DNA of 43,753 nucleotides, taken from positions 1-43,753 of the forward strand of contig NZ_BJDL01000032.1 of NCBI RefSeq assembly GCF_005405125.1, in the 5' to 3' direction. Source of the DNA: Lactiplantibacillus songbeiensis. Lineage in GTDB: Bacteria > Bacillota > Bacilli > Lactobacillales > Lactobacillaceae. The translations under genes were made by a program, and so were the position numbers. Positions 1-43,753 of this stretch are shown piece after piece. Position 1 is the stretch's first letter. Every line of letters begins with the position of its first letter. Below the pieces are notes generated by a model that worked only from the letters and a program-made list of their open reading frames with translations, was not told the origin of the DNA and searched no databases.

Positions 1-76
1 CGGCTTGGAAGACCGCACTTTGGCTTCCAAACGCGGCCACCACGTTCCAGCCGATTCTGGCCCAACCAGAGTGGCA
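1..76 (-). repeat. R0: partial copy of structured intergenic repeat
   Basis: Right-hand part of a copy of the R family (full copies at R1-R6, R8, R9). The copy is cut by the window start. The internal P2 hairpin is intact: TTGGAAG at 5-11 pairs with CTTCCAA at 24-30 around the conserved loop. It is followed by the conserved GGCCACCACGTTCCAGC block and the outer stem strand ending GAGTGGCAA. Confidence 0.85.
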
Positions 77-126
77 AGTTACGCGCAATGGCCGTGAAGC
101 TGTCAGCTGTTTAACTGAAACTCTGG

Positions 127-155
127 TTGTTTCAAAGCCAGTTCTGTGCTAATCT
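127..155 (+). promoter_or_regulatory. Predicted promoter of asnS T-box transcript
   Basis: TTGTTT at 127-132, a 17 nt spacer and TAATCT at 150-155. It lies just upstream of the T-box leader, so the transcript would begin near 162. Read by eye from sigma-A consensus; not experimentally supported. Confidence 0.5.
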
Positions 156-164
156 AACAATAGT

Positions 165-445
165 TATATATCATTAAAAACAATAACAGCGGATAACGCC
201 ACATCGAAAACACCGTTTTAGCGAACTAAGGATAGTGCAAGCTTAGTCGAGTGACCGATGCTGGATAACCCCGTTGCTGTTGCGGGCTGAAAGATAGCGA
301 GTAAGCCTAGCCGTGTCCACCACGTTATCAAGTGGGAGCGTATGTTAGTACGTGAGTTAAAGTTGATTTTTAATTTAAAAATAATTTGGGTGGTACCGCG
401 GAAAGACCTTTCGTCCCTTGTGATAGGGATGATGGGTCTTTTTTG
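165..445 (+). promoter_or_regulatory. T-box riboswitch leader upstream of asnS
   Basis: The leader carries the canonical T-box sequence GGGTGGTACCGCGG at 388-401. It is followed at once by a terminator hairpin (arms about 402-418 and 423-440) and a T run ending near 445. In T-box leaders, uncharged tRNA pairs with a specifier codon in stem I and, through its 3' end, with the TGGN of the T-box, and this favours the antiterminator. An AAC triplet that could be the Asn specifier lies at 267-269, but I could not fold stem I by hand to confirm its position. The location directly upstream of an asparaginyl-tRNA synthetase gene fits Asn starvation control. Confidence 0.9.
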
Positions 446-467
446 TACCACACGAAAGGGGTATATT

Positions 468-1859
468 ATGCAGGAAGTGTTAGTTAAAGATTTATTCGCT
501 GGCGAACAAATCGCCGAAGACGTGACTGTTGCCTTGACCGGTTGGGTTAAGACTGTGCGGGGATCTAAGCGTGTTGGGTTCATTGAATTAAGTGATGGGA
601 CAACCATCAAGAATGCCCAAATCGTCATGCAAAGTGATTTGGATAACTATGACGACTTGAAGAAGTTGCCATTAAGTTCCACGATCCGGGTTGAAGGTAC
701 GGTCGTTTATACGCCCGATGCCAAACAACCTTTTGAAATTCATGCCGAAAAAATTACTTTAGAAGGGGCTTCTGATAACGACTATCCGTTACAAAAAAAG
801 AAGCATTCGTATGAATATTTGCGGACGATGGCACATTTACGTCCTCGGACCAACACGTTTTATGCGGTGTTCCGGATTCGCTCATTAGCTGCTTTTGCCA
901 TTCACCAGTATTTGCAAGAACATGGTTTCACCTACGTTAACACTCCAATTATCACCAGCAGTGATAGTGAAGGTGCCGGTGAAATGTTCCGGGTCACGAC
1001 TTTGGACATGAACAACTTACCAAAGACGGACGACGGTAAAGTGGATGACAGCAAAGATTTCTTCAAGAAAGAAACCAACTTAACGGTTAGTGGTCAATTG
1101 CCAGTTGAATCGTTTGCCTTAGCTTTACGGAACGTTTATACCTTTGGCCCAACTTTCCGGGCTGAAAACTCACATACGTCTCGGCACGCTAGTGAATTCT
1201 GGATGATCGAACCTGAAATGGCCTTTGCTGATTTGGATGACACGATTGCCGTCTCCGAAGAATTACTGAAGTATGTGGTTAGTTACTTATTAGACCATGC
1301 CAAAGACGAACTCGATTTCTTGAATGGTGCTGTTGATGAACACTTACTCGATCGGTTACACAACACGATTGATGAAAAGTTCGCGCGGATTACGTATACG
1401 CAGGCGATTGAAGAATTGAAGAAAGCCCCAGTTAAGTTCGATGTGCCCGTCTCATGGGGCTTGGACTTACAAGCTGAACATGAACGTTATTTGTGTGAAC
1501 AAGTTTATAAACGGCCAACGTTCTTAACCGATTACCCACGCGAAATCAAAGCATTCTACATGCGTGATAACGATGACGGTAAGACGGTTGCGGCCGCGGA
1601 CTTGTTAGTGCCACAAATCGGTGAATTAATTGGTGGGAGCCAACGTGAAGAACGGCAGGCCCAATTAGCTGAAAAGATTAAAGAATACAACTTGCCACCC
1701 GAAGAATACGCTTGGTATTTGGAACTTCGGAAGTACGGTGAAACTGTACATTCTGGTTTCGGGATTGGCTTTGAACGTCTCTTGATGTATGTCACTGGGA
1801 TGGAAAACATTCGCGATGTGATCCCTTACCCACGGACACCAGGGAACGCTGAATTTTAA
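468..1859 (+). CDS. asnS: Asparaginyl-tRNA synthetase
   Basis: 463 aa class IIb aminoacyl-tRNA synthetase that charges tRNA-Asn in the cytoplasm. Residues about 19-110 form the OB-fold anticodon-binding domain ([18 protein letters not shown]). Motif 2 is seen near residues 228-248 ([11 protein letters not shown]). Motif 3 is near 425-440 ([12 protein letters not shown]). The end TPGNAEF is typical of AsnRS. The ATG at 468 is chosen because AAAGGGG lies about 8 nt upstream and the terminator of the T-box ends just before it. The longer open frame from 342 runs through the T-box and is not coding. Transcription is controlled by the T-box and ends at the hairpin at 1872-1903. Confidence 0.96.
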
Positions 1860-1871
1860 TCAGGTAATAAT

Positions 1872-1903
1872 GATTCCTCGCAATTATTGCGGGGAATTTT
1901 TTT
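1872..1903 (+). terminator. Intrinsic terminator of asnS
   Basis: ATTCCTCGCAA and TTGCGGGGAAT form an 11 bp stem with one wobble pair and a short loop, followed by seven T. It lies 13 nt after the asnS stop. Confidence 0.9.
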
Positions 1904-1942
1904 GTCATAATCCTTTGAAAAGGATAGGGTTCGGATTAATTT

Positions 1943-2095
1943 GCCGCTCCGGGTGGCCGGGATTGACGCTGGAACGTGGTGGCCACGTTTGCAAGCCACA
2001 GGGCGGTCTTGCAAGCCGGGCTTTGACTAATCCGAGAAACCCACTCGGCTAAGTCAAATTTCACCACTGAGCGTCATCCAGTCCGCCCTGCGCTA
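1943..2095 (+). repeat. R1: structured intergenic repeat, forward orientation
   Basis: A full copy of the R family. The outer stem pairs GGATTGACGCT with AGCGTCATCC. Inside it GTGGTG (1976-1981) pairs with CACCAC (2062-2067). P2 is TTGCAAG 1989-1995 with CTTGCAA 2008-2014. P3 is TTTGACT 2022-2028 with AGTCAAA 2052-2058, plus CCGAG/CTCGG. An open frame of about 60 codons overlaps it, but it has no ribosome binding site and repeats no known protein. Confidence 0.85.
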
Positions 2096-2345
2096 GTTGA
2101 GTGCCAGCTAATGAATTAGTATTATTGACTAAATAGGTTGATTTTGCGTTGTAGATCTGGTCGTCATGGTTATGTTGATTACTGGTAAGTTAGTGATTAG
2201 TCTCAATTCGGATAGTGTTTAAATTGAAATTCACGGAATACTTGGTGTTAGTTAGGCTAAGGGTTACTTTCCAACGATACGGTTGACTATTTTAGACATT
2301 AACCTCTAATTATACTGGTAGCTTCATAGCATCGACTTAATTAAC
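2096..2345. other. Spacer between R1 and R2, no gene seen
   Basis: AT-rich spacer between the convergent asnS and MerR genes. I see no ribosome binding site with an open frame, no strong hairpin and no recognisable gene remnant. Confidence 0.5.
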
Positions 2346-2491
2346 GTCGGGCGGTCCAGAATTGGCTCAGTGGTGTCGTTTGACTTAGCCGGTGACTTTC
2401 CGGGTTAGTCAAAGCCCGGCTTATGAGACCGCACTGTGGCTCATAAACGCGGCCACCACATTCCAGCCGATTCTGGGCCAACCAGAGTGGC
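2346..2491 (-). repeat. R2: structured intergenic repeat, reverse orientation
   Basis: Reverse-oriented R copy, facing R1. The outer stem pairs CCAGAATTGGCT (2356-2367) with AGCCGATTCTGG (2465-2476). P3 arms are TTTGACTTA and TAGTCAAA with CCGG/CCGG inside. P2 is TTATGAG 2421-2427 with CTCATAA 2440-2446. It ends about 24 bp after the stop codon of the MerR gene. Confidence 0.85.
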
Positions 2492-2515
2492 AAAAAAACG
2501 CTAACTTAGAATTGG

Positions 2516-3322
2516 TTATTGAAGTTGATATTGCAAGCGGACTAAATCTGAAGCACCCTTACTAGTGAATTGTTCGTCCAGGTTCATTTGCCAGAGTTGG
2601 TCGCTAATTTTGAGCTGCTTTTTCTGGATGTATTCGGCTAAAATCTGTAAGGAAACACAGATATTTTTCATATCGTTAGTCGTGTCGATGGCCACATATT
2701 GACCGGCCGGCTTTTGCAATAATGGCAGGTCTCCCGTATCGGTACGGGCATCAATGGCTTTTAAGATACAAAAGGATGCGGTGGGATAACCGTTGGCGTC
2801 ACTCTGAGGTAATTGCGTCAAAAAGCCAGAATCCTGCTGGTTGACTAGCTTGAGCTTACCTAATTGGGCATAAAAGTCCGTGTAGATTTCGGCGACTTCA
2901 GCTTCGGTACAGGCGACTGATTGGCGTGAGCGACAGAACTGGGTGGCTGGAGCGGTGGTGATGAATGGCTGATTCCGGGCCACGGATTCAGTTGGTGTCA
3001 CTTGATCAAAGCGCGTCTGTAAGGTTGTCTTAAGGATGCTTAAATGGTCAATCTGTTCATCAATCTTGGCTAAGATAGCTTTTAAGTCCGTGTCTAGTGA
3101 GTTGGTCCGCCGGTCATTGTTTAGTTGTTGAATGGCAGCAATCGACAGCCCTAAGTGCCGTAATTCTAAAATAAAAGTCAATTCGTAAAGTTGGTCGTAG
3201 GCATAATACCGGTAGCCATTTTCAGCGACCCGTTTGGGCTTAAACAAGCCCTTTTCATCATAAAAAATTAGTGTCCGCCGGGTCGTCCCCGCTAACTGGG
3301 CAAATTTCTGAATAGTTAACAT
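2516..3322 (-). CDS. MerR family transcriptional regulator with effector-binding domain
   Basis: 268 aa. Residues 2-70 are a MerR winged helix-turn-helix (LTIQKFAQLAGTTRRTLIFY, then NGYRYY). Residues about 75-108 form the dimerising coiled coil. Residues about 110-268 resemble the GyrI-like/BmrR-type effector-binding fold, so the signal is probably a small hydrophobic compound; the ligand is unknown. ATG at 3322 is preferred over TTG at 3325 because GAGGTG lies 5 nt upstream of the ATG. It is divergent from the MDR dehydrogenase at 3414, with a MerR-type operator between them at 3344-3374, so it most likely activates that operon. Confidence 0.9.
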   Translation of the reverse strand: MLTIQKFAQLAGTTRRTLIFYDEKGLFKPKRVAENGYRYYAYDQLYELTFILELRHLGLSIAAIQQLNNDRRTNSLDTDLKAILAKIDEQIDHLSILKTTLQTRFDQVTPTESVARNQPFITTAPATQFCRSRQSVACTEAEVAEIYTDFYAQLGKLKLVNQQDSGFLTQLPQSDANGYPTASFCILKAIDARTDTGDLPLLQKPAGQYVAIDTTNDMKNICVSLQILAEYIQKKQLKISDQLWQMNLDEQFTSKGASDLVRLQYQLQ

Positions 3323-3343
3323 CAAAGCACCTCAAATTAAAAC

Positions 3344-3374
3344 TTGACTGTAACGTTACGTTACACTCTATACT
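3344..3374 (+). promoter_or_regulatory. MerR-type promoter/operator with 19 bp spacer
   Basis: TTGACT (3344-3349) and TATACT (3369-3374) are separated by 19 bp, longer than the usual 17. The spacer contains the perfect palindrome GTAACGT-T-ACGTTAC at 3350-3364. This is the classic arrangement in which a MerR regulator untwists an over-long spacer. It drives the genes at 3414 and 4351. Confidence 0.85.
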
Positions 3375-3413
3375 TAGTTTATTGAAAAAGCAAAATAATT
3401 GGAGGATGATTTT

Positions 3414-4358
3414 ATGCGTGCAGTAGTTATTGATAAGCCTGGAGATCCTGATGTGATGCACTTAGTTAACCGGCCCATTCCAGTGGCAACTGACCATCAG
3501 TCCGTGATGCGGATTCATGCGTTTGGCGTCCATCGCTATGAAGCTTTGACCCGAGCAGGCGGGTCGCCTTCAGTTAAGTTTCCCCGGGTAATTGGGGTCG
3601 AAGCTGTTGGTGAGATCGATCAAGTTTCAGCCAATAGTTCCTTAAAAGTTGGTCAAAAAGTCGTGACGATGATGGGCGGCTTTGGTCGAGAAGTCGATGG
3701 CAGTTATCAAGATTATGCGTTGGTCGATGATGTGAATCTATATCCGGTTGATTTCGATGGTGATTGGGTGACCTTAGCGCAATACCCAGAAAACTTTTAC
3801 ACGGCAATGGGGGCCATTGACTCACTAAAGTTAAAAGCAGGTCAAACGTTATTAGTTCGTGGTGGGACAAGTGCAGTTGGGCTAGCGGCAATCAAGTTAG
3901 CCAAAGTCATGGGCTTAACGGTTACAGCCACAACGCGCCGGCAACCGCAATTAGCCGCACTGATCGATAATGGCGCGGATCAAGCGGTGTTAGATGTTGG
4001 TAATCAATTGGATACGGATGCACAGTTCGATGGGATCATTGATCTAGTCGGGACGGTCACGTTAACAAATTCGATTGCCCATCTGAATCCTGGTGGCGGG
4101 GTTTCTTTAGTTGGCTTGTTAGCGGGCGAATGGGTTGTTAAGAACTTCAATCCTTTCACGTTGGCCGGCAAGACGTTAACCGTCTTTGATTCCACGGACG
4201 TTCAGCAATCGCTGATTGATGAAATGTTCAAATTGATCAATCAGTATCATCTTTCAATCCCAATTGCACGGGTCTTTAAACTTGAAGATATCGTGGCAGC
4301 GCATGAATATGTGATGGCGAGCCGTGAATTGGGTCAAGTCATTGTGGATAATGACTGA
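3414..4358 (+). CDS. NADPH:quinone oxidoreductase-like MDR family protein
   Basis: 314 aa zinc-independent medium-chain dehydrogenase/reductase. The N-terminal GroES-like domain starts MRAVVIDKPGDPDVM. The Rossmann NADPH-binding segment is near residues 143-165 (LLVRGGTSAVGLAAIKLAK). I see no catalytic or structural zinc cysteines, which is typical of quinone reductases and enoyl reductases of this group. ATG at 3414 follows GGAGG at 3401-3405 with 8 nt spacing. It is controlled by the divergent MerR protein and overlaps the next gene by 8 nt. A role in redox or electrophile detoxification is inferred from family and regulator. Confidence 0.87.
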   Translation: MRAVVIDKPGDPDVMHLVNRPIPVATDHQSVMRIHAFGVHRYEALTRAGGSPSVKFPRVIGVEAVGEIDQVSANSSLKVGQKVVTMMGGFGREVDGSYQDYALVDDVNLYPVDFDGDWVTLAQYPENFYTAMGAIDSLKLKAGQTLLVRGGTSAVGLAAIKLAKVMGLTVTATTRRQPQLAALIDNGADQAVLDVGNQLDTDAQFDGIIDLVGTVTLTNSIAHLNPGGGVSLVGLLAGEWVVKNFNPFTLAGKTLTVFDSTDVQQSLIDEMFKLINQYHLSIPIARVFKLEDIVAAHEYVMASRELGQVIVDND

Positions 4359-4692
4359 AAATGACCTGATTAAGCTGGTGCTTGCCCAGACGGATGGGTA
4401 TCTGGATTTTCCATTTAATCGGCCTGGTCAAAAGGCAACGGTTATTTTCTCAGTCATTAAGCACCATCGTAATGGTAAAATCATCGCGATGGTCTATACC
4501 CAGGATGGGCAAGTGTTGATTGATGTTAAATTAACGCCGGCTCAAAATGAAGCATTGCGCTTATCAGCGGGCGTCGAACCGGGGCGTCATCTGAATAACC
4601 GATATTGGACGACGATTAAGGTTAACGTGACGGTAGTTTCAACTGTCGAATTGAAAAATATTATTAGGGAAAGCGCGCGGTTGACGCGTTAA
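4351..4692 (+). CDS. MmcQ/YjbR-like protein
   Basis: 113 aa with the compact YjbR pattern: an early FPF motif (residues about 19-23), basic KHHRNGK, and a late NNRYWTTIKVN segment before a C-terminal helix. The family has a CyaY-like double-wing fold, is often annotated as DNA-binding, and has no firm biochemical role. The ATG at 4351 overlaps the 3' end of the MDR gene and there is no clear Shine-Dalgarno, so it is probably translationally coupled. A longer start at 4324 (TTG) is less likely. The shared operon suggests the same MerR control. Confidence 0.75.
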   Translation: MTENDLIKLVLAQTDGYLDFPFNRPGQKATVIFSVIKHHRNGKIIAMVYTQDGQVLIDVKLTPAQNEALRLSAGVEPGRHLNNRYWTTIKVNVTVVSTVELKNIIRESARLTR

Positions 4693-4706
4693 GAATTAAA
4701 TTTAAG

Positions 4707-4747
4707 GTAGCTAAAACTTGTAGCATAGTGCGTTTTAGCTACTTTTT
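4707..4747 (+). terminator. Intrinsic terminator
   Basis: GTAGCTAAAAC (4707-4717) and GTTTTAGCTAC (4732-4742) form a perfect 11 bp stem followed by TTTTT. It ends the MDR-YjbR operon. Confidence 0.93.
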
Positions 4748-4809
4748 GTGTGCTTAAATTGTTTTTATTCACAAAAGGAATTGTCGCTGTTAAAAAAGTA
4801 TGTTATTTT

Positions 4810-4843
4810 GTTGTTAACCAATAAACAAATAAAGGTTAACAAC
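4810..4843 (+). promoter_or_regulatory. BirA (biotin repressor) operator
   Basis: GTTGTTAACC (4810-4819) and GGTTAACAAC (4834-4843) are perfect inverted repeats separated by 14 bp. This matches the known Firmicutes BirA box (TTGTTAACC-N14-GGTTAACAA). It lies 15 bp before the bioY start, so biotinyl-AMP-bound BirA would repress bioY. Confidence 0.9.
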
Positions 4844-4858
4844 TTAGGAGTGAGTTAA

Positions 4859-5416
4859 ATGGACAAATCAACGGTACCGCTGACATCACGCACGATTACC
4901 CAAATGGGTTTATTCTTAGCACTAATTATTGTTTCAGGCATGTTTGCATTACCCATCCCCGGATTGGGGGTGCCGGTCGTGCTACAAAATATGGTCATTA
5001 TGCTAGCCGGGAGCCTACTGGGAAAGAAGGTAGGTCTGTTGACGAATGGCCTCTTTTTATTATTGGCTTTCGCTGGGCTACCTTTATTAGCTGGTGGTCG
5101 TGGGGGTGCGGCGGTTTTCTTAAGTCCCAGTAGTGGCTTTTTGTTAGGTTATCTAGTTTGTGTGCCAGTCATTAGCAGTTTATCAGGCTGGCTTGGAACT
5201 CAGCACTTCTGGCAGTTGTTTATTGTCTATGTCATCGGTGGCGCCCTGTGTATTAACTTTTTTGGCAGTTTTTCGTTAGCTTACTATAGTCATTTAAGCT
5301 GGGTAAACGGCTTGAAGATGGCGGCAGCTTTTGTGCCCTTGGATATGGTCAAAGCCGCTTTGGCAGCATGGTTACAATTACGGTTGCAAGGCATCTTACA
5401 TTTTGAAACTAAATGA
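4859..5416 (+). CDS. bioY: Biotin transporter S component BioY
   Basis: 185 aa integral membrane protein with about six hydrophobic segments. BioY features are visible: the N-terminal TQMGLFLALIIVSG helix, IPGLGVPVVLQNMVIMLAG, GLPLLAGGRGG and SPSSGFLLGY. It is the substrate-binding subunit of a group II ECF transporter and uses the shared EcfAA'T module, which is encoded elsewhere. ATG at 4859 follows TTAGGAGTGAG. It is a single-gene unit under a BirA box, so uptake is expected to rise when biotin is scarce. Confidence 0.95.
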   Translation: MDKSTVPLTSRTITQMGLFLALIIVSGMFALPIPGLGVPVVLQNMVIMLAGSLLGKKVGLLTNGLFLLLAFAGLPLLAGGRGGAAVFLSPSSGFLLGYLVCVPVISSLSGWLGTQHFWQLFIVYVIGGALCINFFGSFSLAYYSHLSWVNGLKMAAAFVPLDMVKAALAAWLQLRLQGILHFETK

Positions 5417-5436
5417 TGGGCTATGTTTTTTAGCAC

Positions 5437-5484
5437 TCAAAAAAGCTACTCATGACAAGCAATCCGCTTATCATGAGTAGCTTT
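5437..5484 (-). terminator. Bidirectional terminator between bioY and hflX
   Basis: AAAGCTACTCATGA (5442-5455) and TCATGAGTAGCTTT (5471-5484) form a 14 bp perfect stem. The run of six T is on the minus strand, so it serves mainly hflX. It could also stop bioY transcripts. Confidence 0.85.
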
Positions 5485-5499
5485 AGTTAACCTATCAGC

Positions 5500-6786
5500 T
5501 TAAGCTGGGGTGACAATATATTTAGCATAGCGTTGGGCATCAACAGCGTTCAGTTCCACGGTGAGTTGCGTCCCGTCAGCCAAGTAATCAGTCTTTAAAA
5601 TATTGGCATGGTCGTTCAAGTAAGCCACCACATCACCATCATTGAATGGAATCAAGAGGGTCGTCGTGATGTAATCCTTGAAGACTTTCGCTTTGATCAT
5701 CTTGGTCAACACTTGAATGGATTTTCCATCCTTAGCCGCGTAAATCAATTGGTCATCGGTTTGGTTCGGATAATTAGCTTCAGTCAGATCGGCTTTGTTG
5801 TAGGCATACAACATTGGCACATCGTGGACGCCGATTGCTTTTAAGGTTTCTTCCGTCGTCGCCATCATTTCCTTGTAATGTGGGTCGGCATAGTCGATGA
5901 CTTGGATCAATAAGTCAGCGTTAGCGGCCTCAGATAAGGTCGAACGGAAAGCATTGATCAAGTTATGCGGCAAGTTGCTGACAAACCCAACGGTATCACT
6001 CAATAACAATTGTTTGTTATCAGGAAAAGTCAATTGGCGAATGCTGGTATCCAAGGTGGCGAACAGCATGTTCTTTTCAAAGACTTGCTTATCTTCACCC
6101 TTACCAAAGAGCTTGACTAAGCCGTTCATCGTTGTTGACTTCCCAGCGTTGGTATAGCCGACTAATGCGACGTTTGGTAGCCCGGCCTTATCACGTTGTG
6201 CCCGGCGAACTTCTTCATCTTTGTTCAATTCCTTTAGTTCATGCTTGGCGTGGCTAATCCGATCTTGAATCGTCCGACGATTTAATTCAAGTTGGGTTTC
6301 ACCAGAACCACGGTTGGTAAAGCCCCCGCCACCACCAGCAGCGGCCCCGGCTTGTTGGTCCAGCCGGTTAGAAATGCTAGTCCGTAAACGTGGTAATTGA
6401 TATTGTAATTGGGCAATCTTAACTTGTAACTTGGCTTCTTTACTACGAGCGCGGTTACCGAAAATTTCCAAAATCAATCCTGTGCGGTCGATGATTTGTA
6501 ATCCAGTCTCGGTCTCTAAGTTCCGAATCTGACTAGGGGTCAAATCAGCGTTGACAATCATGATGTTCAGTTCCTTGGCTTCCGCCATTTCTTTAATTTC
6601 GACAACTTTCCCTTTACCGAAGAAAGTCGCAGGATTGGGTTTTTCTAAGTTTTGATCGATGCGTAAAGCCGCTTCCATGTGGTTCGCTTCGACTAACGCT
6701 TCTAGCTCTGACATCGCGTAGTCATAGTTGGCGACGGTTTTGTTCATGCCGGCGATAATGACTGGTTGGATAAATGTTTCGGACAT
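5500..6786 (-). CDS. hflX: GTPase HflX
   Basis: 428 aa ribosome-associated GTPase that rescues or splits stalled ribosomes in stress. The N-terminal HflX domain (about 1-185) contains the PNPATFFGKGKV segment, and a glycine-rich stretch precedes RGSGETQLELNRR. G1 is GYTNAGKST (about 205-213), G3 is DTVGF (about 262-266) and G4 is NKAD (about 330). ATG at 6786 follows AGGAG. It is divergent from the Nudix gene, and their promoters overlap in the short spacer. Confidence 0.95.
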   Translation of the reverse strand: MSETFIQPVIIAGMNKTVANYDYAMSELEALVEANHMEAALRIDQNLEKPNPATFFGKGKVVEIKEMAEAKELNIMIVNADLTPSQIRNLETETGLQIIDRTGLILEIFGNRARSKEAKLQVKIAQLQYQLPRLRTSISNRLDQQAGAAAGGGGGFTNRGSGETQLELNRRTIQDRISHAKHELKELNKDEEVRRAQRDKAGLPNVALVGYTNAGKSTTMNGLVKLFGKGEDKQVFEKNMLFATLDTSIRQLTFPDNKQLLLSDTVGFVSNLPHNLINAFRSTLSEAANADLLIQVIDYADPHYKEMMATTEETLKAIGVHDVPMLYAYNKADLTEANYPNQTDDQLIYAAKDGKSIQVLTKMIKAKVFKDYITTTLLIPFNDGDVVAYLNDHANILKTDYLADGTQLTVELNAVDAQRYAKYIVTPA

Positions 6787-6873
6787 TCAATCACGCTCCT
6801 CATGTTATAGTAGTTTAAGTATAACATGGCGCATCGAAATATTAATGATGTGAGTATTATGGGAGTGATAAGA

Positions 6874-7311
6874 TTGGGATATGTCTTAGACTTACGGCAA
6901 AAAGTAGGGCATCAACCACTCGTGGTGATCGGCGCTGCGGTGATAGCGACTAATCCGGCTGGGCAATTATTGTTAGTTAAGCGGACTGACAATAACCAGT
7001 GGGGGTTGCCTGCTGGTTCCACGGAACCGGGTGAAACCACCGTCCAAACGGCCCAACGTGAATTACGTGAGGAAACTGGTTTAACGGTGGCCGACCTGCG
7101 ATTAGTCAACGTGTACAGTGGGCCGAAGATGCATTATGTCTATCCGAATGGGGATGTAATCGACAGCGTGACGATCTTGTATCGCGGGCAGGTTGCTGGG
7201 GGGCAATTGGTAACTGCCACTGATGAAACATCGCAGGCCAAGTACTTTGACCCAGCCAAACTGCCGTCAGCGTTGACCCCTTTAACGGCTTACATGCTGT
7301 CAAGTCTGTGA
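6874..7311 (+). CDS. Nudix hydrolase
   Basis: 145 aa. The Nudix box G-x5-E-x7-REUxEExGU is complete (GSTEPGE, then RELREETGL, residues about 48-70), so it should hydrolyse a nucleoside-diphosphate-linked substrate with a divalent metal. The substrate is not predictable from sequence. I choose TTG at 6874: GGAGTGA lies 5 nt upstream, and the resulting start MGYVLDLRQKVGHQPL is how many proteins of this subfamily begin. An in-frame ATG at 6826 would add 16 residues, but it sits on a TATAAC promoter element with no ribosome binding site. Confidence 0.85.
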   Translation: MGYVLDLRQKVGHQPLVVIGAAVIATNPAGQLLLVKRTDNNQWGLPAGSTEPGETTVQTAQRELREETGLTVADLRLVNVYSGPKMHYVYPNGDVIDSVTILYRGQVAGGQLVTATDETSQAKYFDPAKLPSALTPLTAYMLSSL

Positions 7312-7335
7312 ACTTGACGGGTAATTTTAAATTTG

Positions 7336-7437
7336 CTAGAGTAAGGGTATTAATTAAATAATAACTGTCGCCGGACAGCGTGCGTCAACTTCCATAGGTC
7401 ATTGCGGAAGTTGGCAATCGTTGGCCGGCTTTTTATT
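7336..7437 (+). promoter_or_regulatory. Structured leader with terminator before SMR gene
   Basis: A nested structure directly precedes the SMR ribosome binding site. Outer arms GCCGG (7370-7374) and CCGGC (7425-7429) enclose a perfect 8 bp hairpin, CAACTTCC (7386-7393) with GGAAGTTG (7406-7413). A T-rich run follows, and AGGAGG begins only about 10 nt after the stem. A terminator this close to the Shine-Dalgarno of its own gene suggests attenuation or a riboswitch expression platform. SugE-type exporters are often controlled by guanidine riboswitches, but I could not match the guanidine-I consensus. Confidence 0.5.
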
Positions 7438-7452
7438 TAGGAGGAAATGAGC

Positions 7453-7767
7453 ATGACATGGATTTATTTAGTAGTTGCCGGGTTGTTTGAAGTGGCTTGG
7501 GCAACGATGATGAAGTTGAGTAATGGATTTAGTCACTTAGGTTATGCGGTTGCCACGGTGATCGGGATGATTTTAAGCTTCGGTTTTTTAGCGTTAGCAA
7601 CGAAACACTTGCCGTTAAGTATCGCTTATCCCATCTGGACTGGAATTGGCGCAGTCGGGGCGATTCTTGTGGGGCTGGTATTCTTTAAGGAGCCCATTGC
7701 GCCGATGACGTGGGTCTTTATTGCGATGCTGATTATTGGGATTATCGGCATTAAAGTGACGAGCTAG
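7453..7767 (+). CDS. sugE: SMR family transporter, SugE/Gdx type
   Basis: 104 aa, four transmembrane helices. The conserved membrane glutamate is in LFEVAWA near residue 13, and the family motif WTGIGAVGA with FKEP is in the second half. The order of motifs (EVAWA, LPLSIAYPIWTGIGAVGA, IIGIIGIK) matches the SugE/Gdx branch, known to export guanidinium and some quaternary ammonium compounds, rather than EmrE. Start ATG 7453 is preferred because AGGAGG (7439-7444) is 8 nt away; ATG 7447 is only 2 nt away. Expression is probably set by the leader at 7336-7437. Confidence 0.87.
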   Translation: MTWIYLVVAGLFEVAWATMMKLSNGFSHLGYAVATVIGMILSFGFLALATKHLPLSIAYPIWTGIGAVGAILVGLVFFKEPIAPMTWVFIAMLIIGIIGIKVTS

Positions 7768-7780
7768 CGACGGGTAAAAA

Positions 7781-7930
7781 CGCTCCGGTTGGGCTGGATT
7801 GACGCTGGAACGTGGTGGCCACGTTTGCGAGCCAAAGTGCGGTCTCGCAAGCCGGGCTTTTACTAGGTCGGAAAGCCCATCCAACCAAGTGAAATTTCAC
7901 CACTGAGCATCATCCAGCCCAACCTGCGCT
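7781..7930 (+). repeat. R3: structured intergenic repeat, forward orientation
   Basis: Unpaired full copy. The outer stem is the longest perfect one: GGTTGGGCTGGAT near the left end pairs with ATCCAGCCCAACC at 7912-7924. P2 is TTGCGAG 7825-7831 with CTCGCAA 7844-7850. P3 is weaker, with several wobble pairs. It lies between the convergent SMR and histidine phosphatase genes. Confidence 0.85.
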
Positions 7931-8010
7931 AAATAGTAGTCAACGAGTATGCTGTTTAATGGTAGTAGATAGAATTTAGTCATTAAAAGTGTATATGATG
8001 AACGATGTCT

Positions 8011-8042
8011 AAAAAAACGCGCTACCAATTATCGGTAACGCG
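8011..8042 (-). terminator. Intrinsic terminator of the phosphatase pair
   Basis: On the minus strand CGCGTTACC pairs with GGTAGCGCG (one wobble) around a short loop, followed by seven T. It lies 10 nt after the stop of the gene at 8053. Confidence 0.85.
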
Positions 8043-8052
8043 ATTACTAAAT

Positions 8053-8706
8053 CTAAATTAAATCCTGGGCATAACTAACAACTTTAATATCATCACCATC
8101 GACATCTAAGCGGGTGAGACTGCCGTTTTTCGGCCCGGTGGTAATGTCGATATCGGGGCCAAAGTGGGAGACAATACTTCGAATTGTTGTCCCATGTGAG
8201 ACGACGAGTACTTTTTCACCATGGTCATGATGGGCTTTTAAGTAATCGAAGCCGCCGTTGAGCCGTTGCCAATAAGTGGCGTTATCTTCAGCTTCGTGCA
8301 TCGGATCAATGGCTTTCATCATGTCACGAGTCTGTTCGATCTTGATGTGGGCGAGCAGTTCGTGCAAGCTGGTCACATTGTATTGCTTACCGACCAGTGA
8401 CCAGACGCGACTGCAATCGTCACCTTCATAGTAGCCGTAGAAGACTTCCCGAAAGTTGGCGAGCGACGTTAACGGTTCATCAGCGTGATTGGCGGCCGCT
8501 TTGATTAGGGTAGCGGTGTCCATTGCACGCTTGGAATCACTAGAATAGTAATGGCTAAAGTTGACATCGGCTAGTGCTTGACCAACTTTGGTGGCGATAG
8601 CTTTGCCGTTATCAGTTAGCGGTGAATCAGACCAGCCTTGCATCCGATTGTAGAGGTTAAAATAAGTCTGGCCGTGCCGGACGAGATAAATTGAAAATTT
8701 TGACAT
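8053..8706 (-). CDS. Histidine phosphatase family protein (paralogue 1)
   Basis: 217 aa phosphoglycerate-mutase-like protein. The RHG motif is LVRHGQTYFN at residues 7-16, the conserved acid lies in FREVFYGYYEGDD (about 83-95), and the second catalytic histidine is in VVSHGTT (about 168-174). Such proteins are often called phosphoglycerate mutase, but most small ones are phosphatases; the substrate is unknown. ATG 8706 follows GGAGT. It is 11 nt downstream of a paralogue in the same operon. Confidence 0.9.
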   Translation of the reverse strand: MSKFSIYLVRHGQTYFNLYNRMQGWSDSPLTDNGKAIATKVGQALADVNFSHYYSSDSKRAMDTATLIKAAANHADEPLTSLANFREVFYGYYEGDDCSRVWSLVGKQYNVTSLHELLAHIKIEQTRDMMKAIDPMHEAEDNATYWQRLNGGFDYLKAHHDHGEKVLVVSHGTTIRSIVSHFGPDIDITTGPKNGSLTRLDVDGDDIKVVSYAQDLI

Positions 8707-8717
8707 GATTACTCCTA

Positions 8718-9374
8718 TTATTCGATGTGATCTTTTTTACCGAGATAGTCCAAAGTGATGGTGTCGTCGGTAATCGTGAACTTCGTGACGCTCCCATTTT
8801 GGGGCCGAGCTGGCGATGTTAAGTTAGCAACTTCAGCGGCGATACTGTAGATCGTATTGCCATGACTGACGAGTAAGACTTTATCACCATCATGGGCCTG
8901 TTGCCGTAATTCAGCTAAGCCACCGTTAACCCGTTTCCAGAATTCAGCGTTGTTTTCCGCTTGGTGGAACGGATCAGCTTCTTTAGCGAAATCCTTAGCT
9001 TTGTGAATGCCATATTTTTCAATGATATCAGAAAGGCTTGGGGCTTGATGGGGGGCGCCGATTTCGAACCAAGTCTGCGACGTATCATCGCCTTCAAAGT
9101 AGCCATAGAAGGCTTCCCGAAATGCGGGCATTGGCGTGACCGTTAAGTCGGCGTTACCACTATTCGGCAAGATCAACTTGGCGGTGTTCATGGCCCGTGG
9201 CATATCGCTAGCATAAGCGGCGTCAAAAGTGACGTCCTGCAACATCTTACCGGCGTTGATGGCATCTTGTTCACCGACAGTAGTCAGCGGTGAATCACAC
9301 CAGCCTTGCATTCGGCGGTATTTATTAAAATAAGTTTGACCATGACGAATCATGTAAACTGAAAAAGTGGACAT
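8718..9374 (-). CDS. Histidine phosphatase family protein (paralogue 2)
   Basis: 218 aa, first gene of the pair. It has MIRHGQTYFN at residues 7-16, FREAFYGYFEGDD and VSHGNT, aligned throughout with its neighbour at 8053. The two clearly arose by tandem duplication, with divergence mostly in the middle helical cap (residues about 95-150), which in this family shapes substrate choice. ATG 9374 follows AGGAGT. Confidence 0.9.
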   Translation of the reverse strand: MSTFSVYMIRHGQTYFNKYRRMQGWCDSPLTTVGEQDAINAGKMLQDVTFDAAYASDMPRAMNTAKLILPNSGNADLTVTPMPAFREAFYGYFEGDDTSQTWFEIGAPHQAPSLSDIIEKYGIHKAKDFAKEADPFHQAENNAEFWKRVNGGLAELRQQAHDGDKVLLVSHGNTIYSIAAEVANLTSPARPQNGSVTKFTITDDTITLDYLGKKDHIE

Positions 9375-9458
9375 TTTGGGACTCCTTATTTGAATACTGT
9401 AATAGTCAATTCCAACTCTACTATTCTATCATACGCTGGTAAAAGTTTCCGCTTACCA

Positions 9459-9595
9459 GATGCCTTACGAAATGCTGGAACGCGGTGGGTCATTTGGAAG
9501 CCTTAAAAGGCGGTCTTCCAAGATGACCTTGGTCTAAGCCTGAGAAAAGCACTCAGACTAAGACCAACGACACGGCTGAGCATTTTGTGAGGCCT
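9459..9595 (+). repeat. R4: structured intergenic repeat, forward orientation
   Basis: Outer stem AAATGCT (left) with AGCATTT (right), extended by GCCT..AC against GT..AGGC. P2 is longer than in R1-R3: GGTCATTTGGAAG pairs with CTTCCAAGATGACC. P3 is TTGGTCT..CTGAG with CTCAG..AGACCAA. The right end has ACACGGCTGAGC in place of CACCACTGAGC, so R4 and R8 form a sub-family. Confidence 0.85.
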
Positions 9596-9634
9596 CCTCT
9601 CGGCTAAGATAATTGTTACTGATTAATTTATACT

Positions 9635-9685
9635 AAAACAAACGGTGTCGCTAACCGAATGATTGGGCTAGTGACACCGTTTGTT
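9635..9685 (-). terminator. Probable terminator of the antiporter operon
   Basis: AACAAACGGTGTC (9637-9649) and GACACCGTTTGTT (9673-9685) form a 13 bp perfect stem, extended by CTA/TAG. The T-rich side (GTTTGTTTTAG) is on the minus strand, so it would stop transcripts coming from the antiporter gene through R5. Confidence 0.65.
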
Positions 9686-9760
9686 AATTCATATTGGATA
9701 GTCAGCAAACAACTCATCGTTAATATTGCCGACCATTGATAAATAGTTCAATTTAGTTAA

Positions 9761-9908
9761 CGCCGGGCGGGCCAGAATTGGCTCAGTGGTGTCGTTTATC
9801 TTAGTCGGTGATTTTCCGACTTAGATAAAGCCCGGCTTGCGAGACCGAACTTTGGCTCGCAAACGCGGCCACCACGTTCCAGCCGATTCTGGGCCAACCA
9901 GAGTGGCA
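9761..9908 (-). repeat. R5: structured intergenic repeat, reverse orientation
   Basis: Opposed to R4. Outer stem GGGCCAGAATTGGCT with AGCCGATTCTGGGCC. P3 is almost perfect: TTTATCTTAGTCGG with CCGACTTAGATAAA. P2 is TTGCGAG 9837-9843 with CTCGCAA 9856-9862. It ends 7 bp from the antiporter stop codon, so it lies in that mRNA's 3' end. Confidence 0.87.
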
Positions 9909-9915
9909 ACCAAGT

Positions 9916-11772
9916 TTAATTAGCCGTTGCCAAAGCTTGGCGAATCCGTGGTGCATCCTGCTTGCTTCCCGTGAAGATTAATCGGTCGCCATACTGAATG
10001 GTCGTACTCCCATTAGGCACGATAATCCGGCGATTGCGGATAACCTGACTGATTGTAATGTCCTTAGCAAACTGCAAGTTCTTGATCTGTACGTTGGTGT
10101 ATAAGTGGTTGACTACGCGGACTTCGTAGATACTGTTTTCGGTATGCTGCAACATGAGTAAGGTCGATGGGGACTCGATCAATGAGCGCAGTAACGTGAT
10201 GTTAGCTTCTGGCGTGTTGTAAACTTCGATACCGAGTTCACGTAGTTCATCTTCGTGTTCATTCAAGACATTGCGGTCTTCAAAGCGCACGATGATTCGG
10301 CGAACCCCATAATTATGGGCGGCTTTGGCCAACTCGTAATTACGTTCGGCATCGATATGACCCAGGACTAAGATGTCGGTATCAAAGACCCCGTGATCTT
10401 CCAAGTCTTGGGCGGTAAAGTTTTCCATCAATTCCACCGGCGCTTGAGCGTGGTATGTCTTGTAGTTTTGCGGATGGTTCGTATACATATGCACGTCGTA
10501 CCAGCCTTTTCGCAGCTGCTGGGCGACGGGGACGGTACTGAGGTTGGCGCCGATAAAGTGCACCGCTGTCTTGACTAAGTCTTCTTTTTCCGCTGAATAG
10601 AATTTGTTAAAAATTAACGGTGAGGCGATACATGTCAAGAGGGCTGCCAGTAAAAACGCGCCGGATTGATCAGCGGTAATCGTCTTCATCGACTTGGCCA
10701 CGCGTAAGACGGCTAAGACCATCGTCATTGTCGTCGCAGTTAAGGCGGTTCCGGCAATTGCATTGGCTTGTTTGAAGCGTAACTTCAAGACCCAGAGACC
10801 GCCAATCTTAGCAATCATATAAGCTAAGAAGAACAGTGGAATTAAAAGCAACGTTTTGCCACTGGTTAATAAGGTCCGTAGATTCAAATCAACCCCAGTC
10901 GAGATGAAGAAGATTGGAATAAAGAAGCCGTAGCCGATCGAATCCAAACGTTCGCGCGTGCTTTCGCTAGGTTGGAGGAGCTTCAAGACAATCCCAGCCA
11001 CGAAAGCGCCTAGAATATTTTCCGCCCCAACGGATTCGGCGACGGTGACCATGGTAACGATTAAGAAGAATGCTAAGCGAATATCTAATTGGGTTGTTGA
11101 TTTATTGATATTTTGGTAGAAACGGAAGAACGGTTTGAACCGCAATAATAAGACCGCGGCGACTGCCAAGATTAAGAGGAGTAACCACAAACTTTGCGAA
11201 TCGCTCCCATAGACCGAGGCGTAGAGCGTCAAGCCCATCATCGGAATCAATTCCCCGAAAACTGAGATTAGGAGCACCGTTTGCCCAAAGGCTTTACTTA
11301 AGAGTTCTTTTTCTTTTAACGCAGCAATCACAATGCCGAGTGAAATCGTGCCAAATAAAATCGTCGCTAACCAGAAATCACTGAAGAGGCCGGCGACTTT
11401 GAAGGCGGCAGCCAATAGTAATGATAACCCGACAATCGTCGTGTATGCATAGACTGACAAACGGACCGGTGAGTATTTCGGTAAGTTACCGGCTTGCTTT
11501 GCTTCCAACGGGGTCAAAGCAGTCCGCCGTTTTTTGAACAAACTAAAGTCGATTTCAAGTCCGCTTAAGAACAGTAAGACAATGACGCCAATCGTTGATA
11601 ATTGGGAGATGGAACTGGTCATTGAGACGATGTTGAGTAGACTTGGGCCGAGGATAATACCAATGATGATCTCCATCACGGCAGTCGGCAAGCTGTTGAT
11701 CTTGAATTTTGCCATCACTAGTGGGACTAGCAAAGCGGCAAATAAAATAATGACTAATGATACTTGATCCAT
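9916..11772 (-). CDS. KefB-like CPA2 cation:proton antiporter with RCK domain
   Basis: 618 aa. Residues 1 to about 385 are a Na+/H+ exchanger-type membrane domain of about 12 helices (LPTAVMEIIIGIILGPSL, FLSGLEIDF, GAFVAGIVL). Residues about 387-510 resemble a TrkA-N/RCK nucleotide-binding fold, although its first loop reads IGANLSTVP rather than a clear GxGxxG, so ligand binding may be altered. Residues about 530-618 match TrkA-C (IQYGDRLIFTGSKQDA). It probably moves K+ or Na+ against protons. ATG 11772 follows GAGGGAA. It is 18 nt downstream of the GrpB-Nudix gene, probably the same operon. Confidence 0.88.
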   Translation of the reverse strand: MDQVSLVIILFAALLVPLVMAKFKINSLPTAVMEIIIGIILGPSLLNIVSMTSSISQLSTIGVIVLLFLSGLEIDFSLFKKRRTALTPLEAKQAGNLPKYSPVRLSVYAYTTIVGLSLLLAAAFKVAGLFSDFWLATILFGTISLGIVIAALKEKELLSKAFGQTVLLISVFGELIPMMGLTLYASVYGSDSQSLWLLLLILAVAAVLLLRFKPFFRFYQNINKSTTQLDIRLAFFLIVTMVTVAESVGAENILGAFVAGIVLKLLQPSESTRERLDSIGYGFFIPIFFISTGVDLNLRTLLTSGKTLLLIPLFFLAYMIAKIGGLWVLKLRFKQANAIAGTALTATTMTMVLAVLRVAKSMKTITADQSGAFLLAALLTCIASPLIFNKFYSAEKEDLVKTAVHFIGANLSTVPVAQQLRKGWYDVHMYTNHPQNYKTYHAQAPVELMENFTAQDLEDHGVFDTDILVLGHIDAERNYELAKAAHNYGVRRIIVRFEDRNVLNEHEDELRELGIEVYNTPEANITLLRSLIESPSTLLMLQHTENSIYEVRVVNHLYTNVQIKNLQFAKDITISQVIRNRRIIVPNGSTTIQYGDRLIFTGSKQDAPRIRQALATAN

Positions 11773-11790
11773 AATTGTTCCCTCAATTCG

Positions 11791-12714
11791 TTAAGACAAG
11801 TTTAACTGCGTATCGTTGGCGCCCCAAAAAGCTTCGTTGATATCTGGGTTGGTAAAGACTTGTAACAATTCCGCCACGCTCGGGGCTAGCTTATCAGGCG
11901 TTAGACTTGCGAGTGGCTGCCAGCTAATGGCGCCTTCATAGGAGCCGGCTAACAAGTCGCCGCTAAAGTCGGTCGTGGTATAGAGCGTGCCCAGCGAGAC
12001 ATCACCGGCCTCGTTTTCGACCCAAGTGACCGTGCCTACTAGTTTTAAATGATTGACGGTCAGGCCGGTTTCTTCGTAGACTTCGCGGCGCATAGCATGG
12101 ACTTGCGATTCGCCGGGGTCAACGTGACCGCCAGGAAAAGTCAAACCAGTCCATTGGGCATCGATTTTATTCTCAACAACGACTTCTTGAGTAGCCGGAT
12201 TGAGAATCAGGCACATGTTGACCAATTCAGCGCGGACAGTGCGGTCGTGGTGTTCATGTTGGCCCTTCGTCTGTAACCAGTCGGCAGCTTTGTCGTTAAT
12301 TCCGGCGACAAAGTCAGCTTTAGCGGCGTAATAGTGGGCGTCAGCGGATAAGCCTTGGCGAACCGCGGTGTATTTGCGACTGTCGGTCCGATGCGCATTC
12401 AAATAATCGCGAAAGTTAATCAAGGTTTGGTAGCCGCCGTCATCCAGACATAAGTGCAAGTGAAACGGTTGTCCCGCCACGGTTAGCTGGATGGTCTGAG
12501 CTTGTCCCGGTACTGGTTGACCGTGAATCGCGTCAGTCGCGGCGGTTAGGTCGGTGACTAATAGCGCGATATCGATAATCGGTCGGGCTAAAACTTTCGG
12601 CATGGCGGTACTGCCGATATGACTGCTGGCTTTAAGCCAGGCTTGATCGTGAAATTGATGTTGCAACTGGTCAGCTTGGTGGCGCCAGTTGGGATTATAT
12701 GAGACTAACTGCAT
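11791..12714 (-). CDS. GrpB (UPF0157) - Nudix fusion protein
   Basis: 307 aa with two joined domains. Residues 1 to about 145 match the GrpB/UPF0157 nucleotidyltransferase-like fold (HIGSTAMP, then RPIIDIALLV; the family has HIGSTS-P-KPIIDI). Residues about 155-290 are a Nudix domain with a full box, GGHVDPGE then RREVYEETGL, at about 195-218. The two families usually occur as separate proteins, so a fused form suggests linked nucleotide chemistry, not yet definable. The frame is unbroken across the join. ATG 12714 follows GGAGGTG. Confidence 0.87.
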   Translation of the reverse strand: MQLVSYNPNWRHQADQLQHQFHDQAWLKASSHIGSTAMPKVLARPIIDIALLVTDLTAATDAIHGQPVPGQAQTIQLTVAGQPFHLHLCLDDGGYQTLINFRDYLNAHRTDSRKYTAVRQGLSADAHYYAAKADFVAGINDKAADWLQTKGQHEHHDRTVRAELVNMCLILNPATQEVVVENKIDAQWTGLTFPGGHVDPGESQVHAMRREVYEETGLTVNHLKLVGTVTWVENEAGDVSLGTLYTTTDFSGDLLAGSYEGAISWQPLASLTPDKLAPSVAELLQVFTNPDINEAFWGANDTQLNLS

Positions 12715-12893
12715 TGATCATGACACCTCCGAATAGTGGTAATCCTAAGAAAGGATACACTTCTTAGCCGAATTTTGAAAGAAAATGCATGAGTTTCAGG
12801 AAAAATCAGGATTGTTTTTAGTTATGAGGATTGTTCATAGGGTGTCTCACTAGTGATGTTACGCTTAAAAGTAACAAAAGAGACTCGATATAA

Positions 12894-12927
12894 TAAAAAA
12901 ACGCCAGCAATCAAACTCACTAACGTT
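12894..12927 (-). terminator. Intrinsic terminator of dedA
   Basis: On the minus strand AACGTTAG (12927-12920) pairs with CTGGCGTT (12907-12900) with two wobble pairs, followed by seven T. It is about 20 nt after the dedA stop. Confidence 0.65.
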
Positions 12928-12946
12928 CCCAAATTAAATTCAATTG

Positions 12947-13585
12947 TTAAACGACGGAATGGCGTCGTCGTAGTGTTTTAAATAACGTGATCAACGTGGC
13001 TGGAATAAGCGCGCAGGCCAGAATGCCTAAGAAGAATAACGACAGGTGGTCCTGAACGAAATCAATCGAGCCAAAGAAATAGCCCAATGAGCTACCAACC
13101 GTGACCCAAATCCCAACGCCGAGTAGATTCCAAAGCGCAAAGGATTTTTGTGGCATCTTAGCGGCCCCCGCTGATAATGGCACAAATGTCCGAATTAATG
13201 GGACGAAACGGCCAAACATGACGGCTTTTGAGCCATATTTACTGAAGAAATGTTGGGCTTTAAGTTGCTTGTCATGTGGCAGATGGCGTTGCAGCCATGG
13301 TAGCCGAATCAAGTGACGCCCAATTTCAAAGTTGACAGTATCACCAATCACAGCGGCGATGAAGAAGACCGGCACCAGTACTTGAATATCTAAGCTAGTA
13401 TGGGTCGCGGCCATCGTACTGGCTAAGAAAATCAGTGATTCACCAGGTAAAAACGGGAAAATCACCATGCCAGTCTCTAAGAAAATTACGGCGAATAACA
13501 TGATATAACTCCAGTTACCGAGCGTAGTTAATAGGGGTACGATAAATTGTTCTAAATGGGTTAAAATTTCGAGTACATTGGCCAA
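12947..13585 (-). CDS. DedA family membrane protein
   Basis: 212 aa integral membrane protein of the DedA/VTT family, whose members include undecaprenyl-phosphate and phospholipid flippases. Visible signatures: FLETGMVIFPFLPGES near residues 37-52 and FGRFVPLIRTFVPLSAGAAKM near 125-147, including the conserved arginines. The C-terminus is basic (LRRRHSVV). TTG at 13585 is preferred: GTGGAGGTG lies 6 nt upstream. A GTG at 13600 falls inside that ribosome binding site. Confidence 0.9.
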   Translation of the reverse strand: MANVLEILTHLEQFIVPLLTTLGNWSYIMLFAVIFLETGMVIFPFLPGESLIFLASTMAATHTSLDIQVLVPVFFIAAVIGDTVNFEIGRHLIRLPWLQRHLPHDKQLKAQHFFSKYGSKAVMFGRFVPLIRTFVPLSAGAAKMPQKSFALWNLLGVGIWVTVGSSLGYFFGSIDFVQDHLSLFFLGILACALIPATLITLFKTLRRRHSVV

Positions 13586-13727
13586 CGGAAGCACCTCCAC
13601 CTTGTTAACTTTATTTTAGGCGTCTGCCGGTCAGAATACTAGATGTAAGCGGTAACTTTTTGGGCGACTTAATGAAAGCACAAGTATCGTTAATAAAAGT
13701 TTAGGAGTTGAGGGGTTAGCGTTGGGA

Positions 13728-13874
13728 GCCACTCTGGTTGGACCAGAATCGGCCGGAACATGGTGGACGTGTTTTGAAGCTCAGGGCGGTCTTCTACAAG
13801 CCAGGGGTTATCTAAGTTGGAAAATCACCAACTAAGATAAACGACACTACTGAGCCAATTCTGGTCCGCCCGTC
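13728..13874 (+). repeat. R6: structured intergenic repeat, forward orientation
   Basis: Outer stem GGACCAGAATCGGC with GCCAATTCTGGTCC. P3 is TTATCTAAGTTGG with CCAACTAAGATAA, almost perfect. P2 is decayed in this copy (TTTTGAAG against CTTCTACAA, one extra base). It lies upstream of the divergent dedA and helD genes. Confidence 0.83.
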
Positions 13875-14115
13875 GTTAATGAACGGGTCTTTATAACTGA
13901 ACGATTATGTTTCACCAGTTGTTTTAGTTGTGTCGTTGATCTTGGTGTTCCAACGCGTTAGAAGTTAACCGGTAGGCATTGTCACAAGTCCCAGGCATCA
14001 TAGCTGATTTTAAGATAGGTTAAACCTTCCTGATCAAAGTAATCAGCTACATATAATAAGTTGGCAGGCATCTTGATTTATTTTTAAACATAATCTTCAA
14101 TGAACGTAGTCGTAA
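13875..14115. other. Spacer between R6 and R7
   Basis: No convincing gene. The minus strand has a 29-codon open stretch (14071-13982, starting MPANLLYVADYFDQEG) without a ribosome binding site. It could be a gene scrap or chance. Confidence 0.4.
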
Positions 14116-14338
14116 GCGCAGGGCGGGCTGGATGACGCTCAGTGGTGTCGTTTGACTTGCTGAAACGTGTTCGGCCCAACTGCTCCCTGTGCTTGCTACG
14201 CCATGTCAACTACTCGGAAGTGCGCCGAGTATTCGACATAGCTAGGCAATGCTCAGGAGCAACCCGTTGGACCTCACACTCTTGGCTCGCAAACGTGGCC
14301 ACCACGATCCAGCGTCAATCCAGCCCAACCGCAGCGGC
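14116..14338 (-). repeat. R7: hybrid R element carrying a 113 bp hairpin
   Basis: Both R ends are intact: GCTGGATGACGCTCAGTGGTG on the left pairs with the segment around CCACGATCCAGCGTCAATCC on the right. The middle of the element is replaced by a different long palindrome at 14167-14279. Its arms of about 50 nt include CCAAC/GTTGG, TGCTCC/GGAGCA, ATGTC/GACAT and TACTCGG/CCGAGTA. The 3' arm of P3 and the 5' arm of P2 are missing. Confidence 0.8.
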
Positions 14339-14456
14339 AATTAAAACCAATTCCGGCTATCCACCTTACAAAAGCACATGAACATGGCTTATTGATTGAG
14401 TCTACGCGCTGAAAGGGCTATAATTATTGTTCGATATTTATGAATGGAGGACGCTA

Positions 14457-16763
14457 ATGACTAAGTCGATTAAAGCTGCTGAACAAGCGCACCTGGATGA
14501 TGTGGTAGCGAAGATTCGTGTGGAAGAGGGCAAGCAAAGCCAAACCATCGAACGTTCGGAACACGATCAAGCCGATATTAAACAGAATTTTTATAATGAT
14601 GTCAATATCAAGACCGACAGTTATGAAGGGATGATGGAAACCGGGCTGTCCGTCCGGCAACAACAACAAATGCTGGATGAACGTCAAAATAGTTGGCAAC
14701 ATGCCACCAAGCAACTGTCCACGTTGAAGAAGCTGGAAAAGAATGCTTACTTTGCCCGACTGGACTTTCATGAACACGGTGAACCTGCCACCGAAACCAT
14801 TTACATTGGGCTTAGTTCATTTTCAGATAGTCCCGACCATTTCTTGATCTATGACTGGCGGGCGCCAATTTCGAGTATCTACTATGATGGTGGTCTGGGA
14901 AATGTGACTTATCAGACGCCGGATGGGCAACAAGCTGTTAACGTGAAGTTAAAGCGGCAATTGATGATTGAAGATGGTCAGATCGTGACTGTCTACGATA
15001 CCGATGAAGCGGTTGGCGATTCAATGTTGCTCGAAGTCCTTGATGAAAAGTCAGATACGAAGATGAAGAGTATCGTGACGACGATTCAAAAGGAACAAAA
15101 CACGATTATCCGCGATACTAGTTCGGACCTGCTGTTTGTGCAAGGGGCCGCTGGGTCTGGGAAGACATCCTCAGTCCTACAACGAGTCGCCTATCTGCTA
15201 TATCGTTATCGTGGCAATTTGACAGCTGGTCAAGTGATCCTATTCTCACCAAACCAATTATTTAATGATTATATTAACCAAGTGTTGCCCGAATTGGGTG
15301 AACAAAATATGGTCCAAATGACGTATTACCAATATGCGTCCTACCGGTTACCGCATATGCAAGTTGAAACCTTACAACAACGATTTGAGACTGAAAATAC
15401 CCCAGCGATGGCGAAGATTACGAAGCTGGAAGGTAGCTTAGCGTTCTTTAAAGCGGTCACGGCGTACGGGTCCCATTTGGAACAAGCTGACATGCGTTTC
15501 CGTAACATTACGTTGAACGGTGAAGTTCTGATTCCACGGGATAAGATCAAAGAAATCTATTATTCGTTTAATGAAAACTATCATTTAGGAAACCGATTGT
15601 CAGCGACTAAGGAATCCTTGATCAAAATCTTAAATCGTAAAGTGGCCGCTGAGATGCGTTCAAAGTGGGTCGAAGATGCCGTGCAAGACTTATCACGCGA
15701 AGAACTCAATGATTTTTATGGCAATCAACCACGGGAATTCAAGAACGGTGATGAAGAGTTCAAGTTCTTGGCTCGCAAGATTGTGATGAAACGCTTAGGC
15801 GCAGCGCGGACGCAGATTGTGCGGAACCGGTTCTTGAGCATTAACATGCAATATGCGCATTTCTTACGGCATGTGCCTGACTTAGTTCATTTAGAGAAGT
15901 ATGGTATCAGTCGTGACGATTGGGATGCCGCGGTCGAAGCCAAGTTAGCGGCGATTAAAGACCGCCACATTTCATTAACAACCGTGTCGGCCTATATGTA
16001 CTTGCATGACTTGATGACCGGACGCAAAGGCCAACGTGAGATTCGCTTTGTCTTCTTAGATGAAATTCAAGATTACAATGCCTTTCAACTGGCCTTCTTG
16101 AAGTTCAGCTTTCCACAAGCGCGCTTCACGATGTTAGGGGACTTGAACCAAGCGATCTTCACGAAAGAAAATAGCCATACCTTGATTGGCGAACTCGAAA
16201 CGTTATTTGATCCTGAAAAGACGCGGGTTGTCCAATTAACGAAGTCGTATCGTTCGACACAACAGATTACCGACTTTACGAAGGAAATCTTAGTTAATGG
16301 TGAAGCTGTCACAGCATTTGATCGCCAGGGCGACTTACCGAACTTAGCGGTGACCGCAGACTTTGAAAGTGCGGTCGATCAAGTCGTTGATCAATTAGCG
16401 ATGAACGATTCTGACCGTGATACGACGGCAATTATCGGAAAGACGTTAGCGGAATGTGACCGGTTGACCCAGGCGTTGAAGGCGCGGGGCGAACACGTTA
16501 CCTTGATTCGGACTGAAAATCAACGGTTAGCGCCGGGTGTGATTGTGGTGCCATCCTTCTTAGCGAAAGGCTTGGAGTTTGATGCGGTCATCGTCTGGAA
16601 CGCTAACGCGGCTAATTACCAGCGCGAAGATGAACGACAACTGTTATACACGATTTGCTCACGAGCGATGCACGAATTGACCATCGTGGCGGTTGGCGAG
16701 CTGTCACCGTTATTAACGCGGGTAGATCAAAGCTTATATACCGTTAATGAAGCGGCGGTTTAA
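14457..16763 (+). CDS. helD: HelD-like UvrD/Rep-type helicase
   Basis: 768 aa, the length of B. subtilis HelD (about 770 aa), an SF1 ATPase that binds RNA polymerase and recycles stalled or post-termination complexes. A long N-terminal coiled-coil region (about 1-110) precedes the Walker A motif AAGSGKTSS near 230-238. Walker B/motif II is FLDEIQDYN near 532-540. Motif III/IV regions (MLGDLNQAIF, TKSYRSTQQI) and motif V/VI (VVPSFLAKGLEFDAVIV, LYTICSRAMHEL) follow. ATG 14457 follows TGGAGG at 14445-14450; an upstream in-frame start at 14427 has no ribosome binding site. Its own terminator is at 16771. Confidence 0.9.
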   Translation: MTKSIKAAEQAHLDDVVAKIRVEEGKQSQTIERSEHDQADIKQNFYNDVNIKTDSYEGMMETGLSVRQQQQMLDERQNSWQHATKQLSTLKKLEKNAYFARLDFHEHGEPATETIYIGLSSFSDSPDHFLIYDWRAPISSIYYDGGLGNVTYQTPDGQQAVNVKLKRQLMIEDGQIVTVYDTDEAVGDSMLLEVLDEKSDTKMKSIVTTIQKEQNTIIRDTSSDLLFVQGAAGSGKTSSVLQRVAYLLYRYRGNLTAGQVILFSPNQLFNDYINQVLPELGEQNMVQMTYYQYASYRLPHMQVETLQQRFETENTPAMAKITKLEGSLAFFKAVTAYGSHLEQADMRFRNITLNGEVLIPRDKIKEIYYSFNENYHLGNRLSATKESLIKILNRKVAAEMRSKWVEDAVQDLSREELNDFYGNQPREFKNGDEEFKFLARKIVMKRLGAARTQIVRNRFLSINMQYAHFLRHVPDLVHLEKYGISRDDWDAAVEAKLAAIKDRHISLTTVSAYMYLHDLMTGRKGQREIRFVFLDEIQDYNAFQLAFLKFSFPQARFTMLGDLNQAIFTKENSHTLIGELETLFDPEKTRVVQLTKSYRSTQQITDFTKEILVNGEAVTAFDRQGDLPNLAVTADFESAVDQVVDQLAMNDSDRDTTAIIGKTLAECDRLTQALKARGEHVTLIRTENQRLAPGVIVVPSFLAKGLEFDAVIVWNANAANYQREDERQLLYTICSRAMHELTIVAVGELSPLLTRVDQSLYTVNEAAV

Positions 16764-16770
16764 TGGATTT

Positions 16771-16800
16771 AGTCGGAGCATATTTTGCGCCGACTTTTTT
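16771..16800 (+). terminator. Intrinsic terminator of helD
   Basis: AGTCGG and CCGACT with an extra GC/GC pair form a short stem followed by six T. Confidence 0.85.
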
Positions 16801-16857
16801 AGAATTAGGTGTATATGAAAATTAGTACTAAGAAATTTCAAAAAAATGCATAACTAA

Positions 16858-16907
16858 TCATCAGCGTGATAACTGTCTTCGGATAGTTGTTGTGCTGATT
16901 TTTTTCT
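16858..16907 (+). terminator. Second terminator-like hairpin
   Basis: ATCAGC..ATAACTGTC and GGATAGTT..GCTGAT form an imperfect long hairpin with a TTC loop, followed by TTTTTTT. It may be a back-up terminator for helD or the end of an unrecognised short transcript. Confidence 0.65.
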
Positions 16908-17386
16908 GAACGGCTTTTATGTTTTGTCCCGGATAAATTTTGGTTAGACGCTTGCAGGGTTGCGGATCTTACCCAGTTCAGCGTCAATCTGAGCCAAGAC
17001 GGATTCTTGATTTTTAAGATTTTTTTACGTTTGAAAAGGATTGGATGGTAATCATAATGTGACCAATCAATCCTAGTGGTAGATAGCGCTATCATTGAAA
17101 TAAATTAATTTGTTTTAGGTAGCGTTGCTTAATCGGGATGGTCATTTGAAATAAAGTTGAACTTTGAAATCTGATGAAACTGATAAAAGTTTAATTTCAA
17201 ATCGCAATAATTGATACTACATAGGCGACAAACGATGATAATGCCAATCTTGAATAAGGTAAAACTATTGGGATTAATTCGAATTTTATAATAGTCATGA
17301 TGGTGTAAACACCGTTTAATTAATGCTGATAATATTAATTTGAAGACGATTTAATGTTTTATTTTTAGCAAAATTTGTAAGACGTT
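16908..17386. other. AT-rich spacer before the cell-surface cluster
   Basis: About 480 bp with no convincing gene on either strand. Open frames here lack ribosome binding sites. It probably holds upstream control sequences of the surface cluster, which I cannot resolve. Confidence 0.5.
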
Positions 17387-17415
17387 TTGTCACGCTAACC
17401 GACTTAAAATAATGT
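17387..17415 (+). promoter_or_regulatory. Predicted promoter of the cell-surface cluster
   Basis: TTGTCA (17387-17392), a 17 nt spacer and TAATGT (17410-17415), 55 bp before the first gene of the cluster. Confidence 0.5.
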
Positions 17416-17469
17416 AACATAATCGATGTGGAAATTTTATACACAAATATATTGAAAGGAGTGATGCGT

Positions 17470-20187
17470 ATGTCGTGTCGGCAATTATGGTACCGGAGTG
17501 GTCTAAGTTTAGCGTTGACAATTGGCGTGGTCAGTTACCTGGAACCACAAGCGACTATTTTTGCGATACCCCAATCGCAAGCGAGCGTTAATCAATCGAT
17601 GTCGTCGATTGGAAGTGTGTTTTCAGATGGAAAATCAGAATTATCGAGTGCATCTAGTCGTCAGGCCACCCAATCCTTATCTGAATCACAGGTGGAGAAG
17701 CAACCGGTAGATCAGCGCGATTCGGAATTAAGTCGTCGTGAAAGTACAACGCAGGAAAGCGTTAATAAAGTTCAACAATCAGAAACAGCCATTACGCGGG
17801 CGACGGGGATGGTTAACGGCACTGTTAAACTGACATTAGATGCAGACGGAACGTTACATTTAAGCGGTGGTTCGTTCGGCAGCTCGGTTGGAAATAATAC
17901 AACTGAGGGCTGGATTGCCCAAGCGTTGACGGCTAATGACAAGAGTCCGGCTCAGGTTTTAAAAGTCGTGATTGATGGGCGAATTACGACCAGCAGCATT
18001 AATAGTTACGATTATTTGTTTGCAGGGTTAGTTAACTTAACCAATATTGATGGTTTAGCCAATTTAGACCTCTCGAATGTGACTAGCTTAAAGTATCTGT
18101 TCAAAGAAGATCAACACTTGCAGCAAGTTGATTTCGGTCAGCAAAATTTTTCAAAAGTTCAGAGTTTTGAAGGCATGTTCTATGACTGCTTGGCGTTGAC
18201 CAATATTGCTAATATCGGTCAGTGGCAAATGACGAGTGCCACGAATCTCGCTTACATGTTTTACAAAGCAAGTTCATTAACGACACTTGCCATTGATAAA
18301 TGGAATACAAGTCGCGTGACAAATTTGCAATATACCTTTGGCTACTGCTCGGCATTAACGATGTTGGATGTTGCTGATTGGGACACGCGGAATGTCACGA
18401 TAATGAGCAAGACTTTTAGGGGATTGACCAATATAAAGTCATTGCCAATCGACAAGTGGCAAACTGGACGTGTCTATGACATGCAACTCATTTTTGCTAA
18501 TGACACGAGTTTGGAAACCGTAAATGTTGGTAACTGGGATACGAGTCAGGTGGAGTCACTAGATAACGCCTTTGCCAGAATGACGAGTCTAACGACATTG
18601 CCAATTGAGAACTGGAACACAAGTAATTTAACGCGTATGCAAGGAACGTTTTCCAATTTAACCAATTTAACAACGCTACCAATTGGTAAGTGGGATGTCA
18701 GTCACGTGACTACGTTGGATGCGACCTTCCTAAATTGTGCCAAATTAACGACGTTACCGGTCGCTAATTGGAATACGCAAAGCAATGAAAGACTGGGTTC
18801 TACTTTTGCAGGAATGAGTCGTCTAACGACGTTGCCAGTCGATAATTGGAATACGCAGAATGTTCAGGATATGAGTGCGACTTTTTCAGGGGTCAGCAGC
18901 CTAACGACGTTGCCAGTCGCGAATTGGAATACGCAGAATGTTAAAAACATGAATGCTACTTTTGCAGAAATGCAGCAGGTTGCGGCGTTACCAATTGATA
19001 ATTGGCATACGGGAAGAGTCACAACAATGGCGGGGACTTTTCAACATGTCACCAAAGTGGGAAAGCTGCCGATTGATAAGTGGGATACGAGTCAAGTGAC
19101 TAACATGACGCAACTATTTTTGGGTGACGCTCAGTTAACAAGTTTGCCAATCGCTAATTGGAATACTAGTTCGGCGACTGATTTCTCGCAGATGTTTGCG
19201 GCGTGTTCGGGACTACGGACGCTAAATCTTGGTAACTGGAACACGGCTAACGTGACCAATTATGAATCCACATTTGCAAATACTAATCTGGAAAAACTTG
19301 ATTTGCAGAGTTGGAATACAACTAATGCCCAAAGTTATACCAACGCTTTTAGTGGAAAGCTGCCACCTAAACGACTTTTGTTGGGTAAAAGCTTTAAATT
19401 CCATAATAGTACTGACTGGAAATTACCGGACCCTAGTCATGAAGCACCCTACGTCGGCAGATGGCATAGTCTGAATGACAACAAAGTGTATACGTCGACT
19501 GATTTGATGACTAAGTACGATGGTACCAATATTGTTGGTGAATTCGAATGGGCGACTGGGCAAACCATTACGGTGAAATACGTGGGCGCCGATGGTAAGT
19601 CCTTGGCGCCGGATACTAAGATCTCGGGTATAACCGGTGAAGACTACCATGTTAAGCCAATTGAGATTGAAGGTTATCAGCCTGATCAACCTGATGGGGT
19701 TCGGGGGGCCTTTAAAGACAAAGATGAAACCATTACATTAACGTACAGCTCTGGTAATCTCATGTTTGTTTCGGCCCCTAAAACAATCGATTTTGGCAAC
19801 AATCCAATTACTGGTCAATCAGAAGATTATGGTGCCACGTATGACACCGGATTGGTGATTCAGGATAACCGGTCGCTGGGTTCGACTTGGTCATTAACTG
19901 CAACCCTTGCGGCTAACGGCTTTAAGGGAGAAACGTCCGCACGGTCATTAGCAGCGGTGCTTAGTTATAAAGATCAACAGACGGGCAATGAGGTGCCATT
20001 GATTCCAGGTGTTTCCAATTTAGTTGTTAATGATCATCACACCGTTTCAAATCAGGGTGTTAACGTACTTGGGTCAACGACGCCGCTTGGTACGTTGTAT
20101 TTAAAGGTCCCCACTGATCGCGTTTTAACGGATACGTACCAGACGACGGTAACTTGGACGCTCAATCAAGCCGTACCTAATCGGTGA
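17470..20187 (+). CDS. CscC-like surface protein: DUF285 repeats, MucBP, WxL domain
   Basis: About 905 aa secreted protein. A signal peptide covers roughly residues 1-35. A Ser/Gln-rich stretch (about 35-110) follows. Residues about 180-640 hold about 18 repeats of roughly 24 aa of the DUF285/BspA-like type (core LTTLPIDNWNT..NVT.M..TF). A MucBP-like module is at about 697-765 (ITVKYVGADGKSLAPDT). The C-terminal WxL domain (about 765-905) has WSL near 806 and WTL near 895, and binds the wall non-covalently. ATG 17470 is 8 nt after GGAG; ATG 17464 is only 2 nt away. Some neighbouring repeats (18800-18960) are nearly identical in DNA, suggesting recent expansion. It resembles CscC of the plantarum csc clusters; the glycan or host target is unknown. 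Confidence 0.87.
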   Translation: MSCRQLWYRSGLSLALTIGVVSYLEPQATIFAIPQSQASVNQSMSSIGSVFSDGKSELSSASSRQATQSLSESQVEKQPVDQRDSELSRRESTTQESVNKVQQSETAITRATGMVNGTVKLTLDADGTLHLSGGSFGSSVGNNTTEGWIAQALTANDKSPAQVLKVVIDGRITTSSINSYDYLFAGLVNLTNIDGLANLDLSNVTSLKYLFKEDQHLQQVDFGQQNFSKVQSFEGMFYDCLALTNIANIGQWQMTSATNLAYMFYKASSLTTLAIDKWNTSRVTNLQYTFGYCSALTMLDVADWDTRNVTIMSKTFRGLTNIKSLPIDKWQTGRVYDMQLIFANDTSLETVNVGNWDTSQVESLDNAFARMTSLTTLPIENWNTSNLTRMQGTFSNLTNLTTLPIGKWDVSHVTTLDATFLNCAKLTTLPVANWNTQSNERLGSTFAGMSRLTTLPVDNWNTQNVQDMSATFSGVSSLTTLPVANWNTQNVKNMNATFAEMQQVAALPIDNWHTGRVTTMAGTFQHVTKVGKLPIDKWDTSQVTNMTQLFLGDAQLTSLPIANWNTSSATDFSQMFAACSGLRTLNLGNWNTANVTNYESTFANTNLEKLDLQSWNTTNAQSYTNAFSGKLPPKRLLLGKSFKFHNSTDWKLPDPSHEAPYVGRWHSLNDNKVYTSTDLMTKYDGTNIVGEFEWATGQTITVKYVGADGKSLAPDTKISGITGEDYHVKPIEIEGYQPDQPDGVRGAFKDKDETITLTYSSGNLMFVSAPKTIDFGNNPITGQSEDYGATYDTGLVIQDNRSLGSTWSLTATLAANGFKGETSARSLAAVLSYKDQQTGNEVPLIPGVSNLVVNDHHTVSNQGVNVLGSTTPLGTLYLKVPTDRVLTDTYQTTVTWTLNQAVPNR

Positions 20188-20290
20188 TAAACGTTCGGTC
20201 AGTAGACTATCAATCAGCTTGGGCAGGTGAGTCAAAATTAGAAATGAGGTTTCGGCAAGATAACAGCGAGACGGAAAAGGGGTGGTGTTG

Positions 20291-20653
20291 GTGAAGTATT
20301 GGCGAGTCATCATAATTGGCATCAGTACGCTACTTTTGTGGGCGTGGGTGTCACCACCAATTGTTAGTATGGCCAGTACGGCCGATAGCCCGGCGACGAT
20401 TCGGTTTGCTGGGCAATCTGAGTCATCAACTCAAAGTGCTAGCGATGATCAATTACACGTGACTGAAACATCAAAATCCAGTCATTCAGAACCGAAGAAT
20501 AATCAGTCTAGCCCCCATCAGACGCACGGCTGGTTACCACAAACAAATGAACAGTGGTGGTTGAGTGCCTTCATAGGGGGCATTGGGTTACTGGTGATTT
20601 TAATTAGTTGGCAATTAATTACTTACTTAAAAAAGAGGAGTTCATTATTATGA
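20291..20653 (+). CDS. Small LPXTG-type surface protein (CscD-like)
   Basis: 120 aa. N-terminal signal segment of about 28 residues, a Ser/Thr-rich linker, then the sorting motif LPQTN at about 81-85, a hydrophobic helix (about 89-110) and KKRSSLL. This is a short sortase substrate, as CscD proteins are in csc clusters. GTG 20291 is chosen from AAAAGGGG 8 nt upstream; TTG 20288 is possible. Its stop codon overlaps the ATG of the next gene (ATGA), so the two are translationally coupled. Confidence 0.82.
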   Translation: MKYWRVIIIGISTLLLWAWVSPPIVSMASTADSPATIRFAGQSESSTQSASDDQLHVTETSKSSHSEPKNNQSSPHQTHGWLPQTNEQWWLSAFIGGIGLLVILISWQLITYLKKRSSLL

Positions 20654-21276
20654 AAAAAACACTATTAGGACTTTTATTTTCAGCAGCATTGATCGCAACA
20701 TCTGGTTTAGCAGCAAATGCTGCGGATACGCCACAAACGCCGCAAACGCCACAAACGTCACAAGGAACGGTTGGTTTTAAAGGCGGCTCGCTCACCATTG
20801 ATAATGGGGCTACGGACTTGAAAGGTGCCAGCTTGGATTTTGGGACGAATGATATTAAAGCTGCCGCTGAGGATGATAAATATGAGAATACGAACAAATC
20901 GGCTGCGGTCTCCGTAGTGGATTTACGGGGGACAGCCGAGGGTTGGAGTCTACAGGTTAAGCAAAATGAAGCCTTTCAAAATAAAGCTGCTGTGACTAAT
21001 AAAGTGTTAACCGGGGCAATTCTGACGTTGAATGGGGTCTTAGATGCAAGTGCCTCAACAACTGGTGCGGATGCAACCGTTAATAACGGTGTTTCCTTAG
21101 AGGCGCTCAATAGCGATAAAACGCTGATGGCTGCGCCGACGGGAAAGGGTAATGGTAAAAACGTGGCTGACATTAAAGCCTCAACCTTAATGGTACCACG
21201 CACAACGGCACGCTCTCAAGGGAGTTACATCACGACTTTAACTTGGAGTCTTAACGCCGCACCGGTAAATGAATAG
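20650..21276 (+). CDS. WxL domain surface protein (CscB-like)
   Basis: 208 aa. Signal peptide at residues 1 to about 27 (MKKTLLGLLFSAALIATSGL), then a short PQT repeat, then a single WxL domain with WSLQV near 97 and TLTWSLNAAP at the C-terminus. WxL domains attach to peptidoglycan and work with DUF916 partners. ATG 20650 follows GAGGAG and overlaps the previous stop by 4 nt. Confidence 0.88.
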   Translation: MKKTLLGLLFSAALIATSGLAANAADTPQTPQTPQTSQGTVGFKGGSLTIDNGATDLKGASLDFGTNDIKAAAEDDKYENTNKSAAVSVVDLRGTAEGWSLQVKQNEAFQNKAAVTNKVLTGAILTLNGVLDASASTTGADATVNNGVSLEALNSDKTLMAAPTGKGNGKNVADIKASTLMVPRTTARSQGSYITTLTWSLNAAPVNE

Positions 21277-21344
21277 AAAATACTGCTCTTAAAGGGGAAG
21301 GACTAGTTAATGTCACCTTCCAAATCATGATTAGGGGGAAAATG

Positions 21345-22385
21345 ATGTTAATGAAAAGATGGTGGCAGTGGGGAATCGGATTGTTGGTCGGGTTAGCCAT
21401 GCTTAGTTGGGGACAGTCTGGTTCGGCCAATTCGGTTGGTTTTGAAGTCGCACCGGTGGCGTCAAAGTATCAGGTAGACAAAGCCGTTTCATATTATGAT
21501 TTGAAATTGAAGCCTGATCAGACGACCACGCTTGCGGTTAGAATCACTAATACGAGCACGCAAGAAGTCACGGTCCATACTGGTGTGGCGACGGCGACCA
21601 CTAATCCTAATGGCGTCGTTGAATATCAGGCAGCGTCTACGGGTAAGAACATTGATTTACCGGTCAATGTGAGTCAGCTTATTACGACGACGGACGATAA
21701 GCTGACTTTGGCTAAAGGAACGAGTAAGCTTGTGACGTTCAAAGTGAAAATGCCGGCTCATAAGTATGACGGGGTCGTGGTCGGTGGGTTGAGTTTCTTA
21801 AAAAAGGCAGCGGGACAACAGCGTAAAAGCGCGATGGCAATCAAGAATCAATACGCGTATTCGGTTGCGGTCGTGTTGCATGGTGATCAGCCACTTGCTA
21901 AGAATCGGTTGACTTTGGGTAAGATCGATGCGACACAAAATAATGGTTATAACCAAATTAGTCTAGCCTTGCAAAATCGAACGGCGGCTTTTTTAAACCA
22001 GGTTAAAACTGATGTCAAGATTTATAGTCGTGGCGGTCATCAGGTACGTTATAAGCAAGTCAACCAACACGGACAGATTGCGCCTAACTCAGTTTATGAG
22101 TTACCATTGCGCGTTGGACGGAATGCGCTAAAGCCGGGAGCGTATACGGCTAAGGTGGCTGTAACGTCGAAAAAGCAGCACTGGACGTTTACGAAAGACT
22201 TTGAAATAACGAGTGCTCGTGCTAAGCAGCTCAATAAAACGGCGGTAATTGAACACCATGTCAATTGGTGGTTGTGGATCAGTCTAGGGTTGTTGACACT
22301 GATTTTATTGTGGGTGGCTTGGTATATTCACCGTAAGCAACAAAAAATCAAACGCTTAGAAGCACAACTTAAGGCTAAGAAATAA
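21345..22385 (+). CDS. DUF916/DUF3324 membrane-anchored surface protein (CscA-like)
   Basis: About 346 aa. Signal peptide (about 1-28), then a DUF916 domain (FEVAPVASKYQVDKAVSYYDL onward, to about 150), a DUF3324 domain (about 160-290), a C-terminal transmembrane helix (WWLWISLGLLTLILLWVAWY, about 302-323) and a basic tail. CscA proteins are the partners of WxL proteins; DUF916/DUF3324 are now thought to bridge WxL domains and peptidoglycan. AGGGGG (21333-21338) fits ATG 21345 best; ATG 21342 and 21327 are alternatives. It is the last gene of the four-gene cluster. Confidence 0.87.
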   Translation: MLMKRWWQWGIGLLVGLAMLSWGQSGSANSVGFEVAPVASKYQVDKAVSYYDLKLKPDQTTTLAVRITNTSTQEVTVHTGVATATTNPNGVVEYQAASTGKNIDLPVNVSQLITTTDDKLTLAKGTSKLVTFKVKMPAHKYDGVVVGGLSFLKKAAGQQRKSAMAIKNQYAYSVAVVLHGDQPLAKNRLTLGKIDATQNNGYNQISLALQNRTAAFLNQVKTDVKIYSRGGHQVRYKQVNQHGQIAPNSVYELPLRVGRNALKPGAYTAKVAVTSKKQHWTFTKDFEITSARAKQLNKTAVIEHHVNWWLWISLGLLTLILLWVAWYIHRKQQKIKRLEAQLKAKK

Positions 22386-22427
22386 TGGGCATTTGTGAAG
22401 AAAAAATCTAGTTGATTTAAGCACAGC

Positions 22428-22470
22428 AAAAAAAGATTGCCAAGTCATCTTGATTGGGCAATCTTTTTTT
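22428..22470 (+). terminator. Intrinsic terminator of the cell-surface cluster
   Basis: AAAAAAAGATTGCC and GGCAATCTTTTTTT form a 14 bp stem that includes the T run, so it can act in both directions. Confidence 0.92.
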
Positions 22471-22587
22471 ATACGGCAAATTAGTCATTGTCGAATAGCG
22501 TGAGGTCGACGAAAAATGGGTACTTCCAAGAAAATGGTGTGCTTGTTAACAATGTTTGACGCTTGGTGCTAGTTGAAATTGCCGCCT

Positions 22588-22735
22588 GCCGGTTGGTTCC
22601 TAAAACGCTGGAACGCCATGGGCCATTTTGAAGCCAAAGGGCGGTCTTCAAAACTGACCTTGGCCTAATCCCGAGCAGCCCACTCGCATTAAGGCCAACG
22701 ACACGGCTGAGCATTTTAGAAACCAACCTTTCGGC
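22588..22735 (+). repeat. R8: structured intergenic repeat, forward orientation
   Basis: Outer stem GGTTGGTTCCTAAAACGCT pairs with AGCATTTTAGAAACCAACC. P2 is TTTGAAG 22627-22633 with CTTCAAA 22646-22652, extended by GGCCAT/GTGACC-like pairing. P3 is TTGGCCT..CGAG with CTCG..AAGGCCAA. Same sub-family as R4 (ACACGGCTGAGC end). Confidence 0.87.
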
Positions 22736-22762
22736 TAAATAGCTGACTAAAATGAACAACCG

Positions 22763-22784
22763 TAAGTTATCAGATCTGATAACT
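22763..22784. repeat. 22 bp perfect palindrome between R8 and R9
   Basis: AAGTTATCAGA followed directly by its reverse complement TCTGATAACTT, with no loop. It marks the centre of the R8/R9 unit. Confidence 0.8.
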
Positions 22785-22787
22785 TAA

Positions 22788-22935
22788 CGTCGGGCGGTCC
22801 AGAATTGGCTCAGTGGTGTCGTTTGACTTAGTCGAGTGATTTTCTCAAGTGAGTCAAAGCTCGGCTTATGAGCCCGTTTTGTGGCTCATAAACGTGGCCA
22901 CCACGTTCCAGCCGATTCTGGACCAACCAGAGTGA
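22788..22935 (-). repeat. R9: structured intergenic repeat, reverse orientation
   Basis: Outer stem GGTCCAGAATTGGCT with AGCCGATTCTGGACC. P3 is TTTGACT..GAG with CTC..AGTCAAA. P2 is TTATGAG 22866-22872 with CTCATAA 22885-22891. It faces R8 inside the MITE-like unit. Confidence 0.86.
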
Positions 22936-23105
22936 CAATTTAAACCAACTAGCACCAAGCGTAATGTTTGTTGTTAATGCATCGGCCGTACTTTTTTAGA
23001 ATCTGTGCGGGGGATTACAGGAGATGCAGGCGTAAAAGCTAGTTAGATTCAAGATAATTTGCAGTGACTTTTTCCGAAGTTACCCTAGAGAACCGGCTAA
23101 TCTAT

Positions 23106-23113
23106 GCTATAAT
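23106..23113 (+). promoter_or_regulatory. Extended -10 promoter of coaA
   Basis: TGCTATAAT gives a consensus -10 with the TG extension, 36 bp before the coaA start. No good -35 element is visible, as is usual for extended -10 promoters. Confidence 0.55.
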
Positions 23114-23148
23114 CAAGCCATTAATTTAGTAATGGTGGCAGACAGACT

Positions 23149-24072
23149 ATGGAAGAGCAACTCAACTACTATCGCTTCTCACGGGAACAGTGGAAGCAGT
23201 TTTACCGTAACGGGCATGTGCCGTTGACGGCAGAAAATTTACATGAAATTAAAGCGTTTAATGACCGCATCAGTATCGAAGATGTGCGTGAAATCTATTT
23301 ACCAGTCGCCCATTTATTGCAGGCGAAGTTCGAACATTACTTGTCCTGGCGCGAGACGGAATCGTCATTTCTACGCCGACAAAATAAACAATCCCCATTT
23401 ATCATTGGGGTCTCTGGCAGTGTCGCGGTGGGGAAGACGACGACGGCCCGATTGCTGGAATTGTTATTTAAATACTTATATCCGGATCGGCGCACGCAGT
23501 TGATTACGACTGATGGCTTCTTATACTCCAATGCCGAATTAAAAAAGATGCAGCTGATGGAACGTAAGGGCTTTCCTGAAAGCTATAACATGCCGCGCTT
23601 GATTCAATTCTTAAATGACATCAAAAGTGGTAAGCCACTCGCAAAGTCGCCGGTGTATTCGCACCAGACATACGATATCGTGCCGAATCGCTTTAATGTG
23701 ATTACTCATCCGGACATTTTAATTGTCGAAGGGATTAACGTCTTACAATTGCCGACGAATCAACATATTTATATCAGTGATTTCACGGACTTTTCCGTGT
23801 ATGTCGATGCGGACCCAGACTTGATTGAAACTTGGTACTTAGATCGGTTTGAAGCCTTGATGACGACTGCCTTTCAAGATCCGAAGAACTATTTCTACCC
23901 ATGGGCGATTGGCGACCACGGTGAAGCGATTGAAATGGCGAAACGGGTCTGGGAAGATGTGGATTTGAAAAACTTGAATGATTATATCTTGCCGACCCGG
24001 AATCGTGCGGATTTGATTTTGCACAAAGTCGCGCACCATTTAATTGATGCGGTCTACTTCCGCAAGTATTAG
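23149..24072 (+). CDS. coaA: Pantothenate kinase, type I
   Basis: 307 aa. Phosphorylates pantothenate, the first step of coenzyme A synthesis. It belongs to the PRK/uridine kinase-like P-loop family: Walker A is GVSGSVAVGKTTTA (about 87-100). TTDGFLYSN (about 120-128) and RKGFPESYN (about 139-147) are type I CoaA signatures. The start ATG 23149 has only a weak GGTGG ribosome binding site. Monocistronic, with no clear terminator before the guaA promoter. Confidence 0.95.
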   Translation: MEEQLNYYRFSREQWKQFYRNGHVPLTAENLHEIKAFNDRISIEDVREIYLPVAHLLQAKFEHYLSWRETESSFLRRQNKQSPFIIGVSGSVAVGKTTTARLLELLFKYLYPDRRTQLITTDGFLYSNAELKKMQLMERKGFPESYNMPRLIQFLNDIKSGKPLAKSPVYSHQTYDIVPNRFNVITHPDILIVEGINVLQLPTNQHIYISDFTDFSVYVDADPDLIETWYLDRFEALMTTAFQDPKNYFYPWAIGDHGEAIEMAKRVWEDVDLKNLNDYILPTRNRADLILHKVAHHLIDAVYFRKY

Positions 24073-24097
24073 GTCGCTAAGAATTTTCTCATAACCA

Positions 24098-24126
24098 TTG
24101 ACCGAACGTTCAGAAATCAGTATTAT
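24098..24126 (+). promoter_or_regulatory. Predicted promoter of guaA
   Basis: TTGACC (24098-24103), 17 nt, TATTAT (24121-24126), 40 bp before the guaA start. The spacer begins with the palindrome GAACGTTC, possibly by chance. Confidence 0.6.
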
Positions 24127-24166
24127 AGAGCTATTGAGCAACAAATAATCCAAAGGAGTGAACAAC

Positions 24167-25723
24167 TTGGCAAAAACGGACACCGCGTCATTCGACTCGA
24201 TTCTCGTGTTGGATTTTGGGAGTCAATATAACCAATTGATTACCCGGCGCATTCGTGATTTCGGTGTTTATTCGGAATTATTACCGAATACGATTACCGC
24301 TGAAGAAATCAAAGCCCGCCACCCGAAAGGTATTGTCTTTTCCGGTGGTCCCAATAGTGTTTACGATGATGGCGCCTTTCGGGTTGATCCGGCAATCTTT
24401 AAGTTAGGAATTCCAATCTTGGGGATTTGTTACGGGATGCAACTGATGACTTACTCGCTTGACGGTGGGAAAGTCGAATCCGCGGATAACCGCGAATACG
24501 GAAAAGCCAACATCCAGGTCACTAGTGACCAAGCGGACTTGTTTAAGGATACGCCTAAGGAACAATCAGTTTGGATGAGTCATGGTGACTTGGTAACGCA
24601 AGCACCCGATGGCTTTGAAGTGGTTGCCACAAGTAAGAACTGCCCGATTGCGGCGATTCAAGATGTTGATCGGAAGCTGTATGGGATTCAGTTCCATGCC
24701 GAAGTCCGCAACACCGATTATGGTAACGACATCTTGCGGCACTTTGCCTTTGATGTTTGCCAAGCAGAAGCTAACTGGTCAATGGATGATTTCATTGACA
24801 TGCAGATTGAAAAGATCCGCGCTGAAGTTGGCGACAAAAAAGTCTTACTCGGCCTATCTGGCGGGGTTGACTCAAGCGTGGTCGGCGTCTTATTGCATAA
24901 GGCGATTGGCACGCAATTAACCAGTATTTTCGTCGACCATGGTCTGTTACGTAAAGGCGAAGCTGATCAAGTTATGGCGAGCTTGGAAGGTAAATTTGGC
25001 TTGAACATCATCAAAGTTGATGTCAAAGAACGCTTCATGAGTAAGCTAGCTGGGGTCAGTGATCCAGAACGGAAACGGAAGATCATTGGTAACGAATTTA
25101 TCCAAGTCTTCGATGAAGAAGCCACTAAGTTGCACGGTATGGAGTTCCTTGCGCAAGGGACGTTGTATACCGACGTCATCGAAAGTGGGACCTCAACCGC
25201 GCAAACCATCAAGTCGCATCATAACGTTGGTGGGTTGCCAGAAGACATGCAATTTAAGCTGATTGAACCTTTACGAACCTTGTTCAAGGATGAAGCCCGT
25301 GAATTAGGTGAAAAGCTGGGTATGCCTTCAGCCTTAGTCTGGCGCCAACCATTCCCAGGTCCCGGTCTTGGGATTCGGGTGATTGGTGAAATCACCGAAG
25401 ATAAATTGGCCATTGTTCGTGATAGTGACTTCATCTTACGGGATGAAATCAAAAAAGCCGGCTTAGACCGCGATATCTGGCAATACTTTACCGTCTTACC
25501 AGGTTTCAAGAGTGTCGGTGTCATGGGTGATGGTCGGACTTACGACTACACCGTTGGGATTCGCGCGGTAACTTCAATTGACGGGATGACCGCCGACTTT
25601 GCCCGCATTCCTTGGGACGTCTTACAGAAGATTTCGGTGCGGATCGTCAATGAAGTCGATCACGTTAATCGGATCGTGTATGACGTGACGAGTAAGCCAC
25701 CTTCGACCATTGAGTGGGAATAG
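24167..25723 (+). CDS. guaA: GMP synthase (glutamine-hydrolysing)
   Basis: 518 aa. Converts XMP to GMP with glutamine and ATP. The N-terminal class I glutaminase domain has the nucleophile in GICYGMQ (Cys about 88) and its His in QFHAEV. The ATP-pyrophosphatase P-loop is LSGGVDSS (about 231-238). The C-terminal dimerisation domain ends PPSTIEWE, as in most GuaA. TTG 24167 ([11 protein letters not shown]) is preferred because AAAGGAG ends 8 nt upstream; the GTG at 24158 is inside that site. The 3' end of guaA is a known integration site for genomic islands in several bacteria, and an AT-rich accessory stretch follows, but no att duplicate was seen. Confidence 0.96.
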
Positions 25724-25830
25724 GATTTTATTTAAATCAGGTCCCATTCAATCCGTGTCAATCTTACAAACGTATTCTAAAAGGCTGTAAGTTTAACGCT
25801 TAAAACGGATAAAAACGATGAATTCATGTG

Positions 25831-25867
25831 AGAGCATGGTACCGAATCTGGTGCTGTGCTCTTTTTT
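25831..25867 (+). terminator. Intrinsic terminator of guaA
   Basis: GAGCATGGTACC and GGTGCTGTGCTC pair over 12 bp with wobbles, followed by six T. It lies about 110 bp after the stop. Confidence 0.75.
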
Positions 25868-25957
25868 GAACATCATATTTAAGCTTTGTTGTGTAAGCGA
25901 CCACTGATTTGGTGGGAATATTTGAAATTAATAACTAATCATTATTGGGGGATTGAA

Positions 25958-26368
25958 ATGAAAAAATATGGGGAATTGACAAATTATATTTCGATCCTTG
26001 AAACTGATGATCTGGGGCGTTGGGTGCCGGTTCAAGGCAAAGGTACCATGACAGAGTCGACGCAGTTACCATTTGTGACTTATTCGGAGGCAGTTCATCA
26101 ATTTATTAAAGATTTTTACCTTTTTGAAGAAGCCAAGGCGTTCTACCTTCATCAATATAATCAGTTACTAGATAGTCAGGGGATTAAGGTGAATTCAGAA
26201 TTTTTGACCGCCGAGCGGATTGAAACTTTCGACGATGAAACGGTGATGGCTGTAATTATGGGGATTATTCGCAATGATCGTTTTGCGGAAGGCATGTTGC
26301 GTCATTTTCTTAAAAATGGTGTGATTGGGTTGTTGTTGAAACGGTTGGCCGCTTTGGATGAAGAATGA
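25958..26368 (+). CDS. Uncharacterised protein, possibly DUF6508-like
   Basis: 136 aa, acidic, all-helical in appearance, no signal peptide or transmembrane segment. The pattern VHQFIKDFYLFEE followed by a C-terminal helical region with RNDRFAEGMLRHFLKNGVI resembles DUF6508 proteins, but I am not certain. ATG 25958 follows GGGGG. It is the first gene of the AT-rich stretch between guaA and the NiaP-like gene, and its function is unknown. Confidence 0.65.
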   Translation: MKKYGELTNYISILETDDLGRWVPVQGKGTMTESTQLPFVTYSEAVHQFIKDFYLFEEAKAFYLHQYNQLLDSQGIKVNSEFLTAERIETFDDETVMAVIMGIIRNDRFAEGMLRHFLKNGVIGLLLKRLAALDEE

Positions 26369-26488
26369 GGTGCATTTGTTGGTTGTTATCGCTTAGAAAT
26401 TGTTTTTATACACCGCTAATCGTCCGAAAAATAAGATGATATTTATATTAATAATAACAAAAAATGATAAAGTAATCCTAACATTCGA

Positions 26489-26587
26489 TATAATGCCTAT
26501 AAAAACTAATGCCAGTTTTTGGAAATTTTTGGATTGATTTTTTATGTATGATGTTTGCTAATGGGTATACTTGAGAAAGGCATTAGT
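26489..26587 (+). promoter_or_regulatory. Promoter and inverted repeat in leader of the 26617 gene
   Basis: A TATAAT box at 26489-26494 is followed by ACTAATGCC (26505-26513). Its exact complement GGCATTAGT lies at 26579-26587, just before a T-rich run and the GGAGG. The wide separation (65 nt) means the pairing is only a suggestion of leader folding. Confidence 0.35.
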
Positions 26588-26616
26588 TAGAATGTTTTTT
26601 GGAGGAAATATTGATA

Positions 26617-27165
26617 ATGTGCAAGAAAACTTATTTTCAGTTAAATGAACCAGTCATGGTAGCTACAGTGTTTCAAGAAGATGATAAAGATTTATTTCAA
26701 ATTGATAAGGGCGCATTGGGAGAAATTATCGAACGACGAAATAAAGCATCATTTTTGCAAGGGTGGGTAAGAATTGCTATTGGTCCAAACGATGAATTTT
26801 TTGTAGATCTTAGCAGATTAGAACAAGCTGCGCAGTGGATGACGAAGGAAGACTATCATTTGGCTGTGGCTGCAAAGCAAATCTTTCAAACGACATGGCT
26901 GGACGATAAAAATCAACAATTTGAATTGATTAAGTTGTTGGAAGCCCATCAATGGGTATCCCAAGGTAGAAAATTAGCATCAAATCCAGTTTTCTTACCA
27001 ATTGGCACTATTGGAAAAGTTTATGAACTCTCTTGGGATTTTGAAGGAACGGCTGACAAGCAATATTGGATGATGGGTATTCGGACGACTGACGGTCGAC
27101 GTTATGATGTGATGTATCCGGATTTACTTGAAGCTTCAAAGCCGTATGTGGATTTATCTGAATGA
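26617..27165 (+). CDS. Hypothetical protein
   Basis: 182 aa, soluble, no motif I recognise. The N-terminal part (residues about 10-75, MVATVFQEDDKDLFQIDKGA) and the C-terminal part (about 128-180) each look like a small beta-rich domain joined by a helical linker (about 80-125). GGAGG at 26601-26605 serves either TTG 26611 or ATG 26617; I take the ATG. It is followed directly by the decayed IS982 element, so its 3' flank is a former insertion site. Confidence 0.6.
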   Translation: MCKKTYFQLNEPVMVATVFQEDDKDLFQIDKGALGEIIERRNKASFLQGWVRIAIGPNDEFFVDLSRLEQAAQWMTKEDYHLAVAAKQIFQTTWLDDKNQQFELIKLLEAHQWVSQGRKLASNPVFLPIGTIGKVYELSWDFEGTADKQYWMMGIRTTDGRRYDVMYPDLLEASKPYVDLSE

Positions 27166-27178
27166 TAATAACATTATT

Positions 27179-28045
27179 ACGCTTAGTGCTAGTTGATTCT
27201 GTTTACAGCATCTAATTATGTACTAATAAGCATTGTATTATTCGAGCTTTAAATCTGTTTACCGAGTGTCCATGGTTCTTTTCTGGGTTAAAAAGACAAT
27301 CTCAACGTGAAAATACATTCGCTATTTGATGTCGATTCTGCTTTAATAGACGGTCATCGGTTCACGTGAGTTGTATATTACGTCGTTTAGGAGTTCAAAG
27401 GTTGATGCCAATTTCAGTTAACAGATTTTAACTTTTGACTCAAATATCCGGTATCCGCTAGTATTTGATGACATGGATATTGTCTATCAACGTGGTCGTT
27501 ACCATGTTTATACCATGAATTGAGGTCTTCGTAATTGTATAATCTACATCTTGATTTGCCACTTCAAAACTTCCTTTGAGCATGTAATGCCACTGCTTTT
27601 GGGGTGAATTAGAGTCAATATTTGCGATTGAATGTAATCACTTGGCACAGTGATTACGGATTGGATGACACAAGGGCATCGGAAGACTATCGATAATGGC
27701 ATATGTAGGCTTGGATACAACTGTTTGAATCAAGTCAAAGTGAATCTACTGAAGAATTTTCAAGGCATCAACAGTAATCCGATTGAATTGAGAGCTTTCC
27801 GGCAGACCCTTAAATCCTAAGTTTAGAAAAACCGGTAAAAGTGGCGTTGGTCGGTCATGCTTAACTCTACCTGTCAACAGCGTAATAGCGTCTAGTTTTG
27901 AATTCATTCTAAATTGAATTGTTACTGTTACAAAATATTGATACAACGGTGATAACAGATTAATCCATTTAAGCTAGTGGTGTTTGAACTTTAACGACTG
28001 ATTTGCTTACATTGTAAATATTCTAATCAACTAGTACCAAGTTGT
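27179..28045 (-). mobile_element. Decayed IS982-family insertion sequence
   Basis: About 867 bp bounded by imperfect inverted repeats: ACGCTTAGTGCTAGTTG (27179-27195) and CAACTAGTACCAAGTTGT (28028-28045). The interior encodes a broken transposase on the minus strand. IS982 elements are usually near 1 kb, so some sequence is lost. No target duplication is recognisable. Confidence 0.75.
27390..27990 (-). pseudogene. IS982-family transposase remnant
   Basis: Reading the minus strand through stops and shifts gives segments typical of IS982 transposases: LLSPLYQYFVTV, FLNLGFKGLPESSQFNR, and TYAIIDSLPMPLCHPIRNH (the conserved acidic residue is the D of IIDS). SPQKQWHYMLKGS and TSIHGINMVTTTLID follow. 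At least four in-frame stops and several frame changes make it non-functional. Boundaries are approximate. Confidence 0.75.
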
Positions 28046-28303
28046 AGTAAATTAGAATTTTATACTATGAATAATAGTTAGCAGGATAGAAGCTTTGTTA
28101 AAAAGAATGTCTTGGATCAGGACGCTTCATTCCCCCTCTAAAATCATGATATGGAGAAGTTGTCTCCTTATTTGAGCATAAATAATTCCTGTCAAATAGG
28201 CTTTTAATAATGCTATAATGTACCTAATATTTTGAATTTAATATTTAAGATACGCTAACTTTGATACCCTAAGTGTGAGAAACCATTGATGGAGGTTTTT
28301 TCA

Positions 28304-28700
28304 TTGGAAAGAGAAAGTAATGAAAGTAGCATGGACATGTTAGATTTTGCATGTAAAATTAGCATGTTGGAGAAAGAGACGCCTAAAGCAGATGAATACG
28401 CTGATAAGTGGGGACAGAGAAATAAGTATAAGAGAACATTTTACAGTATGGTGCTTGTTTAAATTAAAAAAGGATACATCAGAACCTGGGTACAGTTCCA
28501 ATACCTCTGTCCGTACGATGTATGGGCAAATCAAGAATCCAGAAATGTTACTATGGCTTGCCGAAGTTGTTGGTGTTGACGAAGAGTTAATTGATCAAGT
28601 AGTAAAGAAAATAAGTAATAATGTTTCACCTACAATGCGGTGTGGTTTACTAAGACAAGAGATTCCATTTGAAGTGATAATAAAAAAATTAAATAAGTAA
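28304..28700 (+). pseudogene. Probably frameshifted gene of phage-like origin
   Basis: An excellent ribosome binding site (GGAGG 28291-28295) precedes TTG 28304. The frame starts MERESNESSMDMLDFACKI but stops at 28462 after 52 codons. From about 28430 to 28700 a second frame continues with protein-like sequence (TVWCLFKLKKDTSEPGY, then NPEMLLWLAEVVGVDEELID) but has no start signal of its own. The likeliest reading is one protein of about 130 aa broken by a single frameshift near 28420-28440. A genuine 52 aa product or programmed frameshifting is possible. A TATAAT box at 28214-28219 could drive it. Function unknown. Confidence 0.5.
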
Positions 28701-28936
28701 TTGCTTTTGACATTAGCCAGATGGAAATATACCCAACTGAATTGGAGTTAATGTTGTGTACCTCGATAACACTATCGGGTTAGATAGAGCTTTGCCGATT
28801 AGTTAATCTATTTGATTTTGAATCTTATCTTTGAGTGATGAAATATTGATTTGATAGTAAATGTTACAATGTTTCCCACCTCAAATATTCCTCATTGACA
28901 CAATCATCAAAGACGCGTATCTTGATACCCAAGGAA

Positions 28937-28957
28937 TAAAAGTCATTGTGACTTTTA
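28937..28957. promoter_or_regulatory. Palindrome 1 upstream of niaP-nadC
   Basis: TAAAAGT-N7-ACTTTTA, with the inner pairs CA/TG also complementary. It is followed by TTTTTT and so could also work as a terminator. Matches palindrome 2 exactly in both 7 bp arms. Confidence 0.65.
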
Positions 28958-28970
28958 TTTTTTAACTAAA

Positions 28971-28991
28971 TAAAAGTAAACATTACTTTTA
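28971..28991. promoter_or_regulatory. Palindrome 2 upstream of niaP-nadC, probable operator
   Basis: TAAAAGT-N7-ACTTTTA, 34 bp downstream of palindrome 1 (centre to centre), overlapping the region just upstream of a TATACT -10-like box (28993-28998). Two identical-armed palindromes at this spacing suggest a repressor operator, possibly for a niacin-responsive regulator; the regulator is not in the window. Confidence 0.65.
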
Positions 28992-29011
28992 TTATACTTT
29001 GGGGGAATTAG

Positions 29012-30211
29012 ATGCAATTATTGAAGGAATACCGGCTGTTAGCCATTATTGGTACGGCCTGGTTGTTTGATGCAATGGATGTCGCAATGTTGTCTTTTAT
29101 CATGCCGTTGATCAAAACGGAATGGCAACTGGCACCGGCGCAATTGGGGTTAGTTGGGGCCACAACGTCGTTAGGGATGGTCGTGGGGGCGTTGATTTGT
29201 GGGGCGTTAGCGGATCGAATTGGTCGAAAACACGTGTTGATTTTGACCTTAGCCATCTTTTCAATTGGCAATCTGTTATTAACGCTGACGCCGAATATTA
29301 TGGCGTTTATCGCCGTGCGCTTTTTAACGGGGATTGGGCTTGGTGGCGAATTACCGGTCGCGGCGACGTTAGTGGCGGATAGTTATCAAGGCACACAACG
29401 CTCGAAGATGTTAGTGCTAGCGGATAGCTTTTGGGCGATTGGCTGGATTGTGGCCTCCTTATTAGCCTTTTGGGTGATGCCACTGATTGGTTGGCGGCTA
29501 ACGGTATTAATTACCGCCTGCACGATTTTATACACGCTATTATTACGGCGGCACTTACCAGAAACACCGATCGAACCACAAACGCGGCCATCGTATAAAG
29601 TTTTATGGCGGACACCAGTTTTTCGTCGGAAGACGCTATTATTGGGGTTACTCTGGTTCATCGTCATGTTGACGTATTACGGGATGTTCCTATGGCTACC
29701 GAGTATCTTGGTCATGCGGGGCTTTTCGATTGTTCACAGCTTTAGCTATACGTTATTGATGAGCTTGGCACAGTTACCAGGTTATTACTTAGCCGCCTTC
29801 TTAATGGGGAAAATCAGTCGGAAGTCTGTTTTGACGATTTATTTAAGTGGCACGATTGTGAGTGCGTTAGCTTTTAGCTTGGCCGGGAGTAATTTTTCAG
29901 TCTTGCTGAGTGGGGCGTGGTTATCCTTCTTTGACCTTGGTGCCTGGGGAACTTTAATTGCGTTAACGCCTAGTCAATTTCCGCAAGCCATCCGGGGAAC
30001 CGGGATGGGTGCTGCCCAGTCGATTGGCCGCATTGGCGCGATGATTGGGCCATACGTAGTTGGCTTGCTCTTACAAATTAAGATGCCATTGCCTGGCATT
30101 TTCGGCATCTTCGTCGTCTTACTATTATTGGGGATTGCCATCTTAACTTGGGGCGTTCACGATGTCGATGCACAGCAGAAAGAGGGCGTCACTAGTGATC
30201 TTAAGTCCTAG
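29012..30211 (+). CDS. MFS transporter, NiaP-like (niacin or related acid uptake)
   Basis: 399 aa, 12 predicted membrane helices. The N-terminus FDAMDVAMLSFIMPLI with GALADRIGRK (loop 2-3 MFS motif) and GIGLGGELPVA is typical of the aromatic acid/NiaP group of MFS symporters. The close overlap with nadC supports a substrate in NAD precursor supply, such as nicotinate or quinolinate, but the substrate cannot be read from the sequence. ATG 29012 follows GGGGG. Two palindromic operators lie upstream. Confidence 0.82.
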   Translation: MQLLKEYRLLAIIGTAWLFDAMDVAMLSFIMPLIKTEWQLAPAQLGLVGATTSLGMVVGALICGALADRIGRKHVLILTLAIFSIGNLLLTLTPNIMAFIAVRFLTGIGLGGELPVAATLVADSYQGTQRSKMLVLADSFWAIGWIVASLLAFWVMPLIGWRLTVLITACTILYTLLLRRHLPETPIEPQTRPSYKVLWRTPVFRRKTLLLGLLWFIVMLTYYGMFLWLPSILVMRGFSIVHSFSYTLLMSLAQLPGYYLAAFLMGKISRKSVLTIYLSGTIVSALAFSLAGSNFSVLLSGAWLSFFDLGAWGTLIALTPSQFPQAIRGTGMGAAQSIGRIGAMIGPYVVGLLLQIKMPLPGIFGIFVVLLLLGIAILTWGVHDVDAQQKEGVTSDLKS

Positions 30212-31034
30212 GCAGCTTCAACCAGCCATCGCTAGCTTCTTAGCTGAAGACCTTGGCCGCGGTGATATCAGTACACTAACGTTACCGAATCAGTTGGCAA
30301 CGGGCGAAATCATTGCGAAACAAGCGGGTATCCTGGCGGGACAAGTGATTCCGTCAGTCGTGGCGCAAATATTAAGTGAACATGGTCACTATGAAGCAGT
30401 CCTCGCTGATGGCACCTGGGTAACACCGGGGATGGTAGTCGGTCGCATGACTGCCCCCATCGTAGAACTGTTAGCCGGTGAACGGGTGATGCTTAATCTG
30501 ATGCAACGGATGAGTGGCATTGCCACGGCCACCGATGCGGCTATTAAGGAATTAGCTGACCCAAAGATTGCCATTTTAGATACCCGGAAAACATTACCCG
30601 GGTTACGGCAATTTGATAAAGCCGCGGTGGTGATTGGTGGCGGTCAAAATCATCGTTTCGGTCTCGACGATGCCGTGATGATTAAAGATAATCATTGGGC
30701 GTTGATCGATGATTTACCGACCACGGTCCAAGCATTGCGACGACAGATTGGGCCAACGAAGATTATTGAAGTCGAAGTTGAAACGCGTACTCAATTACAA
30801 GCGGCAGTTGCGAGTCAGGTGGAGATGATTATGATTGACAATCAGTCACCAGCAACGGTTAAAGCGTGGCGGCAATTGATCCCCGCGCTGATTAAGGTGG
30901 AAGTTTCAGGCGGCATTACGCCAACCACTTTGGTACAGTATGCGGGGACTGGTGTTGATTATATTTCGTTAGGGTATCTAACGCATAGTGTCACAGCGTT
31001 GGATTTATCTCTGGAGATTGGAACTGACAAGTAA
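30195..31034 (+). CDS. nadC: Nicotinate-nucleotide pyrophosphorylase (quinolinate phosphoribosyltransferase)
   Basis: 279 aa, the usual NadC length. Joins quinolinate to PRPP to form nicotinate mononucleotide and CO2. Signatures: EDLGRGDIS near the start, MQRMSGIAT, DTRKTLPGLR (PRPP/quinolinate site), GGGQNHRFGLDDAVMIKDNH, and EVEVETRTQLQ. GTG 30195 is chosen: AGAGGG lies 8 nt upstream, inside the end of the transporter gene, giving a 17 nt overlap. The upstream ATG at 30162 has no support. No nadA or nadB is present here, so quinolinate may be imported. Confidence 0.92.
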   Translation: MILSPRQLQPAIASFLAEDLGRGDISTLTLPNQLATGEIIAKQAGILAGQVIPSVVAQILSEHGHYEAVLADGTWVTPGMVVGRMTAPIVELLAGERVMLNLMQRMSGIATATDAAIKELADPKIAILDTRKTLPGLRQFDKAAVVIGGGQNHRFGLDDAVMIKDNHWALIDDLPTTVQALRRQIGPTKIIEVEVETRTQLQAAVASQVEMIMIDNQSPATVKAWRQLIPALIKVEVSGGITPTTLVQYAGTGVDYISLGYLTHSVTALDLSLEIGTDK

Positions 31035-31056
31035 GCCATATTAGTAGCAATAGAAT

Positions 31057-31117
31057 AAAAATTAGCCCATTACCTTAGACCCGTTTAAAACGGTCAGGTA
31101 ATGGGCTAATTTTTTTG
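31057..31117 (+). terminator. Bidirectional terminator after nadC
   Basis: A 17 bp perfect stem (AAATTAGCCCATTACCT with AGGTAATGGGCTAATTT), A-rich before and T-rich after, so it serves nadC and the convergent gene at 31125. Confidence 0.93.
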
Positions 31118-31124
31118 GTTGAAA

Positions 31125-31427
31125 CTACTTTTCGTCTAAATCTAATAAGTTATCTTTAGGATCATGGTGCAAGATAGTGGCACTGCCTAAGTCACGGAGT
31201 TCTCGCCACCAGCTTTCTTGTTGTGGTGAGAATGACAATTCGTTGATGTTACGAATATAATTGACGGCACTAGCAGCGTGTGCGGCCAGGTCGTTAACGT
31301 CAGTACCAGCTTCGAGTCGTTGATACGCTTTTAGCAACGGTTTTTGTAACCGTATATCGTCAGTTGAGTTGTACAGTTGCTTGATCAAGGTCTTTACTTG
31401 GGTGTTGCGGGTGTTCGTTTCAGTCAT
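31125..31427 (-). CDS. Bacteriocin immunity-like protein (EntA immunity family)
   Basis: 100 aa, predicted four-helix bundle without membrane segments. The pattern IKQLYNSTDD, YQRLEAGTDVNDLAAHAASAVNYI, then LSFSPQQESWWRELRDLG resembles the pediocin-like (class IIa) immunity family, which protects the mannose-PTS receptor. No bacteriocin precursor or exporter is nearby, so it is an orphan immunity gene. It lies downstream of the sigma factor gene in the same direction, about 115 bp away. ATG 31427 follows AAGGGGG. Family call moderate. Confidence 0.7.
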   Translation of the reverse strand: MTETNTRNTQVKTLIKQLYNSTDDIRLQKPLLKAYQRLEAGTDVNDLAAHAASAVNYIRNINELSFSPQQESWWRELRDLGSATILHHDPKDNLLDLDEK

Positions 31428-31541
31428 ATTAAATGCCCCCTTTAATAATGATGGCCGAGCTGCGTGATCACAACCAGCTTGACCAATGACCGTAATTTCA
31501 GTGTAGCACTAGTCAGAATAGCTATCAAAGTGAACGGAGAA

Positions 31542-32081
31542 TTACGGTTGTTGATAGAGGGCGGCTGCACGCTTGAGTAGACTGGCACGCCAGTTAAACA
31601 CGGTGCGGCGACTGACGCCGTGGGTATGCATAATGTCCGCCACCGATTGTTCTTCTAAAAAGAATTCGGTCAGATAGATCCGTTCACCCGGTTTACATTG
31701 ATCCAGCAAGGCGGTTAATAAGTCGGTCAGTAACCATTCGCGCTCCTTAACGGCCATTGGTATGACACTCATGTCAGCCGCGGCATCTAATGGGACTTGA
31801 TGCTGGGCTCTCAGTGTCTGTTTCCTTAAATAATCAACCGTACGCCATTTAATGCGGCGAAAAGCGAACTTTCGGAAATCGTCGAGGTTATCCGGCAAGT
31901 CCGGTTCAAAGTTCTGGTAGGCCGATAGCCAAGTTAAGTGGGCCGTGGTGACGCAATCTTCAAAGTGAGGATGACCACGGGTGACATTGGCGGTTTTTAA
32001 AGCACCGTATAGGAGCCGTTGGTGTTCTGGCTGGGCTAAGAGGTCAAAAGCTGCTTGGTTCTCAAATCGATCAGTTCGCAT
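31542..32081 (-). CDS. ComX/SigH-like alternative sigma factor
   Basis: 179 aa sigma-70 family protein. The region 2 portion spans about 10-95 (FEDCVTTAHLTWLSAYQNF, FAFRRIKWRTVDYLRKQ). Region 4 is at about 125-175, with the helix-turn-helix SVADIMHTHGVSRRTVFNWR. Size and sequence style match the SigH/ComX factors of lactobacilli linked to late competence genes. ATG 32081 follows AAAGGAC. A palindrome (32110-32123) lies in the leader and two ACAC-N5-GTGT boxes (32170-32213) lie just upstream of its likely promoter (TATACT, complement of 32130-32135). It is divergent from the ComK-like gene. Confidence 0.8.
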   Translation of the reverse strand: MRTDRFENQAAFDLLAQPEHQRLLYGALKTANVTRGHPHFEDCVTTAHLTWLSAYQNFEPDLPDNLDDFRKFAFRRIKWRTVDYLRKQTLRAQHQVPLDAAADMSVIPMAVKEREWLLTDLLTALLDQCKPGERIYLTEFFLEEQSVADIMHTHGVSRRTVFNWRASLLKRAAALYQQP

Positions 32082-32109
32082 GAAGTTAGTCCTTTATCGG
32101 TTAGTTTTA

Positions 32110-32123
32110 CCTTGGCCAAGGTT
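32110..32123. promoter_or_regulatory. 14 bp palindrome in sigma-factor gene leader
   Basis: ACCTTGGCCAAGGT is a perfect palindrome between the likely -10 and the ribosome binding site of the sigma-factor gene. It may be a repressor site or a short RNA hairpin. Confidence 0.45.
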
Positions 32124-32169
32124 AGGTTCAGTATAAGTGGTGGGGGCGTTAATGATGATTGGTAAAAAG

Positions 32170-32213
32170 ACACTTATTGTGTAAAAAACGAACTAAATCT
32201 ACACGTATTGTGT
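32170..32213. promoter_or_regulatory. Paired ACAC-N5-GTGT boxes, ComK-box-like architecture
   Basis: ACACTTATTGTGT (32170-32182) and ACACGTATTGTGT (32201-32213) are separated by exactly 18 bp. B. subtilis ComK binds two AAAA-N5-TTTT boxes spaced 8, 18 or 31 bp. Here the half-sites differ but the geometry is identical, and a ComK-like gene is adjacent. Position is just upstream of the likely sigma-factor promoter and about 135 bp before the ComK-like gene. Confidence 0.6.
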
Positions 32214-32347
32214 AATTGTTATGAATCCAGAACTTTAGAGTTGCTATTCAGTAGCGATTAAGGCAGTCTATAAAATAAACATACGTTCTAACGTCGATCA
32301 GTCCGTCAGTACTGGCTTAATTGCCATCATCAAAGGGAGTTTCAAGC

Positions 32348-33112
32348 ATGGAGATAAAGTATCGCCATCGCGTTCATCGCGATAAACAGTATTGGCCAGG
32401 TGCCATTGACTGTTATGATCTGACGGATTTAGAAGGGTTATTGGTTCGGGGGGAACGAATCGATGGCGTGCAAGTGGACTATTTAAAGACATTCTTCGTA
32501 CTTGACACACGGCATCTAGTTGGCGCCACGAATGCGATTATCTTGGATAGTGAACGTGGTATCGTTAGTACAAAGCAGACGGTGGCCCAATTAATGCGCA
32601 CAGTACGGCAGAGTTTACGGGTTGGTGCCCAACAACGGTTGCGTGATTTAGCTACGATTGAAGCGTTATCCAGGCACAAGTTACCAATCATTTGTCGTGA
32701 TATGCAGTTTTTACCGGTCACATTTCGTAATTTACCGGGGCATCATTGGTTTGGTGGTCATCAGTTTCTGCATGCAGACGCTGAGGGGACTGGGACAGTG
32801 GTTCAGTTGTGGAATGGGGTTCGGTTAGAGGTGCCAATTACCAAGCGGGCTTTTATGAAGCAAGTTGAGCGAGTTCAACTATTACAACTGTTGCTGGCGG
32901 AAGATGACGTCTACTATGAGCGGTATTCATATGGTGGCCAAGTTGGCGGCAAGCGATTGGCTGATGAATTGGAATATGCTGGGTATCGAAATTTTAGTCA
33001 GCGCTTGAATCAGGAGCAGTATGGTTTACCTGTGGATGATGCTGATTTGGAAAGTTGGCTGCTGGGATATTTTGGTGGGCGGTATCGTAGTGACTCAAGA
33101 TTGAGTGGATAA
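32348..33112 (+). CDS. comK: ComK-like competence transcription factor
   Basis: 254 aa, longer than B. subtilis ComK (192 aa). The central part aligns by eye with ComK: KLPIICRDMQFLPVTF corresponds to KPPIMVDPSNQIFLFPT. GHHWFGGHQFLHA corresponds to QCGWISHVHV, and NGVRLEVPITKRAFMKQVER corresponds to NGKTMELPISYNSFENQVYR. ComK is a minor-groove DNA binder that activates competence genes and itself. The C-terminal 60 residues are extra. ATG 32348 follows AAGGGAG; the in-frame ATG at 32321 precedes that site. It is divergent from a ComX-like sigma factor gene. Confidence 0.75.
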   Translation: MEIKYRHRVHRDKQYWPGAIDCYDLTDLEGLLVRGERIDGVQVDYLKTFFVLDTRHLVGATNAIILDSERGIVSTKQTVAQLMRTVRQSLRVGAQQRLRDLATIEALSRHKLPIICRDMQFLPVTFRNLPGHHWFGGHQFLHADAEGTGTVVQLWNGVRLEVPITKRAFMKQVERVQLLQLLLAEDDVYYERYSYGGQVGGKRLADELEYAGYRNFSQRLNQEQYGLPVDDADLESWLLGYFGGRYRSDSRLSG

Positions 33113-33124
33113 GGATGAATCTAT

Positions 33125-33178
33125 AACAGCATTTAGTTTCAACAGGTATCTTTCTGCTGAAACTAAATGCTGTTTTTT
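33125..33178 (+). terminator. Intrinsic terminator of the ComK-like gene
   Basis: AACAGCATTTAGTTTCA and TGAAACTAAATGCTGTT form a 17 bp perfect stem followed by TTTT. Confidence 0.93.
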
Positions 33179-33310
33179 AATACGTTATAATTGTCAATAT
33201 TATAGCCTAATAAATACAGATGCATTTTATAAATGAGTAAGTTACAATTTAAAATGAAGTTACTTTGATGAAGTATGGTTAAGTTGAGGTATACGAAAAG
33301 GATGGGCTAA

Positions 33311-35290
33311 ATGAAGGCAGATAATATAAAATTATTCGATTTCTTATCACAAGATAGAGTTATTTTTGATATTCCAGTTTTTCAACGTAACTATGAATGG
33401 CATGAACAACAGTGTCAGCAATTGTTTGATGATTTACGACAGCTAGTTGACCATGGTGGCGAACATTTTTTAGGAACATTTGTATATGTGCGTGAATCCG
33501 CAGATGGTTTAGGCGCTCTGGAAAGGATTATTGATGGTCAGCAGCGTTTGACTTCATGTATGCTGTTGTTGAAAGCCATGGTTGATGCTGATGCGATTCA
33601 AAGTAAAGAAATTATGTCCCGTTATTTAACAAATGAGTTTTGGGATAAAAATCAAAATATAAAACTTAAGCCAGTTGAACGAGATCGGCCAGCGTTTCGA
33701 GCAGTGATGAATGGTACAATCGCTGAATATAATGGTGCTTCGAAAGTTATCGAGAATTACGAGTTCTTTAAAAGGTGTATTTTAAAGAGTCAGTGCTCAG
33801 TAACGGAATTGTTCACGGCGATGCGCAAGATGAACATCGTTTATATTGAACTCGATGATAGTATTAAGGGAGAAAATCCACAAGTGATTTTCGAAAGCTT
33901 GAATTCAACCGGAGTTTCTTTATCACCAACAGATTTAGTGCGGAATTTTTTATTAATGCGGTTAGATGAAAAATCTCAGGAAACTTTGTACCGCGAATAT
34001 TGGTTAAAAATAGAAGGCTTATTTAGTAATAACATTTTTACAGAGTTTTTACGGCATTATTTAATCTGCAAAATGCATACATTAGTTAACCAGAATGCGG
34101 TCTATGATACATACAAACACTATTATGCCGATAATGAATTTACAACTAAGGATGCTTTAAAAGAATTATATCAATATGCGAGTTATTACCACGTCCTGTT
34201 GACGGAGACTGCAACATCATCACAATTTAATCATATATTAGCTCATATAAATATTATGGATAAAAAGGTAATTTACCCATACTTGATGAAACTGTTAAAC
34301 ATGCAAAGCAATGACATGTTAACTTGGAATGAAGTTATCGAAATCATGAAGGTTTGGGAGAGTTATCTGTTTAGGAGAATTGTTTGCGGCGTAGCTTCCA
34401 ATGGACTTAATCGAGTTGTTATTTCGTTGTTAAAACATAAATCAACAGAGTCAGAAATTGACTTTGTGGTGGATCGCCTATTGACTACGAATTTTCCAAC
34501 GGACGCACAGGTGCGAGAAGATTTATTGACGTTAGATATTTATGGCAAACGCCGAGATATTTCAAAGTTGGCACTGGAGTTATTGGAAGAACATCATAGT
34601 AAGGAAACGGTTAGTTTTGATGATGCACAAGTGGAACATATAATGCCGCAAAGTTTAACTAATGATTGGAAGATTGAAGTAAATAATGCCGAAGCAGTTA
34701 ATCAACAATATGGTGGAACTTTAGGCAATTTGACGTTAACTAAATATAATCAAGAAATGAGTAATAAACTGTTTAAGCAAAAGGTTACATACTATTCGAA
34801 ATCAAATATTAGCTTGACTAGAGATATTGCTGAAAGCTTTGATCAGTGGGGGCAAGCTGACATTATTGCTCGTACAAAAACGCTGGGTAATGAATTAATT
34901 GGTATTCTTGCAAGACCACAAAATGTAGTTACCAAGGCAACATTTAAAGGTGAACATCCAATTGATGAGAATGTTGATGTTACTGGGACTAAACCGACTC
35001 GTTTAACAATTGATTCAAAGGATTATTCAGTTGAGTCATGGCGTGAATTGTTATGGATGTTTTTGGACTATGCTTGGAGTTATGATAGTGCTTCATTCTT
35101 GAAACTAAATCAAGTACAGTCACTAGGTCGGCTTTTTGATAATAAGACTAGAGAATTACGGTCACCTGTGCTACTACAAAATGGTGTCAAGGTGGAAAGT
35201 AATTTTAGCGCCAATTCGATCCTAGCAATTGTGGCCAAGATTTCAGAACTTTATGGTATTACAGAATTTGTTTCGTATACAATCAGATAA
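33311..35290 (+). CDS. DUF262/DUF1524 protein, GmrSD-like nuclease
   Basis: 659 aa. N-terminal DUF262 with IPVFQRNYEW (21-30) and IDGQQRLTS (74-82), the nucleotide-hydrolysing ParB-like motifs. A DUF1524 HNH-type nuclease domain starts near VEHIMP (His about 443) and includes GTLGNLTLTKYNQ. A third C-terminal domain (about 570-659) lies beyond. Related proteins are type IV restriction enzymes (GmrSD, BrxU) and SspE, which cut modified or unmodified phage DNA. ATG 33311 follows AAAGGATGG. It has its own terminator and sits directly before a type I restriction system. It is AT-rich compared with the core genes, fitting transfer. Confidence 0.88.
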   Translation: MKADNIKLFDFLSQDRVIFDIPVFQRNYEWHEQQCQQLFDDLRQLVDHGGEHFLGTFVYVRESADGLGALERIIDGQQRLTSCMLLLKAMVDADAIQSKEIMSRYLTNEFWDKNQNIKLKPVERDRPAFRAVMNGTIAEYNGASKVIENYEFFKRCILKSQCSVTELFTAMRKMNIVYIELDDSIKGENPQVIFESLNSTGVSLSPTDLVRNFLLMRLDEKSQETLYREYWLKIEGLFSNNIFTEFLRHYLICKMHTLVNQNAVYDTYKHYYADNEFTTKDALKELYQYASYYHVLLTETATSSQFNHILAHINIMDKKVIYPYLMKLLNMQSNDMLTWNEVIEIMKVWESYLFRRIVCGVASNGLNRVVISLLKHKSTESEIDFVVDRLLTTNFPTDAQVREDLLTLDIYGKRRDISKLALELLEEHHSKETVSFDDAQVEHIMPQSLTNDWKIEVNNAEAVNQQYGGTLGNLTLTKYNQEMSNKLFKQKVTYYSKSNISLTRDIAESFDQWGQADIIARTKTLGNELIGILARPQNVVTKATFKGEHPIDENVDVTGTKPTRLTIDSKDYSVESWRELLWMFLDYAWSYDSASFLKLNQVQSLGRLFDNKTRELRSPVLLQNGVKVESNFSANSILAIVAKISELYGITEFVSYTIR

Positions 35291-35308
35291 CAGTGTCATG
35301 GTAATGAC

Positions 35309-35366
35309 AAAAATCTATTAGTGGTGATCAGGTGTTAGCCTATTTGCTATTAATAGATTTTTATTT
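35309..35366 (+). terminator. Terminator after the DUF262 gene
   Basis: AAAAATCTATTA and TAATAGATTTTT form a 12 bp stem with a long loop, followed by a T-rich run. Confidence 0.75.
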
Positions 35367-35499
35367 TGATTAAAAGCAATCAGCTTAAAGTAAGACTGGC
35401 TATAAATTTAACGTGCGCGGCATCGGTAAATAGGATAATCTAGAGTAGTACATAGAATGGGGTTATGTTAATCAAGCAATAAAAGGAGATCTGAGTTGT

Positions 35500-38469
35500 A
35501 TGTATCATAAGAAGGGCGAGCTACATTTTGAAAACGAGTTTGTTGAAACACTAACGAAGAATGGATGGACTCATAATAAAGTTTTGGATAATGCAACGCC
35601 AATACAGTTACAAAATCATTTTCGAGATATCCTTAATCTGAATAATCGTGATGTCTTGGATGGTGTTTTAATTACAGATACTGAAATGGCGGAGATTATG
35701 CGTAAGATTGGTGGTAAAACACCAACAGAAGCTAATGAGTTTTTAACGGGGGGCTATGAATCAACAATTACATTGACTCGAGAAAATCCGGAATTAGGAA
35801 CGGCTGATTTAAAGGTATTCTGGCGTGATGCTATTGCTGGCGGTCTGATGCACTATGAAGTTATTCGTCAGGCCATTCGACCGGGTAATGAGAATGATGT
35901 TAGCAGTCCCAATCGACGGTTTGATGTGACGCTATTATTTAATGGATTACCTCTGATACAAGTTGAGGAAAAGCGGGTAGATGTTAACATTAAAGAGGCT
36001 GCCAACCAGGTGGTGAAGTATAAGGCTGAACACAAGTATGATGGGCTATATGCCATGGTACAGATTTTTGTCACCCTTAAAGAGGATGCTGTTCGGTACT
36101 TTGCTAATGAGAAAAGTGCTGAGTTGTTCAATAATAAATTCTTTTTTGAGTGGTTGGATAAAAGTAATAAGCCGGTTCGTAATTGGAAGCAGTTTACCGA
36201 AGATTTTTTAAAAATTCCAATGGCACATAACTTAATCAGCAATTATACTGTGGCAGATGGACAGGTCTTAAAGGTACTAAGACCTTATCAGATTCATGCT
36301 GTTAATGCTGTACGTCATGCTTTTGCCAAACACCAAGATGGTTATGTATGGCATGCGACTGGCTCAGGAAAGACATTGACTGCGTACAAAATTGCAACAT
36401 TGTTACAACGTGATCCTCATAATCAAGTGATCTTTTTATCTGATCGTAAAGAACTCGATAATCAATCAGGAAAAAATTTTGTGAAATTCTCATCGAATAG
36501 TGATGATACGATTTTTGAAACCAATAATACTGAACAACTGATTCGGCAATTACGTGGGTCAAAGACTGGTGTTATTACGACAACTATCAATAAGATGAAG
36601 ATTGCGATTGAGCGTAATAAGGATAAAATTGATGCTGGTAAGCGTGAGCCGTTAGCTAACCTGATGAAAAAGCGTGTTGTGTTTGTGGTTGACGAAGCTC
36701 ACAGATCGCAATTCGGCGAGATGCAACGGATTATTCGGCAGGCAATTCCAAAGCAAAATTGGTACGGCTTTACGGGAACGCCGATTTTTGAATTTAATAA
36801 AACACCCCAAGATCAAACTACGGAAAGTCAGTTTGGTCCTGAGTTACATCGGTATAATATTGGAAATGCCTTAAACGATGCGGCCATCTTACCTTTTAAC
36901 TCGGAATATGTCAGTCTGATACAAGCAACTGATGAAAAGTCTGATACAGCCATTGAAGAAGATAAAATTCCTGATGAGGCTTATGTTGGTGAGACGCCAA
37001 CTGCAGTTAATTATCGCTTAAAAGTCGCAGAATGGATTATCAAGAAGTGGCAGCGTAAGTCGGAAAAGAATCGGTTTAATGCGTTATTAGCTGTTAACGA
37101 TATTCCCCAGGCTTTAGCTTATTACCACCTGTTTAAGAAACTAAAGGTAGAAGGAAAGCATCAGCTCAAAATTGCAATGACTTATTCACTGAATGAGAAC
37201 GGTGATGCCAATCAATTACAGCGAGATGGTTTAGCTGAAGCGATGCAAGATTACTCACTGCAATATGCAGATAGTAAAACAGCTTTCTCATTAGATAATA
37301 GTCAAGTCTATATTGATGATGTTGCTAAGCGAACTGCTCGAACAGAAGCTGCTTATAAGAATCTGCCACCGGAAGCATGTATTGATTTAACAATTGTTGT
37401 TGCCCGGCTGTTGACTGGATTTGATGCACCAAGGTTGAATACACTTTATCTAGACAAGTTACTTCAATATCAAGGATTAATTCAAGCCTTTGCACGAACT
37501 AACCGAGTTTATGATAAATATAAAACGCAGGGTAATATCGTCATGTTTCGACGGCCAAAGTTGATGCGGGAGCGGACTCAAGATGCTTTTGAAAAGTATG
37601 CTGGGGAAGGCTCATTTAAGAAAGTCTTCAGACCAGAGTTCAAGCAGATGCAAGCTGAATTTACAGATGTCGTTAAAAATCTACGCCATTATGTGCCAAC
37701 TGCTGAGGCTGCTAATGGGGTACAAGATGCAGATCAGAGTGATAAGATAGAATTCTTAACTCGTTTTAGGGATCTAGCAAAAAAATTACAATATATTGAG
37801 TCATATGCAGATTTTGATTGGGATACACAAGCTGATCAGTATGGGATTACGCATGAGGAATATGATTATTATCAAGGCGCATTTCAAAATGTGAAAAATA
37901 GTGTTATTAATGATGTACCAAATGATGGCGAAGATGATGATTCGGCTTTGAAATTTGATTTTGACGATGTGGTAACTTCTGAATTGATGATTGATCGTGA
38001 ATATGTATTAGGCTTAGCGACAAAATTTTTATTGAATACAGACAATCTGTTTGCTGAACAAGAATTTAATGCAGCGGCCGATAAGTTAGCGAAGTCCGGT
38101 GATAGTCGTGAAGTGGAGAATATTCGACAATTTGTGTCCGAAGAACGAAAAAATGGTGATGTTCCAGCCGATTATGATGCATCGGCTAGATATGCATTAC
38201 GGCAAAGACGCAGGAAGCAACATGCCATGTTAAACTTTGTAGATGAATATGGACTTGATCCAAACCTATTTGAACGGTTGGTGACGTCTTATGAAGCTAC
38301 CGGTGAATTTAGTCATGAACAAGATTTAAAAAAGACGGCTGATATTGAGGTTGCGGCAGAAAATGGGCATAAATATCGTAATATGTTAGATTTTAAAGGG
38401 TCGATTCAACGTCATTGGCGGAAATTCATTGCAGAGGACTTGGCACAATATAATATTGGGAGAAATTAA
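35500..38469 (+). CDS. hsdR: Type I restriction enzyme, R subunit
   Basis: 989 aa. The N-terminal PD-(D/E)XK nuclease core is visible as FDVTLLFNGLPLIQVEEKR near 143-161. The SF2 translocase follows: Walker A GSGKTLTAY near 288-296, DEAH box VVDEAHRSQFGEM near 395-408, TGTPIFE near 424-430, and motif VI QAFARTNRVYD near 663-673. It cuts DNA far from unmethylated sites in a complex with HsdM and HsdS. ATG 35500 follows AAAAGGAG. Its stop is immediately followed by the hsdM start, so hsdR-hsdM-hsdS form one operon. Confidence 0.95.
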   Translation: MYHKKGELHFENEFVETLTKNGWTHNKVLDNATPIQLQNHFRDILNLNNRDVLDGVLITDTEMAEIMRKIGGKTPTEANEFLTGGYESTITLTRENPELGTADLKVFWRDAIAGGLMHYEVIRQAIRPGNENDVSSPNRRFDVTLLFNGLPLIQVEEKRVDVNIKEAANQVVKYKAEHKYDGLYAMVQIFVTLKEDAVRYFANEKSAELFNNKFFFEWLDKSNKPVRNWKQFTEDFLKIPMAHNLISNYTVADGQVLKVLRPYQIHAVNAVRHAFAKHQDGYVWHATGSGKTLTAYKIATLLQRDPHNQVIFLSDRKELDNQSGKNFVKFSSNSDDTIFETNNTEQLIRQLRGSKTGVITTTINKMKIAIERNKDKIDAGKREPLANLMKKRVVFVVDEAHRSQFGEMQRIIRQAIPKQNWYGFTGTPIFEFNKTPQDQTTESQFGPELHRYNIGNALNDAAILPFNSEYVSLIQATDEKSDTAIEEDKIPDEAYVGETPTAVNYRLKVAEWIIKKWQRKSEKNRFNALLAVNDIPQALAYYHLFKKLKVEGKHQLKIAMTYSLNENGDANQLQRDGLAEAMQDYSLQYADSKTAFSLDNSQVYIDDVAKRTARTEAAYKNLPPEACIDLTIVVARLLTGFDAPRLNTLYLDKLLQYQGLIQAFARTNRVYDKYKTQGNIVMFRRPKLMRERTQDAFEKYAGEGSFKKVFRPEFKQMQAEFTDVVKNLRHYVPTAEAANGVQDADQSDKIEFLTRFRDLAKKLQYIESYADFDWDTQADQYGITHEEYDYYQGAFQNVKNSVINDVPNDGEDDDSALKFDFDDVVTSELMIDREYVLGLATKFLLNTDNLFAEQEFNAAADKLAKSGDSREVENIRQFVSEERKNGDVPADYDASARYALRQRRRKQHAMLNFVDEYGLDPNLFERLVTSYEATGEFSHEQDLKKTADIEVAAENGHKYRNMLDFKGSIQRHWRKFIAEDLAQYNIGRN

Positions 38470-40056
38470 ATGAGTAAAGAAATATCAAAAAATTTAGAGA
38501 CGGCTTTATGGAGTTCCGCAAATGTTTTACGTGGGATGATGGATGCCAGTGAATATAAGAACTATTTATTAGGTTTGATTTTTTATCGTTTCTTGAGTGA
38601 TACAACTTTAAAAACAGTTATGAGTGCTACCGGTGAAGATGGAGATCCGATTACTGTTTATGAGAAGTATTGGGAAAACCAACAAGATGATATTAAAGCG
38701 GAGTTGTATGAAGCTAACGGCTATATTATTGAACCGAATGATTTGTTTGATTCAATGGTTAAACGAATTCAGAATCATCAATTTCAAGTTTCGGATCTAA
38801 AGCAGGCTTTGTTTAATGTGGAACAGTCTGTTAAAGGCCAACGCTCAGAAGATGATTTTGAAGGCTTATTTTCTGATATTGATTTGGATTCTAATCGGCT
38901 GGGTAAAAATCCTAGTCAAGTTATGAATGATGTCATTACAGCTTTAAAGGATATTGACTTTGATGAAGGACGAGATGTTCTGGGTGATGCTTACGAATAC
39001 TTAATTAGTGAATTTGCCATGAGTGCTGGGAAAAAGGCAGGCGAATTTTATACTCCTAGAACAGTTAGTGAAATTATCGCCAAAATTGTCACATTAGATC
39101 ATAAAAATGGTGATAATCAGATTCGTAGTGTCTATGATGCTGCAATGGGGTCAGGTTCACTCCTATTAACAATTGCTGGTGAAGTTGATGGTGATTATCC
39201 GATTAGTTACCATGGTCAAGAACTTAATACGACGACGTTTAACTTAGCACGAATGAATTTGATGTTACACGGCGTGAGTTATGAAGATATTTATGCGCGA
39301 AATGGGGATACTTTGGACGCTGATTGGCCAACAGATGAACCCTATCAATTTGATGCAGTGGCGATGAATCCGCCATATTCTGCTCATTGGGATAATAATG
39401 ATAGTCGCTTAAGTGATCCTCGTTTTCGGGACTATGGAAAGTTGGCGCCAAAGACTAAAGCAGATTATGCGTTCTTGTTGCACGGTCTATATCATTTAAA
39501 GCCAACCGGGACGATGGGCATTGTTTTACCACATGGGGTTTTATTCCGAGGAGCTGCTGAAGGCAAGATTCGCGAAGAGTTGATTAATAAGAATCAAATT
39601 GATGCGATTATTGGATTACCAGCCAATATTTTCTATTCAACATCGATTCCAACTTTGATCATGATCTTGAAGAAAAATAAAACTACTGATGATATTATGT
39701 TTATCGATGCTAGCAATGAGTTCACCAAAGAAAAAAATCAAAATGTCTTAACTGAAGCTAATATTAATAAGATTGTTGAAACGTATGTTAAACGTGAAAA
39801 TGTAGATAAGTACGCTCATGTAGCTAGTTTAAAGGAAATTAAAGAAAACGAGTATAATTTAAACATTCCACGTTATGTTGATACTTTCGAAGAAGAACCG
39901 CCTGTTGATGTTGATAAATTAGTTGCTGATATGACAGCTACAGATGATAAAATCATTAAATTACAAACCGAGTTATCTGGGATGATGGACGATTTAGTGG
40001 CTAATGACCCTGTCGCTCAACAGCAGCTTACGGCAATTAAGAGGATTCTGAAATGA
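38470..40056 (+). CDS. hsdM: Type I restriction enzyme, M subunit (N6-adenine methyltransferase)
   Basis: 528 aa. The N-terminal HsdM helical domain is at about 8-150. The SAM-binding motif I is DAAMGSGSLL near 223-232 and the catalytic motif IV is NPPYS near 300-304. GEFYTPRTVSEIIAKIV near 193-209 is the typical type I segment. The C-terminus (490-528) is a predicted coiled coil that contacts HsdS. ATG 38470 abuts the hsdR stop, preceded by GGGAG. Its stop overlaps the hsdS start (ATGA). Confidence 0.96.
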   Translation: MSKEISKNLETALWSSANVLRGMMDASEYKNYLLGLIFYRFLSDTTLKTVMSATGEDGDPITVYEKYWENQQDDIKAELYEANGYIIEPNDLFDSMVKRIQNHQFQVSDLKQALFNVEQSVKGQRSEDDFEGLFSDIDLDSNRLGKNPSQVMNDVITALKDIDFDEGRDVLGDAYEYLISEFAMSAGKKAGEFYTPRTVSEIIAKIVTLDHKNGDNQIRSVYDAAMGSGSLLLTIAGEVDGDYPISYHGQELNTTTFNLARMNLMLHGVSYEDIYARNGDTLDADWPTDEPYQFDAVAMNPPYSAHWDNNDSRLSDPRFRDYGKLAPKTKADYAFLLHGLYHLKPTGTMGIVLPHGVLFRGAAEGKIREELINKNQIDAIIGLPANIFYSTSIPTLIMILKKNKTTDDIMFIDASNEFTKEKNQNVLTEANINKIVETYVKRENVDKYAHVASLKEIKENEYNLNIPRYVDTFEEEPPVDVDKLVADMTATDDKIIKLQTELSGMMDDLVANDPVAQQQLTAIKRILK

Positions 40057-41264
40057 AAAAGGATAATTTAGTGCCTAAAATTCGGTTTAAGGGCTTTTCG
40101 GACCCTTGGGAGCAGCGTAAGCTTGGTGATATTACTGAACGTATTACTAGGAAAAACACGAAGTTACAATCGACTCTTCCTTTAACAATTTCTGCACAAT
40201 ATGGATTAGTAGACCAAAAAACTTTTTTTGATAAACAAATTGCTAGCAGAGATGTAAGTGGGTACTACCTAATTAGGTTTGGTGAGTTTGCGTACAATAA
40301 AAGCTATTCAAACGGCTATCCTGTAGGAACAATTAAACGATTAGATAAATATACTAAAGGTGTGTTATCAACACTTTATATTTTATTTAAACCTATTCAT
40401 GTCGATTCCCAATTTTTAGTTTCTTATTTTGAAGGAACTAAATGGTATCCGGAGGTCATGAAGCAAGCTACTGAAGGTGCCCGTAATCATGGATTATTAA
40501 ATATATCGACAAAAGATTTTTTTAATATGAAATTATTCGTTCCAAATAGTAATGAACAGCTTAAAATCGGATTGTTTCTTCAAAACTTAAACAACCTTAT
40601 CGCTGCCAATGAGGATAAGTTGAAACAACTTAAAGAGCTTAAGAAATTAATGATGCAAAAGATTTTTTCTCAAGAATGGAGATTTGAGGGATTTACTGAC
40701 CCTTGGGAGCAGCGTAAGTTGGAAAGTCTGGCAGAAATAGTAAGAGGATCATCTCCGAGACCTATAAAGTCAAGTCGTTGGTTTCAACAAGACTCCCAGG
40801 TAGGATGGCTACGTATTGCGGATGTAACTGAGCAGCATGGTCGGATTCATAAATTAAATCAGCATTTATCAGAAGATGGACAAAAGAAGACAAGAGTATT
40901 AAATTCAAAACATCTATTGCTTAGTATAGCAGCAACAGTTGGTAGTCCAGTAATTAATTATGTATCCACTGGTGTTCACGATGGATTTTTAATTTTTTTA
41001 ACGCCTAAATTTGAATTGGAATTTATGTTCCAATGGTTAACTGAAATGAAAAACAGTTGGAAAAAATACGGCCAGCCAGGAAGCCAAGTAAATTTAAATT
41101 CAGAAATCGTTAGGAATAAGTTAATTTTAATTCCTAATAACAAGGAACAAAAAGAAATTGGATACATGTTGCTAAAGACTGATCAGCTTATCGCTGCCAA
41201 TGAAGAAAAGCTAACACAATTGAAAACAATGAAAAAATTTTTGATGCAAAATATGTTTGCTTAG
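40053..41264 (+). CDS. hsdS: Type I restriction enzyme, S subunit (expressed copy)
   Basis: 403 aa with two target recognition domains (TRDs). Each begins with a near-identical PWEQRKL segment (about residues 18-24 and 218-224) and each ends with LIAANE followed by a coiled-coil spacer (KLKQLKELKKLMMQKIF and KLTQLKTMKKFLMQNMF). The two TRDs set the two halves of the methylation site. The DNA of these shared segments is repeated in the silent cassettes downstream, so the gene is likely to be rearranged by recombination. It overlaps hsdM by 4 nt. Confidence 0.95.
   Translation: MKKDNLVPKIRFKGFSDPWEQRKLGDITERITRKNTKLQSTLPLTISAQYGLVDQKTFFDKQIASRDVSGYYLIRFGEFAYNKSYSNGYPVGTIKRLDKYTKGVLSTLYILFKPIHVDSQFLVSYFEGTKWYPEVMKQATEGARNHGLLNISTKDFFNMKLFVPNSNEQLKIGLFLQNLNNLIAANEDKLKQLKELKKLMMQKIFSQEWRFEGFTDPWEQRKLESLAEIVRGSSPRPIKSSRWFQQDSQVGWLRIADVTEQHGRIHKLNQHLSEDGQKKTRVLNSKHLLLSIAATVGSPVINYVSTGVHDGFLIFLTPKFELEFMFQWLTEMKNSWKKYGQPGSQVNLNSEIVRNKLILIPNNKEQKEIGYMLLKTDQLIAANEEKLTQLKTMKKFLMQNMFA
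40105..40121 (+). repeat. hsdS TRD start repeat, copy 1
   Basis: CTTGGGAGCAGCGTAAG at the start of TRD1. Same sequence at 40702, 42945 and, inverted, 42871. Confidence 0.9.
40596..40612 (+). repeat. hsdS TRD end repeat, copy 1
   Basis: CTTATCGCTGCCAATGA at the end of TRD1. Same sequence at 41187, 43409 and, inverted, 42413. Confidence 0.9.
40702..40718 (+). repeat. hsdS TRD start repeat, copy 2
   Basis: CTTGGGAGCAGCGTAAG at the start of TRD2. The identity with the copy at 42945 continues for seven more bases (TTGGAAA). Confidence 0.9.
41187..41203 (+). repeat. hsdS TRD end repeat, copy 2
   Basis: CTTATCGCTGCCAATGA at the end of TRD2 of the expressed hsdS. Confidence 0.9.
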
Positions 41265-41372
41265 ATGGTCCATTTTTAATTGGAATTTATTTGCCAAACG
41301 CTGTCGATAAGCGATAGTATTGAAATATTTATAAGTGTTAATTGTCGCTAATTGAATAATTATTCATGTATA

Positions 41373-41411
41373 AATGAGTTAACAGCCGAAACTAGTTGTT
41401 AACTCATTTTT
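41373..41411 (+). terminator. Terminator between hsdS and the recombinase gene
   Basis: AATGAGTTAACA (41373-41384) and TGTTAACTCATT (41397-41408) form a 12 bp perfect stem followed by T. The recombinase Shine-Dalgarno GGAGG begins at 41413, so the hairpin touches the ribosome binding site and could also limit recombinase expression. Confidence 0.85.
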
Positions 41412-41423
41412 GGGAGGATGATT

Positions 41424-42341
41424 ATGGTTCAGAATATTAAATTTCATCAATATTTTTTTCAATGGATGCAATTATATAAGATGGATGCGGTGAGACCGGT
41501 GACTTATCGTAAATACGAAATGTCTCATCGTCAGTTAGTTATGTTAGCGCCTAGTTTGATGATGGAGGACTTATCAAGATTGTCGTATCAACAGCTATTA
41601 AATGACTATGCAAGTACACATGAACGACAAACCACAATGGACTTTCATCGTCATTTAAAAGGTTCATTGATTGATGCTTTAGAAGAAGGGTTTATTGATC
41701 GTGATCCGACTCGAAAAGCGATTATCAAGGGGATTAAGCATCGTCAGCATAAGACTAAGTATTTACATCAATATGAGTTACAAGGCCTGTTAAATGAGCT
41801 TGATTTAAATGATGAGGTTAGTTGGGATTACTTTATTTTGTTAATAGCCAAGACTGGAATACGGTTTGCAGAAGCATTGGGGGTAACACCAGAAGACTTT
41901 GATTTTGCACATCAAACATTAACGATTAGTAAAACTTGGGATTATAAATCATCCAAGAGTGGTTTTGCTCCAACTAAAAATCGCTCTTCGGTTAGGAAGG
42001 TTCCCCTAGATTGGCAAACAGTTATACAGTTTTCTCAATTGGCAAAGAAGTTACCGGATGATCAGCCGATTTTTGTTCATTCAAAAGTATACAATGATAC
42101 CGTTAATCATTATTTAGAGCGGTTGTGTAAGCGAGCCTCAATTCCAGTCATTTCTATTCATGGACTACGGCATACGCATGCTTCACTATTATTATATGCT
42201 GGAGTGAGTATTGCATCTGTAGCCAGAAGATTAGGACATTCTAATATGACGACTACACAGCAGACTTATTTGCACATTATTCAAGAATTAGAAAATCAGG
42301 ATAATGATAAAGTGATGAAGCATCTAGCGAGTCTAATATGA
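41424..42341 (+). CDS. Tyrosine recombinase of the hsdS shuffling locus
   Basis: 305 aa tyrosine integrase. The SAM-like N-terminal core-binding domain is at about 5-90. The catalytic domain has Arg in KTGIRFAEALGV (about 149), HGLRHTHASLLL (HxxR, about 249-252), GHSNMTTTQQTYLHI (His about 272, Tyr about 281). Recombinases of this type sit beside multi-cassette hsdS loci (for example in pneumococcal and lactobacillus systems) and invert TRD segments. ATG 41424 lies 6 nt after GGAGG; ATG 41418 touches that site. It lies between the expressed hsdS and the silent cassettes. Confidence 0.93.
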   Translation: MVQNIKFHQYFFQWMQLYKMDAVRPVTYRKYEMSHRQLVMLAPSLMMEDLSRLSYQQLLNDYASTHERQTTMDFHRHLKGSLIDALEEGFIDRDPTRKAIIKGIKHRQHKTKYLHQYELQGLLNELDLNDEVSWDYFILLIAKTGIRFAEALGVTPEDFDFAHQTLTISKTWDYKSSKSGFAPTKNRSSVRKVPLDWQTVIQFSQLAKKLPDDQPIFVHSKVYNDTVNHYLERLCKRASIPVISIHGLRHTHASLLLYAGVSIASVARRLGHSNMTTTQQTYLHIIQELENQDNDKVMKHLASLI

Positions 42342-42412
42342 ATAATTAGTTTTAAGCGAATAGAGGTAGGATAAATCGTTCTTGAATTTTAAGGACGATT
42401 TTTTGCTTACAC

Positions 42413-42429
42413 TCATTGGCAGCGATAAG
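42413..42429 (-). repeat. hsdS TRD end repeat, inverted copy
   Basis: Reverse complement of CTTATCGCTGCCAATGA. With the copy at 43409 the identity extends to 25 bp (42409-42433 against 43405-43429). Confidence 0.9.
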
Positions 42430-42870
42430 GTTGGAAATCAAGCTATTTGTATTACCGATTAATTTCTGTTCTTCTTCGATTAATGGCACAACAAAGTTAG
42501 TATTTGAAACTATATTCCAATCAGAACGCGGCATCTTAGTTCCTGAAGTTAAATTTGCAACAGACCGGTACTGAGATGTCTGAATTAACGTATAGATAAA
42601 GTTTGGATTAATTTGTTGTCGAGCTTTTAACACCCAGAAGTCACCAATAGCAATACCTGTAAAATTGGGAAATAACCAGTTATTTAGATATGGTCGCAAT
42701 TTACCATATAAAATGTCAGCAGGATAAAAACAGATCCCTTTTCTCGAATCATATTTCAGCGGTATATCAGTATTTAATTTTCCCTTACCAGAAACTATAT
42801 CTTCATATTCAATTCTCGGAAGATTTGAAGATGAATTAGCTTCATTTCTACGAACAACCAGCTCAGAAAA

Positions 42871-42887
42871 CTTACGCTGCTCCCAAG
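42871..42887 (-). repeat. hsdS TRD start repeat, inverted copy
   Basis: Reverse complement of CTTGGGAGCAGCGTAAG, head to head with the copy at 42945 across a 57 bp spacer. Confidence 0.9.
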
Positions 42888-42944
42888 TTTTCTTGTAAAA
42901 TATGACCTGTTATCAAGTATCCTTAAGTATAAAATTAGGATTTA

Positions 42945-42961
42945 CTTGGGAGCAGCGTAAG
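42945..42961 (+). repeat. hsdS TRD start repeat, copy in direct cassette
   Basis: CTTGGGAGCAGCGTAAG, same orientation as in the expressed hsdS. Confidence 0.9.
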
Positions 42962-43408
42962 TTGGAAAAGTTATTTACAGAGCGCAAAGAACGTTCTGCA
43001 AACGGTGAGTTACTTTCAGTTACAATCAGTTCTGGAATTGTTAGGTTTGATTCTCTCGAAAGAAAAAATAATTCTAGTGTAAATAAAAGTAACTATAAAA
43101 TTGTTAGAAAAAATGATATAGCCTACAATTCGATGAGAATGTGGCAAGGTGCTAGTGGAGTTTCGGATTATGATGGTATCGTCAGTCCAGCTTATACTGT
43201 TATAGTACCGAACAAAAATATAATTTCCCACTTTTTCGGTTATCAATTCAAGCAAAAAAAGATGTTACAAGTGTTTCAGAAAAACTCACAAGGACTAACT
43301 TCTGATACTTGGAATTTAAAGTTTTCCGCACTTAAAAATATAAGAGTTAAGATTCCAGAGAAAAGTGAACAAACTAGTATTGCGGATCACTTAAAATTGT
43401 TAGACAAC

Positions 43409-43425
43409 CTTATCGCTGCCAATGA
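43409..43425 (+). repeat. hsdS TRD end repeat, copy in direct cassette
   Basis: CTTATCGCTGCCAATGA, same orientation as in hsdS; homology to the other cassette stops a few bases later. Confidence 0.9.
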
Positions 43426-43468
43426 GTGTGCCCGTCCGCCACCTGATTGTATTTTGATCTTAATGTAA

Positions 43469-43753
43469 TAGGCTATTTTGATAAAAATGTGATTGCCTTA
43501 ATTACTTATTACGAATGATCACATGCGTAAATAACGCTTAATTTTAATCGATTTAGGAGGAAAGTATTCCGTGTTAGATCGCTTTTATTCAAAAGTTTAG
43601 TCAATTGAATGTTTTAATCAAATTTAGAATGAGAACTAGCATATTTATGTATCTCAATTATAAAGAGAATTTATTTCCTCAATTGTCAAATCAAGTGCAA
43701 CACTAAGAATCTATTCTTAGAAGTGGTCTAGTTGCTAAGCTAGTTCAGGCATT
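43469..43753. other. AT-rich end of window with orphan ribosome binding site
   Basis: No full gene. A consensus AGGAGG (43556-43561) precedes GTG at 43571, which opens only nine codons (VLDRFYSKV, stop at 43598). This may be the start of a gene broken by rearrangement. Further on, CTAAGAAT-CT-ATTCTTAG forms an 18 bp palindrome near 43702-43719. Confidence 0.4.

Follow-up and report, generated by a model that had tools for sequence, protein, structure and literature searches.

What is the folded intergenic repeat that recurs along this window, a 43,753-nucleotide stretch of Lactiplantibacillus songbeiensis DNA, and when does selection act on its fold? The repeats are folded arms, pointing inward, of a mobile element that is small, non-coding and abundant in this genome. 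With moderate confidence, we favor an explanation in which this element is an IS982-type MITE whose arms were selected for their fold during spread, likely as DNA, and decay neutrally once resident.

The ten-copy family described in an earlier note on this DNA is real. A covariance model trained on eight of the ten window copies recovers all ten, and apart from these it has no match in the window at an E-value of 0.01. The copies occupy the ten places given before, with ends shifted by at most 11 bases (R4 being the largest shift). By sequence, the window arms fall into three subfamilies: A (R0, R2, R5, R6 and R9), B (R4 and R8) and C (R1, R3 and R7). Overlooked in the earlier note was their arrangement in convergent pairs, with R1 (1944–2095, plus strand, 154.7 bits in the covariance model) facing R2 (2342–2490, minus, 160.8 bits), R4 (9451–9606, plus, 122.9 bits) facing R5 (9758–9906, minus, 162.3 bits), R6 (13729–13878, plus, 119.5 bits) facing R7 (14114–14337, minus, 57.3 bits) and R8 (22584–22737, plus, 127.0 bits) facing R9 (22785–22935, minus, 163.3 bits). 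R3 (7780–7931, plus, 149.9 bits) is unpaired, and R0 (1–74, minus, 69.0 bits) is truncated by the contig edge. R7 is split by a different 118-nt repeat (14162–14279, minus) that is no part of the element. An Rfam match had been named beforehand as refuting; the window has none at the gathering threshold, and a permissive search returned one chance-level match in 1900–2550 and one in 14050–14400.

The common three-stem plan carries genuine covariation, as had been proposed, far above both shuffles and slid partners. Folded singly, R3 and R5 each beat 200 of 200 shuffles (z −7.1 and −6.7, respectively). Both-sided changes occur at 25 of 51 predicted pairs among eight window copies, and at 38 of 51 among 102 further matches from the same genome, where 94.4% of cells are paired. 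In this 102-row alignment, which was fitted to the model and includes a few weak and opposite-strand rows, 615 both-sided cells are observed compared to 195 in shuffles and at most 84 with slid partners. Conserved imperfections accompany the pairing. What had been described as a TTAG internal mismatch in hairpin P3 is really a single A.A mismatch within CTAAG/CTAAG, and by column count it is kept in 311 of 342 aligned rows, other species included. In hairpin P2, a pattern search finds a T between GG and CT in 206 of 256 cases. Nine opposite-strand overlaps are retained in the 102-row covariation, A.A-mismatch and strand-folding counts; their removal from 209 own-genome rows gives the 200 copies cited below.

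A complete unit is ~400 bp long and comprises a terminal repeat, an arm, a linker, an arm in opposite orientation and a second terminal repeat, enclosed by a flanking duplication. In the R8/R9 unit, the 8-bp target-site duplication AATGTTTG (22551–22558) is followed by the left terminal inverted repeat ACGCTTGGTGCTAGTTG (22559–22575, plus), which is of IS982 type. The two arms, each with the three-stem fold, are separated by a 47-bp linker (22738–22784), and the right terminal inverted repeat (22946–22962, minus), 17/17 identical to the left one, abuts the identical second copy of AATGTTTG (22963–22970). The same 17-bp ends bound complete units of this genome and of the sister species. Many units measure 386–407 bp; they are multi-copy, contain no transposase gene and have linkers mostly of 33–53 bp. 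The two arms of a unit usually differ in sequence (subfamilies A and B) and fold alike in three stems. At up to two mismatches, the genome has 181 end matches versus 0 for the reversed pattern, and at up to four mismatches the first genome sample has 66 versus 12 in simple shuffles. Duplications of 7–12 bp, scored with one mismatch tolerated from 8 bp upward, flank 36 of 59 end-bounded stretches compared to 24 of 3422 controls, and 32 of 49 after armless, overlapping and orthologous stretches were removed by hand. An end lies within 60 bp of just 37 of 86 own-genome arms scoring at least 50 bits. The sister species carries a separate insertion at a target abutting that of R8/R9; in an empty-site search using the R8/R9 left flank, the right flank had no match elsewhere.

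Two intact IS982-family genes of 290 aa occur in another genome of the genus, G014. Both ends of the first copy are identical to the unit end (17/17), and the second matches the unit end fully on one side and with 2 mismatches on the other. Because of the terminal repeats, the duplications and this identical end on an intact IS982 elsewhere in the genus, we interpret the repeats as arms of an IS982-type MITE. ACGCTTGGTGCTAGTTG also fits the end consensus AC(N)6T(N)5TT given for the family in the available text of PMC7335449. As described there, IS982-family members such as ISLpl4 of L. plantarum resemble the units in these ends and in duplications of variable length, but are autonomous, ~1 kb long and carry the transposase gene that the units lack. 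Some unit duplications (11 and 12 bp) are longer than the published range of 2–10 bp. Within the window, a decayed IS982-type IS lies at 27179–28044, with terminal repeats at 27179–27195 (1 mismatch) and 28028–28044 (4 mismatches) and no flanking duplication seen. Its transposase remnant (27212–27814, minus) has nine stop codons within the match to NF033520, and scores 59 bits for a piece and 91.1 bits when the genome was searched, neither reaching the cut-off of 130. Counting against this interpretation, the 50 contigs of this assembly contain no IS982 besides one decayed match. An autonomous relative is not a requirement in each MITE-bearing genome. Among arm-bearing genomes of the genus, IS982 ends are clear in some only: an IS982-like end lies within 200 bp of 3/3 arms in G009, 3/3 in G014 and 12/20 in G019, and of 3/48 arms in 14 other genomes versus 103/1023 random windows. 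Derivation of the arms from the IS itself was rejected, since none of 18 IS982 loci from the genus contains a match to an arm.

The 200 arm copies make up 3.4% of an 844-kb sample of this genome. Neighbors less than 600 bp apart in this sample are convergent in 75 of 81 cases, tandem in six and never divergent, and the sister sample is similar (33 of 38 convergent, five tandem, none divergent). All 15 neighbor pairs closer than 800 bp in a sample of G019, G016 and G015 are convergent. Arms occur in 19 of 21 genomes of the genus and in 0 of 20 beyond it, and R5 as query has no match among plasmids or phages. Two arms flanking a gene in L151 suggested an autonomous element with an enclosed gene. 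This model was rejected since the enclosed gene, which we take to be prs, is a host gene.

Of the earlier interpretation, the covarying family stands, and selection for the fold in resident copies is not supported in the form given. Comparison with the sister species gave 25 orthologous matches. Seven were left out (five with differing orientation or insertion, one with a block change and one opposite-strand duplicate), leaving 18 arms. Among 49 one-sided stem changes in these arms, 15 keep and 34 break pairing, a pairing-keeping share of 0.31 compared to 0.35 (sd 0.06) in neutral simulation. Pairs in the stems are thus broken as often as neutrality predicts, and therefore the fold is not kept in place by the host. 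The block-changed arm, L161:16159, differs by seven both-sided kept pairs and is the source of 7 of the 9 such pairs among the orthologous matches. With two decayed arms dropped afterwards, there are 2 compensated pairs compared to an expectation of 0.27 (P 0.021). Resident arms may be under weak constraint, because the arms diverge slightly less than their flanks (3.6% compared to 4.4% and 6.7%) and have fewer indels.

A host-beneficial cis-acting element selected at each locus, as a regulator, terminator or nucleoid site, would suit the near-constant intergenic location of the units (just 4 of 59 share sequence with a called ORF) and the slightly lower divergence of the arms. We nevertheless regard it as very unlikely given the neutral pair-breaking, the loss, truncation or fusion of units at several sister loci, and a gene context without strong preference for any arrangement. 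By our own ORF caller, 49 placed units comprise 30 in co-directional, 10 in convergent and 9 in divergent contexts, near the background of all neighbors (247, 47 and 48). The neutral pair-breaking and near-background context likewise led us to reject a host RNA regulator kept in place as the main reading. An RNA-level element, whose arms act as transcribed folds, is conceivable and in our view doubtful. In its sense version, inflowing transcription would first meet a sense arm that could stop or process read-through and make insertions harmless; in its antisense version, the antisense fold would be present in outward transcripts from the linker. The covariation, together with the conserved internal features, resembles structured RNA, convergent arms offer a sense arm to transcription from either side, and raw mispairs over 80 rows number 244 G.U versus 107 A.C. 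However, 195 of the 244 G.U cells fall in just three columns, all of them with G.U as the common state, and with common states set aside the excess is gone (50 G.U versus 84 A.C on the sense strand). The antisense strand is the better folder in 124 of 169 sequences, which would suit an outward transcript. Together with the tilt toward A.C, it could mean that the antisense strand was selected rather than both strands. Gene context near background speaks against an RNA role, as does the promoter count near R8/R9, where one promoter-like site, lying outside the unit, compares with 1.3 expected.

Covariation could also have arisen with no selection on the fold if hairpin-templated repair, template switching or conversion of one copy by another kept the stems matched and transposition spread them. 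Resident copies lack selection on pairing, the blocks in L161:16159 are as gene conversion would give, and the R8/R9 unit strand folds into one long structure with its ends paired (z −10.7), all of which would fit. Templated repair should erase mismatches, however, and both the A.A of P3 and the T of P2 persist at the frequencies given above, so we consider this route unlikely. The inverted pairs resemble BIMEs, which would fit a REP/BIME-like repeat moved by a Y1 transposase of RAYT or IS200 type. Y1 transposases are present in 13 of 21 genomes of the genus, with three matches in this one, but arm-rich G008, G014 and G020 (at least 75 arm matches each) and G003 (57) have no Y1 match, and terminal repeats with duplications indicate another kind of transposase. 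A REP/RAYT identity is largely refuted by these ends and duplications, leaving Y1 mobilization exceedingly improbable.

We propose, for the IS982-type MITE that we favor, that the unit was mobilized in trans by an IS982 transposase, as its ends and duplications suggest. The covarying stems hint, and conservation of the A.A mismatch argues, that the folded shape mattered while the element spread, and the fold would have been selected at that stage. The selected form would most likely have been folded DNA near each end, although this is the weakest step of the model. DNA hairpins or a cruciform may shorten the path between the ends, or may serve as a binding site for the transposase or for a host factor. 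After a copy is resident, its fold would decay neutrally. More tentatively, the arms may be a structure-read module, two copies of one three-way-junction shape whose folding, either as DNA at each end or at the RNA level, is needed for spread, with differing sequences that avoid a long perfect palindrome.

The interior of a MITE is usually regarded as passive filler between the ends. In this family, the interior covaries like structured RNA over very many copies, with conserved imperfections, yet is unprotected in place. This makes element-level and host-level selection on a fold separable, and the reading of a folded interior by a transposition system becomes testable. If the arms are a structure-read module, the element would be a transposon with a non-coding interior that is selected for shape in mobilization and freed from selection once resident. 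As a caution, covariation across dispersed repeats is on its own no evidence for a host RNA. A family covering ~3.4% of the sampled genome is absent from the Rfam copy searched with the window.

Neisserial Correia elements, pneumococcal BOX and RUP, and enterobacterial ERIC are likewise short intergenic inverted-repeat elements with many copies per genome. None is known to have paired, inward-facing three-way-junction arms with wide covariation. In literature titles and abstract openings, where subscription papers are thinly covered, we found no published account of this arm family. Intergenic repeats of Borrelia plasmids, discussed beside MITEs in the available text of PMC2674063, also show compensatory changes, but are described there as short stem-loops near lipoprotein genes and not as paired arms with terminal repeats. 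A further close system is MITECca01 of the Cardinium endosymbiont, an IS982-derived MITE that, according to the available text of PMC9769881, has 169 copies, occupies 3.5% of the chromosome and is mostly intergenic. The term 'secondary structure' is absent from that text. MITECca01 is ~240 bp long and is regarded as a derivative of its parental IS, whereas the units here are ~400 bp and their arms have no match in the 18 IS982 loci; the two share high copy number, IS982-family ends and a mostly intergenic location (PMC9769881).

The repeats of this window are the arms of a transposable unit with IS982-type ends, present in the own and sister genomes, in which two arms of the same shape show covariation and a conserved mismatch and, once in place, decay neutrally. 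All ten copies (R0-R9) and the covarying fold described in the earlier note held up. Every one of them was recovered by a covariance model trained on eight of the ten. In an alignment of 102 arm matches, which was fitted to this model and so leans towards structure, 94.4% of cells are paired, 38 of 51 pairs have changed on both sides, and both-sided cells number 615 compared with 195 in shuffles; sliding the partner lowers pairing to 46% or less. Within the inner hairpin P3, an A.A mismatch next to a T-A pair is present in 311 of 342 rows of at least 130 nt from five alignments (81/90, 83/88, 82/84, 26/35 and 39/45), a few rows being opposite strands or one place counted twice. For the other inner hairpin, P2, a pattern search of 256 sequences found 206 with a T separating GG from CT. 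Both features are ones that a hairpin-correction process should erase. The version of Rfam that was searched has no model for the arm family.

The own genome gave 209 model matches (window and 400 kb at E 0.01; a second 400 kb at E 0.001), and removal of 9 opposite-strand overlaps leaves 200. These copies make up 3.4% of the 843,753 bp sampled, and 172 of them reach 130 nt or more. Extrapolation yields about 600 full arm copies per genome, a rough figure, as the sampled contigs were chosen among known copy-bearing contigs; a model search of the whole genome returned at least 150 matches. Extending the search to further genomes, as the earlier note had proposed, produced arm matches at E 1e-6 in 19 of 21 genus genomes (own counted) and in none of 20 outside the genus (4 of the same family, 16 of the same order). 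This survey of 41 genomes used stricter filters, scored at most 75 candidates per genome and counts arms, not complete elements.

Arms are organized in inward-facing pairs. Among neighbours up to 600 bp apart in the own sample, 75 pairs are convergent, 6 tandem and none divergent, and 49 of the convergent pairs have a gap of 33-53 bp; the sister-species sample holds 33 convergent, 0 divergent and 5 tandem neighbours, and all 15 neighbours under 800 bp in a sample of three other genomes (G019, G016 and G015) are convergent. Short-linker pairs from own and sister genomes (n=61) comprise 54 A+B, 6 A+A and 1 B+B when subfamily C is scored as A. The halves of the R8/R9 unit (22584-22737, forward; 22785-22935, reverse) are 67% alike across 159 bp.

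On the outer flanks lies the inverted repeat ACGCTTGGTGCTAGTTG. If up to 4 mismatches are tolerated, the first sample has 66 matches and simple shuffles have 12; genome-wide, at up to 2 mismatches, it has 181 matches and the reversed pattern none. In the own and sister samples, such ends enclose 59 stretches 150-900 bp long, and 36 of these are flanked by direct repeats of 7-12 bp (offset at most 1; one mismatch tolerated in repeats of 8 bp or longer), compared with 24 of 3422 mispaired flanks. Setting aside 4 armless stretches, 2 sharing an end with another and 4 orthologous repeats, a hand count of the same list gives 32 of 49. The R8/R9 unit has AATGTTTG on either side. Of the 86 own arms that score at least 50 bits, no more than 37 have a ACGCTTGGTGCTAGTTG-type end within 60 bp. 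The R8/R9 unit (22551-22970) and a sister unit (L285:19513-19906) are separate insertions at abutting targets, AATGTTTG in the own genome and ATTAACAAC (GTTGTTAAT on the other strand) in the sister, hinting at an insertion hot spot.

A possible parent is found at 27179-28044, where ACGCTTGGTGCTAGTTG-type ends accompany a broken IS982-family transposase. The own assembly has no other such match, and this one scores 59 bits in a single piece and 91.1 bits in the genome search, both below the cut-off of 130. Intact IS982 genes are present in other genus genomes. G014 carries two (290 aa, no stop) with a ACGCTTGGTGCTAGTTG end, one copy having both ends identical and the other one identical and one at 2 mismatches; the remaining inspected IS982 loci mostly have ACGCGT.GTGCTAGTT-like ends. 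Published IS982 ends read AC(N)6T(N)5TT, and published duplications span 2-10 bp (PMC7335449). None of 18 fetched IS982 loci contains an arm, so nothing suggests that the arms derive from the insertion sequence. G019 units measure about 1 kb and, judged by eye, appear to terminate in an IS982-like repeat. In a pattern search, such an end lies within 200 bp of 92/180 own, 45/87 sister, 3/3 G009, 3/3 G014 and 12/20 G019 arms; in 14 other genomes it accompanies 3/48 arms versus 103/1023 random windows, and the evidence for an IS982 link is confined to some of the genomes. Three Y1 transposase matches occur in the own genome (G000:C24, C21 and C19), and none in the arm-rich G008, G014, G020 and G003.

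Selection on the fold, as the earlier note had proposed, is not borne out in resident copies. The sister species (G008) shares one identical enzyme and long aligned blocks 88-97% alike. Of the one-sided stem changes in 18 orthologous arms, 15 preserve pairing and 34 break it, a kept fraction of 0.31 against 0.35 (sd 0.06) simulated from the flank substitution spectrum, which is the neutral rate. Compensated pairs number 2 versus 0.76 simulated (P 0.165); with two decayed arms dropped post hoc, there are 8 kept and 22 broken, and 2 compensated versus 0.27 (P 0.021). Changes affect 57/1764 stem sites and 38/890 unpaired bases (Fisher P 0.18; block-changed arm excluded). Most of the covariation therefore probably arose elsewhere than in resident copies. 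Since arms diverge less than their flanks (3.6%, versus 4.4% upstream and 6.7% downstream) and have fewer indels, resident arms may be under weak constraint.

Along 99 kb of one contig, a span test against the sister species scored 8 of 13 units as present, 1 as absent and 3 as unclear, with 1 unplaced. A closer look at six loci found some of this scoring too generous: 17749 and 58238 retain remnants, no arm could be recognised at 31325, 43583 or 59843, and at 85714 the arms are fused and an unrelated insert is present. Opposite L149:17749-18200 and L153:5714-6094, the sister (L261, L265) has lost unit sequence to deletions whose endpoints fall within the outer arms; what persists is a short remnant or a two-arm fusion. 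At two further sites, an A/B unit is oppositely oriented in the two genomes. For L159:14364-14740 (sister L281:14236-14640), the inverted sister unit ranks as the closest relative (0.926, against 0.913 for the runner-up) and the two have a linker in common, suggesting inversion in place; for L151:12443-12838 (sister L263:12081-12476), it falls outside the four nearest relatives, and an independent insertion is possible.

We infer that an IS982 transposase acting in trans moved the unit, and the fold would have counted while the element spread. The arms may have a role as RNA, and the strand evidence speaks against a selected sense RNA. The best 80 of 107 rows contain 244 G.U and 107 A.C cells, but three columns in which G.U is the usual state account for 195 of the former; once subfamily-common states are excluded, 50 G.U face 84 A.C copies (41 versus 50 column entries), so the sense strand has no G.U excess among changes and the tilt is to the opposite side. 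Folded as RNA, the antisense strand equals or exceeds the sense strand in stability in 124 of 169 sequences, and folded as DNA in 147 of 169. The remaining candidates are a cruciform and selection on the antisense strand, either as RNA or as DNA. We favour folded DNA next to each end, because the R8/R9 arms sit 8-10 bp from the ends, because extruded arms would draw the ends together and because the sense-RNA signature is absent. Being unlike in sequence and alike in shape, the two arms would avoid a long perfect palindrome.

High-copy MITEs derived from IS982 are known. MITECca01, with 169 copies that make up 3.5% of a chromosome, resembles our unit in its high copy number and IS982-family ends (PMC9769881). 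The IS982-type MITE class is already known, and the novel feature is the paired covarying three-way-junction arms; a literature search, with subscription papers mostly outside its scope, found no description of the arm family.

A second, distinct repeat of 118 nt (GTGTGAGG...GAACACGTTTC) lies inside R7 at 14162-14279 and forms a long irregular hairpin. Its pattern occurs 14 times in the 844 kb sampled from the own genome, and it has no relevant match in Rfam. Its 28 distinct sequences from all loci show double changes at 27 of 40 predicted pairs and 93.9% of cells paired, the fold being predicted on the same alignment without a control. By eye, several copies begin at a gene's stop codon (..TAGA followed by GTGTGAGG), with a ribosome-binding site and start codon coming next. 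This repeat merits separate study. The window further encodes a surface-type protein (17428-20187) that combines DUF285/BspA-like repeats with a MucBP domain and whose gene contains direct repeats at 78-bp spacing. At 35500-42341, genes for the R and specificity subunits of type I restriction precede a gene of the phage integrase family; the 75-nt repeats at 40596 and 41187 fall within the type I specificity gene.
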